Source of the DNA: Hymenobacter sp. YIM 151858-1
GTDB taxonomy: Bacteria > Bacteroidota > Bacteroidia > Cytophagales > Hymenobacteraceae
Reading direction: 5' to 3'
Assembly (NCBI RefSeq): GCF_025979705.1
Contig: NZ_CP110136.1
Location: 3,906,001-3,970,000 of the forward strand
DNA length: 64,000 nucleotides
A program made the position numbers and the translations under genes. The notes beneath the pieces were generated by a model. The model ran no database searches, was not told the DNA's origin, and worked only from the letters and a program-made list of their open reading frames with translations. Numbering within the stretch: position 1 is the first letter of the stretch; every line of letters starts with the position of its first letter. This document shows positions 1 to 64,000 of the stretch, one piece after another.

Positions 1-1026
1 CAGGCCGCGCTGAATGTTGCTGAACGCCGACGACAAGGCCTTGGCCGGCACCAGCACTTGCGAAAACAGCACGATGTAGGTAATAAAGTTGGCCGCGGTC
101 AGGTCCGATTCGCCGCCCAGCACCAGGGTGCCGCCGAAGTACAGCAGCGCCGCCACCACCGATACGCCGGCAAACTCCGAGAACGGCGAGGCCAGGTCGC
201 GGGTGTTGTCGATGCTGCGCTGGGTGCGGGCGTACTGCTCGTTCTGCGCGTGAAACTTGCTCAGGATGTACGGCTCGGCGTTGAAGGCCTTAATGACGCG
301 CACGCCACCTAGGGTTTCGTCAATCACCGAGAGCATCGAGCCCAGGGTTTGCTGGCTTTGCTGGGCCTGGCGGCGCAAACGCTTCGAAATGCCCGCAATC
401 AGCCCACCCGAAATCGGCAGCAGAATCAGCGTGAACAACGTTAGCTTGACGGACATAAAAAACAGCACCGCGAAATAGCCCACGATGGCCAGCGGCTCCC
501 GGATAACGGCCGTGAGCGAGTTCACCACCGAGGTTTCCACCTCCTGCACGTCGTTGGTAAAGCGCGACATCAGGTCGCCTTTTTGGGCCGCCGTGAAGTA
601 GCCCAGTTGCAGCTGCGTTACGCGCTGGTACAGGGCGGCGCGCAGGTTGCGGATAACGCGGGCGCGCACCTTGGCCAGCAGCCGCAGCCCTAGGTACCGG
701 AACACGTTGCTCAGAAATACCGAGCCAATCAGCAGCATGCACACCCACGCCAGCGCCCCGAGCTTGCCCTGCGTTTCGATTACCTCGCGGAAGTGGTACT
801 TGAACGTATCGGTGATAAACGACAGCGACAGGCTGAACGCCGGCGGGGCGCCGGGCGCTTCGGCCAGCATTTTGCCGGTGGTGTCGAACAGGATATTGAG
901 CAGCGGAATGAGCATGCCGAAGTTGGCAATGCCAAAGAAGATGCCCAGCACCGTGAACAGGATGTACTGGGGCAGAAAATCGGCGTAGGGCCGGGCAAAA
1001 CGCAGAATGCGGAGGTAAGTCTTCAT
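1..1026 (-). CDS. ABC transporter, permease-ATPase fusion (MsbA-like), partial
   Basis: This is the N-terminal part of a type IV (MsbA-like) ABC exporter; the gene runs off the left edge of the window. It starts at the ATG complementary to 1024-1026 (protein begins MKTYLRILRFARPYADF), and 342 codons are visible. They cover only the six-helix transmembrane domain: hydrophobic segments lie near residues 18-40, 95-115 and 155-195 and again near 275-325. The cytoplasmic coupling region contains the family-typical run VIDETLGGVRVIKAF. The nucleotide-binding domain lies outside the window. Such proteins flip lipids, lipid A precursors or drugs across the inner membrane; the substrate cannot be read from this part. 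The gene is downstream of the RemB-like gene on the same strand but separated from it by a 210-bp inverted-repeat block that includes a terminator. Confidence 0.9.
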   Translation of the reverse strand, partial: MKTYLRILRFARPYADFLPQYILFTVLGIFFGIANFGMLIPLLNILFDTTGKMLAEAPGAPPAFSLSLSFITDTFKYHFREVIETQGKLGALAWVCMLLIGSVFLSNVFRYLGLRLLAKVRARVIRNLRAALYQRVTQLQLGYFTAAQKGDLMSRFTNDVQEVETSVVNSLTAVIREPLAIVGYFAVLFFMSVKLTLFTLILLPISGGLIAGISKRLRRQAQQSQQTLGSMLSVIDETLGGVRVIKAFNAEPYILSKFHAQNEQYARTQRSIDNTRDLASPFSEFAGVSVVAALLYFGGTLVLGGESDLTAANFITYIVLFSQVLVPAKALSSAFSNIQRGL

Positions 1027-1042
1027 CGGAGGTGCAAAGGTA

Positions 1043-1253
1043 GACCACGGATTCAAGCGGATTCATCGGATTCCGCGGATTTCGTGGGCGGCCGCGCGCG
1101 TAGCGGGCCGGCACCTAGGGCGCGGCCTGGCCAGGCCGCGCCCTAGGTGCCGGCCAGCCGGCCCAACGCCAACGGCCCGGAGCAGGTGCCCCGGGCCGTT
1201 GGCGTTGTTCACAAAATCCGCGGAATCCGATGAATCCGCCCGAATCCGTGGTC
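1043..1253. repeat. Nested inverted-repeat block filling an intergenic gap
   Basis: Outer arms of 40 nt lie at 1043-1082 and 1214-1253 and match with two mismatches. Each arm is built from repeated CGGATT(C) units. Inside is a perfect 50-bp palindrome, 1106-1155, with 25-nt arms that each carry CCTAGG. A further 16-bp hairpin lies at 1165-1206. The block fits almost exactly between two minus-strand genes, and its right end overlaps the stop codon of the upstream gene. It resembles a MITE-like or REP-like intergenic element; no flanking target duplication was identified. Confidence 0.75.
1165..1206 (-). terminator. Hairpin terminator candidate of the RemB/Wzi-like gene
   Basis: A 16-bp perfect stem (1165-1180 with 1191-1206) closes a 10-nt loop about 45 nt downstream of the minus-strand stop codon at 1253. 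There is no strong T-run after it, so it may act as a stabilising 3' hairpin rather than a canonical intrinsic terminator. Confidence 0.5.
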
Positions 1254-3184
1254 TAGAATTCGAGCAGGCGCTGGGCGGCGTTCCAGCGCAGCGACACCGA
1301 CGGAATGATGGCGTTGCCGAACAGGTTGCTGTTGCGGGCAATCAGCTTGGCATCGAACCAGAGGTTGTGGCGGGCTTGCCAGGTGGCCGTCAGATCGGTG
1401 TGCAGCAGGTTGTGGCGCCGGCCGTCGGCGGTGCGGTAGCCAAAGTCGATGAGGTTGCCGGCGGCATCGCGCGGGCGAGTGTTGTACGAGCGCAGCACGT
1501 TGGAGCCAAGGTTGGTACCTTCGGCGCGGTCGTCGAAATCGATGCCCTGCTGCACGTAAAAGGCCTTGCCCACCAGCGTGAGGCGGGGCAGGGGCTGGTA
1601 GGTGAGCACGCCCAGCACCTCGCGCAGGTTGGCGCCCATGGGGTGGGCCAGCGGCTGGCCGTAGTGCTCGTAGGCACGGTACAAATCGGCGTGCTGGTAG
1701 GTGTAGGGCCGGATGTAGTTGAACTCGGCCTGCAGATCGAGGTTGCGCAGGCCCAGCACATCGAGGTACTTGGCGCCCAGCTGCACCGATTGCTTGTTGC
1801 CCCACCAGCCGTTGCCGGCCCGCACCTGGCTTACAATCAGCTCATCGAGTACCACTTGCCCATAGATCTGCCCGCGTTTCAGGATGTTCCACTTGAAATC
1901 GGCGCCTAGAATGGCGTTGTCGTTCGAGCCGACGTGCTGCTCGATGCTGCGGTAGAAGATGAGGGGGTTGAGGTACTGCAGCTCGAAGCGGCCCTTGCCC
2001 CGCCCAAACATCACCGACTCGAACACGCCCACGTTCAGCGACGGCGTAATGTCGAGGCTGAGGTGGTGAAACGCCATGTATTTCTTCTGGAAGATGGTGT
2101 CGCGGTCGGGCGTCCGCTCCGCTGTCAGCTCCGCGAAGATGTTCTGGTAGTTAAACTTCCAAACGCGCGTGTTCAGCTTCAGGAAGAAGTACGGCGCCGA
2201 AAAGTCGCTCAGGATTAGTGAGCGGTAGCCGTTGCCCACAAAGTTGCGGTCGTGGCCGAGCTGCACGTTGATGTGCTTGGTGGCGGCGTACGTTACGTAG
2301 CCGCGCGCCGTCAGGAAGTCGTATTGGCCGCGCTTGTCCTTGAACAGCTTCCAGTAACCCTCGTGCGGCACGGCGTTGTCGCGCTCTACGCGTTGCTGCA
2401 CGTACAGCGGCACCGAGGTTTGGTTATCGACGAAGTAAGTAAAGAAACCCAGGCGCTTATCGATGGTGCCCTCGATAACGGCGCCGCGCGTGTTCACGAA
2501 GCGCAGCCCGTCGGAGTCGGTATCAGTGCCCACCTGAAAGTGCAGCACCGGGTTGACGCGCAACGTGAAGTCCGGCGTTTGCACGCTGTACAGATCGGCC
2601 GGGTTGCGGTAGAAATGCTTAAGGAAAGGCTTTTTACTGACGTTTTCGGCGCGGAGGGAAGGATCGGTGACGTATTGCCAGTTGTCGCGCAGCAGGTATA
2701 GGATGTTGAAGCGCTCAATCGAATTCCTTCTTTCTCCTCTTGCGCCAAATTCTAAGACTCGAACGTCATTGGGAGGGGCGTCTGTGGGAGTGACTATTCC
2801 CTCTCTAGGATAAATCCGCTCGGCCAAGCGGGCCACCGCAGCCCGGTTGTAGGGGCGGATGGTGGTATGGATGTCGCCGACCGAATCGGGGCCGTACTTA
2901 ATGGCGTAGCGGTCGATGAGGCGGTACACGTCCAGGTCAAGCGGTACGTACACGGGCGCCTGCAGCAGCGGCTTGGCATCGGTAGCCTCAATGCGCTCGG
3001 GCGTAGGCTGCTGCGCAGAAGGGGGCGTAACCGTTACAGGCGTAGGCGCTGGCACCGGTGCCGAGGCGGGTGGCACCTGCACGGTATCGACGGGCTGGGG
3101 CTGAACGGGCGTTGGAACCTGCTGCGCAAAGCTGGCGGTAGCCGGTGCCAGACCCAGTAAAATCCAGAGGAGGCGGTTGTTCAT
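1253..3184 (-). CDS. RemB/Wzi-like outer-membrane beta-barrel protein
   Basis: The product is a 643-residue exported protein. Residues 1-20 form a signal peptide ending SFAQ, followed by a Pro-rich linker to about residue 60. The rest is rich in alternating beta-strand segments. The central part contains LGHDRNFVGNGYRSLILSDF and FFLKLNTRVWKFNYQNIF (about residues 310-350), which resemble the capsule-assembly Wzi family and the Bacteroidota proteins annotated as gliding motility protein RemB. Wzi anchors capsule at the outer membrane; RemB is a surface motility factor in Flavobacterium. The family call rests on remembered motif resemblance. The gene is transcribed alone, divergently from the hydrolase at 3320. 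Which of the two roles applies here cannot be decided from the sequence. Confidence 0.72.
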   Translation of the reverse strand: MNNRLLWILLGLAPATASFAQQVPTPVQPQPVDTVQVPPASAPVPAPTPVTVTPPSAQQPTPERIEATDAKPLLQAPVYVPLDLDVYRLIDRYAIKYGPDSVGDIHTTIRPYNRAAVARLAERIYPREGIVTPTDAPPNDVRVLEFGARGERRNSIERFNILYLLRDNWQYVTDPSLRAENVSKKPFLKHFYRNPADLYSVQTPDFTLRVNPVLHFQVGTDTDSDGLRFVNTRGAVIEGTIDKRLGFFTYFVDNQTSVPLYVQQRVERDNAVPHEGYWKLFKDKRGQYDFLTARGYVTYAATKHINVQLGHDRNFVGNGYRSLILSDFSAPYFFLKLNTRVWKFNYQNIFAELTAERTPDRDTIFQKKYMAFHHLSLDITPSLNVGVFESVMFGRGKGRFELQYLNPLIFYRSIEQHVGSNDNAILGADFKWNILKRGQIYGQVVLDELIVSQVRAGNGWWGNKQSVQLGAKYLDVLGLRNLDLQAEFNYIRPYTYQHADLYRAYEHYGQPLAHPMGANLREVLGVLTYQPLPRLTLVGKAFYVQQGIDFDDRAEGTNLGSNVLRSYNTRPRDAAGNLIDFGYRTADGRRHNLLHTDLTATWQARHNLWFDAKLIARNSNLFGNAIIPSVSLRWNAAQRLLEF

Positions 3185-3283
3185 AGAAGAAAGTAAGCGG
3201 GCTGCATACGCAAACCGCTTCGGCGAAGCTACAACTCGGCCGCCGAAAACCGCCCAGCTTTACCTAGGGCGCCGGGCCATCCG

Positions 3284-3291
3284 TAGATTTG
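3284..3291 (+). promoter_or_regulatory. Bacteroidota -7 promoter element of hydrolase gene
   Basis: TAGATTTG fits the Bacteroidota primary-sigma -7 consensus TAnnTTTG and lies 28 nt before the start codon at 3320. A clear TTG about 20 nt upstream is missing (only CTTTAC is seen), so the promoter is tentative. Confidence 0.4.
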
Positions 3292-3319
3292 TTGCCTCCG
3301 CACCACGTATACTGCGCCT

Positions 3320-4084
3320 ATGACGACTGCCTTACCCGCCATTGTGTTGCTGCACGGCTTTGGCGAAAGCCGCGAAATCTGGACTGAGTTCACCCGCGAG
3401 TTTCCCGACGACGAATACCGCCTGCTCACGCCCAATCTGCTGGGCTTCGGCACCAACATCCACGATATCCGCGACTACTCTATGGAGGCCCAGGCCCGCT
3501 ACCTGGCCGACTACCTGCGCCAGCGCGGCTGCGAGCGGGTGCTGCTGGTGGGCCACAGCATGGGCGGCTACGCGGCCCTGGCCTTTGCCGAGCGCTACCC
3601 CAACATGGTAGCGGGCCTGAGCCTGTTTCACTCCACGGCTATGCCCGACTCGGACGAGAAAAAGGCCAACCGCGACAAAAACATCGACTTTGTGCAGCGC
3701 CACGGCGTCGATAAGTTCATGGAGTCGTTTATCAGGCCGCTGTTTGCGCCGGCCAACCGCGAGCGGCTGGTGCAGGAGCGCGAGTTTCTGGAGGAAATCG
3801 GCAAAGCCACGCCCAAGGAAACCGTCATCGGGGCCCTGCGCGCCATGAAAGAGCGCCCCGACCGCACCCACGTGCTGCGCGATGCGCGCTACCCGGTGCA
3901 GTTTATCGTGGGCAAAGAAGACGTGGCCGTAACCGTGGAAAGCGTGCTGCCGCAGCTGGCCCTGCCCGCCGAAAGCTACTCCCTGCTGCTCTCCGACGTG
4001 GGCCACCTAGGGTACTTCGAGCGCCCCGACGAAACCCGCCGCGCCGTGCTCGATTTTGCGGGCCGGGTATACGGCAAAGCCTGA
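3320..4084 (+). CDS. Alpha/beta hydrolase
   Basis: A 254-residue cytoplasmic alpha/beta-hydrolase-fold enzyme. It has the oxyanion-hole motif LLHGFGES near residues 10-17 and the nucleophile elbow GHSMGG with Ser80. A likely acid Asp lies in VGKEDVAV (about 199), and the catalytic His is in SDVGHLGYF (about 229). The length is normal for the family. It closely resembles the second hydrolase at 4636 in motifs and spacing, so the two are probably tandem duplicates. Its TGA stop overlaps the ATG of the next small gene, which indicates an operon and translational coupling. The substrate cannot be predicted; esters or C-C bond cleavage products are typical. Confidence 0.88.
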   Translation: MTTALPAIVLLHGFGESREIWTEFTREFPDDEYRLLTPNLLGFGTNIHDIRDYSMEAQARYLADYLRQRGCERVLLVGHSMGGYAALAFAERYPNMVAGLSLFHSTAMPDSDEKKANRDKNIDFVQRHGVDKFMESFIRPLFAPANRERLVQEREFLEEIGKATPKETVIGALRAMKERPDRTHVLRDARYPVQFIVGKEDVAVTVESVLPQLALPAESYSLLLSDVGHLGYFERPDETRRAVLDFAGRVYGKA

Positions 4085-4380
4085 TGCCAGCGCTGCTCAA
4101 TATTCAAACCTGGGAGTTTTGGGGCATGGCGCTCAGGCTGTTGCTGCTGGCGGTAGCGGGGCCCATGCTGCTGGGCGGGCTGGCTTATTGGCTGCTGAAA
4201 AGGCAGTACCCGCCGTACCGCGCCAACCCCTGGCCCAGCCTGTTCGGGGCAGTGCTCCTGAACATAATCGGGCCGAAGTTTCTGCCAATGGGCGGTACTT
4301 TTTTCATGGCCCTCGGAATGGTAGCGCTGCCGTTGGCCGGTGGCGCGTTGGGCTACTTCTGGGCCCGGAAACCGCTCTGA
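4084..4380 (+). CDS. Small hypothetical membrane protein
   Basis: A 98-residue protein with no family that I recognise. It has two clear hydrophobic segments, near residues 12-37 (rich in Leu and Ala) and 71-94, separated by a short positively charged stretch (KRQYPPYR). This suggests two inner-membrane helices. The start codon shares its A with the stop of the upstream hydrolase, so expression is probably coupled. A second hydrolase follows 255 nt downstream. Confidence 0.65.
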   Translation: MPALLNIQTWEFWGMALRLLLLAVAGPMLLGGLAYWLLKRQYPPYRANPWPSLFGAVLLNIIGPKFLPMGGTFFMALGMVALPLAGGALGYFWARKPL

Positions 4381-4528
4381 GGCTTTGAAGGCCCGTGCCC
4401 TAGGTGCTTGCCCAGCCTATGGGCAACGGGGGCGATTCGATGCCGGCTTGCAGGCGCGGCGGCGAAGGCGTGAGCCGCAGCCGCCGCAATCGTTGCACGA
4501 AATCGTTGCTGACGGCCTCGCCGCCGTG

Positions 4529-4570
4529 GCTCCCCCTCTCTGCGGGAGAGGGGCCGGGGGTGAGGCCCCC
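4529..4570. repeat. Intergenic REP-like unit (GGAGAGGGGCCGGGGGTGAGG type)
   Basis: The run CTCCCCCTCTCTGCGGGAGA followed by GGGGCCGGGGGTGAGGCCCC is a diverged copy of the repeat unit found twice, in inverted orientation, at 10770-10811 and 10933-10975. It lies in the 255-bp gap between the small membrane protein and the second hydrolase and can form a short GAGAG hairpin. Confidence 0.65.
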
Positions 4571-4635
4571 TACTGCCCCAGCAACCCAAGCGTCCGGTTT
4601 CCGCGTTTACCACCGCTCACCAACGCCCCAGCCCC

Positions 4636-5394
4636 ATGAAGCCCACCCTGTTGTTTATCCACGGCTACCTCGAAAGCGGTGCCGTGTGGGACGAGTTCGC
4701 GGCGCCGCTGCGTGCCCGCTACCAGGTGCTGTGCCCCGATTTGCCGGGTTACGGCCCCAACGCCCAACCCGCCCCCGACTACTCGCTGGAGGCCGCGGCC
4801 GATTTCCTGCGCGACGAACTGAGCCGCGCCGGGGTGGGGCAGGTGCTGCTGGTGGGCCACAGCATGGGCGGCTACGTGGCCCTGGCCTTCGCCGAAAAAT
4901 ACCCCGGTCTGGTGGCAGGCCTGTGCTTGTTCCACTCCTCATCGTTGCCCGACACCGACGACGACCGGGAGCAGCGCACCCGCAACCGCCAGTTTCTGGA
5001 GGAGCACGGCGTGGCCGCGTTTGCCGAGGAGTTTCTGAAGCCCCAGCTGGCCGCCGCCCACCGCGAGTCGATGGCGCACCACGTGCAGCAGTTGCAACGC
5101 ATTGCCGCCGCCGTGCCAGCCGAAACCGCCCTGGGCAGCCTGCAGGCCATGGCCGCGCGCCCCGACCGCCGCGCCGTGCTCGAAAAAGCCACCTTTCCGG
5201 TGCTGCTCATCGCCGGCAAAGACGACCGCGCCGTGTCGCCCGAAAAAACCCACGAAGAAAGCCTGCTGCCCGACCATTGCCTGGTGCTGTGGCTGGCCAA
5301 CGTGGGGCACCTAGGGTTTCTGGAGCGCCCCGAGCCCACGCGCAAAGCCATCGAGAACCTGGCCGAGCTGGTGCTGCCCGAGCCCGCGGCGTAA
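4636..5394 (+). CDS. Alpha/beta hydrolase (paralogue of the gene at 3320)
   Basis: A 252-residue alpha/beta hydrolase with the oxyanion-hole motif FIHGYLES (residues 7-14), the nucleophile elbow GHSMGG (Ser76) and a C-terminal catalytic His in NVGHLGFLE (about residue 225). The acid is probably the Asp in AGKDDRAV (about 194). Motif order, spacing and many side chains match the hydrolase at 3320 (for example the DYSLEAAA and DYSMEAQA stretches), so it looks like a tandem duplication that has diverged. It lacks a signal peptide and should be cytoplasmic. A repeat element follows directly after its stop. The substrate is unknown. Confidence 0.88.
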   Translation: MKPTLLFIHGYLESGAVWDEFAAPLRARYQVLCPDLPGYGPNAQPAPDYSLEAAADFLRDELSRAGVGQVLLVGHSMGGYVALAFAEKYPGLVAGLCLFHSSSLPDTDDDREQRTRNRQFLEEHGVAAFAEEFLKPQLAAAHRESMAHHVQQLQRIAAAVPAETALGSLQAMAARPDRRAVLEKATFPVLLIAGKDDRAVSPEKTHEESLLPDHCLVLWLANVGHLGFLERPEPTRKAIENLAELVLPEPAA

Positions 5395-5421
5395 GCCCCG
5401 GCGCAACTGTGGGCTCAGCTT

Positions 5422-5580
5422 TTAGAAGCTGTTTAAGTTAGCTAACCAAGCGAGGTTTAGCATCATGCTGAGCCCCGCCGAAGCATCTCTACCGCTTCGT
5501 CAGGTAGTAGAATGCTATCCGTAGAGATGCTTCGGCGGGGCTCAGCATGACGTTCTGAAATCAACTCAAACAGCTTCTTA
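5422..5580. repeat. Palindromic MITE-like intergenic element
   Basis: Outer arms at 5423-5439 and 5563-5579 (AGAAGCTGTTTAAGTT and its near-complement) enclose an inner pair of 31-nt arms at 5462-5492 and 5521-5551 that match at 30 of 31 positions. The inner arms contain TCATGCTGAGCCCCGCCGAA and GCATCTCTAC. The whole element of about 160 bp can fold into one long hairpin. It encodes no protein. Related words (GCTCAGCATGAC, GAGATGCCTCGA) recur in the repeat patch at 10.8 kb, so this is a dispersed family. Confidence 0.75.
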
Positions 5581-5592
5581 AACCTATCAACT

Positions 5593-5643
5593 GGCCCCGC
5601 GCCCTGGGTGCCGGATCGCGCCCGGCACCCAGGGCGCGGGGCC
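5593..5643. terminator. 22-bp perfect-stem hairpin
   Basis: The arms 5593-5614 and 5622-5643 are perfectly complementary (GGCCCCGCGCCCTGGGTGCC start) around a 7-nt loop. It lies between a plus-strand hydrolase and a minus-strand gene that converge, so it may act as a bidirectional barrier. No T-run is present. Confidence 0.5.
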
Positions 5644-5650
5644 TGCCAAC

Positions 5651-5692
5651 GCCAGCCTCCGGCCCGGGCAATTGCCCAAACCGGAGGCTGGC
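5651..5692 (-). terminator. Terminator-like hairpin after the TonB_C-repeat gene
   Basis: A 12-bp perfect stem (5651-5662 with 5681-5692) encloses an inner palindrome GGGCAATTGCCC. It lies about 20 nt beyond the minus-strand stop codon at 5713. Confidence 0.5.
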
Positions 5693-5712
5693 GGCGTGCC
5701 AACGAAACTGAC

Positions 5713-6888
5713 CTAGAACGTACGCATGCGCGGGCCGGCGGGGGCGGGGCCGGGCCGCCCGCTTCGCACCACGGTAAATGTAATCGGCACGAGGTAGAAG
5801 CTGCGCACGGGCTGGCCCTGCTCGAGGGCCGGAAACAGGGGCGGCAGCTGCGACACCACGCGTACCGCTTCCGCGTCGAGCTCGGGGTGGGCCGCGCCAA
5901 CCACCAATGGGTTTTGCACGCGGCCTTCTTCGCTTACTTCAAACAGCACCGTTACCTTGCCTTGGAGGCCGGCCCGCAACGCCGCAGGCGGGTACTTGAT
6001 GTTGCGGCCCAAAAACTCGTACAGCGCCTTGCCGCCGCCCTCGATAACGGGCGGCTCCGTCGGGAACAGGCGCAGCCCCGGCAGCAGGCCCACCGTGCCC
6101 GTAGCCCCGTCAAACAACACCGGCACCAGGGCCGCGCTGCTGCTGGGCTGGCCGTTGCGCACGGCCGCCTGCCAGCGTAGGCCGCTGCTGCCCAGCGCCG
6201 CCACGGCAGCCTCCACCAGCGTGGCGTCGGGCGCTTGCACACCGGCTTTGGGGTTGCGGGTGGCTTTGTCGCCCATCAGCGAAAGCGGCCGCACGCCGCT
6301 TACCTGGCCCAGCGAATCGACCTGCACGCTCACGAACACCAGCGCCGAGGTTTGGGTCTGGCGGGCGGCCTCGGGGTAGGTTGCGCTTTTCAGGTGAGCC
6401 GCCAGCGCCTCCTGCCCACCCACGGGCCTGGGTGGGTACAGCTCGGCGGCGGGCCGGGGGCCGCTCAGCAGCGGCTGCACCGGCGGCAGCCGGAAGTTGA
6501 TTTGCAGCGTTTGGGCCACCGGCACGGCGCGCCCGGCCTGCCGGCCCGGCTCCCAGGCAGGCATCGTCTGAATCAGGCGCAGGGCCTCGGCCTCAAACAG
6601 CGGGTTGCTGCTTTTGACGATTTTGACCTGCTCGGTGGTGCCCGCGGGGCTCACCACGAAACTCACGAACACCCGGCCTTCGAGGCGCTGCGCGGCGGCC
6701 TCGGCGGGGTATTGCCGGTGGCGGTTGAGGTAAGCGTACACCGAATCTGCACTGCCACCCCGAAACCGGGGCATTTGCTCCACAAACGTGTACGTAGCCG
6801 GTGCCGCTGCGCCAGCACCCGCCACTTGACCTAGGGCGGCAGAAGTCACGAACAACCCGGCACCGCAGAATAGAGAACGTAATAGCAT
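5713..6888 (-). CDS. Periplasmic protein with repeated TonB C-terminal-like domains
   Basis: The chosen start is the ATG at 6888 (391 residues); a GTG at 6894 is an alternative. Residues 1-21 form a signal peptide (MLLRSLFCGAGLFVTSAALG). Three TonB_C-type units follow: near residues 30-130 (EQMPRFRGGSADSVYAYL, EGRVFVSFVV, VKSSNPLFEAEALR), 150-255, which is more diverged (AAHLKSATYPEAARQ), and 285-380 (GLQGKVTVLFEVSEEG, HPELDAEAVRVV). Normal TonB has an N-terminal membrane anchor, a Pro-rich spacer and one C-terminal domain. This protein has no anchor, so it is unlikely to be an ordinary energy transducer; a periplasmic binding role is an inference. It lies directly behind the asd terminator. 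Confidence 0.75.
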   Translation of the reverse strand: MLLRSLFCGAGLFVTSAALGQVAGAGAAAPATYTFVEQMPRFRGGSADSVYAYLNRHRQYPAEAAAQRLEGRVFVSFVVSPAGTTEQVKIVKSSNPLFEAEALRLIQTMPAWEPGRQAGRAVPVAQTLQINFRLPPVQPLLSGPRPAAELYPPRPVGGQEALAAHLKSATYPEAARQTQTSALVFVSVQVDSLGQVSGVRPLSLMGDKATRNPKAGVQAPDATLVEAAVAALGSSGLRWQAAVRNGQPSSSAALVPVLFDGATGTVGLLPGLRLFPTEPPVIEGGGKALYEFLGRNIKYPPAALRAGLQGKVTVLFEVSEEGRVQNPLVVGAAHPELDAEAVRVVSQLPPLFPALEQGQPVRSFYLVPITFTVVRSGRPGPAPAGPRMRTF

Positions 6889-6893
6889 AGCCA

Positions 6894-6936
6894 CAAAAAA
6901 AGCCCGGATGCGTCAGCTTTCGGGCACATCCGGGCT
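6894..6936 (-). terminator. Intrinsic terminator of asd
   Basis: On the minus strand the stem AGCCCGGATG/CATCCGGGCT (6901-6910 with 6927-6936) is followed by a run of seven or more T residues, about 20 nt after the asd stop. The T-run ends only a few bases before the start codon of the next gene. Confidence 0.85.
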
Positions 6937-6955
6937 CAATAATTTTCACTCGAGC

Positions 6956-7951
6956 TTACTTAATCAGCCCTTGCCGCAGCATGTACTCGGCAATTTGCAC
7001 GGCGTTGGTGGCGGCACCTTTGCGCAGGTTGTCGGCCACCACCCACATATTCAGGGTGCGGGGCTGCGATTCGTCGCGGCGCAGGCGGCCTACCAGCACG
7101 GCGTCGCGGCCGTGGGCGTCTTTGGGCATGGGGTAGCGGTTGTTGGCCGGGTCATCAACCACCTCCACGCCTTCGGTAGCCTCGAGCAGGCGGCGCACTT
7201 CGCCCAGGTCGAAGTCGCGGGCAAACTCCACGTTCACCGACTCGGAGTGGCCGCCCATTACGGGGATGCGCACCGTGGTGGCGGTTACGCGAATGGTGTC
7301 GTCGCCCATAATCTTCTTGGTTTCCTTCACCATCTTCATTTCCTCCTTGGTGTAGCCGTTGTCCTCGAACACGTCGATGTGCGGCAGCACGTTCAGGTCG
7401 ATGGGGTGGGGGTAGGCGGGGTTGCTGGCCGGCTGGCCGGCGCGCTCCTGCATCAGCTGATCCACGGCCTTTTTGCCGGTGCCCGTAACGCTTTGGTAGG
7501 TGCTCACCACCACGCGCTCCACCTTGTAAGCCTCGTGCAGCTTGCTCAGGGCCACCACCATCTGAATGGTGGAGCAGTTGGGGTTGGCAATGATCTTATC
7601 TTCCGGGGTGAGCACGTGGGCGTTTACCTCGGGCACCACCAGCTTTTTGGTGGGGTCCATGCGCCAGGCCGAGGAGTTGTCGATTACCACGGTGCCTACC
7701 TCGGCAAAGCGCGGGGCCAGCTCCTTGCTTACCGAGCCGCCGGCCGAGAAAATGGCCACGGCCGGGCGGGCGGCAATGGCGTCGTCCATGCTCACCACCT
7801 TAAAAGGCTGGCCTTTAAAATGAATGATTTGGCCCACCGATTTCTCGGAAGCCACGGGCAGCAACTCGGTTACCGGAAAATTGCGCTCTTCGAGCACTTT
7901 AAGCATTTCGCCACCCACAAGGCCGGTGGCGCCTACTACGGCTACTTTCAT
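6956..7951 (-). CDS. asd: Aspartate-semialdehyde dehydrogenase
   Basis: This 331-residue enzyme reduces aspartyl-4-phosphate to aspartate-4-semialdehyde with NADPH. That is the shared step toward lysine/diaminopimelate, threonine and methionine. The N-terminal Rossmann motif GATGLVGGEML is at residues 7-17. SAGGSVSKE follows near residue 71. The catalytic Cys is in NPNCSTIQ (about residue 130), and the active-site His is in GGHSESVNVEF (about 240). The length matches bacterial Asd. The gene is monocistronic: it ends at a strong terminator, and its upstream gap contains a 22-bp dyad (7969-7990) shared with a divergent gene. Confidence 0.97.
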   Translation of the reverse strand: MKVAVVGATGLVGGEMLKVLEERNFPVTELLPVASEKSVGQIIHFKGQPFKVVSMDDAIAARPAVAIFSAGGSVSKELAPRFAEVGTVVIDNSSAWRMDPTKKLVVPEVNAHVLTPEDKIIANPNCSTIQMVVALSKLHEAYKVERVVVSTYQSVTGTGKKAVDQLMQERAGQPASNPAYPHPIDLNVLPHIDVFEDNGYTKEEMKMVKETKKIMGDDTIRVTATTVRIPVMGGHSESVNVEFARDFDLGEVRRLLEATEGVEVVDDPANNRYPMPKDAHGRDAVLVGRLRRDESQPRTLNMWVVADNLRKGAATNAVQIAEYMLRQGLIK

Positions 7952-7968
7952 ATTCAGTATCAGCGGAA

Positions 7969-7990
7969 AGCTGCTTTGGGCAAAGCAGCT
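7969..7990. promoter_or_regulatory. 22-bp dyad in the asd upstream region
   Basis: AGCTGCTTTG-GG-CAAAGCAGCT has two perfect 10-bp arms around 2 bp, centred about 28 nt before the asd start codon. The very short spacer favours a protein-binding operator over an RNA hairpin. No matching regulator family is recognised. Confidence 0.4.
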
Positions 7991-8013
7991 CGCAAAAGTC
8001 GGTAAAACGGAAG

Positions 8014-8021
8014 TATTTTTG
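8014..8021 (+). promoter_or_regulatory. Bacteroidota -7 element before the lamin-tail gene
   Basis: TATTTTTG matches TAnnTTTG and lies 23 nt before the ATG at 8045. No convincing -33 TTG was found at the expected distance. Confidence 0.35.
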
Positions 8022-8044
8022 GAGAATATCTATTGCTATCCTCG

Positions 8045-10657
8045 ATGCTGCCACGCCTGCTTTACTTGTTTGGGCTGATGCTTTTGGCCTTGCCGGCCGC
8101 GGCGCAACTAGCCGAAACCTTCGCCGACGGCGACTTCAGCCAGAACCCCACTTGGGTGGGCGACGCGGCCGCTTTTCAGGTAAACGCGCAGCAGCAGCTA
8201 CAAAGCAACGGGCCGGCCGTTACGGGCTCCCAAACGCAGCTGGCCACCCCGCAACAGGCGGCCACCGGCACTACCTGGGAGTTTTGGGCCAACCTGCGCC
8301 TGGCCACCTCGGGCGGCAACCTGGCCGATGTGTGGCTGATATCGGAGCAAGCCGACCTGAAAGCTGCCGGCAACCGCGGCTACTTTGTGCGCCTGGGCGG
8401 CACGCCCGACGAGGTTGCTCTGTTTAGGAAAGATGCCACGGCCAGCCCGGTGTACGTTATCAACGGCCAGGACGGTACCCTGAATTCGACCACCAACAAC
8501 CTGGTGCGCGTGCGCGTTACGCGCAGCCCCGCCAACGTCTGGACGTTGGAGCGCGACCTCACGGGCGGCCGCACCTTTGCCAGCGAGGGCACCGCCACCG
8601 ATGCCACCTACCAGCGCAGCCAGTACCTAGGCGTGCTGCTCACGTACTCGGCCGCCAACAACCGCAACTTCTATTTCGACGACTTTCGGGTCGTCGATGC
8701 CACGCCGCCGCAGCTGGTAAGCGCCACGGCCGTATCGGCAACGCAGGTTGATGTGCAGTTCGCGGAGCCGGTGGCTACCTCGGTAGCGGCCAGCTCGTTT
8801 CGGCTGGGCAACGGCGCCGTTGCCACCGCCGCGCAGCCCGATGCGGCCGATGCCAGCCTGGTGCACCTCGCCTTCGGCGGCAACCTGCCCCTAGGTCAGA
8901 ATACCCTGGAGGTGCGCAACGTGGCCGACTTGTTCGGCAACGCGGCCGCGGGGCCGCTTACCACCACGTTCCGGTTTAGCGGAGTGCTGGTGGCGCCGGG
9001 CGTCAATCAGGTGCTCATCACCGAAATCCTGGCCGACGAAACGCCGCAGGTGGGTTTGCCGGCATCGGAGTACCTCGAAATACATAACCCTTCGGCCACC
9101 AACCAGCTCGACCTGGGCGGTGTGCGCCTGCTGAAGCCGGGCAGCAACGCGGCGGCGGTGTTTCCGGCGGGCGCCGTGCTGCTGCCCGGCGAGTACGCGG
9201 TGGTGTGCGCCAGCACCCGCACGGCGCAGTTTACCGGCTTTGGCAAAGTGTTCGGCCTCACCAACTTTCCGAGCCTTACCAACACCGCCGACCAACTGCT
9301 GCTGCGCGCCCGCGACGGCCGCACCCTGTTTGAGGTACGCTACGCCGACACCTGGTACCGCGACAACCGCAAAAAGGAGGGCGGCTGGGCCCTGGAGCTG
9401 ATTGACCTGGGCAACCCTTGCGCCGGCGCCGACAACTGGCAGGCCAGCCTCGATGCCAGCGGCGGCACGCCCGGCCGCGCCAACTCGGTGCAAGCCGCCA
9501 ATCCCGACCGTACCCCGCCGCAGCTGCTGGCCGCCGTGGCCGTAACGGCTACGCGCCTGCGCCTCACCTTCGCCGAAAAGCTCGATAGCACCCTCGCCAG
9601 CAACCCCGCGCTGTACCGCGTGTTGCCCAACGGCCCGGCGGTGCAAAGCGCCGCCCCGGTGCCGTTCGACTTCCGGACGGTGGAGCTGACCCTAGGTGCG
9701 CCGCTCGCGCCCAACCAGCCCTACACCGTGCAGGTGCAGCGTGCTACCGATTGCGTAGGCAACGGCACCGGCCCAATTACCTCAGCCACCATTGCGCTGC
9801 CCGTGCCCGCCGCGCCCGGCAACGTGGTTATCAACGAAGTGCTGTTCAACCCGCGTTCGGGCGGCTACGACTTTGTGGAGCTGCTCAACCGCTCGGGCAG
9901 TTACCTGAGCCTGCAGGGCTGGCGCCTGGCCCGCGAGTTGCCCGATGGCTCGCTCGATGCCCACAACATCAGCCCCGAGCCGCTGGCGCTGGCGCCCGGC
10001 CAGCTGGTGGTGCTCAGCGAGCGGCCCGAAATTGTGCAGGCGCAATACCCCAACAGCCACGAGGCCGCGGCGTTTCTGCCGCCCGTAAGCCTGCCCTCAT
10101 TGCCCGACGATGCCGGCGTAATTGTCCTGCTCGATGCGCAAAACCGCACCATCGATAGGCTGGCCTACGCCGAAACCATGCACCTGCCGCTGCTCGATAC
10201 CCGCGACGGGGTGTCGTTGGAGCGCATCCGGCCCGACGGGCCCAGCACCGCCGCCAACTTTCATTCGGCGGCCGGCAGCACGGGCTACGCCACGCCCGGG
10301 CGGCGCAACTCGCAGTACCAAACCGAGCCCGGCGGCGACAAACAGTTTGCCTTGGAGCCCGAGGTCTTCACACCCGACGACGATGGCCAGCAGGATTTTG
10401 CCACCCTCAGCTACCGCCTCGATGGCGCCGGTTACCTGGCCAGCATCACGGTGTACGATGCCCTGGGCCGCCTCACGCGCCGCCTGGTGCGCAACGAAAC
10501 GCTGGCTACCACCGGCTTTTTCCGCTGGGACGGCCTCACCGATGCCAACCGCAAAGCCGCCGTGGGCTACTACGTGCTGCACATCGAGCTCTTTCAGCCC
10601 AATACCGGCATTCGGCGCGAATACAAGAAAACCGTGGTGCTGGGTGCGCGGCTGTAG
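8045..10657 (+). CDS. Secreted lamin-tail-domain protein with T9SS/FlgD-like C-terminus
   Basis: The ATG at 8045 gives an 870-residue protein with a clear signal peptide (LLYLFGLMLLALPAAA); a TTG 12 nt upstream is also open. An N-terminal jelly-roll-like region is followed by a lamin-tail domain near residues 320-480 (NQVLITEILADE, EYLEIHNPSATNQLDLGG). An Ig-like segment follows, then a second lamin-tail domain near residues 585-740 (GNVVINEVLFNPRSGGYDFV). The last 90 residues read FTPDDDGQQDFATLSY and ITVYDALGRLTRRLVRNE and are FlgD-Ig/gliding-motility-like, as in T9SS cargo. It is probably exported to the cell surface or medium. The gene stands alone and diverges from asd. The specific binding partner is unknown. 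Confidence 0.8.
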   Translation: MLPRLLYLFGLMLLALPAAAQLAETFADGDFSQNPTWVGDAAAFQVNAQQQLQSNGPAVTGSQTQLATPQQAATGTTWEFWANLRLATSGGNLADVWLISEQADLKAAGNRGYFVRLGGTPDEVALFRKDATASPVYVINGQDGTLNSTTNNLVRVRVTRSPANVWTLERDLTGGRTFASEGTATDATYQRSQYLGVLLTYSAANNRNFYFDDFRVVDATPPQLVSATAVSATQVDVQFAEPVATSVAASSFRLGNGAVATAAQPDAADASLVHLAFGGNLPLGQNTLEVRNVADLFGNAAAGPLTTTFRFSGVLVAPGVNQVLITEILADETPQVGLPASEYLEIHNPSATNQLDLGGVRLLKPGSNAAAVFPAGAVLLPGEYAVVCASTRTAQFTGFGKVFGLTNFPSLTNTADQLLLRARDGRTLFEVRYADTWYRDNRKKEGGWALELIDLGNPCAGADNWQASLDASGGTPGRANSVQAANPDRTPPQLLAAVAVTATRLRLTFAEKLDSTLASNPALYRVLPNGPAVQSAAPVPFDFRTVELTLGAPLAPNQPYTVQVQRATDCVGNGTGPITSATIALPVPAAPGNVVINEVLFNPRSGGYDFVELLNRSGSYLSLQGWRLARELPDGSLDAHNISPEPLALAPGQLVVLSERPEIVQAQYPNSHEAAAFLPPVSLPSLPDDAGVIVLLDAQNRTIDRLAYAETMHLPLLDTRDGVSLERIRPDGPSTAANFHSAAGSTGYATPGRRNSQYQTEPGGDKQFALEPEVFTPDDDGQQDFATLSYRLDGAGYLASITVYDALGRLTRRLVRNETLATTGFFRWDGLTDANRKAAVGYYVLHIELFQPNTGIRREYKKTVVLGARL

Positions 10658-10676
10658 CGGCTACGCGGCACCTAGG

Positions 10677-10975
10677 GCTTGGGCCCGGCTGTCATGGCGA
10701 GCAAAGCGAGACATCTGGGGGCTGACGTTGTTTAGCCTGTCATCCTGAACCAAGCGAAGGAGCTGATCGGGACCTCACCCCCCGGCCCCCTCTCCAAAAG
10801 AGAGGGGGAGCGGATGCTATCCGACGTCAGCACGCGAGATGCCTCGACAAGCTCAGCATGACGATACCGCCCAACGTCCGCCCGCCAGATGTCTCGCTTT
10901 GCTCGGCATGACAGCCGGGCCCAAGGTCACCAGGCTCCCCCTCTCTTCTGGAGAGGGGGCCGGGGGGTGAGGTCC
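10677..10975. repeat. Interleaved inverted-repeat patch
   Basis: The 527-bp gap between 10657 and 11185 has no gene but two overlapping inverted-repeat pairs. Pair A: 10677-10718 with 10885-10926, 42-nt arms with about one mismatch, containing GTCATGGCGAGCAAAGCGAG. Pair B: 10770-10811 with 10933-10975, containing ACCTCACCCCCCGGCCCCCT and a GAGAG hairpin. One B arm lies inside the A element and the other outside it. Another dispersed word, GATGCCTCGACAAGCTCAGC, lies at 10839-10858. This indicates repeated insertion of short non-coding repeats into one another. Confidence 0.75.
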
Positions 10976-11184
10976 AACGTGAGGCCCCTCGTCAGGATCA
11001 CAACGGCGCGCCATACAACGCGACCTAGGGCAGCGGCACTCAACCGCGGCTTGCCGTGGCCGGCGGCCACCAAAACCACCTGGTATAAATACTGAAAAAG
11101 CAAGCTGGGCAATATCCATCTGGTTGTCAGGGCGTAATAATGGGCAGACTCCAATGTCCAACCATTAATGATATCCGACTTACC

Positions 11185-11589
11185 ATGAAAATTCTGTCAC
11201 CTTCCGCCCACGGCGTACTCGACTACATCGTTTCCATCTTTTTCCTCATGGCTCCGCTGCTGTTCGATCTGCAGCACCCGTACTCCACGGCGTTCTACAC
11301 GCTGGGGGCCGGCTACCTGCTCATTGCGCTGCTCACCGATTACCCGCTCGGCTGGATGCGCGTAATCCCCTTCCCGATGCACGGCGCCATGGAGCTGGTT
11401 AGCGGCCTGGCATTCATTGCATTGCCCTTCATCTTTGGTTTCTCCGACTCCGAGCCCACGGCCCGCAACCTGTTCATCGGCTCGGGCATTATGTTCGTGA
11501 TGTCGTGGCTGATTACCGACTGGAAAGCCTCGCACGGCCACAGCCGCACCGGCACCCTGCTCACCGATGCCGGCGAAATGCGCCACTAA
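11185..11589 (+). CDS. SPW-repeat-like small integral membrane protein
   Basis: The ATG at 11185 (MKILSPSAHGVLDYIVSIFF) is preferred over an ATG 45 nt upstream, because the family begins with this motif. The protein has 134 residues and four hydrophobic segments, near residues 11-28, 36-52, 68-85 and 95-113. The repeated pattern of two helix pairs with conserved HG motifs (SAHGVLDY, PMHGAMELV) resembles SPW-repeat membrane proteins. It ends with a polar, His-rich tail. No function is known for such proteins. A long hairpin separates it from the convergent outer-membrane gene. Confidence 0.6.
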   Translation: MKILSPSAHGVLDYIVSIFFLMAPLLFDLQHPYSTAFYTLGAGYLLIALLTDYPLGWMRVIPFPMHGAMELVSGLAFIALPFIFGFSDSEPTARNLFIGSGIMFVMSWLITDWKASHGHSRTGTLLTDAGEMRH

Positions 11590-11610
11590 GCAAGCCTGCT
11601 TGCAGCCCCA

Positions 11611-11654
11611 ACCACAGCGGCCGGATCACCCCTAGGTGGTCCGGCCGCTGTGGT
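11611..11654. terminator. Bidirectional terminator with CCTAGG in the loop
   Basis: A 15-bp perfect stem (11611-11625 with 11640-11654) continues as a weaker stem toward a loop containing CCTAGG. It lies between two convergent genes. Confidence 0.7.
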
Positions 11655-11677
11655 GTGTAGGCACCTGGGGCCGGGGG

Positions 11678-12538
11678 TTACCGGCGCACCGTGAATCCCA
11701 CAAAAAATTCGCGGTCCATGTCGCGGTTCAGCGCAAAGTGCCCGCCGAAATCGAACTGCACGTTATCGGTAAGGTTGATGATGGGCGCCACGTTTACGGA
11801 GCTGCGCCAGCCCGTGTGCTTGGCGTCCCATTTGGTTACGCCTTCGAGCAGAACCGACAGCTTCTGGTTTACCTCGTAATCGACGGCCACCGAGGGCATC
11901 ACCCGCACAAAATGTTCGGCATCCTCGCGGTCGTAGTTCAGGTCGGTTTCGAGTTGGGTTTCCAGGTTCCATTTCTCGCCGATGTGCCAGTCGAGGGGCA
12001 AAATAAGGCCGCCCTCTACGCCGCCTTCGCCGGCCTGGCCGCCGGTGGGCAGGCGCACGTAGCCCACCGCGGCCACGGCCACGGGGCCCTCCTGGTCGTC
12101 GCCAATAAAGTTGTGCTTCAGGCGCACGGCCACGTCGCCAAAGCCCCGGTGCGTTTGCCAGGTGGGCTCGTCGGCCATGCGCTCTTTCTGCACGCTGTAC
12201 AGTGGGGTTTCTACTTGCACATCGGTGCGCCGCCACAGGCCCAGCTTGGCCGTTACGTAAGCCGCGTGCCACTCCCGCTCGCGCTTGTCGTCGTCGCGGC
12301 GGTTGATGAGGCGCAACGCGTCGGTTTCAATCTGCAGGTGGCCGGCATCAACGGTAAACGGGCTTTCGGTAACGCCGGGGCGGTCGGGGCGCAGCTCGCG
12401 CAGCTGGTTGCGCGGCACGGGTTTAAATAGGTGAAATCGGGCCGAATCGTACGGCGACGACTTGGCCGGGCCGCCAGCTTGAGCGTGCGCCGAGGCACAC
12501 CAAGCCCAAGCGGCCAGCAGACAAAGTATCCGGTACAT
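11678..12538 (-). CDS. MetA-pathway-like outer-membrane transporter
   Basis: The ATG at 12538 gives a 286-residue protein with a signal peptide (MYRILCLLAAWAWCASAHAQ); an upstream extension is open but lacks export features. After LRPDRPGVTESPFTVDAGHL (about residues 50-69) the sequence is made of alternating beta strands and ends in an aromatic/Arg C-terminus (FVGFTVRR). This fits the Phenol_MetA_deg/'transporter' barrel family. The reported role of that family is uptake of hydrophobic or phenolic compounds, but annotation by this name is loose. It is downstream of the TonB-dependent receptor on the same strand, with a terminator between, so it is probably a separate unit. Confidence 0.65.
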   Translation of the reverse strand: MYRILCLLAAWAWCASAHAQAGGPAKSSPYDSARFHLFKPVPRNQLRELRPDRPGVTESPFTVDAGHLQIETDALRLINRRDDDKREREWHAAYVTAKLGLWRRTDVQVETPLYSVQKERMADEPTWQTHRGFGDVAVRLKHNFIGDDQEGPVAVAAVGYVRLPTGGQAGEGGVEGGLILPLDWHIGEKWNLETQLETDLNYDREDAEHFVRVMPSVAVDYEVNQKLSVLLEGVTKWDAKHTGWRSSVNVAPIINLTDNVQFDFGGHFALNRDMDREFFVGFTVRR

Positions 12539-12625
12539 GGTTGGGGAAGAAGTAAGGGGTTGTGCCCCCGCATACGCGGCCTGGGCCAGCTTGGGTGCGT
12601 GGTGTCCGCTCGCCGGAACCATTCG

Positions 12626-12685
12626 GTGCCAACCCAGCAAAAAGCCCGAACCTGCATGGGGTCCGGGCTTTTGTTGGGTTGGCAC
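12626..12685 (-). terminator. Terminator of the TonB-dependent receptor
   Basis: Arms beginning GTGCCAACCCAGCAAAAAGC and ending GGGCTTTTGTTGGGTTGGCA pair over more than 20 bp with one bulge around the loop near 12650-12662. It lies about 45 nt after the receptor's stop on the minus strand. CCTAGG abuts the right arm. Confidence 0.65.
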
Positions 12686-12728
12686 CTAGGCGAATCCGGT
12701 AGCCCCGGCGGGCGCGTTGCACGCGCCC

Positions 12729-14993
12729 CTACAGCGTGTACCGCACTCCCAGAAAACCGCGGCGGCCCTGCACCGGCGCGTAGTTGTACTCGGTATCGAA
12801 GGTGTAGCCGTTGGGGTTGTCCTGCTCGATGTACTTGTCAAACGGGTCGAACGCGCGGATGAGCACGTGGCGCGGCAAGAAGTTCAGCAGGTTTTTCACG
12901 CCGCCGTACACCTCCAGGCCTTTGCCGAGGCGCTTGGTAGCCTGCAGGTTTTGCAGCGAATACCACGGCGAGCGGCTGGGGCGGTAGTCGTTGGGCTGCA
13001 CGGGCAGCAGCATGGGGCCGTTTACCTGCCCGGTGTAGTCGAGGGTGAGGCCCCACCGCTCGGCCGTGTACGAGGCCGCGTACGTGCCCGAAAACGCCGG
13101 CGTGTGCAGCTGCCTGATTTGCTCGGTGGGCCCATCGGGCGTGCGCTGCTCGCGGCGGTACACATCCAGCGCCGTGATGCCGGCCATGATTTTTACCTGC
13201 GTACCTAGGGCCAGGTCGGCGTTGAGCGTGGCCCCGCGCGATACGGCAAAGCCGCGCAGGTTGCGGTACACAATCAGGTTGGGGTCGGTGTCGTAATCGG
13301 GCGTGATTTTGTTGGTGAAGTACGTCCAGAACAAGCTGCCATCGAAGGTGAGCGAGCCGGTGGCCGTGCGCAGCTGGTGCACGTAGTTGAGGGTGGCGTT
13401 CCAGGAGCGTTCGGGGCGCAGCTGCTCTTCTACCACCACGGTGCGCGCGCCGGTAAGGGCGGCGTGGTCTTCGGTAAACAAATTCACCACCCGAAAGCCG
13501 TTGCCCACGCCCAGGCGCAGCACGCGGCTGCCGTCGTCGGTGCCCCACTTGTAGTTGGCCCGCGGCGACAGAATGGCCCCGTGCCGCGAGTTGTAATCGA
13601 GGCGCAGGCCCGTGAGCAGGGTGGCGTGTTCGGTAAGGCGCCATTCGTCTTGGGCAAACACGCCGGGCAGCTGCACCACATCGGGCTGGTTGCGCACCAG
13701 GTCGGTGGTGGCTTGCTCGGTGGCGGGGGTGTTGTCGTCGTACCAGGTGTAGCGGTACGCCGAGCCCAGCAGCAAATTGTGCCGAATGCTGAGGGCGCGC
13801 GTCCACGTCAGCTGGCCAAAGCCTACGTGCTGGGTGGCGTTGTAAAGCGTGGTGCCGTACACCGAGTTCTGGCGGTGGCGGTTGTACGAGCCGCTCAGCA
13901 TCACCTTCTGGCCCCGAATGGGCAGCTGGTATTGGCCCAGCAGCTCGTAGCGGCTGGTGTAAATGCTTTCGCCGTAAATGCTGTCGGTGCCCCGAAACTC
14001 GTTGCGCCACGGCAGTTGGCCGCCAAACCGGTCTTCGTAGTAATAGCGGCCGGCCAGCGTAGCCACCTGGTTTTCGGGCCGCGCCAAGCTCCACTTGTTA
14101 AACACCGAGGCGCGCTTCTGCGTCGGCAGGTCCGTAAACCCGTCGCGGTTCACGTCGCGGCGCTGGTTGAAGTGAAACACGTTGCCGGTGAGCAGCGAGG
14201 TAGCCTTGCCGGCGCGCAGGGTGGTGCCCAGGTCGAGGTTGGTTTCGCCGTGCGAGGTGGCAAAGCCATCCGCCGAGAGGCGCGGGGCCTTTTGGGGGTC
14301 CTTGGTAATTACGTTGATCAGCCCACCTAGGGCCTCTGAGCCGTAGAGCGTAGAGGCCGGACCCTTCACCACCTCGATGCGCTCCACCATGCTGTTGGGG
14401 ATGCCGCTCAGCCCGTACACCGTGCTCAGGGCCGATACGATGGGCATGCCGTCGATGAGCACCATGGTGTAGGGCCCCTCCAGGCCGTGAATATGAATGT
14501 CGCCGGTGTTGCACACGTTGCAGTTCAGCTGCGGGCGCACGCCGTTTACCAGCGTCAGGTTCTCGAACAGGCTGGGCGCGGGGTTTTTCTGGAAGAACTT
14601 GGGCGTGTAAATCTCCACCGGTACCGGCGATTCGCTTTTCACTACCTCGCCCAGCGTGCCGCTGATTACCACGTCCTGCAGCTCGTTGGCTGTGCTGGCC
14701 AGCAGCAGGTTGTGCTCGGCCGTGGCGCCGGCTTGCACCGTAACGGTGCGCTCGGCGGGTTTGTAGCCCACGGCCGTAGCCACCAGCTGGTAGGTGCCGG
14801 GCGGTACTTGCTTCAGGGTATAGGTACCGGTTTCGGAGGCGGTGGTACCTAGGGCGGTGCCTTTCAGGGCCACGGTAGCAAAGGGCACCGGCTGCCCGCC
14901 CGCGCGCACCTGCCCGCGCAGCGTGGCCGTTTGGGCCCACACCCGACCTAGGGCGCAGCTTAGTAGTAACAGAACAAGTAGCAGCTGTTTCAT
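12729..14993 (-). CDS. TonB-dependent receptor (metal locus)
   Basis: A 754-residue outer-membrane receptor. Signal peptide residues 1-20 (MKQLLLVLLLLSCALGRVWA) precede a CarboxypepD_reg-like domain to about residue 105 (TLRGQVRAGGQPVPFATVAL, VGYKPAERTV). The TonB plug domain, about 120-235, contains CNVCNTGDIHIHGLEGPYT, VLIDGMPIVSALSTVYGL and VVKGPASTLYGSEALGG. The rest is the 22-strand barrel, ending VQGRRGFLGVRYTL. The two Cys in the plug motif NCNVC are notable. Such receptors import chelated metals, cobalamin or sugars using TonB energy. It follows mntH on the same strand and has its own DtxR/MntR-like box 30 nt upstream, so metal (Mn or Fe) uptake is a good inference. Confidence 0.88.
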   Translation of the reverse strand: MKQLLLVLLLLSCALGRVWAQTATLRGQVRAGGQPVPFATVALKGTALGTTASETGTYTLKQVPPGTYQLVATAVGYKPAERTVTVQAGATAEHNLLLASTANELQDVVISGTLGEVVKSESPVPVEIYTPKFFQKNPAPSLFENLTLVNGVRPQLNCNVCNTGDIHIHGLEGPYTMVLIDGMPIVSALSTVYGLSGIPNSMVERIEVVKGPASTLYGSEALGGLINVITKDPQKAPRLSADGFATSHGETNLDLGTTLRAGKATSLLTGNVFHFNQRRDVNRDGFTDLPTQKRASVFNKWSLARPENQVATLAGRYYYEDRFGGQLPWRNEFRGTDSIYGESIYTSRYELLGQYQLPIRGQKVMLSGSYNRHRQNSVYGTTLYNATQHVGFGQLTWTRALSIRHNLLLGSAYRYTWYDDNTPATEQATTDLVRNQPDVVQLPGVFAQDEWRLTEHATLLTGLRLDYNSRHGAILSPRANYKWGTDDGSRVLRLGVGNGFRVVNLFTEDHAALTGARTVVVEEQLRPERSWNATLNYVHQLRTATGSLTFDGSLFWTYFTNKITPDYDTDPNLIVYRNLRGFAVSRGATLNADLALGTQVKIMAGITALDVYRREQRTPDGPTEQIRQLHTPAFSGTYAASYTAERWGLTLDYTGQVNGPMLLPVQPNDYRPSRSPWYSLQNLQATKRLGKGLEVYGGVKNLLNFLPRHVLIRAFDPFDKYIEQDNPNGYTFDTEYNYAPVQGRRGFLGVRYTL

Positions 14994-15022
14994 AGCGTAT
15001 TTAGGTGCGGCGGCGTTTGGTA

Positions 15023-15038
15023 TTTAGGCGAGTCTAAA
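15023..15038. promoter_or_regulatory. DtxR/MntR-like operator before the TonB-dependent receptor
   Basis: TTTAGGCGAGTCTAAA is a near-perfect dyad (TTTAGnC..GnCTAAA) 30-45 nt before the receptor start. It differs at three positions from the perfect dyad before mntH at 16525. The TTTAGGC..GCCTAAA form resembles known DtxR, IdeR and MntR boxes, whose core is TTAGG/CCTAA. Confidence 0.6.
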
Positions 15039-15052
15039 ACTCGAATTGGGCG

Positions 15053-15090
15053 CAAAAAAACGGAGCTGCCTCGGTGGGCCGGCTCCGCTT
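15053..15090 (-). terminator. Intrinsic terminator of mntH
   Basis: On the minus strand a GC-rich stem (CGGAGC 15061-15066 with GCTCCG 15082-15087, plus an inner GCC/GGC pair) is followed by seven T residues. Confidence 0.65.
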
Positions 15091-15097
15091 TTTAGGG

Positions 15098-16486
15098 TTA
15101 ACCGAAGAAGGTTTCGTAGAGCAGGTAGGCGTTCAGGGCGATGATGATGGCCGATACCGACCAGGCCACCAGCTTCACCCAGGGCTTGTTGGCAAAGGGG
15201 CCCATTTTCTGCTTGTCGCCGGTAAACAGCACCAGCGGCACCACGGCAAAGCTCAGCTGCAACGACAGAATTACCTGGCTGAGGACCAGCAGCTCGCCGG
15301 TGCCTTTTTCGCCGTACAGCAGCGTAACTACAAAGGCCGGCACCACGGCAATCAGCCGCGTAATCAGGCGGCGCAGCCACGGCTTAAGCTTCAGGTTGAG
15401 GAAGCCTTCCATCACAATCTGGCCGGCGAGCGTGCCCGTAAGGGTGGAGTTTTGGCCCGAAGCCAGAAGTGCTACCGCGAATACCACGCTGGCCGCACCC
15501 GCGCCGAGTACCGGGGCCAGCAGCTTGTGCGCGTCGTGGATGTCGGCCACCTGAAACAGCCCGTTGCGGTGGAAGGCCGCAGCGGCCACCACCAGGATGG
15601 CCGCGTTCACGAAGAAGGCCATAAACAAAGCCACCGACGAATCGATGGTGGCAAACTTGATGGCCGAGCGTTTGCCTTCTTCGTCGCGCTCGAAGGCGCG
15701 CGTTTGCACAATGCTGGAGTGCAGGTACAGGTTATGGGGCATTACGGTAGCCCCCAGTATGCCGATGGCCACGTAGAGCATGGCCGGGTTGGTCACGATT
15801 TCGGTTTTGGGCACCAGGCCGGCCGCCAGAGCCGCCCAATCGGGCCGCGAAATGAACACTTCGTAGGCGAAGCAGCCGAAAATGATGAAGATGAGCCCCG
15901 CTACCAGCACTTCCAGAATCCGGAAGCCCCGGTTTTGAAAGTACAGCACCACCAGCACATCCAGAATGGTGATGAGCACACCCAGCGTGAGCGGAATGCC
16001 GAACAGCAGGTTGAGGGCAATGGCCGAACCGATGACCTCGGCCAGGTCGCAGGCGGCAATGGCAATTTCGCAGAGCAGCCACAGGGCCATGGCTACCGGC
16101 TTGGAGTAATGGTCGCGGCAGGCCTGGGCCAGGTCGCGGCCGGTTACGATGCCGAGCTTGGCCGCCAGGTGCTGCAGCAGCATGGCAAACAGGTTCGAAA
16201 TCAGGATTACCGACAGCAGCGTGTAGCCGTAGCGCGAGCCGCCCGCAATATCGGTAGCCCAGTTGCCGGGGTCCATGTAGCCCACGGCTACCATCAGGCC
16301 CGGGCCCCAAAACGCCATCAGCTTGCGCCAGAACGAGGCATTGCGGCCCGGCACACGAATGGAGGCGTACACCTCGCCCAGCGAAGGCGCGTGCCGGGGT
16401 CGGCGCCAACCCGGGTCGGCGCCTTCGGTGGCCGCTGGCACGGCAGGCGGAGTAACGGGTGGGGTAGGGGTATTTACGGTAAGCAT
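15098..16486 (-). CDS. mntH: Nramp family divalent metal ion transporter
   Basis: A 462-residue proton-coupled Mn(II)/Fe(II) importer. The ATG at 16486 is chosen; a TTG codon directly before it is also open. After a polar N-terminal tail of about 60 residues comes the first helix, with the metal-binding motif MDPGNW (about residues 75-80). The helix 6 motif is [10 protein letters not shown] (about 255). Around ten further hydrophobic segments follow. DPGN and MPHN are the residues that coordinate metal in Nramp proteins. A perfect TTTAGGC/GCCTAAA dyad lies 39-54 nt before the start. The gene diverges from a cation-diffusion exporter and is followed by the TonB-dependent receptor, forming an uptake/efflux locus. 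Confidence 0.95.
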
Positions 16487-16524
16487 CAAATCAAGAGGAG
16501 ATTTCAGCGCAAAGGACGTTAATT

Positions 16525-16562
16525 TTTAGGCTTGCCTAAAATATTTTTTAAGCCCACTTAAA
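16525..16562. promoter_or_regulatory. Tandem DtxR/MntR-like operators between mntH and the CDF exporter gene
   Basis: The first dyad, TTTAGGCTTGCCTAAA (16525-16540), is perfect and extends one base on each side. A weaker dyad, TTTAAGCCCACTTAAA (16547-16562), has its centre 22 bp away, about two helical turns on the same DNA face. Both lie between the divergent mntH and exporter genes. The similarity to the box at 15023 suggests one regulator for mntH and the receptor. Confidence 0.65.
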
Positions 16563-16656
16563 TACCGGCTTCGCGCCAAAAAGTTTCGCCGTATCGGGGC
16601 ACGCATCCGTTTAGGTCGGATGTTTACGCTTTCATTGCCCCCTACAGTTGCTCCGC

Positions 16657-17655
16657 ATGCTTGCCCTCAAACGCAACCGCTTCGGCCTGCTTTCCTTGGT
16701 GGTAAGCGTGGTGCTGGTGTTCACCAAGTTTTACGCCTGGGCCCTTACGCACTCGCAGGCCGCCCTCACCGACGCGCTCGAATCCATCATTAACGTGTTC
16801 ACGAGCGGTTTTGCGCTCTACAGCATCTACCTCTCGGGCCTGCCCAAAGACCAAAACCATCCCTACGGCCACGGCAAAGTGGAGTACCTGTCGGTGGGTT
16901 TCGAAGGGGCCCTGATCCTGGGTGCCGGGGTGTATATTTTTTCCAGCGCCATCCAGGCCCTGCTGCACCCGCACACGGTGCAGCAGCTCGATTGGGGTGT
17001 GCTGCTGCTGGGCGGTACGGCCGTGGCCAACCTGCTCACGGGCTTCGTGCTGGTGCGCCAAGGGCATAAACTGCACTCGCCAGCCCTGGTGGGCGATGGG
17101 CAGCACCTGTACCTCGATGCCGTGAGTACGCTCGTATCGTGCGCGGCCCTGGGGCTGGTGTACTTCACCGGGCTGGTTATCTTCGATACGGTAGCGGCGC
17201 TGATCCTGGGTGTGGTAATCGTGGTGAACGGCTACCGCATGCTGCGCCGCTCGGTATCGGGGCTGATGGATGAATCGGACGTGAGCACCGTGGAGCGCGT
17301 GATTGCCGAGCTGCAGCAGCACCGCCAACCGCCGTGGATTGATGTGCACAATCTGCGCATCGTGCGCTACGGTGCCAACCTGCACATCGACTGCCACATC
17401 ACCATTCCGTACTACTTCAGCCTCGAAGAAGCGCACACCGAGGTGTCGCGCATCGAGGAGCTGATCCGGAGCCGATTCGAGGTAGAGGTGGAAATGTTTG
17501 TGCACGCCGACCCCTGCACCTTCAGCGCCTGCCCGCACTGCTCCATGCCCGATTGCCCGGTGCGCCAGCACGCCTTTACCCGCCTCGTGCCCTGGACGCT
17601 CGACAACGTGGTGAAAAACGAGCGGCACCAGCTCGACGAACCTACTACCGCCTAA
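16657..17655 (+). CDS. Cation diffusion facilitator family transporter
   Basis: The ATG at 16657 gives a 332-residue metal(II)/proton antiporter; an in-frame TTG lies 9 nt upstream. Helix 2 carries SQAALTDALESIINVFTSG with the metal-site Asp. The loop HPYGHGKVEYLS (about residues 67-78) is the CDF signature. Six transmembrane segments end near residue 195 and are followed by the cytoplasmic ferredoxin-like domain, which includes HIDCHITIPYYF. The C-terminal tail DPCTFSACPHCSMPDCPVRQH has five Cys and two His and looks like an extra metal-sensing site. CDF proteins export Zn, Fe or Mn. Divergence from mntH favours Mn or Fe; this is an inference. Confidence 0.92.
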   Translation: MLALKRNRFGLLSLVVSVVLVFTKFYAWALTHSQAALTDALESIINVFTSGFALYSIYLSGLPKDQNHPYGHGKVEYLSVGFEGALILGAGVYIFSSAIQALLHPHTVQQLDWGVLLLGGTAVANLLTGFVLVRQGHKLHSPALVGDGQHLYLDAVSTLVSCAALGLVYFTGLVIFDTVAALILGVVIVVNGYRMLRRSVSGLMDESDVSTVERVIAELQQHRQPPWIDVHNLRIVRYGANLHIDCHITIPYYFSLEEAHTEVSRIEELIRSRFEVEVEMFVHADPCTFSACPHCSMPDCPVRQHAFTRLVPWTLDNVVKNERHQLDEPTTA

Positions 17656-17694
17656 CGCAACGGGGGCTGCCACTTGGCAGCCCCCGTTGCGTTA
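17653..17694. terminator. Perfect hairpin terminator between convergent genes
   Basis: A 19-bp perfect stem (17653-17671 with 17676-17694) with a 4-nt loop. It begins at the TAA stop codon of the exporter gene itself and separates it from the convergent surface-protein gene. Confidence 0.8.
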
Positions 17695-17712
17695 AGTACC
17701 TAGGCGCCGCGC

Positions 17713-19734
17713 CTACCGAATCAGCTCGACCCAGCCTTTGCGGCGGGTGCCGTTGCCGAAGGTAATCTGGTAGTAGTACACGCCCGCAGCCTGGCCGGCG
17801 CCGTCCCAGTTGTTTTGGTAATCGGCCCACTCGGCCACCTTGCGGCCCCAGCGGTTAAAGATTTCGAGGCGTTGGGCGGGCAAGGCGGGGTCTTTAATGA
17901 CGAACACATCATTAACGCCGTCGCCGTTGGGCGTGAACATGTTGGGCACCGGCGCCACTACCCGCACCACAAACGAAGCCGTGTCGGCGCAGCCCGGGCC
18001 CAGCTCGGTGGGCGCAACGGTTACAAAATAGCGCGTAGTAGCCTGGGGCCGAACCCGGATGGTGGCGCTGTTTGCGGCCCCGGCACCTAGGCCGCTGGTG
18101 CCCGCCGGGGTGCTGGCTCGCCAGCTGTAGGCGTAGCCCACGGGCACGTTGTTTACCGCGAGCGGCCGGTTGGGGCGGGCAGTAAGGGCAATTTCGTCGC
18201 GGCGGGTAACGAGCGTATCGCGCCGAAAGCGGGTGCCTTTGGGCGGGTTGGTGCCAGCTACTACCACATCGGCAAAGCTGCGGCGCGCCACCTGCACCAC
18301 GATGATGCGGTTCTGCACGGCTCGCACGGGGCAGGCGTTGTCTTCGATGCGCACCGGAATGCGGAAGGTGCGGCCCGCCAGGCTGATATCGGGGCGCAGG
18401 CGCAGCTTGCCCACCGGGGCGTTGGTGCCGTTGCCCAGCAGCGCAAAGGGTCGGGCGGCGGCGTTGCCAGGGTCGCGGAACAGGGAAGCGTAGGCCGGTT
18501 CGGTGGGCTCGGCGAAGGTTACCGTCAGCAGGTCGGCGGGGTTCGGGTCGCGGAAGTTGATGTCGAGCTCGGTGTACTCGCAGGTTTGGGCTACTACAAT
18601 GGTCGAGTCGGTATTGGTAACCAGCTGGTTGGCCTCTTGCACCAGCGGCACAGCCCTAGGTGCATTGGGCACCTGGTTGCCGCCGCAGTCGATTACCACC
18701 ACCAGCATATCGCGCCGCACCGAGCCCACTTTGTAGTAGCGGCCGCCCACCCGGCGGTACTCCGTAACCTTGCCCACCACGGCGTACTTGTTGCGGCCAT
18801 CGGAGCTGGGCCCTGGGAAGTAGAAGGCGGGCGTGAAGGTGAAGTTGCCGGCCTGCGCGTTGAAGGAAAAAAACGGCGTGGCCGTGCGCACCGGGCAGCT
18901 GCCCCCAAACGTGTAGGAGCCAATAGGGAACACCGGCGAATACGCCGCCGTGCCGCCCGGGATGGTTACCACGCAAGGGTTGGTGGGCGAGTTGCTGGGG
19001 TCGAGGATCAGCCCGCCCAGCGGCGAGTACGATTCGTAAGTGGTAAACTGATTGCAGCCCAGCAGCGGCCGCTCCAGCGAGTACACCAGCGAGTCGCCGT
19101 CGGGCTCGGTAGTGGAGAAAGTAATCTGGGTACGCTGCCCCACGCACACAAACGGCACCGGAATGTCCTGATCCTGGTACTGCGGCGAGGTGTTGCTAAC
19201 GGCCAAAGGCCCGCCGGGCAGCGGCAGCTGGTTGTTGAGCGTGGCTTCGTAGCGCAGGTCGGTGTTGCCGGGGATGTTCGCCAGCGCGGGGCGGTTGCTT
19301 ATTTCCACGCTCAGCGTCCACTCGGGCGCGGGCGGCAGCGTGATTTCGGCGGTGTAGCGAGCGGTTTCGTAGTTGGTGAGGCCGTTTACCAGGCACTGCG
19401 TAGGCCCGCCGGGTATGCTGGGGCACCAGGGGCTACCCGCCCGGAGCGGCCCACGCACCAGCGTAGCCGAAAAGTTACGCACATCAATGGTGTTGCAGGA
19501 GGTGGCGGGGCTGCCCACGCGGCAGTTCAGGGTAAGCTCGGCGTTGGCCTCGTTGCCCGAACAATCGCGGAAAAACCGGCACGTTACGCGGTAACGGTTG
19601 GAGCCGGGCGGGCCGATGGCTTCATAAGTAAGTTCGCCGCCTTGCGCGTGCGAGGCCCTCGCCCCAGGTGCGCTCAGCAGCACCAAACACCACGCAGTAA
19701 GCCAGAAAAGATAAACGGGTAATCGTTGCTTCAT
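17713..19734 (-). CDS. Secreted protein with gliding-motility-associated (CHU_C) C-terminal domain
   Basis: The ATG at 19734 (MKQRLPVYLFWLTAWCLVLL) gives 673 residues; a TTG two codons earlier is open. The signal peptide ends near residue 28 (ARAS). The mature start GGELTYEAIGPPGSNRYRV is common in large Bacteroidota surface proteins. Several beta-sandwich modules follow, with paired Cys (CRFFRDCSGN, CRVGSPATSC). The C-terminal 75 residues contain NMFTPNGDGVNDVFVI, LEIFNRWGRKV and GVYYYQITFGNG, the CHU_C type-B sorting domain of the T9SS. The product should be carried across the outer membrane and attached or released by PorP/SprF-type partners. The ligand is unknown. Confidence 0.88.
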   Translation of the reverse strand: MKQRLPVYLFWLTAWCLVLLSAPGARASHAQGGELTYEAIGPPGSNRYRVTCRFFRDCSGNEANAELTLNCRVGSPATSCNTIDVRNFSATLVRGPLRAGSPWCPSIPGGPTQCLVNGLTNYETARYTAEITLPPAPEWTLSVEISNRPALANIPGNTDLRYEATLNNQLPLPGGPLAVSNTSPQYQDQDIPVPFVCVGQRTQITFSTTEPDGDSLVYSLERPLLGCNQFTTYESYSPLGGLILDPSNSPTNPCVVTIPGGTAAYSPVFPIGSYTFGGSCPVRTATPFFSFNAQAGNFTFTPAFYFPGPSSDGRNKYAVVGKVTEYRRVGGRYYKVGSVRRDMLVVVIDCGGNQVPNAPRAVPLVQEANQLVTNTDSTIVVAQTCEYTELDINFRDPNPADLLTVTFAEPTEPAYASLFRDPGNAAARPFALLGNGTNAPVGKLRLRPDISLAGRTFRIPVRIEDNACPVRAVQNRIIVVQVARRSFADVVVAGTNPPKGTRFRRDTLVTRRDEIALTARPNRPLAVNNVPVGYAYSWRASTPAGTSGLGAGAANSATIRVRPQATTRYFVTVAPTELGPGCADTASFVVRVVAPVPNMFTPNGDGVNDVFVIKDPALPAQRLEIFNRWGRKVAEWADYQNNWDGAGQAAGVYYYQITFGNGTRRKGWVELIR

Positions 19735-19818
19735 GAGCAATAGGCAAGCAGAGGAGTAGCCGCTGACAAGCAGCGCAACCGAAAGTTACGCACATTTTGG
19801 GGCTGCCTCGGCTTAAAA

Positions 19819-21237
19819 TCAGGGGCGCAGCAGACGGCTGCGCAGCTCGGTGCCATCGGGCGTGCGCACCCGGAGCAGGTACAGGCCCGGCGCGGCCGGC
19901 GGCAACGTAAGCCGGGTAGCACCCGCAGCTAGCTCGCCCTGCCACACTTGCCGCCCCCGGGCATCGGTAAGCAGTGCCGTGGCGCCGCTGCGCAGCGCCG
20001 GCAATTGCAGCGTAGCAGCCGTGGCGGCCGGCGCGGGGTTGGGGTAGAGTGTCAGACGCAAAGCAGTCGGCCGGTTAGTCGAGGTGGGAGTGAAGGCGCG
20101 ATTCTCAAGCACCAATATTCGGTCGTCGGAGGGGCCGGGGTTGGCGCGGCCGTCGCGGTTGGAGGTGCCCACGTACACGCGCCCCTGCGGCGACACGCAA
20201 ATGGCGCGCAGGCGGCCGTAGGTGCCCGCCCACAGGTTGTTTTCGCGCAGCACCTGCTCGCCGTTGCTCGATAGCGGCAAGGCCGAAAAGGTACCGGCCT
20301 TCAGGCTCAGCAGCAGCAGGTTGTTGCGCCACTCGGGGATGGTGGGGTGGTCGTAGTAGGCGAGGCCCGAAACACCTAGGGTGGGCGTCCAGGCCATCAG
20401 CGGCTCGCGCACGTTGTTGGCCTGGCAGAACGCCTGCTCGGCGGGCAGGTTGCAGAAGCCCTCCACGTTGGGCCAGCCGTAATTGCGGTTCGCCTCGATC
20501 AGGTTCAGCTCGTCGTCGTTGCTGGGGCCGTGCTCCGAGCTGTAGAGCTTGCCGGTGCCCGGGGCCCGCACCAGCCCCTGCGGGTTCCGATGACCTAGGG
20601 TATACACCAGCGAGCCGGGCACGGGGTTGTTGGCCGGGGCAGTGCCGTCGAGGTTCAGGCGCAGGATTTTGCCCGTGAGGCTGCTGCGGTTTTGGGCCGA
20701 GGGCAAATCCTGCGCGTCGCCGATGGTCATCAGCAAGGTATTGTCGGGCAGCAGCAACAGGCGCGAGCCGCTGTGCGTGGTTTGGGCCGGAATGCCCGCC
20801 AGCAGCACCTGCGGGTTGCTGAGCGTATTGGTGCCGACGGCGTACTGGTAGCGCACCAGCTTTTCCTTCAGCTGGCCGCCGTCGGTGTAGTTGTACACCA
20901 CAAATACGCCGTATTGGTTGCTGCCCTGGGTTGGTACCACGGCCATGCCCAGCAGGCCGCTTTCGCCGGTTTCGGTTACGTCGGCAATGGTGAGCAGCGG
21001 CGTTACGGTGCCGGTAGCGGGGTCGATGCGGCTCACGCGGCCGCCGCGCTCCGTCATCCACAGAAAGTTGTCGGGGCCCCACAGCAGCTCCCAAGGCGTG
21101 TCGAGGCCGGTGGTAAGCGTGGAGATGCTCACGGTGGTGTTGCCCACCTGGTAGCTGCTGGGCTGGGCATCGGCACTCCTGGGAGTACAATTGGCGCCCA
21201 ATACGATCAGCAGAAAACATGCGGCGAAACGTTTCAT
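19819..21237 (-). CDS. PQQ-dependent sugar dehydrogenase-like beta-propeller with T9SS type-A tail
   Basis: The ATG at 21237 (MKRFAACFLLIVLGANC) gives 472 residues. After the signal peptide comes a six-bladed glucose/sorbosone dehydrogenase (GSDH) propeller: LDTPWELLWGPDNFLWMTER, ESGLLGMAVVP, HSGSRLLLLPDN, YTLGHRNPQGLV, SSEHGPSNDDELNLI, NYGWPNVEG. These include the usual His and Glu/Asp positions near PQQ and Ca. The last 80 residues (LTLYPNPAPAATAATL, GLYLLRVRTPDG) are a T9SS type-A sorting domain, so the enzyme is probably secreted. GSDH-family enzymes oxidise aldoses; the actual substrate is not predictable. A related lipoprotein version lies at 42877. Confidence 0.87.
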   Translation of the reverse strand: MKRFAACFLLIVLGANCTPRSADAQPSSYQVGNTTVSISTLTTGLDTPWELLWGPDNFLWMTERGGRVSRIDPATGTVTPLLTIADVTETGESGLLGMAVVPTQGSNQYGVFVVYNYTDGGQLKEKLVRYQYAVGTNTLSNPQVLLAGIPAQTTHSGSRLLLLPDNTLLMTIGDAQDLPSAQNRSSLTGKILRLNLDGTAPANNPVPGSLVYTLGHRNPQGLVRAPGTGKLYSSEHGPSNDDELNLIEANRNYGWPNVEGFCNLPAEQAFCQANNVREPLMAWTPTLGVSGLAYYDHPTIPEWRNNLLLLSLKAGTFSALPLSSNGEQVLRENNLWAGTYGRLRAICVSPQGRVYVGTSNRDGRANPGPSDDRILVLENRAFTPTSTNRPTALRLTLYPNPAPAATAATLQLPALRSGATALLTDARGRQVWQGELAAGATRLTLPPAAPGLYLLRVRTPDGTELRSRLLRP

Positions 21238-21363
21238 ACGCAGAAGCTTATGGGTGAACAACAGCCGGAAAGAGCAAGCTTACAAGCATAACGGTTTTAG
21301 GTGCGGTTCGGATTGCGGATATTTCCGGCAGTGCCGCCGTTCTACCCGTTTCCTTTCCCCTCC

Positions 21364-23061
21364 ATGAAAAAACTTTTCCCCGCGCTGCTCGGCGGTGCCG
21401 TGTGCTTTGTGGGCGGTGCCCTTACCATGCGCGCCACCGATGCACCTAGCGCCATTACGGTGCCCATGCTGCGCGCCGCGCAGGAGCTCATCGGTCTGCA
21501 CTTTACGGATGCCCAGCTCGATTCGGCCCGCCGCGAAGTGACTGATTCGCGCAGCAGCTATGAGGCCTTGCGCAAGCTGCCTATCGGCAACGGCGTGGCG
21601 CCCACCATGATCTTCGATCCTGTGCCGTTGCGCCTGCGCCAGTTTCCGGGCAAGAAGGTGGCTCTGTTTGGCATGGGCGATGACAAGCTGCCCAAAATGG
21701 GTAAGGTAACACTGCCCGCCAACCGCGACGACCTCGCCTTTTACACCGTGCGCCAACTGGGCGAGCTGCTGCGCACCAAGCAAATCAGCTCCGAAGAGCT
21801 GACGAAGTTCTTCCTTGTGCGGTTAAAAAAATACGACCCCAAGCTGTTATGCGTAACCTCTCTTACTGAAGAGCTGGCCTTGCAACAAGCTCGCGAAGCC
21901 GACAAAGAGATTCGCCGCGGCAAATACCGCGGGCCCCTGCACGGCGTGCCCTTTGGCGTGAAAGACTTGTTCAGCACCAAGGGCTACAAAACCACCTGGG
22001 GCTCGGTGCCTTATAAAGATCAGGTTCTCGAAGAAGACGCCGCCGTGGTAACGCGCCTGCGCGATGCCGGCGGGGTGCTGGTGGCCAAGTTTACCCTAGG
22101 CGAGCTTGCCATGGGCGACGTGTGGTACGGCGGCATGACGCGCAGCCCCTGGGATATCAGCAAGGGCAGCAGCGGCTCGTCGGCTGGCTCGGCATCGGCG
22201 GTAGCTGCCGGTTTGGTGCCCTACGCCATCGGTACCGAAACCCTAGGTTCGATTGTAAGCCCCAGCACAGCGTGCGGCACAACTGGCCTGCGCCCGACTT
22301 TTGGCCGCGTAAGCCGCCACGGCGCCATGGCTCTGAGCTGGTCGATGGACAAGATCGGGCCTATTACGCGCTCGGTCGAAGACTGTGCTCTGGTGTTTAA
22401 TGCTTTGGAGGGCGAAGACCCGCGTGATCCGGCCACGCTGTTGATTCCGCGCTACGGCACACAGTTTCAGTATGCTTTCAACGTTGACCTGAAAAAGCTG
22501 CGCATCGGCTACGTAAAAGCCGATTTCGACCGCACGTACCCCACCAAAGCCAACGACCAGGCCGTGCTGGAAACCCTGCGCAAGCTGGGCGTGCAGCTCG
22601 TTGAGCTGGAACTGCCCAAGCTGCCGGCCGGCGACATGACCTTCCTGCTCACGGCCGAGGGCGCCGCCGCCTTCGACGACCTCACCCGCTCGGGCCGCGA
22701 TGCCAGCATGGTAAAGCAAGACCGCAATGCCTGGCCCAACCTGTTCCGGGCTTCGCGCTTTGTGCCGGCCGTGGAGTACATCCAGGCCCAGCGTGCCCGC
22801 CGCTTGCTGATTGAAGAACTGGATGCCCGCATCAAAGACCTCGACGGGTACGTGGCGCCTTCGTTCAGCAGCAACCTCGTGATTACCAACCTCACCGGCC
22901 ACCCGGCCGTGGTAGTGCCCAACGGCTTCCGGCCCGGCGGGCTGCCCAGCACCATCACCTTCACGGGGCAGCTGTACCAGGAGGCCAAGCTGCTGGCCCT
23001 GGCCAAGGCTTACCAGGACGCCACCGAGTTCGACGAAAAGCACCCGCCGCTCAACTTCTAA
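21364..23061 (+). CDS. Amidase signature family protein, exported
   Basis: The ATG at 21364 (MKKLFPALLGGAVCFVGG) is chosen because it begins a signal peptide; an upstream ATG at 21301 adds 21 unlikely residues. The product has 565 residues. A helical N-terminal extension to about residue 140 precedes the amidase domain. Its catalytic Lys is in GVPFGVKDLFSTKGYKT, the cis-Ser and nucleophile Ser are in KGSSGSSAGSASAVAAG, and TETLGSIVSPSTACGTTGLR follows. These are the Lys-cisSer-Ser triad residues. The enzyme hydrolyses an amide, probably in the periplasm; related exported enzymes act on small amides or peptides. The next gene starts 6 nt after its stop. Confidence 0.9.
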   Translation: MKKLFPALLGGAVCFVGGALTMRATDAPSAITVPMLRAAQELIGLHFTDAQLDSARREVTDSRSSYEALRKLPIGNGVAPTMIFDPVPLRLRQFPGKKVALFGMGDDKLPKMGKVTLPANRDDLAFYTVRQLGELLRTKQISSEELTKFFLVRLKKYDPKLLCVTSLTEELALQQAREADKEIRRGKYRGPLHGVPFGVKDLFSTKGYKTTWGSVPYKDQVLEEDAAVVTRLRDAGGVLVAKFTLGELAMGDVWYGGMTRSPWDISKGSSGSSAGSASAVAAGLVPYAIGTETLGSIVSPSTACGTTGLRPTFGRVSRHGAMALSWSMDKIGPITRSVEDCALVFNALEGEDPRDPATLLIPRYGTQFQYAFNVDLKKLRIGYVKADFDRTYPTKANDQAVLETLRKLGVQLVELELPKLPAGDMTFLLTAEGAAAFDDLTRSGRDASMVKQDRNAWPNLFRASRFVPAVEYIQAQRARRLLIEELDARIKDLDGYVAPSFSSNLVITNLTGHPAVVVPNGFRPGGLPSTITFTGQLYQEAKLLALAKAYQDATEFDEKHPPLNF

Positions 23062-23067
23062 CCCTAG

Positions 23068-23751
23068 GTGACAACTCCCGACCAACCCCTTGCAGCCTCG
23101 TTGGCCGCGCGCTGGCAACAAACGGTAGCCCCGCTGTTGCCGGCCGCAGCCGGCGAGGCTGCCTGGTGTTACGTGCTAGGTGCTTACGCAGGTTCCGACC
23201 GGCATTACCACGCCTTGCCGCACCTGGTCACCATGTTTGCAGTGCTTGATGCCCACCCCGAGAAAGCACCCGATGCGGCGGTGCTGGAGCTGGCCGTGTG
23301 GTTTCACGATGCCGTGTACGACCCCTTGCGCCACGACAACGAAGCCCGCAGCGCCGAGGCCGCCCGGCAGCACCTGCAAGGCAGTCGCCTCACGGCCGAG
23401 CAGCTCGCCCGCCTCGATTACCTCATCCGGCGCACGCAGCACCACGCCCGCACCGAGCCCAACGACGGCCCCGATACGGCTTTGCTGCTCGATGCTGATT
23501 TGTGGATCCTGGGTGCCGAGCCTGCGCAATACGCCGCCTACGCCCGGCAAGTGCGGCAGGAGTACCACCTGGTGCCCAAGCTGCTGTACCGCCCCGGCCG
23601 GGCCAAAGTGCTGCGCCATTTGCTTGAGGCCCCGCAACTCTACCGCACCAGCTACGCACAGCAACACCGCGACGCGGCCGCCCGGCGCAACCTCGCCGCC
23701 GAGCTGCAAGCCTGGGAAGCCGGCCGCGGCCTCGACGACCTAGGCGTATGA
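23068..23751 (+). CDS. HD-domain predicted metal-dependent phosphohydrolase
   Basis: A 227-residue protein starting with a GTG that is itself the end of a CCTAGGTG word, 6 nt after the amidase stop. Residues 47-105 contain RHYHALPHLV, LAVWFHDAVYDP and HDNEARSAEAA, the His...HD...D pattern of HD-type metal-dependent phosphohydrolases. DADLWILG follows at about 145. Members of this group are often annotated only as HD-domain protein. The short spacing suggests co-transcription with the amidase, although one product is exported and the other cytoplasmic. The substrate is probably a nucleotide or phosphorylated metabolite; this is uncertain. Confidence 0.78.
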   Translation: MTTPDQPLAASLAARWQQTVAPLLPAAAGEAAWCYVLGAYAGSDRHYHALPHLVTMFAVLDAHPEKAPDAAVLELAVWFHDAVYDPLRHDNEARSAEAARQHLQGSRLTAEQLARLDYLIRRTQHHARTEPNDGPDTALLLDADLWILGAEPAQYAAYARQVRQEYHLVPKLLYRPGRAKVLRHLLEAPQLYRTSYAQQHRDAAARRNLAAELQAWEAGRGLDDLGV

Positions 23752-23862
23752 CCTAAACTGCCCCTAGGTGCCCGGAGCTGGTTGCAACGGCGGCACCTAG
23801 GGCTTGTCTTTCGCGATGCGTAAGTTGCGCTTCGTCCTTTCTCTCCCCCGAATACCACCTTT

Positions 23863-26334
23863 ATGCGTTTTTCTAGTGCGCTGCGGCTGCTGGCTTTGTG
23901 GCCGGTAGCAGCCGTTGCCCAAACTCCGCAGGCTGGTTCGCCGCTGGCGCCGCTTACCGTCGAGAAAATCATGCGCGAGCCGGCCCAATGGCTCGGCGGT
24001 CTGCCCTCGGCCCAGTACTGGAGCGAAGACGGCAAGCGCATTTACTTTCAGTGGAACCCCGAGCGCGCCCGCCGCGACTCGCTCTACTACACCACGCCCG
24101 ATGGTAAGGCGCCGCGCAAAGTAAGCCTGGCCGAGCAGCGCCAGCTGCCCTCCGCCCGCGGCGACTACGATGCCGCCCACACCCTCAAGGTGTACGAGAA
24201 GGACGGCGACATTTACTTGCTCGAGCTGAAATCGGGCAAAACGCGGCGCATCACCAACACCGCCGAGCGCGAGATGGAGCCTGAATTTGCCCTGCAAGGC
24301 AAAGCGGTAAGCTACACCCGCAACGGCAACCTGTTTACCTGGGACCCCGCCACCGGCGAGACGACCCAGCGCACGGATTTCCGGCGGGGGCAGCGGCCGC
24401 CCGGCCCATCTACGGATAAATCGGAGAAGTACCTGCGGGCGCAGCAGCTGGCCCTTTTTCAGGTGATTAAACAGCGCGAGCAAGACCGCGAGGCCCGCGA
24501 GCGGCTGCAAAAGGCCCTGGCCAAGCTGCGGCCCAAGCCCATTTACCTAGGCAACCAAACCGTCGAGAACCTGCGCCTCTCGCCCGATGGCCGCTACGTA
24601 ACCTACTCGCTGGTGCAGGCCCCCACCAACGATAAGGTAGCTATTGTGCCGGCCTTCGTCACGGCTTCGGGTTTTACCGAAGACATCAACACCCGCAACA
24701 AAGTAGGCGCTCCGCAAACGGCCTACGAGCTGGGCATTTACGACATCGGCCGCGACACTACCTTTGTGCTCGGCTATAAAGAGCTGAAGGGCCTCGACGA
24801 GCAGCCCGCCTACCGCAAAGAGTACGCCCTGAAGGCCAAAGCTCCCGTGCCCGCCGAAGGCGACAAAGCCAACGGCAAAGACAAGCCCGCCACCGAGCTG
24901 CGCCGCGTAATACCCCACGGGCCGTACTGGAACGACTCCGGCCAGCGCGCTTTTCTGGTGATGCGCTCCACCGACAACAAAGACCGGTGGATTGTGTCGC
25001 TCGACCCCGCCACCCAGAAAATAGCTCTGCTCGACCGCCAGCGCGACGAAGCCTGGATTAACGGCCCCGGCATTGGCTACGAAGCCGGCAACGTAGGCTG
25101 GATGCCCGATGGCCGCCGCATGTACTTCCAGAGCGAAGAAACCGGGTACTCGCACCTCTACACCGTGGATGCGGTTTCGGGACAGAAAAAAGCCTTAACC
25201 AGCGGCAACTTCGAAGTGCAGCAAGCCAAGCTCAGCCGCGACAAGAAGACCTGGTACCTCACGGCCAACAAGTCGCACCCCGGCGAGCAGCACTTCTACC
25301 GCATGCCAGCCGAAGGCGGTCAGCTCACGCAAATCACTACCCAAAGCGGTGCCCACGAGGTAGTTCTTTCGCCCGACGAGAAAACCCTGGCCGTGCGCTA
25401 CAGCTACGCCAACAAGCCCTGGGAGCTGTACGTGATGGACAACAAGCCCGGCGCCAAAATGCGTCAGCTCACGCGCTCCACCACCAAGGAGTTCGAGAGC
25501 TACAAGTGGCGCGAGCCCGAGGTAATAACCTACAAAGCCCAGGACGGCGCCCTGGTGCACGCCCGCCTCTACCGCCCCGCGCAGCAGGACCCCACCCGGC
25601 CGGCCGTCATCTTCGTGCACGGGGCCGGCTACCTGCAGAACGCGCATAAGTGGTGGAGCCAGTACTTCCGCGAGTACATGTTCCATAACCTGCTCGCCGA
25701 CCGCGGCTATACCGTGCTCGATGTGGATTACCGCGGCTCGGCCGGCTACGGCCGCGACTGGCGCACCGGCATCTACCGCTACATGGGCGGCAAAGACCTC
25801 TCCGACCACGTCGATGGCGCCAAGCTGCTGGTGGAGAAGTACAACGTCGATCCGCAGCGCATCGGCATCTACGGCGGCTCCTACGGTGGCTTCATTACCC
25901 TCATGGCCATGTTCACGCAGCCCGAGGTATTCAAGTCGGGTGCTGCCCTGCGCTCCGTTACCGACTGGGCCCACTACAACCACGGCTACACCGACAACAT
26001 CCTCAACGAGCCCTACAACGACTCCGTGGCCTACGCCCGCTCGTCGCCCATCAACTACGCCGAGGGCCTGAAGGGCAACCTGCTGATGTGCCACGGCATG
26101 GTCGATACCAACGTGCACTTCCAGGACATCGTGCGCCTCACGCAACGCCTTATCGAGCTTGGCAAAGACAACTGGGAACTGGCCGTGTACCCCGTGGAGG
26201 ACCACGGCTTCGTGGAGCCTTCGTCGTGGACCGATGAGTACAAGCGCATCCTGAAGCTGTTCGAAACCACGCTACGCAACCAGCCGGGCACTGCGGGGGC
26301 AGGCTCCGCTGCCGGCAGCACGGGCGGTAAGTAG
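23863..26334 (+). CDS. S9 family prolyl oligopeptidase/dipeptidyl peptidase
   Basis: An 823-residue exported serine peptidase (signal peptide residues 1-19, ending AVAQ). Residues about 40-580 form a beta-propeller with DPP IV-like repeats (YWSEDGKRIYFQWN, LSPDGRYVTYSL, WMPDGRRMYFQSEE). The alpha/beta hydrolase domain contains DVDYRGSAGYGRDWR, the nucleophile elbow IYGGSYGGFITLM (Ser about 672), an Asp in HGMVDTNVHFQD (about 750) and the catalytic His in VEDHGFVEPSSW (about 785). These complete the Ser-Asp-His triad. It should remove N-terminal dipeptides or cut short Pro-containing peptides in the periplasm. It is monocistronic, flanked by CCTAGG copies and a strong terminator. Confidence 0.93.
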   Translation: MRFSSALRLLALWPVAAVAQTPQAGSPLAPLTVEKIMREPAQWLGGLPSAQYWSEDGKRIYFQWNPERARRDSLYYTTPDGKAPRKVSLAEQRQLPSARGDYDAAHTLKVYEKDGDIYLLELKSGKTRRITNTAEREMEPEFALQGKAVSYTRNGNLFTWDPATGETTQRTDFRRGQRPPGPSTDKSEKYLRAQQLALFQVIKQREQDREARERLQKALAKLRPKPIYLGNQTVENLRLSPDGRYVTYSLVQAPTNDKVAIVPAFVTASGFTEDINTRNKVGAPQTAYELGIYDIGRDTTFVLGYKELKGLDEQPAYRKEYALKAKAPVPAEGDKANGKDKPATELRRVIPHGPYWNDSGQRAFLVMRSTDNKDRWIVSLDPATQKIALLDRQRDEAWINGPGIGYEAGNVGWMPDGRRMYFQSEETGYSHLYTVDAVSGQKKALTSGNFEVQQAKLSRDKKTWYLTANKSHPGEQHFYRMPAEGGQLTQITTQSGAHEVVLSPDEKTLAVRYSYANKPWELYVMDNKPGAKMRQLTRSTTKEFESYKWREPEVITYKAQDGALVHARLYRPAQQDPTRPAVIFVHGAGYLQNAHKWWSQYFREYMFHNLLADRGYTVLDVDYRGSAGYGRDWRTGIYRYMGGKDLSDHVDGAKLLVEKYNVDPQRIGIYGGSYGGFITLMAMFTQPEVFKSGAALRSVTDWAHYNHGYTDNILNEPYNDSVAYARSSPINYAEGLKGNLLMCHGMVDTNVHFQDIVRLTQRLIELGKDNWELAVYPVEDHGFVEPSSWTDEYKRILKLFETTLRNQPGTAGAGSAAGSTGGK

Positions 26335-26355
26335 CACCTAGGGATAAGCCCGACA

Positions 26356-26399
26356 AAGCAAAGCGGCCGCGCCCTAGGTTGGGCGCGGCCGCTTTGCTT
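26356..26399. terminator. Perfect 19-bp hairpin between convergent genes
   Basis: Arms 26356-26374 and 26381-26399 are perfectly complementary. The CCTAGG word spans the inner end of the left arm and the 6-nt loop. Confidence 0.8.
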
Positions 26400-26427
26400 A
26401 AGGCAAAATTCCTGTGTAAGTAAATGA

Positions 26428-27816
26428 TTACTCCTTGGCGTCGGAGTTGCCGTTGATCTGGAACGCGAGGCTTACAGCTAAGCTGAGGGTGCGTGCCTTG
26501 TAATCGTAGCCGCGGTAATAAGGCGTATCGAAGTAGCGCACCACAAACGGGTCGTAGTAGTTGCTGAGGCCGTAGCGGCGGGCATAGAGCATCAGCGTAA
26601 CGCGGTCGTGCCGCAGGCCCACCTCCAGGTACGGCAGGCGCGTGCTCTCAAAACCATCGAGCCCGTAGGAGCTGCTGACGGCGCCCAGCCGCGGCGTGGT
26701 GGTGTAGTGCAGCTCATTGGCCTCGAAGCGCTGAAAAGCGTGGGCCGGATACACGTGCAAGCCTGTTCCGGCTACCAGTTGCAGCCGGCTACCCAGGGGG
26801 CGCAGGTAGCGCAGGCCCAGCTCGATGGAAGTAAAGGAACCGCGCCAATCGAGCGTGCCCTGGTAGTTAGCCGAGCCTGCCGGCGAGGATACGCGTGCGG
26901 TACGCCCAAAGCCCGATCGGTTAACGGCAGTATGCAGGGCCAAATGGCGGCCGGGAAATACAACATCGAAGAACACCCCGTACTGCGCGTGCAAACGTCC
27001 GTCGGTCTGCAGCCCATCGAGGGTAGGTTGTTCCAGGCCGGGGCTGTCGGCAAGGCGCAGGCGCTGCGAATTGTAGCGCACGCCAATGGCTGGTCCTACC
27101 TGCAGCTTCACGCGGTTGCGCGGTTTGGCAACCACGTTGCTGCTGCCCGGCTGGCGCGCGGCCGAGCACTCGCGGTTATACCGTTGCACAAGGTTGGCCA
27201 GCGCTGTTTCGGTGAAGGCCGTTTTGGGCAGGGCGGCCACCACGGCGGGGCAGTCGAGGAAATACACCTCCAGCTGGCCGCGGTAGTTGTTGGCGTCCAC
27301 CACCTTCACCACGCCGCCTAGGTTTTGGCGGTACTTGCGCGGGGCCAGCTCGAGGTAAGGTTGCTGCTCGCGCTTTACAAAGTAGTGCTTCACGTTGCCG
27401 TCCTCAATCAGCAGCAGCGAGGCCGCGCCGGTTACCAGCACGTCGGCCAGCACCGTATCGGGCCGTTGCTCAATGCGGAGCTGCTCGGGCATGCGCTTCA
27501 GGTCCGACGTCACGGTGTAGTCGATGGGCAGCACCTCGCGCCGCAGCAGACGCCCGCTCCCTAGGTGCACGCCGCGCAGCTGCCGCGCCAGGTAGGGGGC
27601 AGGCGGCGTTTGGGCGTGGGGCCGAAAGCGAATTTCCTTGGGCGGCGCCGACCAGTAGTTGTTTTCTACCTCGCCGCGGAGCGTGTCGCCAGCCGTTAGA
27701 ATAAGGTAACCGGGCTCAAACACCTGGGCCGATGCCGACCGGGCACTGAGCATTAAACCGGATAACAATGCAATCGAACAAGTAAAAATTCGCATGCCAA
27801 AACGTAGCGGGTTCAT
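26428..27816 (-). CDS. Outer-membrane beta-barrel protein, unknown function
   Basis: The ATG at 27816 gives 462 residues (another ATG at 27795 is possible). A signal peptide ends near residue 30 (ARSASAQ). Residues 33-110 contain ILTAGDTLRGEVENNYW and look like a small beta domain seen in other Bacteroidota envelope proteins. Residues 120-210 are mixed and include VLVTGAASLLLIEDGNVKHY and a lone Cys pair (LDCPAVVA, NRECSAAR). From about 230 on, alternating strands with aromatic ends (LQVGPAIGVRYNS, IELGLRYLRPLG, YLEVGLRHDRVTLMLYARR) form a barrel of 8-10 strands. I do not recognise a named family. It is monocistronic and convergent with the S9 peptidase gene. Confidence 0.65.
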   Translation of the reverse strand: MNPLRFGMRIFTCSIALLSGLMLSARSASAQVFEPGYLILTAGDTLRGEVENNYWSAPPKEIRFRPHAQTPPAPYLARQLRGVHLGSGRLLRREVLPIDYTVTSDLKRMPEQLRIEQRPDTVLADVLVTGAASLLLIEDGNVKHYFVKREQQPYLELAPRKYRQNLGGVVKVVDANNYRGQLEVYFLDCPAVVAALPKTAFTETALANLVQRYNRECSAARQPGSSNVVAKPRNRVKLQVGPAIGVRYNSQRLRLADSPGLEQPTLDGLQTDGRLHAQYGVFFDVVFPGRHLALHTAVNRSGFGRTARVSSPAGSANYQGTLDWRGSFTSIELGLRYLRPLGSRLQLVAGTGLHVYPAHAFQRFEANELHYTTTPRLGAVSSSYGLDGFESTRLPYLEVGLRHDRVTLMLYARRYGLSNYYDPFVVRYFDTPYYRGYDYKARTLSLAVSLAFQINGNSDAKE

Positions 27817-27965
27817 AATCGGGTAAAGCTAAGCCCCAAGCCCGACGGTTGCCGCCGTCCGCGCCCACCCAGTGCCAAAAATACCCGCGCCGGCTGGGCC
27901 TAAACGACTTCGGCCCGCGGCAGCCAAAGCAACCGCGGGCCGAACCGACCTAGGGGCACCCGGCT

Positions 27966-28796
27966 CTACAGCCGCTTCGTGAGCAGCAGTCCGCCGTACG
28001 AATAGCCGTTGGCGTTCAGGCCCTGCATCGGCACCACCGAAAAGCCGTTGCGGTTCTTTTTGTGCAGCTGCGGCACCAAAATGCCCGAGGCCGCGCCCAC
28101 GGCGTAGCCCACCAAGTTGTCCGACAAAAAGTGCTTGCCCGCTTTCAAGCGCAGGTAGCCCACGGCGGCGGGCACGGCCGCTGCCGCCGCCCACACGTAG
28201 GGCCGCGCCGCCGACTCCGGGTGGAAGTCGTGGAATACCTTGGCCACGAAAAACGTGTTGGTGGCAGTGGCCGCGGTGTGGCCCGCAAAAAACGAGTTGG
28301 TGGAGTTGTTGTTGCCGCGCTGGCTGATGGTCAGCTCGGGGTTGGTGCTGTAAGCCAGCGGGCGGCTGCGCGGCACCGCGGCCGTAGCCACCGTAAACAG
28401 CGCCCCCGTTACCGAAAGCGTTTCGAGGTACAGCACGCCCACCTGCCCGGCCTTGGAGCGCACGTCGCCGTCGGCCAGGGCCAGCACCAGCGGCGCCGCA
28501 AACGAGGCGTAGAACGGGTAGTCGCTGATGCGTTTGGCCGTGGGGTCGTAGTTGCCGGCCGCAAACCGGTCGAAGCGGTTCACGTCGTCGCGGCGCAGGG
28601 CGGCCACTTCTTCGTCGGTCAGGCCCTCGTCTTGGCGGCCTTGGTTAAAAGCCACGCCCGTGGTCACGAGCAGCGCCCCGATAACGGGGCCATCGACGGC
28701 GAGGCGGGTTTGGTAGGGCGAGCGGCTTTGGGCCGAAGCCAAGGTGGGCAGCACGGCGCTCAGCAGCAGGGCCGCGCGTATCAATAAGGTCTTCAT
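27966..28796 (-). CDS. PAP2-family phosphatase, exported
   Basis: The ATG at 28796 (MKTLLIRAALLLSAVLPTLA) gives 276 residues with a signal peptide; a longer frame upstream lacks coding character. The three PAP2 motifs are present: AVPRSRPLAYSTNP, NSFFAGHTAATAT (GHT with catalytic His) and LRLKAGKHFLSDNLVGYAVG (second His). The hydrophobic segments between them fit a type-2 phosphatidic acid phosphatase. Such enzymes dephosphorylate lipid phosphates or undecaprenyl diphosphate on the periplasmic side, and similar exported members with long N-termini occur in Bacteroidota. The C-terminus QGLNANGYSYGGLLLTKRL looks strand-like. It stands alone. Confidence 0.85.
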   Translation of the reverse strand: MKTLLIRAALLLSAVLPTLASAQSRSPYQTRLAVDGPVIGALLVTTGVAFNQGRQDEGLTDEEVAALRRDDVNRFDRFAAGNYDPTAKRISDYPFYASFAAPLVLALADGDVRSKAGQVGVLYLETLSVTGALFTVATAAVPRSRPLAYSTNPELTISQRGNNNSTNSFFAGHTAATATNTFFVAKVFHDFHPESAARPYVWAAAAAVPAAVGYLRLKAGKHFLSDNLVGYAVGAASGILVPQLHKKNRNGFSVVPMQGLNANGYSYGGLLLTKRL

Positions 28797-28950
28797 CAGA
28801 GAAAAGCAGAAAGCGGTTGCTGCCTCAAACGCAAGCTCGGCCGTTGGGTTGGTGGCGGGCCGCGCCCAAGGTGCCAGGCGGCCCCTGCCGGGTTCAGCAC
28901 CTAGGGCGCGCTTTCCTGCCCACAAACTGATGTGCTTTCCTGATTTTCGG

Positions 28951-28958
28951 TAGCTTTG
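28951..28958 (+). promoter_or_regulatory. Bacteroidota -7 element before metK
   Basis: TAGCTTTG matches TAnnTTTG, 78 nt before the metK start, which leaves a 5' leader of about 70 nt. A -33 TTG is not clear. No SAM riboswitch structure was recognised in the leader. Confidence 0.4.
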
Positions 28959-29035
28959 CGCCCCACCTGTGGGTTGCTCTGCCGGGGCTTCTCCGCGGGT
29001 TTAGGTTTCACCGAAGCCGGCACTACATCAGCGCA

Positions 29036-30298
29036 ATGCCATATCTGTTTACCTCTGAATCCGTTTCGGAGGGCCACCCCGACAAAGTAGCCGACCAGAT
29101 TTCCGATGCCATTCTGGACGAATTTCTGCGACAGGACCCCTCCTCCAAAGTTGCCTGCGAAACGCTCGTTACCACGGGCCTGGTAGTCGTAGCCGGCGAA
29201 GTAAAATCGAAAGCCTACGTTGATGTGCAAGGCGTGGCCCGCGAGGTTATCCGCCGCATCGGCTACACCAAGGCCGAGTACAAGTTCGAGGCTGAGTCGT
29301 GCGGCATTTTGTCGGCCCTGCACGAACAGTCGCCCGATATCAACCAGGGCGTAGAGCGCCAAAACCCCGAAGACCAGGGCGCCGGCGACCAGGGCATGAT
29401 GTTCGGCTACGCCACGCGCGAAACCGACAACTACATGCCCCTGGCTCTCGACCTCTCGCACCGTTTGCTGCGCGAGCTGTCGGCCATTCGCAAAGAAGGC
29501 CGCCAGATGACGTACCTGCGCCCCGATGCGAAGTCGCAGGTAACCATCCGCTACGCCGACGATAACACCCCCGAGGCCATCGATACCATCGTGGTTTCGA
29601 CGCAGCACGACGACTTCGATACCTCCGAGGAAACCATGCTCCGCCGCATTTCCGACGACGTAAAAGGCATTCTGATTCCGCGCGTGAAGGCCCAGCTCAG
29701 CCAGGAGGTGCAGCAGCTCTTCACCGACGACATCACTTACCACATCAACCCCACGGGCAAGTTCGTCATCGGCGGCCCGCACGGCGACTCCGGCCTCACC
29801 GGCCGCAAGATCATCGTGGATACCTACGGTGGCAAAGGTGCCCACGGCGGCGGTGCTTTCTCGGGCAAAGACTCCTCGAAAGTTGACCGCTCGGCCGCTT
29901 ACGCCGCGCGCCACATCGCCAAAAACCTGGTAGCCGCCGGTGTGGCCGATCAGGTGCTGGTGCAGGTGGCCTACGCCATTGGCGTAGCCAAGCCCGTGGG
30001 CCTGTACGTGACGACCTACGGCACCACCAAAGCCGTGGGCAGCAACGGCCAGCAACTCACCGACGGCCAGATTGGCGAAAAGGTGCAGCAGCTGTTCGAT
30101 ATGCGCCCGTACGCCATCGTGCAGCGTTTTGGCTTGCAAAACCCCATCTTCGGCGAAACCGCTGCCTACGGCCACATGGGCCGCGAGTCGCAGACCAAGC
30201 AGGTAACCCTGCCCAACGGCGAAACCCGCCAGGTAGAAACTTTCACGTGGGAAAAGCTCGACTACGTCGACCAGATCAAGCAGGCTTTTAATCTGTAA
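29036..30298 (+). CDS. metK: S-adenosylmethionine synthetase
   Basis: A 420-residue enzyme making S-adenosylmethionine from ATP and methionine. The N-terminus has [19 protein letters not shown] (residues 14-32) with ATP and Mg ligands. [12 protein letters not shown] lies near 59, QSPDINQGV near 97 and [20 protein letters not shown] near 247. [20 protein letters not shown] follows near 275. These are the conserved MAT motifs, and the length is standard. The start is the first ATG after the TAGCTTTG promoter element. A 74-bp perfect palindrome ends the unit and separates it from hpf. Confidence 0.98.
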
Positions 30299-30300
30299 GC

Positions 30301-30374
30301 AACCCTAGGTGCCCCACAACAAAGCGGCCCGCCTCAGCTGAGGCGGGCCGCTTTGTTGTGGGGCACCTAGGGTT
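30301..30374. terminator. 74-bp perfect palindrome between metK and hpf
   Basis: The arms 30301-30337 and 30338-30374 are exactly complementary with no spacer. Each outer end carries CCTAGG, and GGTTTTTAG follows on the plus strand. It lies 2 nt after the metK stop and just beyond the hpf stop, so it can end transcription from both sides. Confidence 0.88.
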
Positions 30375-30375
30375 T

Positions 30376-30675
30376 TTAGTGGGCTGTCTGCTTCTCTTTG
30401 TGGCGGATCAGCTGCTTTTTGAGCTGCTCAGCGGCCGAGTCGGCGGCTGCTTCGAAGCTGGCCGCATTCTCTTGGCTAAACAGGGTAGTGCCGGGCACGA
30501 ATAGCTTGATTTCGACAGTTTTATTATCTACGCCGTCGTTGTTGTTCAGGCGCATGATAACCTCGCCTTCCGTAACGCGGTCGTAAAAGGTTTCGAGTTT
30601 ATCGAGGCGCTTCTGGATGAAGTCGAGCAACTTTTGATCGGCGGTGAAGTGCACCGATTGCATCTGTACTTTCAT
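30376..30675 (-). CDS. hpf: Ribosome hibernation promoting factor, short form (HPF/RaiA/YfiA family)
   Basis: The ATG at 30675 (MKVQMQSVHFTADQKLLDFI) gives 99 residues. The beta-alpha-beta-beta-beta-alpha fold is visible: VQMQSVHF, helix 12-30 (FIQKRLDKLETFYD), VIMRLNNND, KTVEIKLFVPG, TTLFSQENA and a C-terminal helix AADSAAEQLKKQLIRHK. It lacks the C-terminal domain of long HPF, so it is the short form that binds the 30S decoding region in stationary phase. It follows xerC with a 34-nt gap, the usual order rpsU-xerC-hpf in Bacteroidota. Confidence 0.9.
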   Translation of the reverse strand: MKVQMQSVHFTADQKLLDFIQKRLDKLETFYDRVTEGEVIMRLNNNDGVDNKTVEIKLFVPGTTLFSQENAASFEAAADSAAEQLKKQLIRHKEKQTAH

Positions 30676-30709
30676 CGGTCGTGGGGTTTTGGGGTAAGAC
30701 AAAGGAAAA

Positions 30710-31597
30710 TCAGGCCTTTGGATGGGCCTTTTCAAATACAGCTTTCAATTTGTCGATGCTCAGGTGCGTATACACCTGCGTAGCGGCCAGGTTGGCGTGC
30801 CCAAGCAACTCCTTAATGGCGTTCAGGTCGGCGCCTTTGCCCAGCAAATGCGTGGCAAAGGAGTGGCGCAGCACGTGGGGGTGCTGTTGCCCGGGCGCCG
30901 AAGTAATTTGCCCTAGGTAGTGCTTTACGGTACGATAAACCAGCTGCGGGTAGAGCGGCTTGCCTTTATCCGTAACGAGTAGGGGAGCGGTGGCGTTGTC
31001 TGCCGGGCCAAACTCGCTGGTTTTGCGCGCGATATAATTTTCGATGACGCCGATGAGCGACGGGTTGAGCGGCACTACCCGCTGCTTGTTGCCCTTGCCC
31101 GTAACGCGCACCGTGCGCGCGGGCAGGCTTACATCGGCGTGCGCAATGCCGATAAGCTCCGAGAGGCGGATGCCCGTGCCGTAGAGCATTTCCAGCATCA
31201 GCTGGTCGCGGATGCCCGCAAACGAGTCCTCGAACTCGAACGAATCGAGCAGCTGGTTCAGCGACTGCTCCGGCACAAAGTCGGGGAGCTTCTTGCTGGT
31301 TTTGGGCGGCGTAATGCGCAGCATCGGGTTGCGGCCGATGTGCCCCGTGCGCAGCAAAAACTTGTAGTAGGAGCGTAGGCAGGCAATCTTCCGATTTACG
31401 GTGCGCGGGTCGCGCTGCTGCTCCATGAGCGTCACAATCCAGGAGCGAATCAGCGTATGGTCGGCCGCAGTTGCGTCCTGCAGTTCGTACGTGTGCAGCA
31501 GGTAGTCCTGAAACTGCCGCAAATCCGTTTGGTACGACAGCACAGTGTGCGGCGAGTAGCGGCGCTCGAAGCGCAGATAATCAAAAAATGCTTCCAT
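30710..31597 (-). CDS. xerC: Site-specific tyrosine recombinase XerC/XerD
   Basis: A 295-residue recombinase that resolves chromosome dimers at dif with its XerC/D partner. The N-terminal SAM-like core-binding domain spans residues 1-85 (FFDYLRFERRYSPHTVLSYQ). The catalytic domain carries Arg in YGTGIRLSELIG (about 149), Lys in VTGKGNKQRVV, the HxxR box HVLRHSFATHLL (about 245), His in LGHANLAATQ and the nucleophile Tyr in VYTHLS (about 278). All key residues are intact. It sits between rpsU and hpf, a housekeeping position, so it is not a mobile-element integrase. Confidence 0.93.
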   Translation of the reverse strand: MEAFFDYLRFERRYSPHTVLSYQTDLRQFQDYLLHTYELQDATAADHTLIRSWIVTLMEQQRDPRTVNRKIACLRSYYKFLLRTGHIGRNPMLRITPPKTSKKLPDFVPEQSLNQLLDSFEFEDSFAGIRDQLMLEMLYGTGIRLSELIGIAHADVSLPARTVRVTGKGNKQRVVPLNPSLIGVIENYIARKTSEFGPADNATAPLLVTDKGKPLYPQLVYRTVKHYLGQITSAPGQQHPHVLRHSFATHLLGKGADLNAIKELLGHANLAATQVYTHLSIDKLKAVFEKAHPKA

Positions 31598-31670
31598 AGG
31601 GGAAGCCGCAACGGCGGCAACGGCAGAAACCCAATGTAGAAAACCTCAACGATAATCAAAACACAAAAAA

Positions 31671-31706
31671 ACAGCGGGCCTGCCCTAGGTAGGGCAGGCC
31701 CGCTGT
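31671..31706 (-). terminator. Strong intrinsic terminator after rpsU
   Basis: A 16-bp perfect stem (31671-31686 with 31691-31706) with a 4-nt loop made by the CCTAGG word is followed on the minus strand by TTTTTTTTGTGTTTTG. It lies between rpsU and xerC, so xerC and hpf depend on readthrough or on a promoter in 31598-31670. Confidence 0.88.
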
Positions 31707-31759
31707 GAGCTTAAGCGCAGCAAATAACTATGCCGCTGCTAGGCGGTACGGCGCAAAAA

Positions 31760-31951
31760 CTAGTCTTGCGAGCCGTACGTGGCCAGTTTGTAAGCAGCCT
31801 TGTCGCGCTGCTTGCGCTTGGTCACCGACGGCTTCTGGAAAAACGTGCGGCGACGCAGTTCTTTCAGCACACCCGTGCGCTCGAATTTTTTCTTGAAACG
31901 CTTCAGCGCGCGGTCAACCGACTCGTTTTCCTTGATTTGGACGATGAGCAT
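31760..31951 (-). CDS. rpsU: 30S ribosomal protein S21
   Basis: A 63-residue basic protein of the small ribosomal subunit. It starts MLIVQIKENESVDRALKRFK and contains KFERTGVLKELRRRTFFQKP and the Lys/Arg-rich segment SVTKRKQRDKAAYKL, all typical for bS21. In Bacteroidota, bS21 lies near the anti-Shine-Dalgarno end of 16S rRNA and contributes to its occlusion, which fits the weak Shine-Dalgarno use seen here. It has an excellent promoter (TTG-N20-TACCTTTG) and a strong terminator and is first in the rpsU-xerC-hpf group. Confidence 0.96.
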   Translation of the reverse strand: MLIVQIKENESVDRALKRFKKKFERTGVLKELRRRTFFQKPSVTKRKQRDKAAYKLATYGSQD

Positions 31952-31989
31952 AAAAAAAGAAAGCGTGGAGTTTCAGAGTTTGAGGGTTG

Positions 31990-32020
31990 CAAAGGTAACA
32001 GCCAAGTCGTTACGATGCAA
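31990..32020 (-). promoter_or_regulatory. Full Bacteroidota promoter of rpsU
   Basis: On the minus strand TTG (complement of 32018-32020) is followed after 20 nt by TACCTTTG (complement of 31990-31997), an exact match to the TTG/TAnnTTTG consensus. Transcription should start around 31983, giving a leader of about 30 nt. Confidence 0.75.
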
Positions 32021-32037
32021 GCCCCCACGAGGTTCCT

Positions 32038-33177
32038 CTATTTCAGAATAGTACGGGCAATTACGAGCTTCTGGATTTCAGAAGTGCCCTCGCCGATGGT
32101 GCACAGCTTCGAGTCGCGGTAGAACTTTTCGGCCGGGTAGTCCTTCGTGTAGCCGTAGCCCCCGAAAATCTGCACCCCTTCGTTCGCTACGCGCACGCAC
32201 ACCTCCGAAGCGTACAGCTTGGCCATGGCCGACTCGCGGTTCACGTTCAGACCTTGGTCTTTCATATCAGCCGCCCGGTAGGTCAGCAACGAAGCCGCCT
32301 CGATTTCCGTCGCCATATCGGCCAGTTTAAAGCTGATACCTTGGAAGTTGCTGATCGGCTGGTTGAACTGCTGACGCTCCTTGGAGTATTGCAGGGCGGC
32401 CTCGTAAGCGCCTTGCGCAATACCTAGGGAAAGAGCTGCAATGCTGATACGGCCCCCGTCGAGCACTTTCAGCGCCTGCACAAAACCGTCGCCAACGTTA
32501 CCAATCACGTTCTCCTTCGGAATGCGGCAGTCGGTGAAAATAAGCTCGGTGGTTTCCGAAGCGCGCATGCCCAGCTTGTCTTCCTTGCGCCCGGCCGCAA
32601 AGCCCGGCGTACCCCGCTCGATGATAAATGCCGTCATGCCGTGCGAGTCGCCTACCTCGCCGGTGCGGGCAATTACAACCGCTACGTGGCCACTTTTGCC
32701 GTGCGTAATAAAATTTTTGGCGCCATTTAGCACGTAATGGTCGCCGTCGAGCACGGCCGTGGTGCGCATGTTGCCGGCATCCGAACCGGTGTTGGGTTCC
32801 GTTAGGCCCCAAGCGCCAATCCACTCGCCCGAGGCAAGCTTGGGCAGGTACTTGCGCTTCTGCTCCTCCGATGCGTGCTGCAAAATGTGGCCGGTGCAGA
32901 GCGAGTTGTGGGCCGCCATCGATAAGCCAATGCTCGGGTCAATCTTCGACAACTCGGCAATAGCCGTTACGTACTCGGTGTAGCCAAAACCGGCCCCACC
33001 ATACTCCTGCGGCACCAGTACGCCCATAAGGCCCAGTTCACCTAGCTTGTGGAAGACCTCAGCCGGAAACTCCTGCGTATCGTCCCACTCGCGCATGAAA
33101 GGCTTGATGTGGGTAGCGCCGAAGTCGCGCACCATCTGGGCAATCATTGTCTGGTTTTCGGTAGCTACCAGTTCCAT
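32038..33177 (-). CDS. Acyl-CoA dehydrogenase
   Basis: A 379-residue FAD enzyme that oxidises acyl-CoA to trans-2-enoyl-CoA in fatty-acid or branched-chain amino-acid breakdown. The N-terminal helical domain is followed by [19 protein letters not shown] (FAD and substrate binding, about residues 118-136). The C-terminal domain contains [20 protein letters not shown] and the signature [15 protein letters not shown], with the catalytic Glu in the latter region ([11 protein letters not shown] or IGEGTSEIQ by subfamily). The length suits a short- or medium-chain or short/branched-chain enzyme. A CAAAC-N4-GTTTG dyad lies 45 nt upstream, suggesting control by a fatty-acid-responsive TetR repressor. 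It diverges from the polysaccharide export genes. Confidence 0.95.
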
Positions 33178-33221
33178 GGAAAAAAATGTTGTGGGAATGA
33201 TGGGGAGGCAGTGGGGTAAAA

Positions 33222-33235
33222 CAAACGCTCGTTTG
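33222..33235. promoter_or_regulatory. PsrA/FadR-type TetR dyad before the acyl-CoA dehydrogenase gene
   Basis: CAAACGCTCGTTTG has arms CAAACG/CGTTTG around two bases and fits the CAAAC-N(2-4)-GTTTG operator form known for PsrA-like TetR regulators of beta-oxidation genes. It lies 45-58 nt before the start codon. Confidence 0.5.
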
Positions 33236-33422
33236 GTTAAAGCGAAGGTACGAATTTTGCGTAGCTGAGGACGTTATGAAACACCTTCCGCAGAGTTGCT
33301 ATTTTGATAGGGGCTCTTTATTCAATTTCTTTGATGGTTTATTGGCACAAATTCGTCAGCGTCTAGCGTTAGTGCCAAAATTGCCAACCCACCAAAGCCA
33401 GCTCGCCTTAAGGGCGGTTTTC

Positions 33423-34343
33423 ATGCATCTAATCAAATCATTCCGCCCCTCACGTATTCTGCTATTCTTGTCTTTACTAGCAGTGCTTGGTTCGTGCGCA
33501 TCCTCGCGCCGTTATCAGCAGAGCATTATGTTTCGCCCCACAAAGCAAGATCTTGCCGATACGCTGATGATTCGGGGTGCTTTGTCACAGGTGCAAGGAA
33601 CATATCGGATTAAGCCAAATGATTACCTAGAAGTTCGCGTTTTTACCAACGAAGGCGAACGGCTTATTGACCCAAACGGAGAGCTTGGTTTCGGTACCCC
33701 GGGAGCCCAGTCAGGGGGTGTTGGTAGTGCTAACCGGCAACAGCGGGTTTTAACTACTCGAGGTGCAGGTGGCGGTGCTGCTCCCGCACCTACCGACTAC
33801 TTAGTGGGCCCCGACGGAAGAGTTGTATTGCCTGTTGTTGAACCAGTGCGGGTTGCAGGCCTAACCGTACGGCAAGCAGATAGTCTGCTGCAAACTCTGT
33901 ACGATAAGTTCTACCGAGGGGTGTTTGTGCAAACCCGAGTTACCAACCATCGGGTAGTTGTGCTTGGCACTCCTGGGGGGCAAATTGTGCCCTTAACCAA
34001 TGAGAACATGAGTGTGATTGAAGTGCTTGCAGCTGTAGGCGGGCCTAATAACGCAGGTGGAGTTGCCTCAGCCATAGGAGGAAAGCTCAATAATATCCGC
34101 CTGATCCGGCCCGAGGCCAACGGTAGTTTTAAGAAGGCTCAAGTACAGGTAATCGACCTGACTACAATTGCTGGTATGCGGGAAGCCAACCTGAGGGTGC
34201 AGCCGAATGATGTTATATACATCGAACCTGCCCGTCGTTCGGCCTTTATTCAGGGCTTACAAGATGCCGCTCCGCTTATCGGATTGCTCGGCACCATAAC
34301 AGCCCTCGTCTCAACTTCGGTCTTCGTTATAGATCGTCTCTAA
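33423..34343 (+). CDS. Polysaccharide export outer-membrane lipoprotein (Wza-like)
   Basis: The ATG at 33423 (MHLIKSFRPSRILLFLSLLA) gives 306 residues and a lipobox (LAVLGSC, Cys about 23). The frame is open upstream to 33276, but the start nearest the lipoprotein signal is preferred. Residues 58-75 contain TYRIKPNDYLEVRVF, the Poly_export domain, interrupted by a Gly-rich insert at about 90-130 before DYLVGPDGRVVLPVV. SLBB-like segments follow (NHRVVVLGTPGGQIVPLTN, LRVQPNDVIYIEPA). It ends in a hydrophobic helix (LIGLLGTITALVSTSVFVI). It forms the export channel for exopolysaccharide or capsule together with the Wzc kinase next door. Confidence 0.9.
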   Translation: MHLIKSFRPSRILLFLSLLAVLGSCASSRRYQQSIMFRPTKQDLADTLMIRGALSQVQGTYRIKPNDYLEVRVFTNEGERLIDPNGELGFGTPGAQSGGVGSANRQQRVLTTRGAGGGAAPAPTDYLVGPDGRVVLPVVEPVRVAGLTVRQADSLLQTLYDKFYRGVFVQTRVTNHRVVVLGTPGGQIVPLTNENMSVIEVLAAVGGPNNAGGVASAIGGKLNNIRLIRPEANGSFKKAQVQVIDLTTIAGMREANLRVQPNDVIYIEPARRSAFIQGLQDAAPLIGLLGTITALVSTSVFVIDRL

Positions 34344-34388
34344 TTTTTGCAAGGGTAGCCGTGTTTTTGGCCAAACCCGCTTTTCCGC

Positions 34389-36827
34389 ATGGCAGTAAAT
34401 AAGGAAGCAGAACTGGAAGAATTAATTCGCGCAAGCGGCGAAGAAACCGACGACGTTGCCGAAAGCAGCTTCGATGTGGCTACGTTGCTGATGGTAACGC
34501 GGCGTAGCCTGCCTTGGATGGTGCTCCTCATTGCCCTGGGTTTAACAGCCGCATGGCTGTACCTGCGTTATACCCAACCGGTGTATCAGTCGGCCTCTAC
34601 TCTCAAAATTGATCAGAAAACACAAACGGCTGTTTTAGGATTAGGTGCCGCAGGTGGCGCAGCCGAAGCCCAACAAAACGCTAAGAACCTTGCTGGTGAA
34701 GTAGAGCTAATTCGCTCCAACCTGATATATCGTAAGTTGCAGGACTCACTAAACCTCAACGTAAGCTATTTCGTGGAAGGTACTGTCTTGGCGAGTGAAT
34801 TATATAATGCAACGCCTTTTCGAGTAGATTACGATCCTACCGATCAGTCGATATACAATCGAAAATTCGATATAATATTTGGTGATAATCAGCACTTCTC
34901 TATTTCTGTAAATTTAGCTGGTGTAGAGGTTAAAGCTGAAGGTGTATTCAATCAGCCTTTCAAGATAGGAAGCTCGATACTGACGTTAAAAAAAACAGAA
35001 CAAGATGTGCAGTTGGGGATTAATTATTACTTTATTATTCACGATAACTCCGCTGTTTGGGCATATATCGATCAAGGTCTCACAGTCGAGGTTATAAATC
35101 CTGAAGCAAATACAATTGGTATTTCATTTAAAGATCATAGTCCTGAGAAGGCGCGTGATATAGTTAATAAAATAGATACGTTGTATCTACAAGAAAAATT
35201 AGCTAAGAATACACAGGCGACTCAACAGGCGTTAGCCTTTTTGGAGGGGCAACTGGATCAGAATAGCCAGCGTTTGCAGGGTGCAGAAGAGGCTTTGCAA
35301 GAATTTGTAAAGCGGAATAAGACGTACGACGTGAAATCCGATTTGGCCACCATAACTGAAAAAATGGAGGCCATTGAAGAGGAAAAAGAACAATTGTTAC
35401 GCAAGGCGGGCGCAATTGGCGAAATAGCCCAGCTGGTTGAGCAAAACCAGATAATGGTGCAAGAGGGGGCGGATATTGAGCAGAGCATACCGGCTCTAGC
35501 TATATTAGAAGATGCGCAGCTGACCCAGCAAATCGGTATTCTTAACGATCAACAGGCCGATATGAATCGGTTGCTCGAGTCTTACAAGCCTACCACTTCA
35601 GCCGTACAAATTCGGCGTGAACAACTAGATTTTACACGCCGATCTATCCGCCGGCTCTTACAACAGGCCGGCCAGTTAGTGCGTTCAGAGGTGAACAAGC
35701 TAAACCAACTGCAAGGCGAGTTGGAGGGGCGTTTGCAACTGCTTCCCGAAAAAGAAACGGAGTTAGTGCGCCTTCGCCGTCCATTTGAATTGTACGAGAA
35801 GACGTACTTAATGCTAATGGACAAAAAGGTGGAGTTCAGTATTCAGAAAGCAGGTACAACTCCTGATTTTCAGATCTTATCCCCTGCAACTTTGCCTACA
35901 GCACCAATATATCCTATACGGAGCATGGTGTATGCAATTGGCTTAGCCTCGGGAGTAGCACTTGGCCTAGCATTGGTGGCAGTTCGCTTTTTGCTGCACA
36001 ATACCGTTACCACAGTGCGCGAATTAGAATCTAGCACGGTTAGCCCAGTATTAGGCGTAGTACCATCTTATGATAAAGAGAAGCTCACGGTTTCTAAGTT
36101 GATTGTGGATCGAAATCCGAAATCGGCTATATCGGAGGCTATTCGTTCTATCAGAACAAACCTAGAATTCCTGGCGTCCTCCAAACACAAAAGGTTAATA
36201 TCAATTACATCAACTGTATCGGGAGAGGGTAAGACATTTGTTGCGGTAAACCTAGGAGGTATTATCGCTTTATCAGATCAGCGCGTAATCATTATTGATT
36301 TGGATATGCGTAAACCCAAGGTTAATCTGGCTTTTGAAGCAGAGAACACAAAAGGGGTAAGCACAATCCTGATTGAACGGCATACGGTCCAAGAGTGTAT
36401 TCAACGTACGAGCATTCCTACGCTCGACTTTATCTCGGCGGGACCAACACCACCCAATCCTTCTGAGTTGATTCTGCATTCTCAGTTTGATCAGATGCTC
36501 GAAGAATTGAAGCATCAATACGATGTCGTAATCATCGACACGCCTCCGGTAGGACTGGTGACTGATGGCATATTGATTATGCGGAAGGTGGATATTCCAA
36601 TATACATTGTGCGGGCTGGGTATTCGAAAAAAGCTTTCCTCAAAAACATCAACAAATTGGTGCGCGGCAGTGGCTTTACGAAGCTGACGACCATTTTGAA
36701 CGATGCTCAGGCTGGTGGTGCTTACGGCTACGGTTACGGCTATGGTTATGGCAGTGGCTACGGCTATTACGAGGACGAAAAGGCGCCAACAGGAGTGTTG
36801 GCGCGGTTGCGCCGCCGCTTTTCGTAA
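34389..36827 (+). CDS. Polysaccharide co-polymerase with BY-kinase domain (Wzc-like)
   Basis: An 812-residue inner-membrane protein controlling polysaccharide chain length and export. A Wzz domain begins with a transmembrane segment near residues 38-58 (LPWMVLLIALGLTAAWLYLR), followed by a long periplasmic coiled coil (residues 260-460) and a second helix near 510. The cytoplasmic tyrosine kinase has Walker A SGEGKTFVAVN (about 617), Walker A' VIIIDLDMRKPK (about 638) and Walker B VVIIDTPPVGLV. The C-terminus has a Tyr-rich cluster of eight Tyr in a GY repeat for autophosphorylation. Between about 34.8 and 36.6 kb the DNA is visibly AT-richer and uses ATA and AGA codons more than its neighbours. 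Confidence 0.95.
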   Translation: MAVNKEAELEELIRASGEETDDVAESSFDVATLLMVTRRSLPWMVLLIALGLTAAWLYLRYTQPVYQSASTLKIDQKTQTAVLGLGAAGGAAEAQQNAKNLAGEVELIRSNLIYRKLQDSLNLNVSYFVEGTVLASELYNATPFRVDYDPTDQSIYNRKFDIIFGDNQHFSISVNLAGVEVKAEGVFNQPFKIGSSILTLKKTEQDVQLGINYYFIIHDNSAVWAYIDQGLTVEVINPEANTIGISFKDHSPEKARDIVNKIDTLYLQEKLAKNTQATQQALAFLEGQLDQNSQRLQGAEEALQEFVKRNKTYDVKSDLATITEKMEAIEEEKEQLLRKAGAIGEIAQLVEQNQIMVQEGADIEQSIPALAILEDAQLTQQIGILNDQQADMNRLLESYKPTTSAVQIRREQLDFTRRSIRRLLQQAGQLVRSEVNKLNQLQGELEGRLQLLPEKETELVRLRRPFELYEKTYLMLMDKKVEFSIQKAGTTPDFQILSPATLPTAPIYPIRSMVYAIGLASGVALGLALVAVRFLLHNTVTTVRELESSTVSPVLGVVPSYDKEKLTVSKLIVDRNPKSAISEAIRSIRTNLEFLASSKHKRLISITSTVSGEGKTFVAVNLGGIIALSDQRVIIIDLDMRKPKVNLAFEAENTKGVSTILIERHTVQECIQRTSIPTLDFISAGPTPPNPSELILHSQFDQMLEELKHQYDVVIIDTPPVGLVTDGILIMRKVDIPIYIVRAGYSKKAFLKNINKLVRGSGFTKLTTILNDAQAGGAYGYGYGYGYGSGYGYYEDEKAPTGVLARLRRRFS

Positions 36828-36844
36828 GTTGCGGCTACACTTCT

Positions 36845-37600
36845 ATGGCCTCACTACTTCAAAAGCTCTTTGGACGGCGGACAAGCGTAACTGAATTCGC
36901 GCTGGCTGAGCTGGGAGCCGATATGCATTCGCACTTACTGCCTGGCCTCGACGATGGCGCGGAGTCGGTGGAAGAATCGGTGGAGCTGTTGCGGGCTATG
37001 GAAGCGTTGGGCTACCGTAAGCTGGTGATGACGCCCCACATCATGGGCGATTTTTACCGCAATACACCCGAGGAGGTGCATGCTGCGCTGGGCAAACTGA
37101 AAGTAGCTGCCGCCAAAGCTGGCTGTGGTTTGGAGCTAGCCTGCGCGGCCGAATACTACCTCGATGAATCGTTGACGCGCAAGCTTGCGGCCGGAGAGCA
37201 ATTGCTGAGCTTCGGCGATGAGAAGCGCTACCTGCTGTTCGAAACATCGTACATCAACGAGCCCTTCAACCTGCAGGAGGCGGTTTTTGAGTTAAAAGCC
37301 GCTGGTTATCAGCCCGTGCTGGCGCACCCGGAGCGGTATACCTACCTCTACGGCCGTTTTGCCGAGCTGGAGAAAATCCGGGAAAGCGGGGTGTTGCTAC
37401 AACTCAACCTGAATTCGCTGGTGGGTTACTACTCTTCGGGGGCCAAACGAGTAGCGGAAAAACTCATCGATGCCGGCATGGTTGACTTTGCGGGTACCGA
37501 TGCGCATAATCTCAAGCACACCAACTCGCTGCAGCGGGTGTTGCAAAGCGAGTACCTAGGCAAACTGCTGCGCTTGCCGTTGCTCAACCGCGAGTTGTAG
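36845..37600 (+). CDS. PHP-type tyrosine-protein phosphatase (CpsB/YwqE-like)
   Basis: A 251-residue metal-dependent phosphatase, 17 nt after the Wzc-like kinase gene. It has the PHP motifs DMHSHLLPGLDDGAE (residues 26-40), VMTPHIMGDFY (about 61), AAEYYLDE (about 101), LAHPERYTYLY (about 161) and GTDAHNLKHTNSL (about 218), whose His and Asp residues bind the metal cluster. Proteins of this family dephosphorylate BY-kinase C-terminal tyrosines and so reset polysaccharide synthesis. The kinase-phosphatase pairing here supports that role directly. Confidence 0.92.
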   Translation: MASLLQKLFGRRTSVTEFALAELGADMHSHLLPGLDDGAESVEESVELLRAMEALGYRKLVMTPHIMGDFYRNTPEEVHAALGKLKVAAAKAGCGLELACAAEYYLDESLTRKLAAGEQLLSFGDEKRYLLFETSYINEPFNLQEAVFELKAAGYQPVLAHPERYTYLYGRFAELEKIRESGVLLQLNLNSLVGYYSSGAKRVAEKLIDAGMVDFAGTDAHNLKHTNSLQRVLQSEYLGKLLRLPLLNREL

Positions 37601-37637
37601 CAGGGAGGCTGCGCACCCACCGGCTCTTTTCTACCCG

Positions 37638-38651
37638 ATGATTTTTGTAACTGGCAGCAGCGGCTTAATCGGCTCTTACTTGATTCCGGCGCTGCTGGCC
37701 CGGGGCTTTGCTGTTCGGGCGTTGTACCGCGAGAAAGTGCCCGCGCACGTGCCCGGTGCCGAGCGCGTAGAATGGATAGAGGGCGATTTGCGCGACTCGG
37801 GCGTGCTGCGCGCAGCCACGGCCGGAGTAACGCACGTGTTTCACTGCGCCGGGCTGGTTTCGTATGCGCCGCAGGACGAAGAACTGCTCCGGCAGGTAAA
37901 CGTGGAGGGCACCGCCGCCGTGGTAGATGCCTGCCTGGCCCGGCCCGGTGTTCGGTTGTGTCATGTATCGTCGGTAGCGGCGCTGGGCGGTTTGCCGGCT
38001 ACCGCCACCAGCCCCGAGCTTGATGAAAAGGCTAAATGGGACCTAGGGGCCGCGCACCCCGCGTATGCCACCTCAAAGTACCTAGGCGAAACGGAAGTGT
38101 GGCGGGGCGTGGCCGAAGGCCTGTCGGCTGTCATCCTAAACCCCTCGGTTATCCTGGGTGCCACCAACTGGGAGCGGAGCAGCACGCAGCTATTTCGGTA
38201 TGCTTACAAAGAGCATTCGTTTTACACCCCCGGAAGCGTTAATTTTGTAGATGTACGCGACGTGGTGGAAGCCATGCTGCGCCTGACTTTGGAGCTTGAC
38301 GTGACGGGCGAACGGTACATTTTAAGTGCCGGCGCGCTGCCGCTCATCGAGTTTTTCCGCCAGGCCGCGGCCTGCTTCGGCAAAAAGCCCCCGACGGTGC
38401 AGGTACCCGATTGGGCCGCCGAAATCATCTGGCGGTTCGAGCACGTACGGGGCGTGCTCACCGGCTCGCGGCCGCTCATCACTAAGGACACGGCCCGTGC
38501 GGGCCGCCGGCCGGTGGTGTACAACGCCGCGAAGGTGCAGCAGGCCACGGGCATGCGTTTCCGGCCGCTGCCGGAAACAATACAGTGGGCCTGCGCCGGA
38601 TTGATGGCCGCTCCGAACTCCACGCCCGCCAGCGGGGTTGTACAACCCTAG
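37638..38651 (+). CDS. NAD-dependent epimerase/dehydratase (extended SDR)
   Basis: A 337-residue Rossmann-fold enzyme. It has the dinucleotide-binding motif MIFVTGSSGLIGSYLIPAL (residues 1-19), HVFHCAGLVSY (about 70), HVSSVAALGG (about 110) and the catalytic YATSKYLGE (YxxxK, about 145). VDVRDVVEAML lies near 210. The length and motifs fit extended short-chain dehydrogenases such as dihydroflavonol-4-reductase-like and sugar-nucleotide enzymes. It starts 37 nt after the phosphatase gene and may belong to the exopolysaccharide operon, but it could also be an unrelated reductase. CCTAGG copies return here after the gap across the Wzc gene. Confidence 0.85.
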   Translation: MIFVTGSSGLIGSYLIPALLARGFAVRALYREKVPAHVPGAERVEWIEGDLRDSGVLRAATAGVTHVFHCAGLVSYAPQDEELLRQVNVEGTAAVVDACLARPGVRLCHVSSVAALGGLPATATSPELDEKAKWDLGAAHPAYATSKYLGETEVWRGVAEGLSAVILNPSVILGATNWERSSTQLFRYAYKEHSFYTPGSVNFVDVRDVVEAMLRLTLELDVTGERYILSAGALPLIEFFRQAAACFGKKPPTVQVPDWAAEIIWRFEHVRGVLTGSRPLITKDTARAGRRPVVYNAAKVQQATGMRFRPLPETIQWACAGLMAAPNSTPASGVVQP

Positions 38652-38732
38652 GGCCTGTCCGCAACTATTGGCAAGCCGTACAGAAGAGGGGTGCCGGCAG
38701 CTACACGGCTGCGGCATTCGTTTGCTGATAAC

Positions 38733-40136
38733 ATGAGAATGAACGAACACTCTGAGGAACAGGACGAAGTACTGGCAACCGTGCGCCGCTTTGAGCGCAT
38801 GATTGCCGAAGGCGAACCGGTGTTCTTTGATCTGGCGGATTTCGAGAACATCATCGACCATTATACCTCCACGGCCCAGTTCGACAAAGCTTTGCAGGCC
38901 TGCGAAGCGGCGGTTGCCCAGTACCCGTTTTCCACGGAGCTGCTCATCGACCGGGCGCAGGTGCTGGCAATGCGCGGCGAATACCAGCAGGCCTTACAAC
39001 AAATAGACGAAGTAGCCGGGCGCGAGCCCGACAGCGCCGATGTGCCCGTAACGCGCGGCATCATTGCCACGCAGCAGGGCGACTTTGCGGCGGCCGTAGG
39101 GTACTTTCAGCAAGGCATTGAGCGTGCCCCCGACCGCGACGACATCTACTTTAACCTAGGGCTGGCGTACCAGCAGTGGCAGAAGTTCAAGAGCGCGGCC
39201 CGCAACTACAAGCAAAGCCTGCGCATCAACTCCGATAACGACGCGGCCGTGCAGGAACTGCTGTACTGCCTGGAGGTATCGGGGCGGCTGGAGCAGAACC
39301 TGGAGTTCTTCCGGCGCTTCACCGACGAGGACCCTTACTCGGCTATTGCCTGGTACAACCTAGGGCAGGCCTACTACAAGGCGGGCCAGTTCGGCAACGC
39401 CGCGCAGGCTTTCGACTACGCCATCGTCATCGACCCGAAGTTTTACGAAGCTCACGCCTACCTGGCCAGTGCTTTCGTGAGCATGGAGGAGTACCAGCGG
39501 GCCATCGAGGAGTTTCAGCTGAGCTTTGAGGAAGGCAAGCCCACGGCCGAAGCCCTGTGCAACATCGGCGAGTGCCACGAAAAGCTGCGCCAGTGGGACG
39601 CCGCCCGGCGCTACTACCGCCAGGCCCTCGACATCGACCCCGAGATGGACGAGGCGTGGTTTGGCATTGGGGTGGTGCTCGATGCGCAGGAACACTGGTT
39701 TGAGGCGCTGCACTTTTACCGCAAAGCCGTGAGCCTGTACGAGGAAAGCGGCGAGTATTGGCTGGCCCTGGCCAACGCCGAGTACCAGGTGGGCAACGTG
39801 GTCAGCGCCCTCGAGGCCTACGACAAAGCCACGCAGGTAGCACCCGAAATGCCCGAAGGTTGGATCAACTGGAGCGCCATTTTGTACGAGCAAGGCAACT
39901 TCGACGCCGCCATCGATTTGATGAAGGCAGCCAGCGAGTTGTTGCCTACCGAAGCCGACCTGATGTACCGTTTGTGCGCCTACTTGTTGGCCGGTGGCCG
40001 CTACCGCCAGGCATACGATGTACTCGAAAATGCCCTACTTTTGGACTTCGACAAGCACAAGCTGCTGTTCGAGTTCTTTCCGGAGCTGGAGCAGCAACGC
40101 GCCCTAACGCGGCTGATCGAGCAATACCGCAAGTAG
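38733..40136 (+). CDS. Tetratricopeptide repeat protein
   Basis: The ATG at 38733 (MRMNEHSEEQDEVLATVRRF) gives 467 residues; a GTG at 38691 is open upstream. The protein lacks a signal peptide and consists of about 11-12 TPR units from residue 40 on, such as YTSTAQFDKALQACEAAVAQ, YFNLGLAYQQWQKFKSAARN, WYNLGQAYYKAGQFGNAAQA and WFGIGVVLDAQEHWFEALHF. It ends with LTRLIEQYRK. It should be a cytoplasmic scaffold. A hairpin with a T-run follows before the phosphosulfolactate synthase gene, so co-transcription with it is not certain. Confidence 0.88.
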   Translation: MRMNEHSEEQDEVLATVRRFERMIAEGEPVFFDLADFENIIDHYTSTAQFDKALQACEAAVAQYPFSTELLIDRAQVLAMRGEYQQALQQIDEVAGREPDSADVPVTRGIIATQQGDFAAAVGYFQQGIERAPDRDDIYFNLGLAYQQWQKFKSAARNYKQSLRINSDNDAAVQELLYCLEVSGRLEQNLEFFRRFTDEDPYSAIAWYNLGQAYYKAGQFGNAAQAFDYAIVIDPKFYEAHAYLASAFVSMEEYQRAIEEFQLSFEEGKPTAEALCNIGECHEKLRQWDAARRYYRQALDIDPEMDEAWFGIGVVLDAQEHWFEALHFYRKAVSLYEESGEYWLALANAEYQVGNVVSALEAYDKATQVAPEMPEGWINWSAILYEQGNFDAAIDLMKAASELLPTEADLMYRLCAYLLAGGRYRQAYDVLENALLLDFDKHKLLFEFFPELEQQRALTRLIEQYRK

Positions 40137-40180
40137 ATTTTTGAGTATTGGGTACCAAGTACTGAGTACGTAGATAACAG

Positions 40181-40218
40181 AGGCTTGAAAGAGGTGTAGC
40201 ACCTTTTTCAAGCCTTTT
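40181..40218 (+). terminator. Intrinsic terminator after the TPR gene
   Basis: The stem AGGCTTGAAA/TTTCAAGCCT (40181-40190 with 40206-40215) with an inner AGGTG/CACCT stem ends in TTTT. Confidence 0.75.
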
Positions 40219-40269
40219 GTCTGCTTACTTAGGCGGGTGCGCCCAAGCCTCGTTACCCCACACCAACGC

Positions 40270-41103
40270 ATGAACTACGATCTTACCCAAATCCCCGAAC
40301 GCACCGAGAAACCCCGCGAGCAAGGCTTTACCATGGTTATGGATAAAGGCCTGAGCGTACGCGAAGTAGAAGACTTTCTGGAAGTAGGGGCGGCGTATAC
40401 CGACATTGTGAAACTAGGCTGGGCCACGTCGTTCGTGACGCCCAACCTGCGCCCAAAACTGGAGGCCTACAAGGCCGCCGGCATTCCGGTGTACTTCGGG
40501 GGTACTCTGTTCGAGGCTTTCATCATCCGCGGACAGTTCGACGATTACCGCCGCCTGCTCGACCAGTTCGGCATGGAATACGCGGAGGTTTCGGACGGCT
40601 CGATTGAGCTCGACCACGACCAGAAGTGCGAGTTCATTCGGCAGTTGTCGGGCCAGGTGAAGGTACTGTCGGAGGTAGGCTCCAAAGACGCCGAGAAGAT
40701 CATCCCGCCCTACAAGTGGATCAGCCAGATGCAAACCGAGCTGGAAGCCGGCGCGCTCAAGGTTATTGGCGAAGCCCGCGAGGGTGGCAACGTGGGCCTG
40801 TTTCGCAGCACCGGCGAAGTACGCTCGGGTCTGGTAGAAGAAATTCTGACCAAAATTCCGTCGGAGCGCATTTTGTGGGAAGCCCCGCAAAAGGCCCAGC
40901 AGGTTTGGTTTGTGAAGCTGCTCGGCGCCAACGTAAACCTCGGCAACATTGCGCCTTCGGAGGTAGTTAGCCTCGAAACCATCCGTTTGGGCTTGCGCGG
41001 CGACACGTTCTCGCACTTCCTCGACATGGACGCCGTCGACCCCATGTTCAAGCCCTCGGAAAAGCCTGGTACCAAGCCCGGTACCTCGATGCCGCGCGGC
41101 TAA
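40270..41103 (+). CDS. Phosphosulfolactate synthase (ComA family)
   Basis: The ATG at 40270 (MNYDLTQIPERTEKPREQGF) gives 277 residues. The enzyme adds sulfite to phosphoenolpyruvate to give (R)-2-phospho-3-sulfolactate. The TIM-barrel sequence includes TMVMDKGLSVREVEDFL, DIVKLGWATSFVTPNLRPKL, VYFGGTLFEAF, EVSDGSIELDHDQK, KVLSEVGSKDAEK and ILWEAPQKAQQVWFVKLLG. These match the ComA pattern of Lys/Glu residues at strand ends. ComA is the first step of coenzyme M synthesis in methanogens. In this group sulfonolipids such as capnine are a possible sink for sulfonate carbon, which is an inference. A hairpin-T-run follows the stop. Confidence 0.88.
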   Translation: MNYDLTQIPERTEKPREQGFTMVMDKGLSVREVEDFLEVGAAYTDIVKLGWATSFVTPNLRPKLEAYKAAGIPVYFGGTLFEAFIIRGQFDDYRRLLDQFGMEYAEVSDGSIELDHDQKCEFIRQLSGQVKVLSEVGSKDAEKIIPPYKWISQMQTELEAGALKVIGEAREGGNVGLFRSTGEVRSGLVEEILTKIPSERILWEAPQKAQQVWFVKLLGANVNLGNIAPSEVVSLETIRLGLRGDTFSHFLDMDAVDPMFKPSEKPGTKPGTSMPRG

Positions 41104-41122
41104 GCTTACTTGCGTACACATC

Positions 41123-41156
41123 AGCGCTGCACACCCCTAGGTGCGCAGCGCTTTTT
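41123..41156 (+). terminator. Terminator after the ComA-family gene
   Basis: The stem AGCGCTGC/GCAGCGCT (41123-41130 with 41145-41152) carries CCTAGG in its loop and is followed by TTTTT. Confidence 0.75.
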
Positions 41157-41252
41157 GTTTGCAGGCCAGCCGGGCGCCTTGCCGCCAGCACTTAGCCGCG
41201 GGTAAGGCTCGGTGGTGAGTTGTGGCTTAGCAGAAACCCGCTAGGTTTGTTT

Positions 41253-41807
41253 ATGCTCACGATTAACCTTTCGCCCGTTGCCGAGCTGCGGACCAAACGC
41301 TTGTGCCTGCGCCGCATGCTGCCCACCGATGCAGCTGCTTTGTTGCGGCTCCGCTCCGACGAACGCGTGATGCGGTACTTCGACCGCGAGCCGATGAGCA
41401 CCGAGGAGCAGGCGTTGGAGCTGATCAGAAGCATTGATGAGAGCATTGCCAAAAACCAAGGCGTGATGTGGGGCATTTGCCTGCCGCCCGACGAAAGCGA
41501 GATAGTAGGCACCATTGGCCCCTGGAACATTACGGCCGAGCACTACCGCGCCGAGCTAGGTTACCTGTTGCACCCCGATTTGTGGGGCCAAGGGCTGATG
41601 GGCGAAGCCCTGGACGAGGTGTGCCGCTACGCCTTCGAAGACCTAGGGCTGCACAGCCTCGAGGCCAACGTAAACCCCAACAATGCGGCCTCGCGGCGGC
41701 TGCTCGAAAAGCACGGCTTTGTGCAGGAGGCCTACTTCCGCGAGAACTTCTACCACAACGGGCAGTTCCACGATTCCGTCATCTACTCGCGCTTGGCTCC
41801 GCGCTAG
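41253..41807 (+). CDS. GNAT family N-acetyltransferase (RimJ/RimL-like)
   Basis: The ATG at 41253 (MLTINLSPVAELRTKRLCLR) gives 184 residues. The protein starts with LRTKRLCLRRMLPTDAAAL, has IVGTIGPWNITAEHYRAELG and the acetyl-CoA-binding stretch HPDLWGQGLMGEALDEVCRY (about residues 107-126). It ends with NVNPNNAASRRLLEKHGFVQ and DSVIYSRLAP. This is the ribosomal-protein acetyltransferase subtype (Acetyltransf_3). The acceptor may be an N-terminal Ala/Ser of a ribosomal protein or a small molecule; the sequence does not show which. It is flanked by CCTAGG-containing gaps. Confidence 0.88.
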   Translation: MLTINLSPVAELRTKRLCLRRMLPTDAAALLRLRSDERVMRYFDREPMSTEEQALELIRSIDESIAKNQGVMWGICLPPDESEIVGTIGPWNITAEHYRAELGYLLHPDLWGQGLMGEALDEVCRYAFEDLGLHSLEANVNPNNAASRRLLEKHGFVQEAYFRENFYHNGQFHDSVIYSRLAPR

Positions 41808-41874
41808 CTACTGCTGTGTGCAAATCGTTAATAATAGGAACCAGCCCTAGGTGGTAGACACTTCGCCCAGCCTT

Positions 41875-42798
41875 ATGCCCCTTAGCCATACCCATTGGTA
41901 CTACCGCGCCCTGCAGTTGATGGCCATGTGCCTGCTGCTGGCTGCTTTCCGGACCTATAACCCGCGCGACCCCGGCCGGGTAGAGCACCTCGCCGATTTC
42001 AAATCGAAGCACGTGAAGCCTCGGAACGTGGATGTGTGGCTGCCCGAGGGCTACCCACAGCCCGGCCGCAAGTACGCCGTGCTCTACATGCACGATGGCC
42101 AGAACCTCTACCACCCGGCCACGGCGTACGGCGGCGTGGCGTGGGAGGTCGATAGCACGCTCGCGGCCCTAGGTGGGCAAGTGCGCGATGTAATTGTGGT
42201 GGGCATCTGGAACACCGATCTGCGCTTTGCTGAGTACGCTCCGGCTAAGCCTTACCAGCTGATGTCGGCGGCCCGCCGCGAGCAGCTAGCGCGCGAACGG
42301 CCCGGTCAGCCCCTTTCCGATGCTTACCTGCGCTTTGTGGTGGAAGAGCTGAAGCCGTACATCGACGGGCATTACCGCACCGACAAGCGCCGCAGCGCCA
42401 CGTTCGTCGGCGGCTCGAGCATGGGCGGGCTGATTTCGCTGTACGCGGCCATGGAGTACCCGAAGGTATTCGGCGGAGCAGCGTGCGTATCAACCCACTG
42501 GCCCCTGAGACTGCAGGACAACACGCCCGATTTCACCAACGCCATGCTGCGCTACCTCGCTGGTAAGCTCCCGCGCGGCAAGCGTGGCCCTAGGTTGTAT
42601 TTCGATTACGGCACCGCCACGCTCGATGCCCGCTACGAGGCGCACCAGCTGCGCATCGACAGCCTGCTGCGTGCCAAAGGCTACAATGCGCAACGGTGGC
42701 AAACGCTGAAGTTTGAAGGCGCTGCCCACAACGAGGGCTCCTGGAAAAAGCGCTTTGCCACGCCGGCGCGTTTTCTGTTGGGCACGCAACCCCGCTAG
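41875..42798 (+). CDS. Putative esterase, alpha/beta hydrolase fold (esterase D-like)
   Basis: The ATG at 41875 (MPLSHTHWYYRALQLMAMCL) gives 307 residues; a GTG at 41851, formed by a CCTAGGTG word, is a possible alternative. A hydrophobic N-terminus at 8-25 suggests a signal anchor. The esterase D/enterochelin-esterase-like fold has VLYMHDGQNLYHP (about residue 80), the nucleophile elbow FVGGSSMGGLISLYAAM (Ser about 176) and a final His in FEGAAHNEGSWKKRF (about 284). The acid is likely the Asp in YFDYGTATLD. Such exported esterases act on siderophore esters or polysaccharide acyl groups. The substrate is unknown. Confidence 0.82.
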   Translation: MPLSHTHWYYRALQLMAMCLLLAAFRTYNPRDPGRVEHLADFKSKHVKPRNVDVWLPEGYPQPGRKYAVLYMHDGQNLYHPATAYGGVAWEVDSTLAALGGQVRDVIVVGIWNTDLRFAEYAPAKPYQLMSAARREQLARERPGQPLSDAYLRFVVEELKPYIDGHYRTDKRRSATFVGGSSMGGLISLYAAMEYPKVFGGAACVSTHWPLRLQDNTPDFTNAMLRYLAGKLPRGKRGPRLYFDYGTATLDARYEAHQLRIDSLLRAKGYNAQRWQTLKFEGAAHNEGSWKKRFATPARFLLGTQPR

Positions 42799-42876
42799 CG
42801 CAAGCAGCGGCACAGCACCTAGGCAACCCTGCACCCAAAAGGCAGTAATACGGGAGGTTAAACCACTGAGCCTACC

Positions 42877-44229
<1,353 letters not shown>

Positions 44230-44311
44230 CCGCAACCTAGGGCCGGCAAGCAGGCCGGGGCAGTGGGCCTTTGCGCGCTAGGCGTTTACTTTGCAGGATA
44301 ACCCTGCTCTT

Positions 44312-44962
44312 ATGGAAATACTTAAGGACTTCGTCGACATTGTCCTGCACCTCGATAAGCACCTGGCCGAGCTGATTCAGCAGTACGACGTCTGGACCTA
44401 TGCCATTCTGTTCCTGATCATCTTCGTCGAAACCGGCGTGGTGGTGCTGCCTTTCCTGCCCGGCGACTCGCTGCTGTTTGCGGCCGGCTCGCTGGCGGCG
44501 CTGCCCAACAGCCCCCTCAACGTGGTGCTGCTCATTGTGCTGCTCATTGTGGCGGCCGTACTCGGCGATACGCTCAACTACCACATCGGCGACTACATCG
44601 GCCCGCGCGTGTTCCGGCGCGATTACCGTTTCCTGAAGCGGGAGCACCTGCTGCGCACCCAGCAGTTCTACGAAAAGCACGGCGCCAAAACCATCATCAT
44701 TGCCCGCTTCGTGCCCATCGTGCGCACGTTCGCGCCGTTTATCGCCGGTGTGGGCACCATGAGCTACGGCAAGTTCTTGTCGTACAATTTGGTGGGCGGC
44801 GTTATCTGGGTGGTGTCGCTTACCATGGCCGGGTATTTCCTGGGCGGCATTCCGTTTATCCAGAAAAACTTCGGCCTGTTCACGCTGTTGATCATCGCCG
44901 TATCGGTGCTGCCCGTGGTGATAGAGTTTCTGAAACAGCGCTTTGCCTCGCCAGCTCGCTAG
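44312..44962 (+). CDS. DedA family membrane protein
   Basis: The ATG at 44312 (MEILKDFVDIVLHLDKHLAE) gives 216 residues; an open TTG lies upstream. DedA/SNARE-associated motifs are ETGVVVLPFLPGDSLLFAAG (about residues 45-64) with the key acid, GDTLNYHIGDYIGPRVF (about 88) and HGAKTIIIARFVPIVRTFAP (about 125) with the conserved Arg residues. Five hydrophobic segments are visible. DedA proteins help move undecaprenyl phosphate or phospholipids across the inner membrane and keep proton-motive force. The gene ends with a strong terminator and is followed by aroE. Confidence 0.92.
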   Translation: MEILKDFVDIVLHLDKHLAELIQQYDVWTYAILFLIIFVETGVVVLPFLPGDSLLFAAGSLAALPNSPLNVVLLIVLLIVAAVLGDTLNYHIGDYIGPRVFRRDYRFLKREHLLRTQQFYEKHGAKTIIIARFVPIVRTFAPFIAGVGTMSYGKFLSYNLVGGVIWVVSLTMAGYFLGGIPFIQKNFGLFTLLIIAVSVLPVVIEFLKQRFASPAR

Positions 44963-44983
44963 TATTTGCACATTCCAAAGCGC

Positions 44984-45030
44984 AAAACCGCCCCGGCTAA
45001 CTTTGGCCGGGGCGGTTTTTTTTGTTTTTT
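44984..45030 (+). terminator. Intrinsic terminator after the DedA gene
   Basis: A 14-bp stem (44984-44997 with 45006-45019) is followed by a long T-run containing one G. It lies about 22 nt past the stop and about 25 nt before aroE. Confidence 0.9.
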
Positions 45031-45051
45031 CGGGGTAAAATCCGCTGTTGT

Positions 45052-45795
45052 ATGGCTCGTGAATTTGGCCTGATTGGCAAATCGTTGGTGCACTCGTTTT
45101 CGCCTACCTACTTCTTTCAGAAGTTTCAGCACCTAGGCCTGCGCGAATGCACCTACGAAGCCTTCGAGCTGGAGCACGTGCGCGATTTGCCGGCGCTGGT
45201 AGCCGGCCACCCCAACCTGCAGGGCCTCAACGTTACCATCCCATACAAAGAGCAGATATTGCCCTACCTCGACGCCCTCGATTCGTCGGCGGCGCGCATC
45301 GGGGCCGTCAATGTCATTCAGTTCGACGCCGACCGCCGCCTGATTGGCCACAACACCGATTACGTGGGCTTTCGTGATTCGCTCCGGCGCTTTTACCCCT
45401 TGCGCGGCGACAAAGCCACGGCCCTGGTGCTGGGTACCGGCGGCGCCTCCAAAGCCGTGGAGGTAGCCCTGCGCGAGCTGGATATCCATTACTGGCTCGT
45501 GTCGCGCGACCGGCTTACCGCCGGCCTTACCTACGCCGAGCTGACGCCCGAGCTCATGGCCGCCCACACGCTCATCATCAACACCACGCCCCTGGGTACT
45601 TACCCCCGCATCGAGGAGTGCCCGGCCATACCGTACGAAGCCCTTACGCCCCAGCACTACCTCTTCGACCTGGTGTACAACCCCTCCGAAACCGAGTTTA
45701 TGCGCCGCGGCCGGGCCCAGGGCGCCCAAGCGCAAAACGGCTTCGAGATGCTGTGCCTGCAAGCCGAGGCTGCCTGGGCCATCTGGAATCGGTAG
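45052..45795 (+). CDS. aroE: Shikimate dehydrogenase
   Basis: The ATG at 45052 (MAREFGLIGKSLVHSFSPTY) gives 247 residues. The enzyme reduces 3-dehydroshikimate to shikimate with NADPH. It has the shikimate-binding HSFSPTYF, the catalytic Lys in GLNVTIPYKEQILPYL (about residue 68), HNTDYVGF with the active Asp (about 104) and the NADP-binding LGTGGASKAVEVAL (about 127). INTTPLGTYP lies at about 179 and GFEMLCLQAEAAWAIW at the end. All are standard AroE positions. It is a separate short unit, ended by a hairpin at 45834. Confidence 0.95.
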   Translation: MAREFGLIGKSLVHSFSPTYFFQKFQHLGLRECTYEAFELEHVRDLPALVAGHPNLQGLNVTIPYKEQILPYLDALDSSAARIGAVNVIQFDADRRLIGHNTDYVGFRDSLRRFYPLRGDKATALVLGTGGASKAVEVALRELDIHYWLVSRDRLTAGLTYAELTPELMAAHTLIINTTPLGTYPRIEECPAIPYEALTPQHYLFDLVYNPSETEFMRRGRAQGAQAQNGFEMLCLQAEAAWAIWNR

Positions 45796-45833
45796 GGCCC
45801 TAGGTGGCAGCAGCACCCAGACGTGCACCAACA

Positions 45834-45869
45834 CAACGGGCCGGCTCTCCTGCGAGAGCCGGCCCGTTG
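45834..45869. terminator. Bidirectional hairpin between aroE and the OMP_b-brl_3 gene
   Basis: A 16-bp perfect stem (45834-45849 with 45854-45869) with a 4-nt loop between convergent genes. Confidence 0.75.
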
Positions 45870-45926
45870 CTAATAGCCTGTTGGTTGTCACTTCGTGAGC
45901 GGCCGAGCCGCCGCTGTGCAGGCTAA

Positions 45927-48557
45927 TTAGTTACCGCCCTGGCCGCCGCCGCCGTCGCCGGCTTTCTGGTCGTCGTTGCGGATGCTGCGTTTCGGGCGCT
46001 GCGGCTTGTTCTCGAGCTTGCCAAAGCGGTAGCTGAAGGCCAGGCGCACGCCGCGGTTATACACCTTGGTGGTGTTGGTTTGATCGGAGAAGGCCGTGCG
46101 GAAGTCGTTGGTCAGGCGCACGTACTTCGTGAAAGGGTTGTCGGCGTTCAGCGTCAGGTCGCCCTTGTCCTTCAGGATGTTCTTACGCAGACCGAACGAG
46201 TACATCTGCCAGGGCGACGATTTGCCTTGCAGCTGGATGCGCGGCGAGTTCAGCATGCCGAAGAACTGCAGGCTGTAGCCCTTGTCGAATTTGTAGCCCG
46301 AGTTGATGTTGGTGGAGTACACCAGGCCGCTGTTCGAGGTGTTCAGCGCGCCGCTTTTCAGGTACACGTAGTACACGCTCACGTTGCCGCTGATATCCCA
46401 CTTCGGCAAGGGCTTCACCGAGCCAAACAAGTTCAGGCCGAAGGTTTGGTTGCGGGCAATGTTGCCGTAGGTGGTTTCGACGATGCTGATTTCGCGGCCC
46501 TGCGGATCAAGACCCGTGGTGGTTTCGCGCTTGGCCTCGATGGCGTTGTTGGTGATGCGCGAGTAAGCCGTGATGTTGATGACCGAGCCCTTCACGAAGG
46601 TGTTCCAGTTCACCTCGTAGTTGTCCGAGAATTCGGCATCTAGCTTGGGGTTGCCAAACTGCACGTTGTACGGGTCGATCTGGTTGCGGTAGGGGTTCAG
46701 GAAGAAGATGCTGGGGCGCTGAATGCGGCGCGAGTAGCTGAGGCGCACCGTGGAGCCCTGCTGCTTGAGGTTGCGCGTGAGCGACACGTTGGGCAGCAGG
46801 TTGGTGTAATCGGTGCTGAAGCGGTCGGCCTCGCCCTGGAAGTTGCCGCCCAGCTCGGTGCGCTCCAGGCGGCCCCCGAGGCGCACGTTGTACTTCTTAC
46901 CTAGGGCCGTGCCGTAGGTGGCGTACACGGCCTGCACGTCCTGGTTGTAGTCGTACACGTTGGTGCGCGCGGCGTCTTCCAGCAATGGGCCGTTGCCGAA
47001 GCCGTTGCTCAGGCGGAAGTCGCTGCTCACGTTGCGCATGATGGTTTTGCCGCCGATTTCCACCGTTTGCTTGTCCGACAGCGGGTGCACGTAGTCGGTT
47101 TGGATGGTGGTTTCGAGGTTGCGCGCCAGGTTGGGGCTTTCCTCGCGGTAGTACGCGTCGGCCTCGGAGCCACCCAGGGCAAACTCATCGAGGGTGTAAA
47201 AGCGGCGGTTGCGGTTGCGCGAGTGTTGGGCCAGCACCGTCCACTCGCGGCGGCTTTGCTGGCCGAAGCTGCGCGTGTACGAGCCCGTGAGGTCGTAGCT
47301 CTGCGTGCGGAACTGCTGCGCCAGGTCGCGCTCGAAGTTGTTGCGCGGGCTCAGCGGCTCGCCTTCGGCCACGCGGTACTGGCTCAGCACATCCACATCG
47401 AAGCGGTTGCGGAAGCTGTTGGCGTTCCAGGTAACGTTGAAAGCGTGGTTGGGCGCCGGCTCCCAGTCGAGGCCGATGCGGCCGTTGCCGCCGCCACCGC
47501 CGCCAAAGCCGTCGTTGCGCTGCGTCAGGAAGCCTTCCGTGATGATGCGCCGCTCCACGCCGTTGGCGTCGCGCTCCACGGCAATTACCTGGCGGTCTAC
47601 CCGGTCGACGCCCTGAATACCCGGCGCGTAAAAGCCAAAGCCGTTGAGCGCGGCCGTAAGGCCCACTTTGCCGCGGCGGGCATTCAGGCCTAGGTTGGCG
47701 TTGGAGTTGCGGGTGCCCACAGCCACGCCCACGTTGCCGTTTACGCCCTGCAGGTTGTTTTCCTTCAGTACAATGTTGATGATGCCCGCCGTGCCTTCGG
47801 AGTCGTACTTGGCCGAGGGGTTGGTAATCACCTCCACGTTCTTGATCTGGTCGCCGGGCAATTGCTTCAGGGCCTGGGCTATGTCGCCGGCCACCACGGC
47901 CGAGGGTTTGCCGTTGATGAGCACGCGCACGTTGCCGGAGCCGCGCAGCTGCAGGTTGCCGTCGGGGTCCACGCTTACCATTGGGGCCTTGCGCAGCACG
48001 TCGGCGGCGGTGCCGCCGCGGTTGGTGGCGTCTTGCGTGGCGTTGTAAACCAGGCGGTCGGGCTTGCTTTCTACCACGGGCCGTTCGCCGGTTACCGTTA
48101 CCTCGTTCAGCTGCTTTGCCTGCGACTGCAGCGCAATGGCGCCTAGGTCGAGGTTCATCTTGCCATCGGCCAGGGTAATGGGTTGCACCAGGCTGCCGTA
48201 GCCGATAAAGCTTACCGACAAGCGGTACGAGCCTTCGGCCAGGCCCTTGATGCTGAAGTTGCCTTTGTCGTCGGCCACGGCGCCATCGAGCGGCTGCTCG
48301 CCTTGGGCCGGCAGCAGGGCTACCGTCGCAAACTCTACCGGCTGCTTGGTAGCGGCATCAACCACCTTGCCGCTGATGCGGCCGTTGCCGCGCGGGGCCG
48401 GCGCCGCCAGCAGCGGCGACTTAGGGCTGGCGCCACCCGGCGCGCCCGTGGGGGCACCAGCCGGCGGACCAGCAGGCCTGGTAGCAGGGTTTTGGGCAAG
48501 GGCGTTGCCAGTAAGCAGGCCCGACGAGGCGAGCAAAAGCAGTACGGCGTTTTTCAT
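45927..48557 (-). CDS. TonB-dependent-receptor-like outer-membrane beta-barrel protein (OMP_b-brl_3)
   Basis: The ATG at 48557 (MKNAVLLLLASSGLLTGNAL) gives 876 residues. A signal peptide and a Pro/Ala/Gly-rich spacer (to about 60) precede a CarboxypepD_reg-like domain (ISGKVVDAATKQPVEFATVA, about 62-145). The plug-like domain reads VLRKAPMVSVDPDGNLQLRG, VRVLINGKPSAVVAGDIAQA and EVITNPSAKYDSEGTAGIIN (about 185-265). The OMP_b-brl_3 barrel follows, ending YRFGKLE and an unstructured, Arg/Gly-rich tail. Related proteins are widespread in Bacteroidota and are involved in uptake, often with unknown ligand. It has a full promoter at 48704-48734. Confidence 0.85.
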   Translation of the reverse strand: MKNAVLLLLASSGLLTGNALAQNPATRPAGPPAGAPTGAPGGASPKSPLLAAPAPRGNGRISGKVVDAATKQPVEFATVALLPAQGEQPLDGAVADDKGNFSIKGLAEGSYRLSVSFIGYGSLVQPITLADGKMNLDLGAIALQSQAKQLNEVTVTGERPVVESKPDRLVYNATQDATNRGGTAADVLRKAPMVSVDPDGNLQLRGSGNVRVLINGKPSAVVAGDIAQALKQLPGDQIKNVEVITNPSAKYDSEGTAGIINIVLKENNLQGVNGNVGVAVGTRNSNANLGLNARRGKVGLTAALNGFGFYAPGIQGVDRVDRQVIAVERDANGVERRIITEGFLTQRNDGFGGGGGGNGRIGLDWEPAPNHAFNVTWNANSFRNRFDVDVLSQYRVAEGEPLSPRNNFERDLAQQFRTQSYDLTGSYTRSFGQQSRREWTVLAQHSRNRNRRFYTLDEFALGGSEADAYYREESPNLARNLETTIQTDYVHPLSDKQTVEIGGKTIMRNVSSDFRLSNGFGNGPLLEDAARTNVYDYNQDVQAVYATYGTALGKKYNVRLGGRLERTELGGNFQGEADRFSTDYTNLLPNVSLTRNLKQQGSTVRLSYSRRIQRPSIFFLNPYRNQIDPYNVQFGNPKLDAEFSDNYEVNWNTFVKGSVINITAYSRITNNAIEAKRETTTGLDPQGREISIVETTYGNIARNQTFGLNLFGSVKPLPKWDISGNVSVYYVYLKSGALNTSNSGLVYSTNINSGYKFDKGYSLQFFGMLNSPRIQLQGKSSPWQMYSFGLRKNILKDKGDLTLNADNPFTKYVRLTNDFRTAFSDQTNTTKVYNRGVRLAFSYRFGKLENKPQRPKRSIRNDDQKAGDGGGGQGGN

Positions 48558-48703
48558 AGTGCGGAACGATGGCGGCTGAAGAGAGAAGAAGGTAGCCACA
48601 GGGCATAGCTGTAGCTGGCCAAGCCTAAGCGAGGCAATGTGGGTGGGGAGGTTGCCCGCTGGGTTGAGCAGGCGTAATCAGGGTTGGGTGTGGTTTGCGG
48701 CGG

Positions 48704-48734
48704 CAAAAGTACTAAGGTGTACTTTGCAAAACAA
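48704..48734 (-). promoter_or_regulatory. Full Bacteroidota promoter of the OMP_b-brl_3 receptor gene
   Basis: On the minus strand TTG (complement of 48732-48734) plus exactly 20 nt plus TACTTTTG (complement of 48704-48711) matches the consensus. The start codon is about 145 nt downstream, which leaves a long leader. Confidence 0.65.
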
Positions 48735-48897
48735 GGTAGCTTGTATTATTATATATCGGGTCTGATGCGCGCACAAAGAACCGGCGGCCGAGTTTGAGAA
48801 TCAATCACCTAATGATGTGATGCCTGCTCGACGTTTGGTGTCCAAGGATCGGGGCTATATAGAAAAGGTTGCATCTATTCTGAAATTCCTGCAAGTG
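48735..48897. other. AT-rich non-coding stretch upstream of the receptor promoter
   Basis: The 340-bp gap between the receptor start (48557) and the ABC permease stop (48898) holds the promoter above and this stretch. It contains the AT-rich run TATTATTATATATCGGG near 48745-48760 and a weak dyad ATCAC/GTGAT near 48803-48820. No gene or clear terminator was recognised here. Confidence 0.4.
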
Positions 48898-49728
48898 CTA
48901 CTTCACGCGCTCGTGCCGGAAACCCAGCGCTACGTAGCCAATCAGCAGCGTTCCGGCAAAGCAGCCCAGCGAGGTAAGCTCGTTGAAAGGCAGTTTTAGC
49001 GGCTGCAGCAAGTCATGCTGCGGCGCCCGCAGGTTGCCCAACGACAACAGCGGCGAGGCATAGGGCACCCACTCGATGTGCTCCCAACGGAGCAGCGCCA
49101 TTGCGGCCACTACGCAGCCCATGCCAATGGCTACCGGCGCCACAAACGAGCGCCACCACTGGGCGGCCAGGTACTGCAGGGCCAGTATACCAAGCGTGGC
49201 CAGGTAAGTGTGCAGCAGCAGCAGCCCAACCTTGGTAGCAGGCGCAGCAAAGTCCTGAAAGTGCAGCTCGGGCCGCAACACACCCAGCAGGTAACCCGAG
49301 AGCAGCAGCAGCCCTGCATACAGCACCTGCGCCAGCAAGTTCAGGCCCAGCAACAGCAGCAACTTGCTCGCAAACAGGGCCAGGCGGCTGGCAGGCTGCG
49401 CGTACAGGTGCTTCCAGGCATTGGCTTTGTTTTCGATGTGTAGCACCAGGCTGGTGAGCAGTACCACAAACAGCGGCAGCAGCAGGCCGGTAGCCGTTTG
49501 CCAGTTCTGCATCACGTACGAGGCCCACGGTGGCTGGCCCGGCTTCAGAATTTCGTGCCCTTTGAAGTAGTAGATGCAGAACGACAGCAGCACCGGCAGC
49601 GCACCGCTACCCAGGGCCAGCCACAGGGCAGCCGTGCGGCGCAGCTTAAGCGCATCGGCCGAGAGGCTGCGGGCGAGCTGCTGGGCAAACGAAGGAGCAG
49701 CAACGGAAGGCGACAAGGCGAGGCTCAT
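48898..49728 (-). CDS. ABC-2 type transporter permease
   Basis: A 276-residue inner-membrane protein with about six hydrophobic segments, near residues 35-55, 78-98, 128-155, 170-190, 195-212 and 253-270. These include LWLALGSGALPVLLSFCIYY and LLLGLNLLAQVLYAGLLLLS. It has the pattern of permeases in lantibiotic-immunity/bacitracin-type ABC exporters (N-terminal cytoplasmic helix, KANAWKHLYAQPASR between helices 2 and 3). Its ATG overlaps the stop of the upstream ATPase gene by 4 nt, so the two are translated together. Export of an antimicrobial or lipid is likely but not shown. Confidence 0.85.
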   Translation of the reverse strand: MSLALSPSVAAPSFAQQLARSLSADALKLRRTAALWLALGSGALPVLLSFCIYYFKGHEILKPGQPPWASYVMQNWQTATGLLLPLFVVLLTSLVLHIENKANAWKHLYAQPASRLALFASKLLLLLGLNLLAQVLYAGLLLLSGYLLGVLRPELHFQDFAAPATKVGLLLLHTYLATLGILALQYLAAQWWRSFVAPVAIGMGCVVAAMALLRWEHIEWVPYASPLLSLGNLRAPQHDLLQPLKLPFNELTSLGCFAGTLLIGYVALGFRHERVK

Positions 49729-50654
49729 TGGGCGGTAGTGGTTTCGGTGAGGTGCAGAAAGGTTTGCTCGAGGGTTTGCTGCTGGCAGCGCAGGCCGTAC
49801 AGCGGTTGGCCGGCGGCTACCAGCTGCTGGGCCAGGTAGGCAGCTTGCTCCTGCGAGTGGTAGGGCAGGGCCAAGGTGCCTGGGCCTACCACGGTAGCGG
49901 CGCCTAGGTCGAGGGGCAGCAGGTTGCGGCAGGTGGCCGCGTCGTCGGTTTCGATGATGAGCTGCGTGTGGCCGTGCTGCCGGTGCTGCAAAGCCGCCAG
50001 GCTGCCCTGAAATACCAACCGGCCCTGCTGAATGACGCCCACGTGGGTAGCCACGCGCTCAATCTCGCTGATGAGGTGGCTGGAGAGCAGAATGGTTTTG
50101 CCATGCTCCTGCTGCAAGCGGCGCAGCAACTCGCGCACCTCAATAATGCCCGTGGGGTCGAGGCCGTTGGTGGGCTCGTCGAGGATGAGCAGCTCCGGGT
50201 TGGGCAGCAGGGCCAGGGCCAGGCCCAGGCGTTGGCGCATACCCAGGGAGTACTCGCCCGCCGCCCGGTGCCCATCGGCGGCCAGGCCTACCACTGCCAG
50301 CACCTCCTCGGAGCGGCCTTTGGCAAGGCCGCGCAGGCGGCGGGTGGCCTCCAGGTTTTGCAGGCCCGAGAGGTGGTCGTAGAGCGAGGGCATTTCGATG
50401 AGGGCACCCACGCGGCTAAGCACCTGCAAGCGGTGGCGGCCTAGGTCGTGGCCGAACAGCTGCACCGAGCCGGCCGGGCTGGGCAGCAGCCCCAGCAGTA
50501 TGCGCAGCGTGGTGCTTTTGCCGGCGCCGTTCGGCCCCAGAAAGCCGTAGATGCTGCCCTGCGGCACCTGCAGGTTTACATCGTGGAGTACCTGGCGCTG
50601 GCCAAAGCGAAAGGAGAGGTGCCGGGTTTCGGCGAGTAGTTCGGCTGCAGGCAT
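49725..50654 (-). CDS. ABC transporter ATP-binding protein
   Basis: A 309-residue ATPase of the bacitracin/lantibiotic-immunity type. Walker A is GPNGAGKSTTL (about residues 39-49), followed by the Q-loop. The signature motif is EYSLGMRQRLGLALALL (about 132). Walker B LLILDEPTNGLDP (about 153) and the switch His in LLSSHLISEIE (about 190) follow. The C-terminal 90 residues form the regulatory extension seen in BcrA-type proteins. It forms an operon with the permease gene, and a LytS/LytTR sensor-regulator pair is transcribed divergently. That arrangement is typical of peptide-responsive export modules. Confidence 0.93.
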   Translation of the reverse strand: MPAAELLAETRHLSFRFGQRQVLHDVNLQVPQGSIYGFLGPNGAGKSTTLRILLGLLPSPAGSVQLFGHDLGRHRLQVLSRVGALIEMPSLYDHLSGLQNLEATRRLRGLAKGRSEEVLAVVGLAADGHRAAGEYSLGMRQRLGLALALLPNPELLILDEPTNGLDPTGIIEVRELLRRLQQEHGKTILLSSHLISEIERVATHVGVIQQGRLVFQGSLAALQHRQHGHTQLIIETDDAATCRNLLPLDLGAATVVGPGTLALPYHSQEQAAYLAQQLVAAGQPLYGLRCQQQTLEQTFLHLTETTTAQ

Positions 50655-50857
50655 GGCAACGGAGGAGTGGTTGAGCGAAGAACTGTCCCAAACCTAGGCG
50701 GTCGATTTTGCGCTTGCTGGCTTTTTCGACCAAGCCCCGTATTGCCAGCCGAAACGCCTGATTTCGACCCTCCAACCGCTGCGCCCGGCTCCGCAACCAG
50801 GTTCCGCTTACCACCAGTAGTGTTGGTGGCCGGCCCTAGGTGGTTGGGGGTGCCAAA

Positions 50858-50895
50858 CGCCCCGTTGGTTGAAAACACCTAGGCGCAACGGGGCG
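50858..50895. promoter_or_regulatory. Dyad in the ABC-transporter/LytS intergenic region
   Basis: CGCCCCGTTG/CAACGGGGCG (50858-50867 with 50886-50895) encloses CCTAGG and lies about 20 nt before the GTG start of the histidine kinase. It has no T-run, so it may be a leader hairpin or an operator. Confidence 0.4.
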
Positions 50896-50914
50896 GCCGC
50901 CCTATCTTCCAAGC

Positions 50915-52069
50915 GTGGAATACTCTGCTACTTCGGCGGCCCTGCCGGCATCGGCTACTACGCAAGGCTCCTCTGGCCGCCTGCGCTTTATCTCAAAGCT
51001 GCAATGGTGGCCCAATGCGCCCGGCCTGGCAAGCGTGCCGGCATGGGTGCACGTGCTGTGGGTGTTGCTGCTCGTGCTTACCGATGTGATGCACGGCTAC
51101 ACGGCGCTTACCAACAAAAACCCACCCCCGTTAGACATGCTCGTGCTACGCGCCTTGCTCTACGACGCGTTAGCCTCCCTGATATTCTACTTGAACTGGG
51201 CAACCCTGATACCCCGCACTTTAGCGCGTAACCGCCTAGGTTCTTACGTGTTGGGCGTGTTGGGTTTGCTGCTGCTTTTCGTGCCGCTACGTTTCGGCGC
51301 CGGCTGGCTGATGAAAACCTTGTCTGAAGCCCGCGACCTAGGACAGTATTGGGTTGCGCTGCTGATTTCGTACGTAGTATTCGGGCTGATGACCATCTTC
51401 TTCAGCTCGGGCCTGAAGGTTACCGGCGACTACCTGCTGGCCCAGCGCAACCGCCGCGAGCTGGAGCGCCAGCAATTGCTTACGGAGTTGTCGTTGCTGA
51501 AAATGCAGGTGAACCCGCACTTCCTGTTCAACACGCTCAACAACATCTACTCGCTGGCCAGCCAAAAGTCGGACCGGGCGCCCGAGGCCGTGCTGCGCCT
51601 CTCCGAAATCATGCGCTACATGCTCTACGAAAGCTCGGCCGATGCCGTACCGCTCAGCAAAGAGCTCAACCACCTGCGTAGTTTCCTGGATTTGCAGCGC
51701 CTGCGCCTGCCCGCCAACGGCGCCGATGCCATCGTGTTCAGCACCGCCGGTATCAGCGCCGATGTAGCTTACCCCATTGCACCCATGCTGCTGCAGCCCT
51801 TAGTGGAAAACGCCTTCAAGCACGGCGACCTCACGGCCCGACCCGCGGTGGTGATTGAGTTGGGGCTCGATGCGCAGGGTGTGTTGCACTTTGCGGTGCA
51901 AAACGCCACCGCGCCTGCCGCGCCCGGCCCGGCTCTGGAGCAGCCCGGTGGCGTAGGCCTCGTAAACCTGCGCCGCCGCCTCGAGCTGCTTTACCCCGAG
52001 CGGCACCACCTGCACATCAGCGAGCAACCCGGGCAGCACCGCGTCGAGCTTACCTTGCTGCCGGCCTAA
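50915..52069 (+). CDS. LytS/YehU-family sensor histidine kinase
   Basis: A 384-residue membrane kinase with a GTG start; no closer ATG precedes the first helix. Four transmembrane segments lie near residues 45-62, 78-95, 108-130 and 145-165. The dimerisation/phosphoacceptor motif is KMQVNPHFLFNTLNNIYSL (His about 204), and the ATPase part has PMLLQPLVENAFKHG (N-box, about 289) and a diverged G-box (GGVGLVNLRRRLELLY). This is the His_kinase (PF06580) plus HATPase arrangement. It is followed by a LytTR response regulator gene 43 nt downstream, and its partner output may include the divergent ABC transporter. Confidence 0.92.
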   Translation: MEYSATSAALPASATTQGSSGRLRFISKLQWWPNAPGLASVPAWVHVLWVLLLVLTDVMHGYTALTNKNPPPLDMLVLRALLYDALASLIFYLNWATLIPRTLARNRLGSYVLGVLGLLLLFVPLRFGAGWLMKTLSEARDLGQYWVALLISYVVFGLMTIFFSSGLKVTGDYLLAQRNRRELERQQLLTELSLLKMQVNPHFLFNTLNNIYSLASQKSDRAPEAVLRLSEIMRYMLYESSADAVPLSKELNHLRSFLDLQRLRLPANGADAIVFSTAGISADVAYPIAPMLLQPLVENAFKHGDLTARPAVVIELGLDAQGVLHFAVQNATAPAAPGPALEQPGGVGLVNLRRRLELLYPERHHLHISEQPGQHRVELTLLPA

Positions 52070-52112
52070 CGGCCACCTAGGTCAGCAAGCCTATACCAAT
52101 ATCTTAGTGCCT

Positions 52113-52886
52113 ATGGACAACGCTACGCCCGGCCGCAAGCTTACCTGCGTCATCATCGACGACGAGCCCCTGGCCCTCGACCTGCTGGCCGGGTACTGCG
52201 CCCAAGTGCCGTACCTCGAGCTGAAAGGCCAGTTTCACGACGCACTGGTGGGCCTGGCCTTTGTGCAGGACAACCCCGTCGACGTGGTGTTTGTCGACAT
52301 CCACATGCCGCGCATCACCGGCCTGCAGCTGGTGCAGCTGCTGCCCAGCCCCGCACCTAGGGTCATCTTCACCACGGCCTACGATCAGTACGCCGTGCAG
52401 AGCTACGAGCTGAGCGCAGCCGATTACCTGCTGAAACCCATTGCCTTTGAGCGGTTTGTGCAGGCCGTAAACAAAGTGCGGCACGTGCCGGCCTCGGTTT
52501 CGGCTGTGGCTGCGCCGGCCCCGCCAACACCGGCGCCAATCGAAGCCGCACCGGTACCCGTAGCGCCCGATGCCATGTTCGTGAAAAACGAGCACCGGCT
52601 GCAGCGCGTCGCCTTCAACGATATCCTCTACATCGAGGGCATGAAGGAGTATCTCATGATTTACACCCTGGGCAGCAAAATCCTCACGCTGCAATCCTTC
52701 AAAAGGGTAGAGGAGGTGCTGCCGCCCGATCGGTTCGCGCGCATTCACAAGTCGTACATCGTGGCGCTCAACCACATCGAGCACGTGGAGCGCAGCAAAG
52801 TACAGGTAGCCGGCCGCCTGCTGCCCATCGGCGACACCTACCGCGACTCTTTCGCGGCTACCATCCGGGCCTACAACTTGCTCTAA
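52113..52886 (+). CDS. LytTR-family response regulator
   Basis: The ATG at 52113 (MDNATPGRKLTCVIIDDEPL) gives 257 residues. The receiver domain has the acidic pair DDEP, the phospho-acceptor Asp in VVFVDIHMPRITG (about residue 62), Thr in VIFTTAYDQYAV and Lys in YLLKPIAFERF (about 108). A Pro/Ala-rich linker (about residues 125-150) leads to the LytTR DNA-binding domain (ILYIEGMKEYLMIYT, FARIHKSYIVALNHIE). It pairs with the LytS-type kinase upstream. A 33-bp-stem terminator follows the stop. Confidence 0.93.
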   Translation: MDNATPGRKLTCVIIDDEPLALDLLAGYCAQVPYLELKGQFHDALVGLAFVQDNPVDVVFVDIHMPRITGLQLVQLLPSPAPRVIFTTAYDQYAVQSYELSAADYLLKPIAFERFVQAVNKVRHVPASVSAVAAPAPPTPAPIEAAPVPVAPDAMFVKNEHRLQRVAFNDILYIEGMKEYLMIYTLGSKILTLQSFKRVEEVLPPDRFARIHKSYIVALNHIEHVERSKVQVAGRLLPIGDTYRDSFAATIRAYNLL

Positions 52887-52890
52887 AGCC

Positions 52891-52966
52891 GGGCCAACCA
52901 CAAAACGAAAGCGGGCCGGATGCGCTACATAGTGCATCCGGCCCGCTTTCGTTTTGTGGTTGGCCC
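52891..52966. terminator. 33-bp perfect-stem bidirectional terminator
   Basis: Arms 52891-52923 and 52934-52966 are fully complementary around a 10-nt loop. Internal runs GTTTTG give T-rich tracts on both strands. It lies between the convergent LytTR regulator and wrbA genes. Confidence 0.85.
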
Positions 52967-52975
52967 TGGGTGAGG

Positions 52976-53590
52976 TTAGGGGCGGGCGAGCTTGCTGGCA
53001 ATTTCGGCCGTGAACTTGCCCTGGTGGCGGGCACCTTCCAGCTCGTTTTCGCTGGGCATCCGCTCGCCGCGGCCGCCGGCAATGGTGCTGGCGCCGTAGG
53101 GCGTGCCGCCGGTTACCTCATCGATGCGGGTTTGGCCCTGCCACGCGTAGGGCAAGCCCACCAGCACCATGCCGTGGTGAAACAGCTCGGTGTGCAACGA
53201 GCGGATGGTGGTTTCCTGGCCGCCGTGCGCGGTGGCCGTGCTCACAAAAGCGCCGCCCACTTTGCCAACCAACGCACCTTTGGCCCACAAGCCCCCCGTA
53301 CCGTCGAGGAAAGCCTGCATCTGGCTGGCCACGTTGCCGTAGCGCGTGGGCGTGCCGAAGATGATGGCGTCGTAATTCACCAGGTCTTCGGCCTTGGCTA
53401 CCGGAATATGGGCAAACGCCTGCTGCGCCTGGGCCGCGCCAATTTGCTCCAACAATTCCTGCGGCAGCGTTTCGGGCACGCGCATCACGTCAACCTGGTT
53501 GCCTTCAACTTCGCGGGCGCCTTGGGCAATAGCCTCGGCCAGCGTCCAGACGTGGCCATAGGTGGAGTAAAACAAAACGAGGGTTCTCAT
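52976..53590 (-). CDS. wrbA: NAD(P)H:quinone oxidoreductase, WrbA type
   Basis: The ATG at 53590 ([20 protein letters not shown]) gives 204 residues. It is a flavodoxin-fold FMN enzyme that reduces quinones by two electrons and protects against oxidative stress. FMN-binding motifs are [11 protein letters not shown] (residues 8-18), [20 protein letters not shown] (about 75-94), [12 protein letters not shown] (about 115) and [13 protein letters not shown] (about 160). The length fits the WrbA family. Frames upstream of this ATG lack coding character. It is transcribed alone, and the gap before it is shared with the divergent sigma-factor gene. Confidence 0.94.
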
Positions 53591-53724
53591 GCAGATCCTA
53601 TATTTAGGTGAAACGGTGGGGCGGTTGCCCGGGCAGTTGCGGGGCGGCAAGTCGTGTATCTACATGGATGCAAGCACGATGGTTACGCCCAGCTACGGGT
53701 TTGTGGGTGCAAGCCCTGCTTTCG

Positions 53725-53742
53725 CCGAAAATATTTTCGGCC
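53725..53742. promoter_or_regulatory. 18-bp perfect palindrome between wrbA and the sigma-factor gene
   Basis: GCCGAAAATATTTTCGGC is a perfect AT-cored palindrome in the 324-bp divergent gap. Apart from this palindrome and the small frame at 53832, the gap shows only GC-rich sequence with no clear -7/-33 element. It is probably an operator for one or both genes; the regulator is unknown. Confidence 0.45.
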
Positions 53743-53831
53743 CATGCAACCGCCCGCTATACTCCCGACTCTTACCATTGCCGGCCCACACCGCCGGTAG
53801 CTTTCGACATTAGGTGGACCATCAGCGTATG

Positions 53832-53918
53832 ATGAACACGTTACAAATGCAGGAGTGCGGCGCCGCCGCCGCTCCGGTTAGCCGCGGAACCGGCCGCCCC
53901 TCCCGGAACTACGCATGA
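53832..53918 (+). CDS. Possible 28-residue leader ORF before the sigma factor
   Basis: The frame ATG-AAC-ACG at 53832 encodes MNTLQMQECGAAAAPVSRGT followed by eight residues. It ends with TGA overlapping the ATG of the sigma-factor gene (ATGA). The overlap is the only evidence that it is translated; the GC-rich content could also be chance. Confidence 0.25.
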   Translation: MNTLQMQECGAAAAPVSRGTGRPSRNYA

Positions 53919-54598
53919 GCGCCCTGGCCGCTGCCTTTGGTGGCACCAACCTGGGGCGGCTGGTGGCTAGTGTTTCGGCGCCAGCAGCAACCGCTGAGCC
54001 CGAGGTGAAGCCCGCGCCCGCCCGCCCGCTGCAGCCCTCGGGGCGCTGGAGCGAGGCCGAACTCATCGATGCCTGCCTCGACGGCAGCCGCGTGGCCCAA
54101 AAGGAGCTGTACACCCGCTACGCCAGCCGCATGCTGGCCGTGTGTGCCCGCTACTCCCAAACTACCTTCGAGGCCGAAGACGTGCTGCAGGAGGGGTTTG
54201 TAACCGTGTTCAGCAACCTGCGCCACTTCCGGCGCGAGTGTCCGCTCGAGTTCTGGGTGCGGCGCATCATGATTAACGCTGCGCTGCGGCAGCACCGCCG
54301 CAACGCGCCCATGCTGGCCGTAACCGAAAGCGAATACCCCGAAGCCATAGCCGACGAGGAGCTCATCCTGTCGAACTATTCCTTCGACGAATTACTCAAG
54401 ATGATTCAGGAACTGGCCCCGCGCTACCGCATGGTGTTCAACCTGTTTGCCATCGAAGGCTACGGCCACAAAGAAATTGGCGATATGCTCGGCATATCGG
54501 AGGGTACCAGCAAATCGCAGTACTCCCGCGCCCGTGCTATTCTCAAAGCCAAGCTCGAACGTCTCGACCAACGTTGCAATGACACCCGTTTCCAATAA
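53915..54598 (+). CDS. ECF-type RNA polymerase sigma-70 factor
   Basis: A 227-residue sigma factor. A non-conserved Ala/Pro-rich N-terminus (1-45) precedes region 2 (YTRYASRMLAVCARYSQTTF, EAEDVLQEGFVTVFSNLRHF, about residues 68-107) and the DNA-binding stretch ECPLEFWVRRIMINAALRQH. Region 4 (about 165-220) reads LAPRYRMVFNLFAIEGYGHK and EIGDMLGISEGTSKSQYSRA, with the helix-turn-helix. It lacks region 3, as expected for group 4. Its 3' end overlaps the next gene by 20 nt, so the membrane protein there is the likely partner. The target promoters are unknown. Confidence 0.93.
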   Translation: MSALAAAFGGTNLGRLVASVSAPAATAEPEVKPAPARPLQPSGRWSEAELIDACLDGSRVAQKELYTRYASRMLAVCARYSQTTFEAEDVLQEGFVTVFSNLRHFRRECPLEFWVRRIMINAALRQHRRNAPMLAVTESEYPEAIADEELILSNYSFDELLKMIQELAPRYRMVFNLFAIEGYGHKEIGDMLGISEGTSKSQYSRARAILKAKLERLDQRCNDTRFQ

Positions 54599-56153
54599 TA
54601 ACGACCACCAACAGCCGACCGGCAGCCTGGAGGACTTGTTCCGCCAGCGGTTTGCCGAGGCCGAGCTAACGCCCCGCGCCGCCGTGTGGGAGCAGCTCGA
54701 CCACGATTTGCTGGTGCGCGAAAACCAAGGCTACCGCAAGCGCCTGCTGGGCTACCGGCGCGCCGCCGCGGCGGCCGCCGTGCTGGCCGCATTGGGCCTG
54801 GGCGGCTGGTTTACCCAGCAAGGCATTCAGTTCAATACCTCATCGAGCAACGCCACCGCCACGGTATTCACGCCCGATGGCCGCCAAGGCCTGGCCAGTG
54901 CCTCTGTTGCCAGCCCCGATAACCACCTAGGCGCCGCCGGGCAGGCAGCCGAAGCCAGCGCCGGCAACCCGCGCCGCGCCCTAGGTGCCGCTACGGCTGC
55001 CAACACTCCGGCAGCAGGCAGCAACCCAGGCGGTAGCATTGCCTCTCAGCCGGCCCCGGCAACGCACGGGGCCACGGCCTTGCTGGCCGATGGCTCTGGC
55101 AGCCGCAGTGCTGCAGGCCGTGCGTTGGCAGCCATTAAGCAAACCTTTGGCGGCTCGGCAGCGGGCAGACTGCAGCGGCCCGGCATGTTCCGGCCGCGCG
55201 GTGCCAACCCGGTTACCGGTAGCCGCACGGCTATTGCCCAAGCCCAGGCACCGGCTGGCGGCAACGGCGGCCACTACGCAGCCAGCGAAGTGCAGCCCGT
55301 AGCCGCCCAACTGCGCCCCGCCAGCTTTGCCGGCAACCTGCTGAACCCCGATTCAGTGAAACGCGCTTTGCTGAGCGCGCCGCTGCAGCAGGCCGTAGCC
55401 CAAACCGCCACGCGCCCTGCCCGCGAGGAAAACGAGAAAGAAACCAGCCGCCCCAACCGCTGGCGGTGGCGCGGCGGCTACGCGGCCGAGCGCTTCGTAC
55501 CCAACGTAAGTAGCCCCACCGGCGAAGGCCTGGCCCTGCGCGCCGCCGACCCCACCACCAACTTTATGGCCCCGCCGCCCGCGCCCACCAAGCTGCAGCC
55601 GGGCCTGGCCCAGCGCGGCCACCTAGGCGGCGCCATCAGCCTGGGTAAAAAGCGCTGGACGCTGCTTACCGGCGTGGAGCTGACCAGCATTTCGGGTGAA
55701 ACCATGCGCGAGACGCCGCGGCAGTACCAGTCGTACTACCCCGGTACCGGCCCGGCCAGCCAAACGCAGCAAGAAGGCCGCTACCGCATGACCACCGCCG
55801 GCGTGCCCGTGCAGCTGCGCTACGAGGGCCGCAAGCCCGGCGTATCGGTGTATGCGGCGGTGGGTGCGGCCGTAAACGTGCTGCTGCGCACCCGCACCAC
55901 CGTAGGCGACCAGGCCGCCAGCAACGACGGCGCCTACCGCCGGTTGCTTACCGCGGCCCGCGGCAGCGCCGGCCTGCGCTACGCCCCCGCCGGTGGCAAC
56001 TGGCAGGTGTTCCTGGGGCCGGAAGCCGAAGCCGGCCTGAGCACCCTCAACAGCAACCCGGCCGGCCAGTGGGGCGAGCGTACGCGGCCTTATGCGGTTG
56101 GCTTGTCGGCCAGCGTGGAGTTTGGCGGCGGCAAAGTAGCTTTACAACCCTAG
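54579..56153 (+). CDS. One-TM membrane protein with C-terminal barrel-like region, coupled to the sigma factor
   Basis: The ATG at 54579 (MTPVSNNNDHQQPTGSLEDL) lies inside the sigma-factor gene. The product has 524 residues. Residues 18-50 (LEDLFRQRFAEAELTPRAAV) look like a short cytoplasmic segment of an anti-sigma type. One transmembrane helix lies near 65-85 (RAAAAAAVLAALGLGGWF). A long Ala/Gly/Pro-rich region (about 90-330) leads to a strand-rich end (LGGAISLGKKRWTLLTGVEL, GVPVQLRYEGRKPGVSVYAA, LSASVEFGGGKVALQP). Comparable Bacteroidota genes follow ECF sigma genes. An anti-sigma role for the N-terminus is inferred from position and overlap, not from a recognised domain. Confidence 0.7.
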   Translation: MTPVSNNNDHQQPTGSLEDLFRQRFAEAELTPRAAVWEQLDHDLLVRENQGYRKRLLGYRRAAAAAAVLAALGLGGWFTQQGIQFNTSSSNATATVFTPDGRQGLASASVASPDNHLGAAGQAAEASAGNPRRALGAATAANTPAAGSNPGGSIASQPAPATHGATALLADGSGSRSAAGRALAAIKQTFGGSAAGRLQRPGMFRPRGANPVTGSRTAIAQAQAPAGGNGGHYAASEVQPVAAQLRPASFAGNLLNPDSVKRALLSAPLQQAVAQTATRPAREENEKETSRPNRWRWRGGYAAERFVPNVSSPTGEGLALRAADPTTNFMAPPPAPTKLQPGLAQRGHLGGAISLGKKRWTLLTGVELTSISGETMRETPRQYQSYYPGTGPASQTQQEGRYRMTTAGVPVQLRYEGRKPGVSVYAAVGAAVNVLLRTRTTVGDQAASNDGAYRRLLTAARGSAGLRYAPAGGNWQVFLGPEAEAGLSTLNSNPAGQWGERTRPYAVGLSASVEFGGGKVALQP

Positions 56154-56178
56154 TTCCCTACCATTCACTCACCCAAGC

Positions 56179-56214
56179 AAAACCCCGCAGCCGGTTGCCG
56201 GTTGTGGGGTTTTC
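56179..56214 (+). terminator. Terminator after the sigma-factor/membrane-protein unit
   Basis: The stem AAAACCCCGCAGCCGG (56179-56194) pairs with 56198-56213, with two G-U pairs, and is followed by TTTCTTTTG. Confidence 0.8.
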
Positions 56215-56292
56215 TTTTGCCTCTTCGGAAACCTCAAGAGGCGCGCTGCAGTTAAGAAGGGTTATCTTTCCCGCTCTCCGAAACCCCTCCGC

Positions 56293-58332
<2,040 letters not shown>

Positions 58333-58360
58333 CCGCACCTGCCCTAGGTGCCATTGCCTA

Positions 58361-58393
58361 AAACGCCAGCCCGGAGCTACCGGGCTGGCGTTT
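58361..58393 (+). terminator. Terminator of uvrB
   Basis: A 14-bp stem (58361-58374 with 58380-58393) is followed by TTTGTTTTGG, about 30 nt after the uvrB stop. It is followed by AT-rich TATATATATT. Confidence 0.85.
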
Positions 58394-58465
58394 GTTTTGG
58401 TATATATATTGTGCGTGCTATACAAATGGCGGGCTCAGCCCGCGCCGCACCCCCATACTGCCCTT

Positions 58466-58825
58466 ATGCGTTTCCTGCTACCGTTGATGCTTGGCGGCCT
58501 GTTTTCGGCTTTTTCGGCTGAGGCGCAAGTGCCTGCCCCGGCCGAAGCACCTGCTGCCGCGCCCGCCTACCAGTTTATGCACGTGCGCTACCGCGGCAAT
58601 TCCCTTTTCTTCTCGCCGGCTTACCAGGGCAAGGAGTGGATGCGGGTAACGGATTACCTCGATCAACGCTTTCAGATAATCGACCGCAAGCAACTGGGCT
58701 GGGAAGCCATGAGCCGCCTGCTAAACAATCTTTCGGCTGAGCAGTGGGAGCTGGTGAGCGTGCTGCCCGACAAAGAGGACGGCGACACGGTCGGCGCTAT
58801 TTACCTGCTCCGCAAACCGCGCTAG
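58466..58825 (+). CDS. Small secreted protein, first of three paralogues (DUF4177-like)
   Basis: The ATG at 58466 (MRFLLPLMLGGLFSAFSAEA) gives 119 residues with a signal peptide and an Ala/Pro-rich linker. The mature part reads YQFMHVRYRGNSLFFSPA, then WMRVTDYLDQRFQIIDRKQL, LGWEAMSRLLNNLSAEQWEL and ends GAIYLLRKPR. The pattern of a start strand with YQ.M, a helix and W(E)L/V followed by a final R-K-x strand resembles DUF4177 and is shared with the next two genes. No enzymatic motif is visible. Function is unknown. Confidence 0.65.
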   Translation: MRFLLPLMLGGLFSAFSAEAQVPAPAEAPAAAPAYQFMHVRYRGNSLFFSPAYQGKEWMRVTDYLDQRFQIIDRKQLGWEAMSRLLNNLSAEQWELVSVLPDKEDGDTVGAIYLLRKPR

Positions 58826-58894
58826 GTGCCGCCGCAGCAAATAAGCCCGAGGCGTGATATGTTGCGGGCGGTTATTCACTTATCAACGTACCCC

Positions 58895-59407
58895 ATGCAC
58901 CTTATCACTCGTTGTTTGCTGGCCGTGCTGCTGGCTACGGGCCTTACGGTGGCCTTGCCAGCCTGTGCGCAGGCCCGCTACCAGTACATGCACATTTTTT
59001 ACTACGGCGGCCAAAAAGCAATGCCGAACACGCCCGCGGTGGTTTTTTCGCCCGAGCTGAACGGGGAGAAAACCCTGCGCATCAAAGAGCCCGAGCTGCT
59101 GGCCAAGTACTACGCGCAGCTGCTGAACCCCACCCCGGGCGCCGGCACCACCACCGAAACGAGCCCGGAAGGCATAACCATTACCGAACCCGACGGCACC
59201 ACCCGCCGGCTGACGCACCAGCAGGCCCGGCAGGAAGAACGGCAAAACAACCAGCGCATGCTGGATGCCATGAAGCAGCGTGAGGAGCTGATGCGCGACG
59301 CCCTGACGGCGGCCGTAAACAAAGCCGCGGCCGCCGGTTGGGAGGTGTGCCAGGTGGCCGGCGGGCCCGATGGCAACCTGGTGTACCTGCTTCGCAAGCC
59401 GCGCTAA
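58895..59407 (+). CDS. Small secreted protein, second of three paralogues
   Basis: The ATG at 58895 (MHLITRCLLAVLLATGLTVA) gives 170 residues. The signal peptide ends near ALPACAQA, and a lipobox is possible (LPAC). The mature part reads RYQYMHIFYYGGQKAMPN, VVFSPELNGEKTLRIKEPEL and a linker with many charged residues (HQQARQEERQNNQRMLDAMK). The last part is AAAAGWEVCQVAGGPDGN and YLLRKPR. The YQYMH start and GWE...YLLRKPR end match the neighbours. The inserted charged helix (about residues 90-140) is unique to this copy. Expression and partner are unknown. Confidence 0.65.
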   Translation: MHLITRCLLAVLLATGLTVALPACAQARYQYMHIFYYGGQKAMPNTPAVVFSPELNGEKTLRIKEPELLAKYYAQLLNPTPGAGTTTETSPEGITITEPDGTTRRLTHQQARQEERQNNQRMLDAMKQREELMRDALTAAVNKAAAAGWEVCQVAGGPDGNLVYLLRKPR

Positions 59408-59507
59408 TCCCCGGCGGCGCCCTAGGTGGCGGCCGGCCCGCAGGCTTTGGGCAAGCGCCGGGGGCGCCGTAGCTTTGACCACTCTCAACCACACAGCCAC
59501 CATTACC

Positions 59508-59918
59508 ATGCGCAACCTACGCTTACGCCTCCTGCTGCCCCTGCTGCTTTTGCTGATGCTGCCCTTGCTGCCGCAGCGCGCCGTGGCCCAAAGCAAGCCC
59601 GCCGGCGGGTACCAGTACATGCAAATGACCACCATCGAGTCCATCGTGGCCGGTGGGCTGGGCCGTTCGCGGGTGCTGTTCACGCCCGAGTTCAAAGGCA
59701 CCAAAGAAGCCCAGATGGAAAACCTGTTTAGCCTCACGGGCATCAACATTGCCAACGTGCGCACGAACGAAGAAACCATCCTGCGCTACCTCAGCGAAGC
59801 CACCGCCGATGGCTGGGAGCTGTTTCAGGTAACGCCGCTCACGCAAACCCTGCAAAACGCCGGCTCCACCGGTCAGGGTATTTTCCTGACGCGCTACACC
59901 TTCCGCAAAGCGAAGTAA
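59508..59918 (+). CDS. Small secreted protein, third of three paralogues
   Basis: The ATG at 59508 (MRNLRLRLLLPLLLLLMLPL) gives 136 residues with a very hydrophobic signal peptide ending AVAQS. The mature part is GGYQYMQMTTIESIVAGG, LFTPEFKGTKEAQMENLFSL, NIANVRTNEETILRYLSEAT, ADGWELFQVTPLTQTLQN and GIFLTRYTFRKAK. It shares the YQYM start, central helix, GWEL and final R-K element with the two genes upstream. All three are on one strand with gaps of about 70-100 nt, the usual result of tandem duplication. A long hairpin ends the unit. Confidence 0.65.
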   Translation: MRNLRLRLLLPLLLLLMLPLLPQRAVAQSKPAGGYQYMQMTTIESIVAGGLGRSRVLFTPEFKGTKEAQMENLFSLTGINIANVRTNEETILRYLSEATADGWELFQVTPLTQTLQNAGSTGQGIFLTRYTFRKAK

Positions 59919-59934
59919 CCGCCGGTTGATTTTG

Positions 59935-59986
59935 CCCCCAAACGCCAACGCCCTAGGTGCTTACCTAGGGCGTTGGCGTTTGGGGG
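59935..59986. terminator. 24-bp perfect hairpin between convergent genes
   Basis: Arms 59935-59958 and 59963-59986 are exactly complementary; both arms carry CCTAGG next to the 4-nt loop. It separates the third small secreted protein gene from the large T9SS cargo gene. Confidence 0.85.
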
Positions 59987-59999
59987 AGGCAGCCGAAGC

Positions 60000-62900
60000 T
60001 TAGTAACGCGTGAGGCGCTTGAGCACGCGGCCGCGCGCTGTTTGCAGCACCAGCAGATACAGGCCCGGGCGCTGGGCGGCCAGGTTTAGCTCCAGCGCCG
60101 GCGTGGTTTCGTGGCCGAGTTGCCGGCTGAGCACCAGCGCCCCCACGGCGTTGTACACGCGCAGCTCGCCCAGGTCGAAATCGGCGCGGTGCCAGTCGAG
60201 GGTGGCGGTGCCGTGCGTGGGGTTGGGGTACAGGGCAATGGCTTCGTCGGGGCTGAGGGCCCGCACCTCGAAGGCGGGGCTGGCGTTGCTGCGCCCGCCG
60301 CTGCCGCCCACCACAAACGCCCCCGTGCGGGCCCCTCGCGGCACCTGTACTACCAGCGTACCGGGCGTGCTGGCTACCACCGGCGCCGCCAATTGGCCCA
60401 GCCACACAGTGTCGGGTTGGGCATCGGCGCGCAGGTGCCGGGCCGTTAGCGTAACCCGCTCGCCCACGGTGCCCTGGCGGGGCTGCACATCAGTAATGAG
60501 CGGGGCCGGCACAAATACGAAGCTGGCCGCCGAAGTGGCCGTACCACCCGGCGTTTCAACCCGCACCGGGCCCGATTGCGCCCCGCCAGGCACGCGCACC
60601 TGCAGGCTGGCGGGGCTGGCTTGCAGCACGCTGGCCGCGGCCCCGCCCACGTACACCCGCGTGCGGCCGGCCGGGGCAAAGTTGCTGCCGCTAAGCGTGA
60701 GTACGTCGCCGGCTCTGCCCTTGCCTGGCCCCACGGCGTCAATGGTGGGCGGGTACCATACCGCAAAGGGCTGCGCGCTGCTGGCGGTGCCACCCAGCGT
60801 GCCCAGGCGTACCACGCTTTGGTGCGGGGCGCCGGCGGGCACCACCACCCGCAGCTCGGTGGCCGAGGCCTGCTGCACCATGGCTGGCACGCCCCCAAAC
60901 CACACCGTATCGAGGGCGGCAAGGGGGGCAAAGTGCGCGCCCGCAAGGGTTACCAGCGCGCCGGGCTGGCCCTCGGGCGGTGCCACGCTCGTAATGGTGG
61001 GCGGCTGATACACCACAAAGCTTTGGGCGCTGAGGCCCTGGCCATCGGGGGTGGTTACGGCCACGGGCGCCGTTTGGGCGCCGGCCGGCACGCGCACCGT
61101 AAGGCTGGTGGCGCTGGCGCTCAGCACCACGGCGGGCGTGCTGCCAAAGTGCACCTGGTTGGCGGCCGGCGTGGGGGCAAAACGCTCGCCCGCCAGCGTT
61201 ACCACCGTGCCGGCTTTGCCCTGCGCCGGCGTCACGGCCAGCACCGCCGGCGCGGCCACCACGGCCGGGTAGGCCAGCGCTACCGCGGGCTCCGGCACCA
61301 GCGGCACGTCAAAAATGCGGTTGGTGGTGGTGTTGGTGCGCACCGGCGGGTTGTAGTCGAAGTAAATGTCGGCGAAGTTCTCCACCAGGGTTTTGGGGGC
61401 GAGGCCGGCGCGGGGCTGCACCTCAAACTCCACAAAACCGTTGCTGCCGGGCTCGTCGCGCTGGGCGGGCGGCAGGCTTAGGTTGGCCAGCGTAAACGTG
61501 AGCACCGGCCGGCCGTGGCCGCTCAGGCGCCAGCGGTAAGGGTGCGAGGCTCCGGTTACGCGCAGGGTGCTCAGGTCGAGGTCGGCACCTAGGGTATCTA
61601 CCACCTCCACGCGGTAAGCGTCGTCGGTGCCGGTGTTCTGAAAGCGCACGCGGTAACGCAGCGGCGTGTTGGTGGGCGTGTAGTGCTGGGCCGTTACCCC
61701 CGTCGGGAATACCAGCTTGTCGTTGGGGTCGAAGGAGTCGAGAATGGGCAGGCAGCTTTCGGCCACCTCGGGGCCGGGGTCGTTGGGCGGCAGGCTGTGC
61801 ATGGCCTCGTTGGGCTGGCCCGGGGTGCTCAGGCCGCGCAGCTCCACGGTGGCGCTGGCCACGCGCTGCGTAGGGTGCCCGGCGGGCTGATCGGCTTCCA
61901 GGCGCACCACCGGCCGGCTGGCCGGCACCCGCAGCACCAGCGAGTCGCGGGCACCTAGGCGGTAGCGGTGCTGCAAAGCCAGCGCCCCGTTCTGAAACAC
62001 CCGGAAGCTTAGGCTATCGGGCATAGCGCCCGGGCCGGCGTTGCGCAGCACAAAGCGCGCCGTGTTGCCGGCTTGCACCTGCCCCGTAATGGCTACCGAG
62101 GCTTTAACCCAATTGGGCGGGGCCGGGTAGGTGTTGGCTGGCGTAATCCAGGCGCGGGTGCACACCGTGCGGCCGCGCACCTCGGGGTTGTTGCAAGCCA
62201 CCGAGTCTTGGATAACGATGCTGCCGCCCGCGTTGGCGGGCAGCGTACCTAGGGCAAACACGTAGCGGCCGGCTGCGTCGCGGGTGTAGGGCGCGCTGGC
62301 CCGTACCAGCACTACCTCGGGCGGCAGCGCCACCGTTACGGCCGCGTTGGGCGCGGCGGCAAAGCCGCTGTTGGCGTAGCTTACGGTGGTGGTGTTGCGG
62401 AAGCAGCGCCGGCGCCGGTCGGAGGCTACCTCCACGCGCAAGTAAGGCGCCGTGCTCACGTGGTGCGCAAAGTTGATACCGCTCGTGGCGTTGCCGTAGC
62501 TGCGGAACACCACGGGCGTCTGCGGGGCGCAGGGCAGGGGCGTAATGGTGCGGCCCACCTCGCCCACGGGCAGCAGCGGGCGCACGGTGTAGCGGCCCGT
62601 ATCCACGGCCATAAAATAGTGGCCGCTTTCGTCGGTGAGGCCGTAGTAGTCGCCGGGCTCGGCCACCACGGCAATGCCCGGCAAGGGCTCCTCGCCGGCG
62701 TCGAACACGCAATTGTTGTTGGCGTCGTAGTACAATTGGCCCGAGAGCAGGTTGTGCGGCGGGCGCTGGCCCGCCGCGTAAAAGCGCACCACGTCGTTGG
62801 CGTAGATCATGGAGAGCAGGCGGCTACCGTCGCGCGATACCGATACGCGGCTGCCGTACGCGGGCATGGGCCGCTCGGCGCTGCCGTCGGCGGCATAAAT

Positions 62901-64000
62901 AATGCCCCCGTGCACCGAGCTGACGAGGTACACGTTGCCGCGGCCGTCCACGTCGAGGTCGGCCTCGCACACGGTTACGGTGGGGTTGCCGGGCCAGGGG
63001 TACGAGGGACCGTACTGCTTCAGCAACCGCCCCGCGGGGTCGAACTTCTGCACCCGGCGGCCGTCGTAGTCGGCTACGTACACGTTGCCGCGCAAATCAA
63101 CCGCTACCGCCTTGGGCGCCAGCACCTGCCCGTTGCCGGTGCCCCGCGTGGCAATGGTGCCCAGGGGCAGGCCCTGGGCGCTGAGCTTGCGCACCGTGCC
63201 GCCGTAGTAGTCGGCAATGTACAGGTTACCGGCAGCGTCGACGGCCAGGCCCGAAAAGCGTACATAGCCCCCGCCCGGCCCAAACGAAGTGATTTTGGAG
63301 ACAAAGCGGCCCCGGGCGTCGAACTTCTGCAGCCTGGATTGCGAATCGGAGGTTTCGAGCACGTAGATGTTGCCGAGCGCATCTACGGCAAAGCCGCCGA
63401 TGTATTGGCTGAACTGCCCGTCGCCGGTGCCTTGGCTGCCGAACTCCAGCACCAGCTCGCCGGCGGCGTTGTACTTGCGCACTTTGCCCCCGAATTCCTC
63501 TACGATGTACACGTTGCCGCTTTCGTCTTGCCGCACGTGCGAGTAGCGCGCGAGGTTGCCCCAGCGCCGCACCACGCGGCCGTCGGCCTCCAGCTGGTAA
63601 AGGTGGTCGGAGAGCACCTGGTGGGTAAACACGGTGGCGTACATGCGGCCGCCCCGGCCGCGCGCCAGCGCCGTGCGCGTGCTGCTCGTGAAATCGTAGG
63701 GCCCGGCCAGCGCCGTGAGGTACTGGCCCGTGGCGCTGAAGCGCATGGCCTGCATCTGCGAGCCGCTTACCACCAGCTCGCCCCGGGCCGTTACCAGCAA
63801 GTGGCTGGTGCGGTAGTAGCTCACCCACGGGCTGCCGCTCGGCGCGCCCAGCGGAAACTCGCTGAGCAGCTGGCCCGTAGCGGCCGACAGCTTGATGATG
63901 GCAAAATCCTGCCGCAGCACGTACAGCGCGCCGCTGGCGTCCACGTCTACATCGGTCAGGCCGCCGTTGTAGGGCAGGTTGGCGGCTTTGTATGCGAAGC
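60000..64000 (-). CDS. Very large T9SS cargo protein with NHL repeats and IPT/TIG domains, partial
   Basis: The gene's 5' end is beyond the right edge: the frame stays open through 64000, so the GTG near 63944 is not the true start. More than 1330 residues are visible. N-terminal NHL/SMP-type propeller repeats (GGFAVDALGNIYVLETSDSQ, AVDAAGNLYIADYYGGTVRK, DLRGNVYVADYDGRRVQKFD) run to about 330 residues. An SdrD-B-like module (YYDANNNCVFDAGEEPLPGI) follows. Next comes a conserved DPNDKLVFPTGV domain with VENFADIYFDYNPPVRTNT. Four IPT/TIG modules follow (GKAGTVVTLAGERFAP and similar). A type-A sorting tail (LYPNPTHGTATLDW, GLYLLVLQTARGRV) ends the protein. It should be exported to the cell surface by the T9SS. 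Confidence 0.85.
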   Translation of the reverse strand, partial: FAYKAANLPYNGGLTDVDVDASGALYVLRQDFAIIKLSAATGQLLSEFPLGAPSGSPWVSYYRTSHLLVTARGELVVSGSQMQAMRFSATGQYLTALAGPYDFTSSTRTALARGRGGRMYATVFTHQVLSDHLYQLEADGRVVRRWGNLARYSHVRQDESGNVYIVEEFGGKVRKYNAAGELVLEFGSQGTGDGQFSQYIGGFAVDALGNIYVLETSDSQSRLQKFDARGRFVSKITSFGPGGGYVRFSGLAVDAAGNLYIADYYGGTVRKLSAQGLPLGTIATRGTGNGQVLAPKAVAVDLRGNVYVADYDGRRVQKFDPAGRLLKQYGPSYPWPGNPTVTVCEADLDVDGRGNVYLVSSVHGGIIYAADGSAERPMPAYGSRVSVSRDGSRLLSMIYANDVVRFYAAGQRPPHNLLSGQLYYDANNNCVFDAGEEPLPGIAVVAEPGDYYGLTDESGHYFMAVDTGRYTVRPLLPVGEVGRTITPLPCAPQTPVVFRSYGNATSGINFAHHVSTAPYLRVEVASDRRRRCFRNTTTVSYANSGFAAAPNAAVTVALPPEVVLVRASAPYTRDAAGRYVFALGTLPANAGGSIVIQDSVACNNPEVRGRTVCTRAWITPANTYPAPPNWVKASVAITGQVQAGNTARFVLRNAGPGAMPDSLSFRVFQNGALALQHRYRLGARDSLVLRVPASRPVVRLEADQPAGHPTQRVASATVELRGLSTPGQPNEAMHSLPPNDPGPEVAESCLPILDSFDPNDKLVFPTGVTAQHYTPTNTPLRYRVRFQNTGTDDAYRVEVVDTLGADLDLSTLRVTGASHPYRWRLSGHGRPVLTFTLANLSLPPAQRDEPGSNGFVEFEVQPRAGLAPKTLVENFADIYFDYNPPVRTNTTTNRIFDVPLVPEPAVALAYPAVVAAPAVLAVTPAQGKAGTVVTLAGERFAPTPAANQVHFGSTPAVVLSASATSLTVRVPAGAQTAPVAVTTPDGQGLSAQSFVVYQPPTITSVAPPEGQPGALVTLAGAHFAPLAALDTVWFGGVPAMVQQASATELRVVVPAGAPHQSVVRLGTLGGTASSAQPFAVWYPPTIDAVGPGKGRAGDVLTLSGSNFAPAGRTRVYVGGAAASVLQASPASLQVRVPGGAQSGPVRVETPGGTATSAASFVFVPAPLITDVQPRQGTVGERVTLTARHLRADAQPDTVWLGQLAAPVVASTPGTLVVQVPRGARTGAFVVGGSGGRSNASPAFEVRALSPDEAIALYPNPTHGTATLDWHRADFDLGELRVYNAVGALVLSRQLGHETTPALELNLAAQRPGLYLLVLQTARGRVLKRLTRY

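What the first reader, a model, noticed from the sequence alone, without database searches (positions are those of the whole stretch)
308..62253. CCTAGG behaves as a highly iterated palindrome across the window
I counted about 83 CCTAGG sites by hand, roughly one per 770 bp. A composition-only estimate for DNA near 64% GC is about 20, and CTAG-containing words are usually under-represented in bacteria. Many copies have the longer form GCACCTAGGGC or its complement GCCCTAGGTGC. They occur in genes on both strands, in short gaps and in hairpin stems and loops. This is the pattern of cyanobacterial HIP1, which I do not know to be described for this group. Possible causes are an orphan methyltransferase or mismatch-repair-linked motif, a nucleoid or segregation motif, or biased repair.
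Basis: seen in the sequence. Interest (0 to 1): 0.75.

Follow-up and report, generated by a model that had tools for sequence, protein, structure and literature searches.

The report
CCTAGG genome signal in Hymenobacter relatives
A few bacteria related to Hymenobacter carry the same short DNA word thousands of times, in species-specific versions and with extra marks at a fixed distance, which looks like an unknown genome-wide recognition signal, perhaps one by which cells know their own DNA.

Summary
The count is right: exactly 83 CCTAGG, 11-21 expected; 5325 in the 4.62-Mb genome. But the word is not a simple palindrome here: 80 of 83 window copies are the one-directional octamer ACCTAGG[G/C/A], and ACCTAGGT is not enriched. 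A second, one-sided box lies 22-27 positions upstream, replicated in a second sample, held-out window sites and, more weakly, sister species. Very high counts occur in 3 of 8 sampled genomes of this genus and 6 of 120 of a neighbouring genus; none among sampled genomes of four other family genera or 293 Bacteroidota outside the family. Seven highs fall in three groups on a one-gene tree, with different flanks around CCTAGG. In genes, sites are mostly Leu-Gly CTA-GG codons; CTA is used in 78 of 88 best-fitting contexts, 3.6% elsewhere. Sites are kept more than pooled other palindromes. None of five methyltransferase families, nor Vsr, is in every high tested. Best guess (0.38): a DNA-uptake-type self signal; main rival (0.3): a chromosomal protein's site. 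No reader protein or function was found.

The parts
308..62253 (.). whole run of 83 CCTAGG sites, mean spacing about 755 bp
1100..1165 (.). hairpin holding an inverted pair of cores (1113-1120 and 1141-1148) in its stem
   Evidence: z -7.2
26350..26410 (.). hairpin with core 26372-26379 at the loop
   Evidence: z -6.8
30296..30380 (.). long hairpin with an inverted pair of cores in its stem, then T-run
   Evidence: z -14.2
59945..59975 (.). small hairpin made of an inverted pair of cores
   Evidence: z -6.5
14297..14302 (+). distal box (positions -27..-22) of the core at 14325-14332; best box score in the window
23767..23772 (+). distal box of the core at 23795-23802
50849..50854 (+). distal box of the core at 50877-50884
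307..314 (+). core ACCTAGGG
688..695 (-). core ACCTAGGG
1113..1120 (+). core ACCTAGGG
1141..1148 (-). core ACCTAGGG
3262..3269 (+). core ACCTAGGG
4005..4012 (+). core ACCTAGGG
4398..4405 (-). core ACCTAGGG
5309..5316 (+). core ACCTAGGG
6829..6836 (+). core ACCTAGGG
8625..8632 (+). core ACCTAGGC
8889..8896 (-). core ACCTAGGG
9690..9697 (-). core ACCTAGGG
10670..10677 (+). core ACCTAGGG
11023..11030 (+). core ACCTAGGG
11630..11637 (-). core ACCTAGGG
12684..12691 (+). core ACCTAGGC
13203..13210 (+). core ACCTAGGG
14325..14332 (+). core ACCTAGGG
14847..14854 (+). core ACCTAGGG
14946..14953 (+). core ACCTAGGG
17698..17705 (+). core ACCTAGGC
18085..18092 (+). core ACCTAGGC
18654..18661 (-). core ACCTAGGG
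20374..20381 (+). core ACCTAGGG
20593..20600 (+). core ACCTAGGG
22094..22101 (.). CCCTAGGC, no A flank
22241..22248 (-). core ACCTAGGG
23062..23069 (-). core ACCTAGGG
23738..23745 (+). core ACCTAGGC
23762..23769 (-). core ACCTAGGG
23795..23802 (+). core ACCTAGGG
24545..24552 (+). core ACCTAGGC
26336..26343 (+). core ACCTAGGG
26372..26379 (-). core ACCTAGGG
27316..27323 (-). core ACCTAGGC
27559..27566 (-). core ACCTAGGG
27948..27955 (+). core ACCTAGGG
28899..28906 (+). core ACCTAGGG
30303..30310 (-). core ACCTAGGG
30365..30372 (+). core ACCTAGGG
30911..30918 (-). core ACCTAGGG
31683..31690 (-). core ACCTAGGG
32422..32429 (+). core ACCTAGGG
36250..36257 (+). core ACCTAGGA
37554..37561 (+). core ACCTAGGC
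38041..38048 (+). core ACCTAGGG
38080..38087 (+). core ACCTAGGC
38646..38653 (.). CCCTAGGG, no A flank
39154..39161 (+). core ACCTAGGG
39358..39365 (+). core ACCTAGGG
41135..41142 (-). core ACCTAGGG
41641..41648 (+). core ACCTAGGG
41845..41852 (-). core ACCTAGGG
42167..42174 (-). core ACCTAGGG
42588..42595 (-). core ACCTAGGG
42817..42824 (+). core ACCTAGGC
43898..43905 (+). core ACCTAGGG
44235..44242 (+). core ACCTAGGG
45131..45138 (+). core ACCTAGGC
45798..45805 (-). core ACCTAGGG
46899..46906 (+). core ACCTAGGG
47688..47695 (-). core ACCTAGGC
48141..48148 (-). core ACCTAGGC
49902..49909 (-). core ACCTAGGC
50439..50446 (-). core ACCTAGGC
50692..50699 (+). core ACCTAGGC
50834..50841 (-). core ACCTAGGG
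50877..50884 (+). core ACCTAGGC
51234..51241 (-). core ACCTAGGC
51336..51343 (+). core ACCTAGGA
52075..52082 (.). ACCTAGGT, full palindrome
52355..52362 (+). core ACCTAGGG
54925..54932 (+). core ACCTAGGC
54979..54986 (-). core ACCTAGGG
55621..55628 (+). core ACCTAGGC
57764..57771 (-). core ACCTAGGC
58342..58349 (-). core ACCTAGGG
59420..59427 (-). core ACCTAGGG
59951..59958 (-). core ACCTAGGG
59963..59970 (+). core ACCTAGGG
61587..61594 (+). core ACCTAGGG
61953..61960 (+). core ACCTAGGC
62247..62254 (+). core ACCTAGGG

Best explanation
ACCTAGG[G/C/A] with its upstream box is the recognition signal of a sequence-reading DNA receptor or binding complex, multiplied across the genome by a steady bias in favour of mutations that create it. 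Shown here: genome-wide enrichment, one-directional core, one-sided second box at fixed distance, different flanks in three groups around CCTAGG, better retention between sister species than for pooled other palindromes, heavy use of CTA in fitting Leu-Gly contexts, an excess of inverted close pairs. Inferred: that a protein reads it, that the protein acts in uptake, and that the drive works through recombination.
For: Asymmetric octamer. One-sided box at -27..-22 (G, S, Y, S, C, Y, with A rare): 199 non-coding sites, then 158 from a second 400-kb sample; in 78 of G010+G025 positions -27 to -25 pass but -23 and -22 do not. Coding sites of both directions show parts of it at the same distance. 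Held-out window, 80 sites: AUC 0.68 against the mirrored side (p 4e-5), 0.66 against random places, 0.61 against one-base-off words (p 0.013); G010 and G025 p 1e-3 and 4e-4. Dialects: ACCTAGGG (G000, G010, G025), CCCTAGGG (G058), ACCTAGGT (G079), A/C-CCTAGGG (G137). CTA in 78/88 AC_GGG contexts and 288/503 of all C_CTN_GG contexts against 3.6% elsewhere; G079 44/44 with A..T; four low congeners 0-5%. Kept 51/69 and 51/66 against 471/1003 and 458/948 for other palindromes pooled. Adjacent oriented sites within 60 bp are inverted in 49 of 65 pairs, farther ones in 518 of 1053. Non-coding density highest between convergent genes. Uptake signals share thousands of copies, dialects with a fixed inner core, inverted terminator pairs and, in USS, distal elements (passages of PMC12616744 and PMC7811141).
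Against: No receptor was found or searched for, and no competence is shown for these bacteria (three papers hold both Hymenobacter and natural transformation; not read). Uptake dialects elsewhere follow whole-genome phylogeny (PMC12616744, passage); here highs are a scattered minority. In G058 and G079 the commonest octamer is a full palindrome (80 of 166 and 80 of 140), and in G058 the distal elements are symmetric, more like a dimeric binding protein. The G000 box is not found in G137 (100 sites) or G079 (50). One other palindrome, TGCGCA, is kept nearly as well in G010 (33/47; 29/50 in G025). One-base-off words in the window score between sites and random places for the box, and one small control word (AGGTCCC[GCA], 20 sites) also has few A there. 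The CTA shares are conditioned on flanks that may themselves have been shaped. Inverted close pairs are partly expected of any site that falls in a hairpin stem. In G137 there is no excess outside genes (61 against 58).
Confidence: 0.38

Rival explanations
1. The word is the binding site of an abundant chromosomal DNA-binding protein or complex (nucleoid, recombination or topology factor). Selection for many weakly useful sites keeps them at about one per kb; the protein contacts the core and a second patch two to three helical turns away.
For: Commonest cores palindromic in G058 and G079 and symmetric T/A elements at -15/-14 and +23/+24 in G058, the -15/+24 pair also in coding sites, fit a dimer. 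Spacing is near random (CV 0.89-1.18 in six highs) and no significant strand heterogeneity. A log-odds shift of 3.6 to 5.3 for CTA in site context is within reach of weak per-site selection (inference).
Against: No such protein identified; nucleoid proteins known to me (recalled) do not reshape codon choice at thousands of sites; scattered presence within a genus argues against an essential chromosomal role; the G000 form is asymmetric.
Confidence: 0.3
2. A HIP1-like process: an orphan methyltransferase marks the word and a methyl-directed mismatch repair step keeps changes that create it (Elhai model).
For: Density and coding spread match HIP1. Elhai states that all cyanobacterial genomes with highly over-represented words have a putative methyltransferase for them (PMC4390886, section 2.5.3), though the paper also mentions genomes with HIP1 but no CGATCG enzyme (section 3.4). 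The alternate HIP of Oscillatoria PCC 10802 is enriched in asymmetric forms ACCGGC/GCCGGT, a parallel to the one-A rule here. Each high searched has at least one gene of some tested family.
Against: PF00145 in 2 of 6 highs and 12 of 23 lows; PF01555 in 4 of 6 and 16 of 23; PF07669 above cut-off in 5 of 7 and 7 of 10; PF02384 in 6 of 7 and 8 of 10; PF02086 in 0 of 7 and 2 of 10. G010 and G025 share the dialect but no tested family above cut-off. A one-sided box 22-27 positions away is not expected of a methylated short site.
Confidence: 0.18
3. A mutational bias: some enzyme acting at near-miss sites changes bases so that CCTAGG arises more often, with no use for the cell.
For: Three groups with the same core. 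CTAG in general is less avoided in highs: outside CCTAGG its O/E is 0.2-1.2 against 0.15 in four pooled lows (worked out by hand).
Against: One-step differences from low relatives are both C>T and G>T at position 3 (5:3, 4:5, 5:2, 6:6 in four related, not independent, congeners; direction of change not established). Sites are kept better than pooled other palindromes. The distal box would have to be made by the same enzyme.
Confidence: 0.12
4. Chance, base composition, or a dispersed repeat family.
For: Only the order-4 model value of 71, which is circular.
Against: Orders 0-3 expect 11-21; five congeners have 123-249 per genome; 199 non-coding contexts fall into 179 clusters, so most are not repeat copies.
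Confidence: 0.01

Closest known systems
HIP1 (GCGATCGC) and alternate HIPs of cyanobacteria
   Same: One word about once per kb in genes and gaps; some genomes of a group have it, others do not; related genomes can have a different word; an alternate HIP (Oscillatoria PCC 10802) is partly asymmetric.
   Different: HIP1 and its reported extensions are palindromic; here the core is one-directional in one clade with a one-sided distal box, and no tested methyltransferase family tracks it.
USS of Pasteurellaceae (Hin-USS, Apl-USS) and DUS of Neisseriaceae
   Same: Asymmetric core, fixed inner core with clade dialects, thousands of copies, inverted pairs in hairpins, distal elements at fixed distance (USS).
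   Different: Patchy within genera; commonest octamer palindromic in two sampled highs; G+C-rich rather than A/T-rich distal box in G000; another phylum; no competence or receptor shown.
Chi and KOPS
   Same: Short over-represented functional words (recalled).
   Different: Those are strand-skewed (recalled); here ACCTAGGS is 2272 forward, 2286 reverse, with only a slight regional lean.
CCTAGG restriction-modification systems (AvrII, BlnI, BspA2I, XmaJI)
   Same: Same hexamer (enzyme names listed in PMC1939737).
   Different: Restriction is expected to cause avoidance; here the word is enriched. In that paper GCCTAGGC has 0 copies in E. coli K-12 against 151 expected.

Membership tests
HIP1-type highly iterated palindrome | Over-represented genome-wide, about one per kb | tested here: met
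HIP1-type highly iterated palindrome | Palindromic word with palindromic extensions | tested here: not met
   G000, G010, G025 asymmetric with one-sided box. The commonest octamers of G058 and G079 are palindromic. One alternate HIP in print is itself partly asymmetric
HIP1-type highly iterated palindrome | A methyltransferase for the word in the same genome | tested here: inconclusive
   five Pfam families, none in all highs; specificity not readable from family, other classes untested
DNA uptake signal (USS/DUS) | Asymmetric core, hundreds to thousands of copies on both strands | tested here: met
   for the window's clade
DNA uptake signal (USS/DUS) | Dialects with constant inner core among relatives | tested here: met
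   possible further dialect
DNA uptake signal (USS/DUS) | Inverted pairs in terminator-like hairpins | tested here: met
   termination itself not tested
DNA uptake signal (USS/DUS) | Word raises DNA uptake in competent cells | not testable with these tools
   needs an uptake assay
DNA uptake signal (USS/DUS) | Receptor (ComP- or PpdA-like minor pilin) | not tested
   no search made
Chi/KOPS | Strand skew with replication | tested here: inconclusive
   2272/2286 overall; 41 stretches p 0.11 with slight regional lean; replichores not mapped
Vsr-type biased repair | Vsr gene in highs and a single change type | tested here: not met
   Vsr in 2 of 7 highs and 1 of 10 lows; C>T and G>T both seen

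The most novel reading that the evidence does not exclude
A third, independent origin of self-DNA uptake signals, in the Bacteroidota, with a CTAG/CCTAGG inner core, a distal box two to three helical turns away, and three or four dialects in separate groups of Hymenobacter and Solirubrum; or, if not uptake, an undescribed class of genome-wide protein-addressed signal.
Probability: 0.38. Interest if true: 0.9.

Novelty: new variant of a known kind. Interest (0 to 1): 0.78.

Why it matters
Known words of this kind fall in a few groups: cyanobacterial HIP1, the Pasteurellaceae and Neisseriaceae uptake signals, and Chi. The role of HIP1 is still debated (PMC4390886). Here is a case with natural replicates: three groups with the trait, relatives without it, four genomes in between (1209-2331 sites), and species-specific dialects. 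That makes gain, loss and the identity of the reader protein testable by comparison, and gives simple wet tests: does the word raise DNA uptake, is it methylated, what binds it. It also suggests that in these species much of the use of CTA before GG is set by a DNA word and not by translation.

Tried and rejected
Chance and composition: rejected. Repeat family: rejected. Codon usage as cause: rejected, since CTA is 3.6% elsewhere and density is higher outside called genes in G000. Methyltransferase families PF00145, PF01555, PF07669, PF02384, PF02086 and Vsr PF03852: none in all highs; most highs have one or more, so unequal pairings cannot be excluded. Regular spacing: not seen. Orientation to genes: none. 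Strand: no significant skew. The G000 distal box in G079 and G137: not found (120 kb each held). Three weak distal positions seen first in 120 kb of G058 did not come back in 520 kb, where others did. Isolated right-side positions 30 and 37 passed in one sample each and did not replicate. Rows dropped: the 1-kb stretch of G149 (L089) was fetched and not used; many short loci from searches were not analysed.

Limits: gene calls come from a home-made codon model, so 'outside genes' includes missed genes. The tree rests on one 481-aa protein, with eight open forks; it needs three changes of label (starred branches force two), and G058 and G137 share a long branch. Names of G025 (Solirubrum puertoriconensis), G004, G015, G020, G030, G035, G067 and G079 (Hymenobacter cavernae) rest on equal contig lengths. 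Ten paper searches listed no title or abstract start that reports this word in these bacteria; two returned nothing, searches listed only 10 of 115 and 12 of 19; the library holds open-licence PubMed Central papers only.

For the last, the HIP1-like rival went from 0.15 to 0.18 and the first choice (and novel case) from 0.40 to 0.38.

Full report
OBSERVATION. The window holds exactly 83 CCTAGG. Expected counts are 21.4 by composition and 14.6, 11.4, 14.6 at Markov orders 1-3; CCTAGG ranks first among all hexamers at orders 1, 2 and 3. In the whole genome (4.62 Mb, 3 contigs) there are 5325, against 75 for the reversed word. In a 464-kb sample (window plus 20 stretches) there are 552, against 96.5 expected at order 3; a second 400-kb sample has 482.

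THE WORD IS ASYMMETRIC. Of 552 sites, 321 have the flanks A..G, 152 A..C, 40 A..A (strands merged), but only 8 A..T and 31 no A flank. Against flank frequencies measured at other CT sites, ACCTAGGG is enriched 25-fold, ACCTAGGC 6-fold, ACCTAGGA 3.6-fold; ACCTAGGT and CCCTAGGG are at 0.9. Two sister species, G010 and G025, show the same order (110 and 121 sites). So the unit is ACCTAGG followed by G, C or A, read in one direction; 80 of 83 window sites fit.

A SECOND, ONE-SIDED BOX. Counting the A of ACCTAGG as position 1, non-coding sites depart from background at -27 to -22 (G at -27, then S, T/C, S, C at -23, Y; A rare), with weaker steps near -17/-18 and -8 and next to the core. On the other side only position 9, next to the core, is constant; positions 30 and 37 passed in one sample each. 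The box held after similar contexts were removed (179 of 199 kept) and in a second sample (158 sites); in G010+G025 (78 sites) positions -27 to -25 and -17 pass, -23 and -22 do not. Coding sites of both directions show parts of it at the same distance once codon phase is allowed for. One-base-off words show little of it: A at -26..-22 is 0.18-0.21 over all their sites, against 0.11-0.13 for ACCTAGGG and ACCTAGGC; a small control word, AGGTCCC[GCA] (20 sites), has 0.14. A weight matrix trained on the 40 stretches outside the window (869 sites) scores the 80 window sites above their mirrored side (AUC 0.68, p 4e-5), random places (0.66) and one-off words (0.61, p 0.013); one-off words lie between. 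It works in G010 (p 1e-3) and G025 (p 4e-4), not in G137 or G079. G058 has other distal elements: GG-CCCTAGGG-CC with T at -15/-14 and A at +23/+24, on both sides; the -15/+24 pair also in coding sites (palindromes were read both ways and the chi-square halved).

WHO HAS IT. In 150 genomes of the family, CCTAGG exceeds 5000 in six: three of eight in this genus (5325, 5678, 6212; the other five 123-249) and three of the neighbouring genus g5; none in the four other genera. In 120 held genomes of g5, six have 5585-8806, four have 1209-2331, the remaining 110 at most 888. In 293 Bacteroidota outside the family the highest count is 734 (drawn evenly from a larger group). A one-protein tree puts seven highs in three separate groups: G000+G010+S. 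puertoriconensis, H. crusticola+H. cavernae, G058+G137 (three changes of label, starred branches force two, one shuffle of 500 as low). The groups have different flanks: ACCTAGGG; ACCTAGGT and ACCTAGCT; CCCTAGGG (G058) or A/C-CCTAGGG (G137). Two of three intermediate genomes sampled favour GC before CTAG (36 of 138 and 34 of 136 half-sites, 2.5- and 2.3-fold, 20 kb each), a possible fourth dialect. The part in common is CTAG, and in the highs CCTAGG.

HOW IT SITS AND IS KEPT. In genes, 288 of 310 sites in G000 are in the frame xxC-CTA-GGx (Leu-Gly). Where C-CTN-GG occurs, CTA is used in 288 of 503 cases, and in 78 of 88 with A before and G after, but in 3.6% of other CTN codons; in G079 in 44 of 44 with A..T; in four low congeners in 0-5%. 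These shares are conditioned on flanks that may themselves have been shaped. Between G000 and its sisters (88% identity) 51 of 69 and 51 of 66 sites are kept, against 471 of 1003 and 458 of 948 for all other palindromic hexamers pooled; the nearest single one is TGCGCA, 29 of 50 and 33 of 47; flanks are unchanged in 48 of 51 and 45 of 51. Against four low congeners (77-79% identity over aligned parts) one site is kept in each, of 24, 30, 34 and 37 covered; one-step differences are mostly at position 3, C>T and G>T alike. Outside called genes G000 has 242 sites against 136 expected; G010, G025, G058 and G079 also have an excess, G137 does not (61 against 58). In short G000 gaps density is 4.35 per kb between convergent genes, 3.15 for same direction, 1.79 for divergent. 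Adjacent oriented sites within 60 bp are inverted in 49 of 65 pairs, farther ones in 518 of 1053; four window examples picked by eye form hairpins far stabler than shuffles. Spacing is otherwise near random. Two stretches of G000 are almost empty, 1 and 4 sites in 20 kb (L006, L302), perhaps acquired DNA; L302 holds a Vsr gene and ends next to a cytosine methyltransferase gene. Over the genome ACCTAGGS is 2272 forward, 2286 reverse.

WHAT READS IT. No tested methyltransferase family is in all highs (highs; lows): PF00145 2 of 6; 12 of 23. PF01555 4 of 6; 16 of 23. PF07669 above cut-off 5 of 7; 7 of 10. PF02384 6 of 7; 8 of 10. PF02086 0 of 7; 2 of 10. Vsr 2 of 7; 1 of 10. Above cut-off, G025 has only a PF01555 gene on a 12.5-kb contig and G010 only a PF02384 gene; both share the ACCTAGGG dialect with G000. 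Assemblies are 99% complete by estimate, so a missed gene is possible. Specificity cannot be read from family membership, and other methyltransferase classes were not searched. No uptake, pilus or nucleoid gene was searched for.

MECHANISM. A model must explain an 8-bp one-directional core, distal preferences tens of bases away that differ between clades, different base changes ending in the same word, and a bias strong enough to shift CTA log-odds by 3.6-5.3. A reader protein with a long footprint, plus a bias that favours any mutation creating its site, does this. Uptake signals are the known case with asymmetry, dialects around a fixed inner core, inverted terminator pairs and distal elements (passages of PMC7811141 and PMC12616744), so uptake is my first choice at 0.38. 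The symmetric forms in G058 and G079 and the patchy distribution keep a chromosomal binding protein close behind at 0.3. HIP1-type methyl-directed repair is at 0.18: no tested gene family tracks the word, but one alternate HIP in print is also asymmetric.

LITERATURE. Elhai 2015 (PMC4390886): abstract, sections 2.5.3 and 3.4 part 1, passages. Bakkali 2007 (PMC1939737): passages and section 10. PMC7811141 and PMC12616744: passages. Other papers: search listings only.

Noticed in passing
G058 and G137 (loci L071-L076, L083-L088): GATC is almost absent (2.5 per 100 kb against 60-207 in the eight other genomes compared), and GGATCC counts are 0-30 in many genomes of the same genus, as if a GATC- or GGATCC-cutting system were or had been present.
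   Followed up: no
G000 sample, window and L001-L020: GATCGC (2 against 180 expected at order 2) and CGATCG (14 against 235) are strongly avoided in the window's genome.
   Followed up: no
L006 (G000:C1:1100001-1120000) and L302 (3000001-3020000): Stretches with 1 and 4 CCTAGG per 20 kb, perhaps acquired islands; the second holds a Vsr gene and ends next to a cytosine methyltransferase gene.
   Followed up: partly
L335 (G453) and L336 (G497): Genomes with about 2000-2200 CCTAGG whose CTAG sites favour GC before CTAG, a possible further dialect or a stage of gain or loss.
   Followed up: partly
low congeners G004, G020, G030, G035: CTAG itself is strongly avoided (121 against 800 expected, pooled), while highs have lost some to all of that avoidance even outside CCTAGG.
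   Followed up: partly
window 30296-30380: A very long near-perfect hairpin (39 pairs, -80.8 kcal/mol) followed by a T-run, probably a terminator.
   Followed up: no
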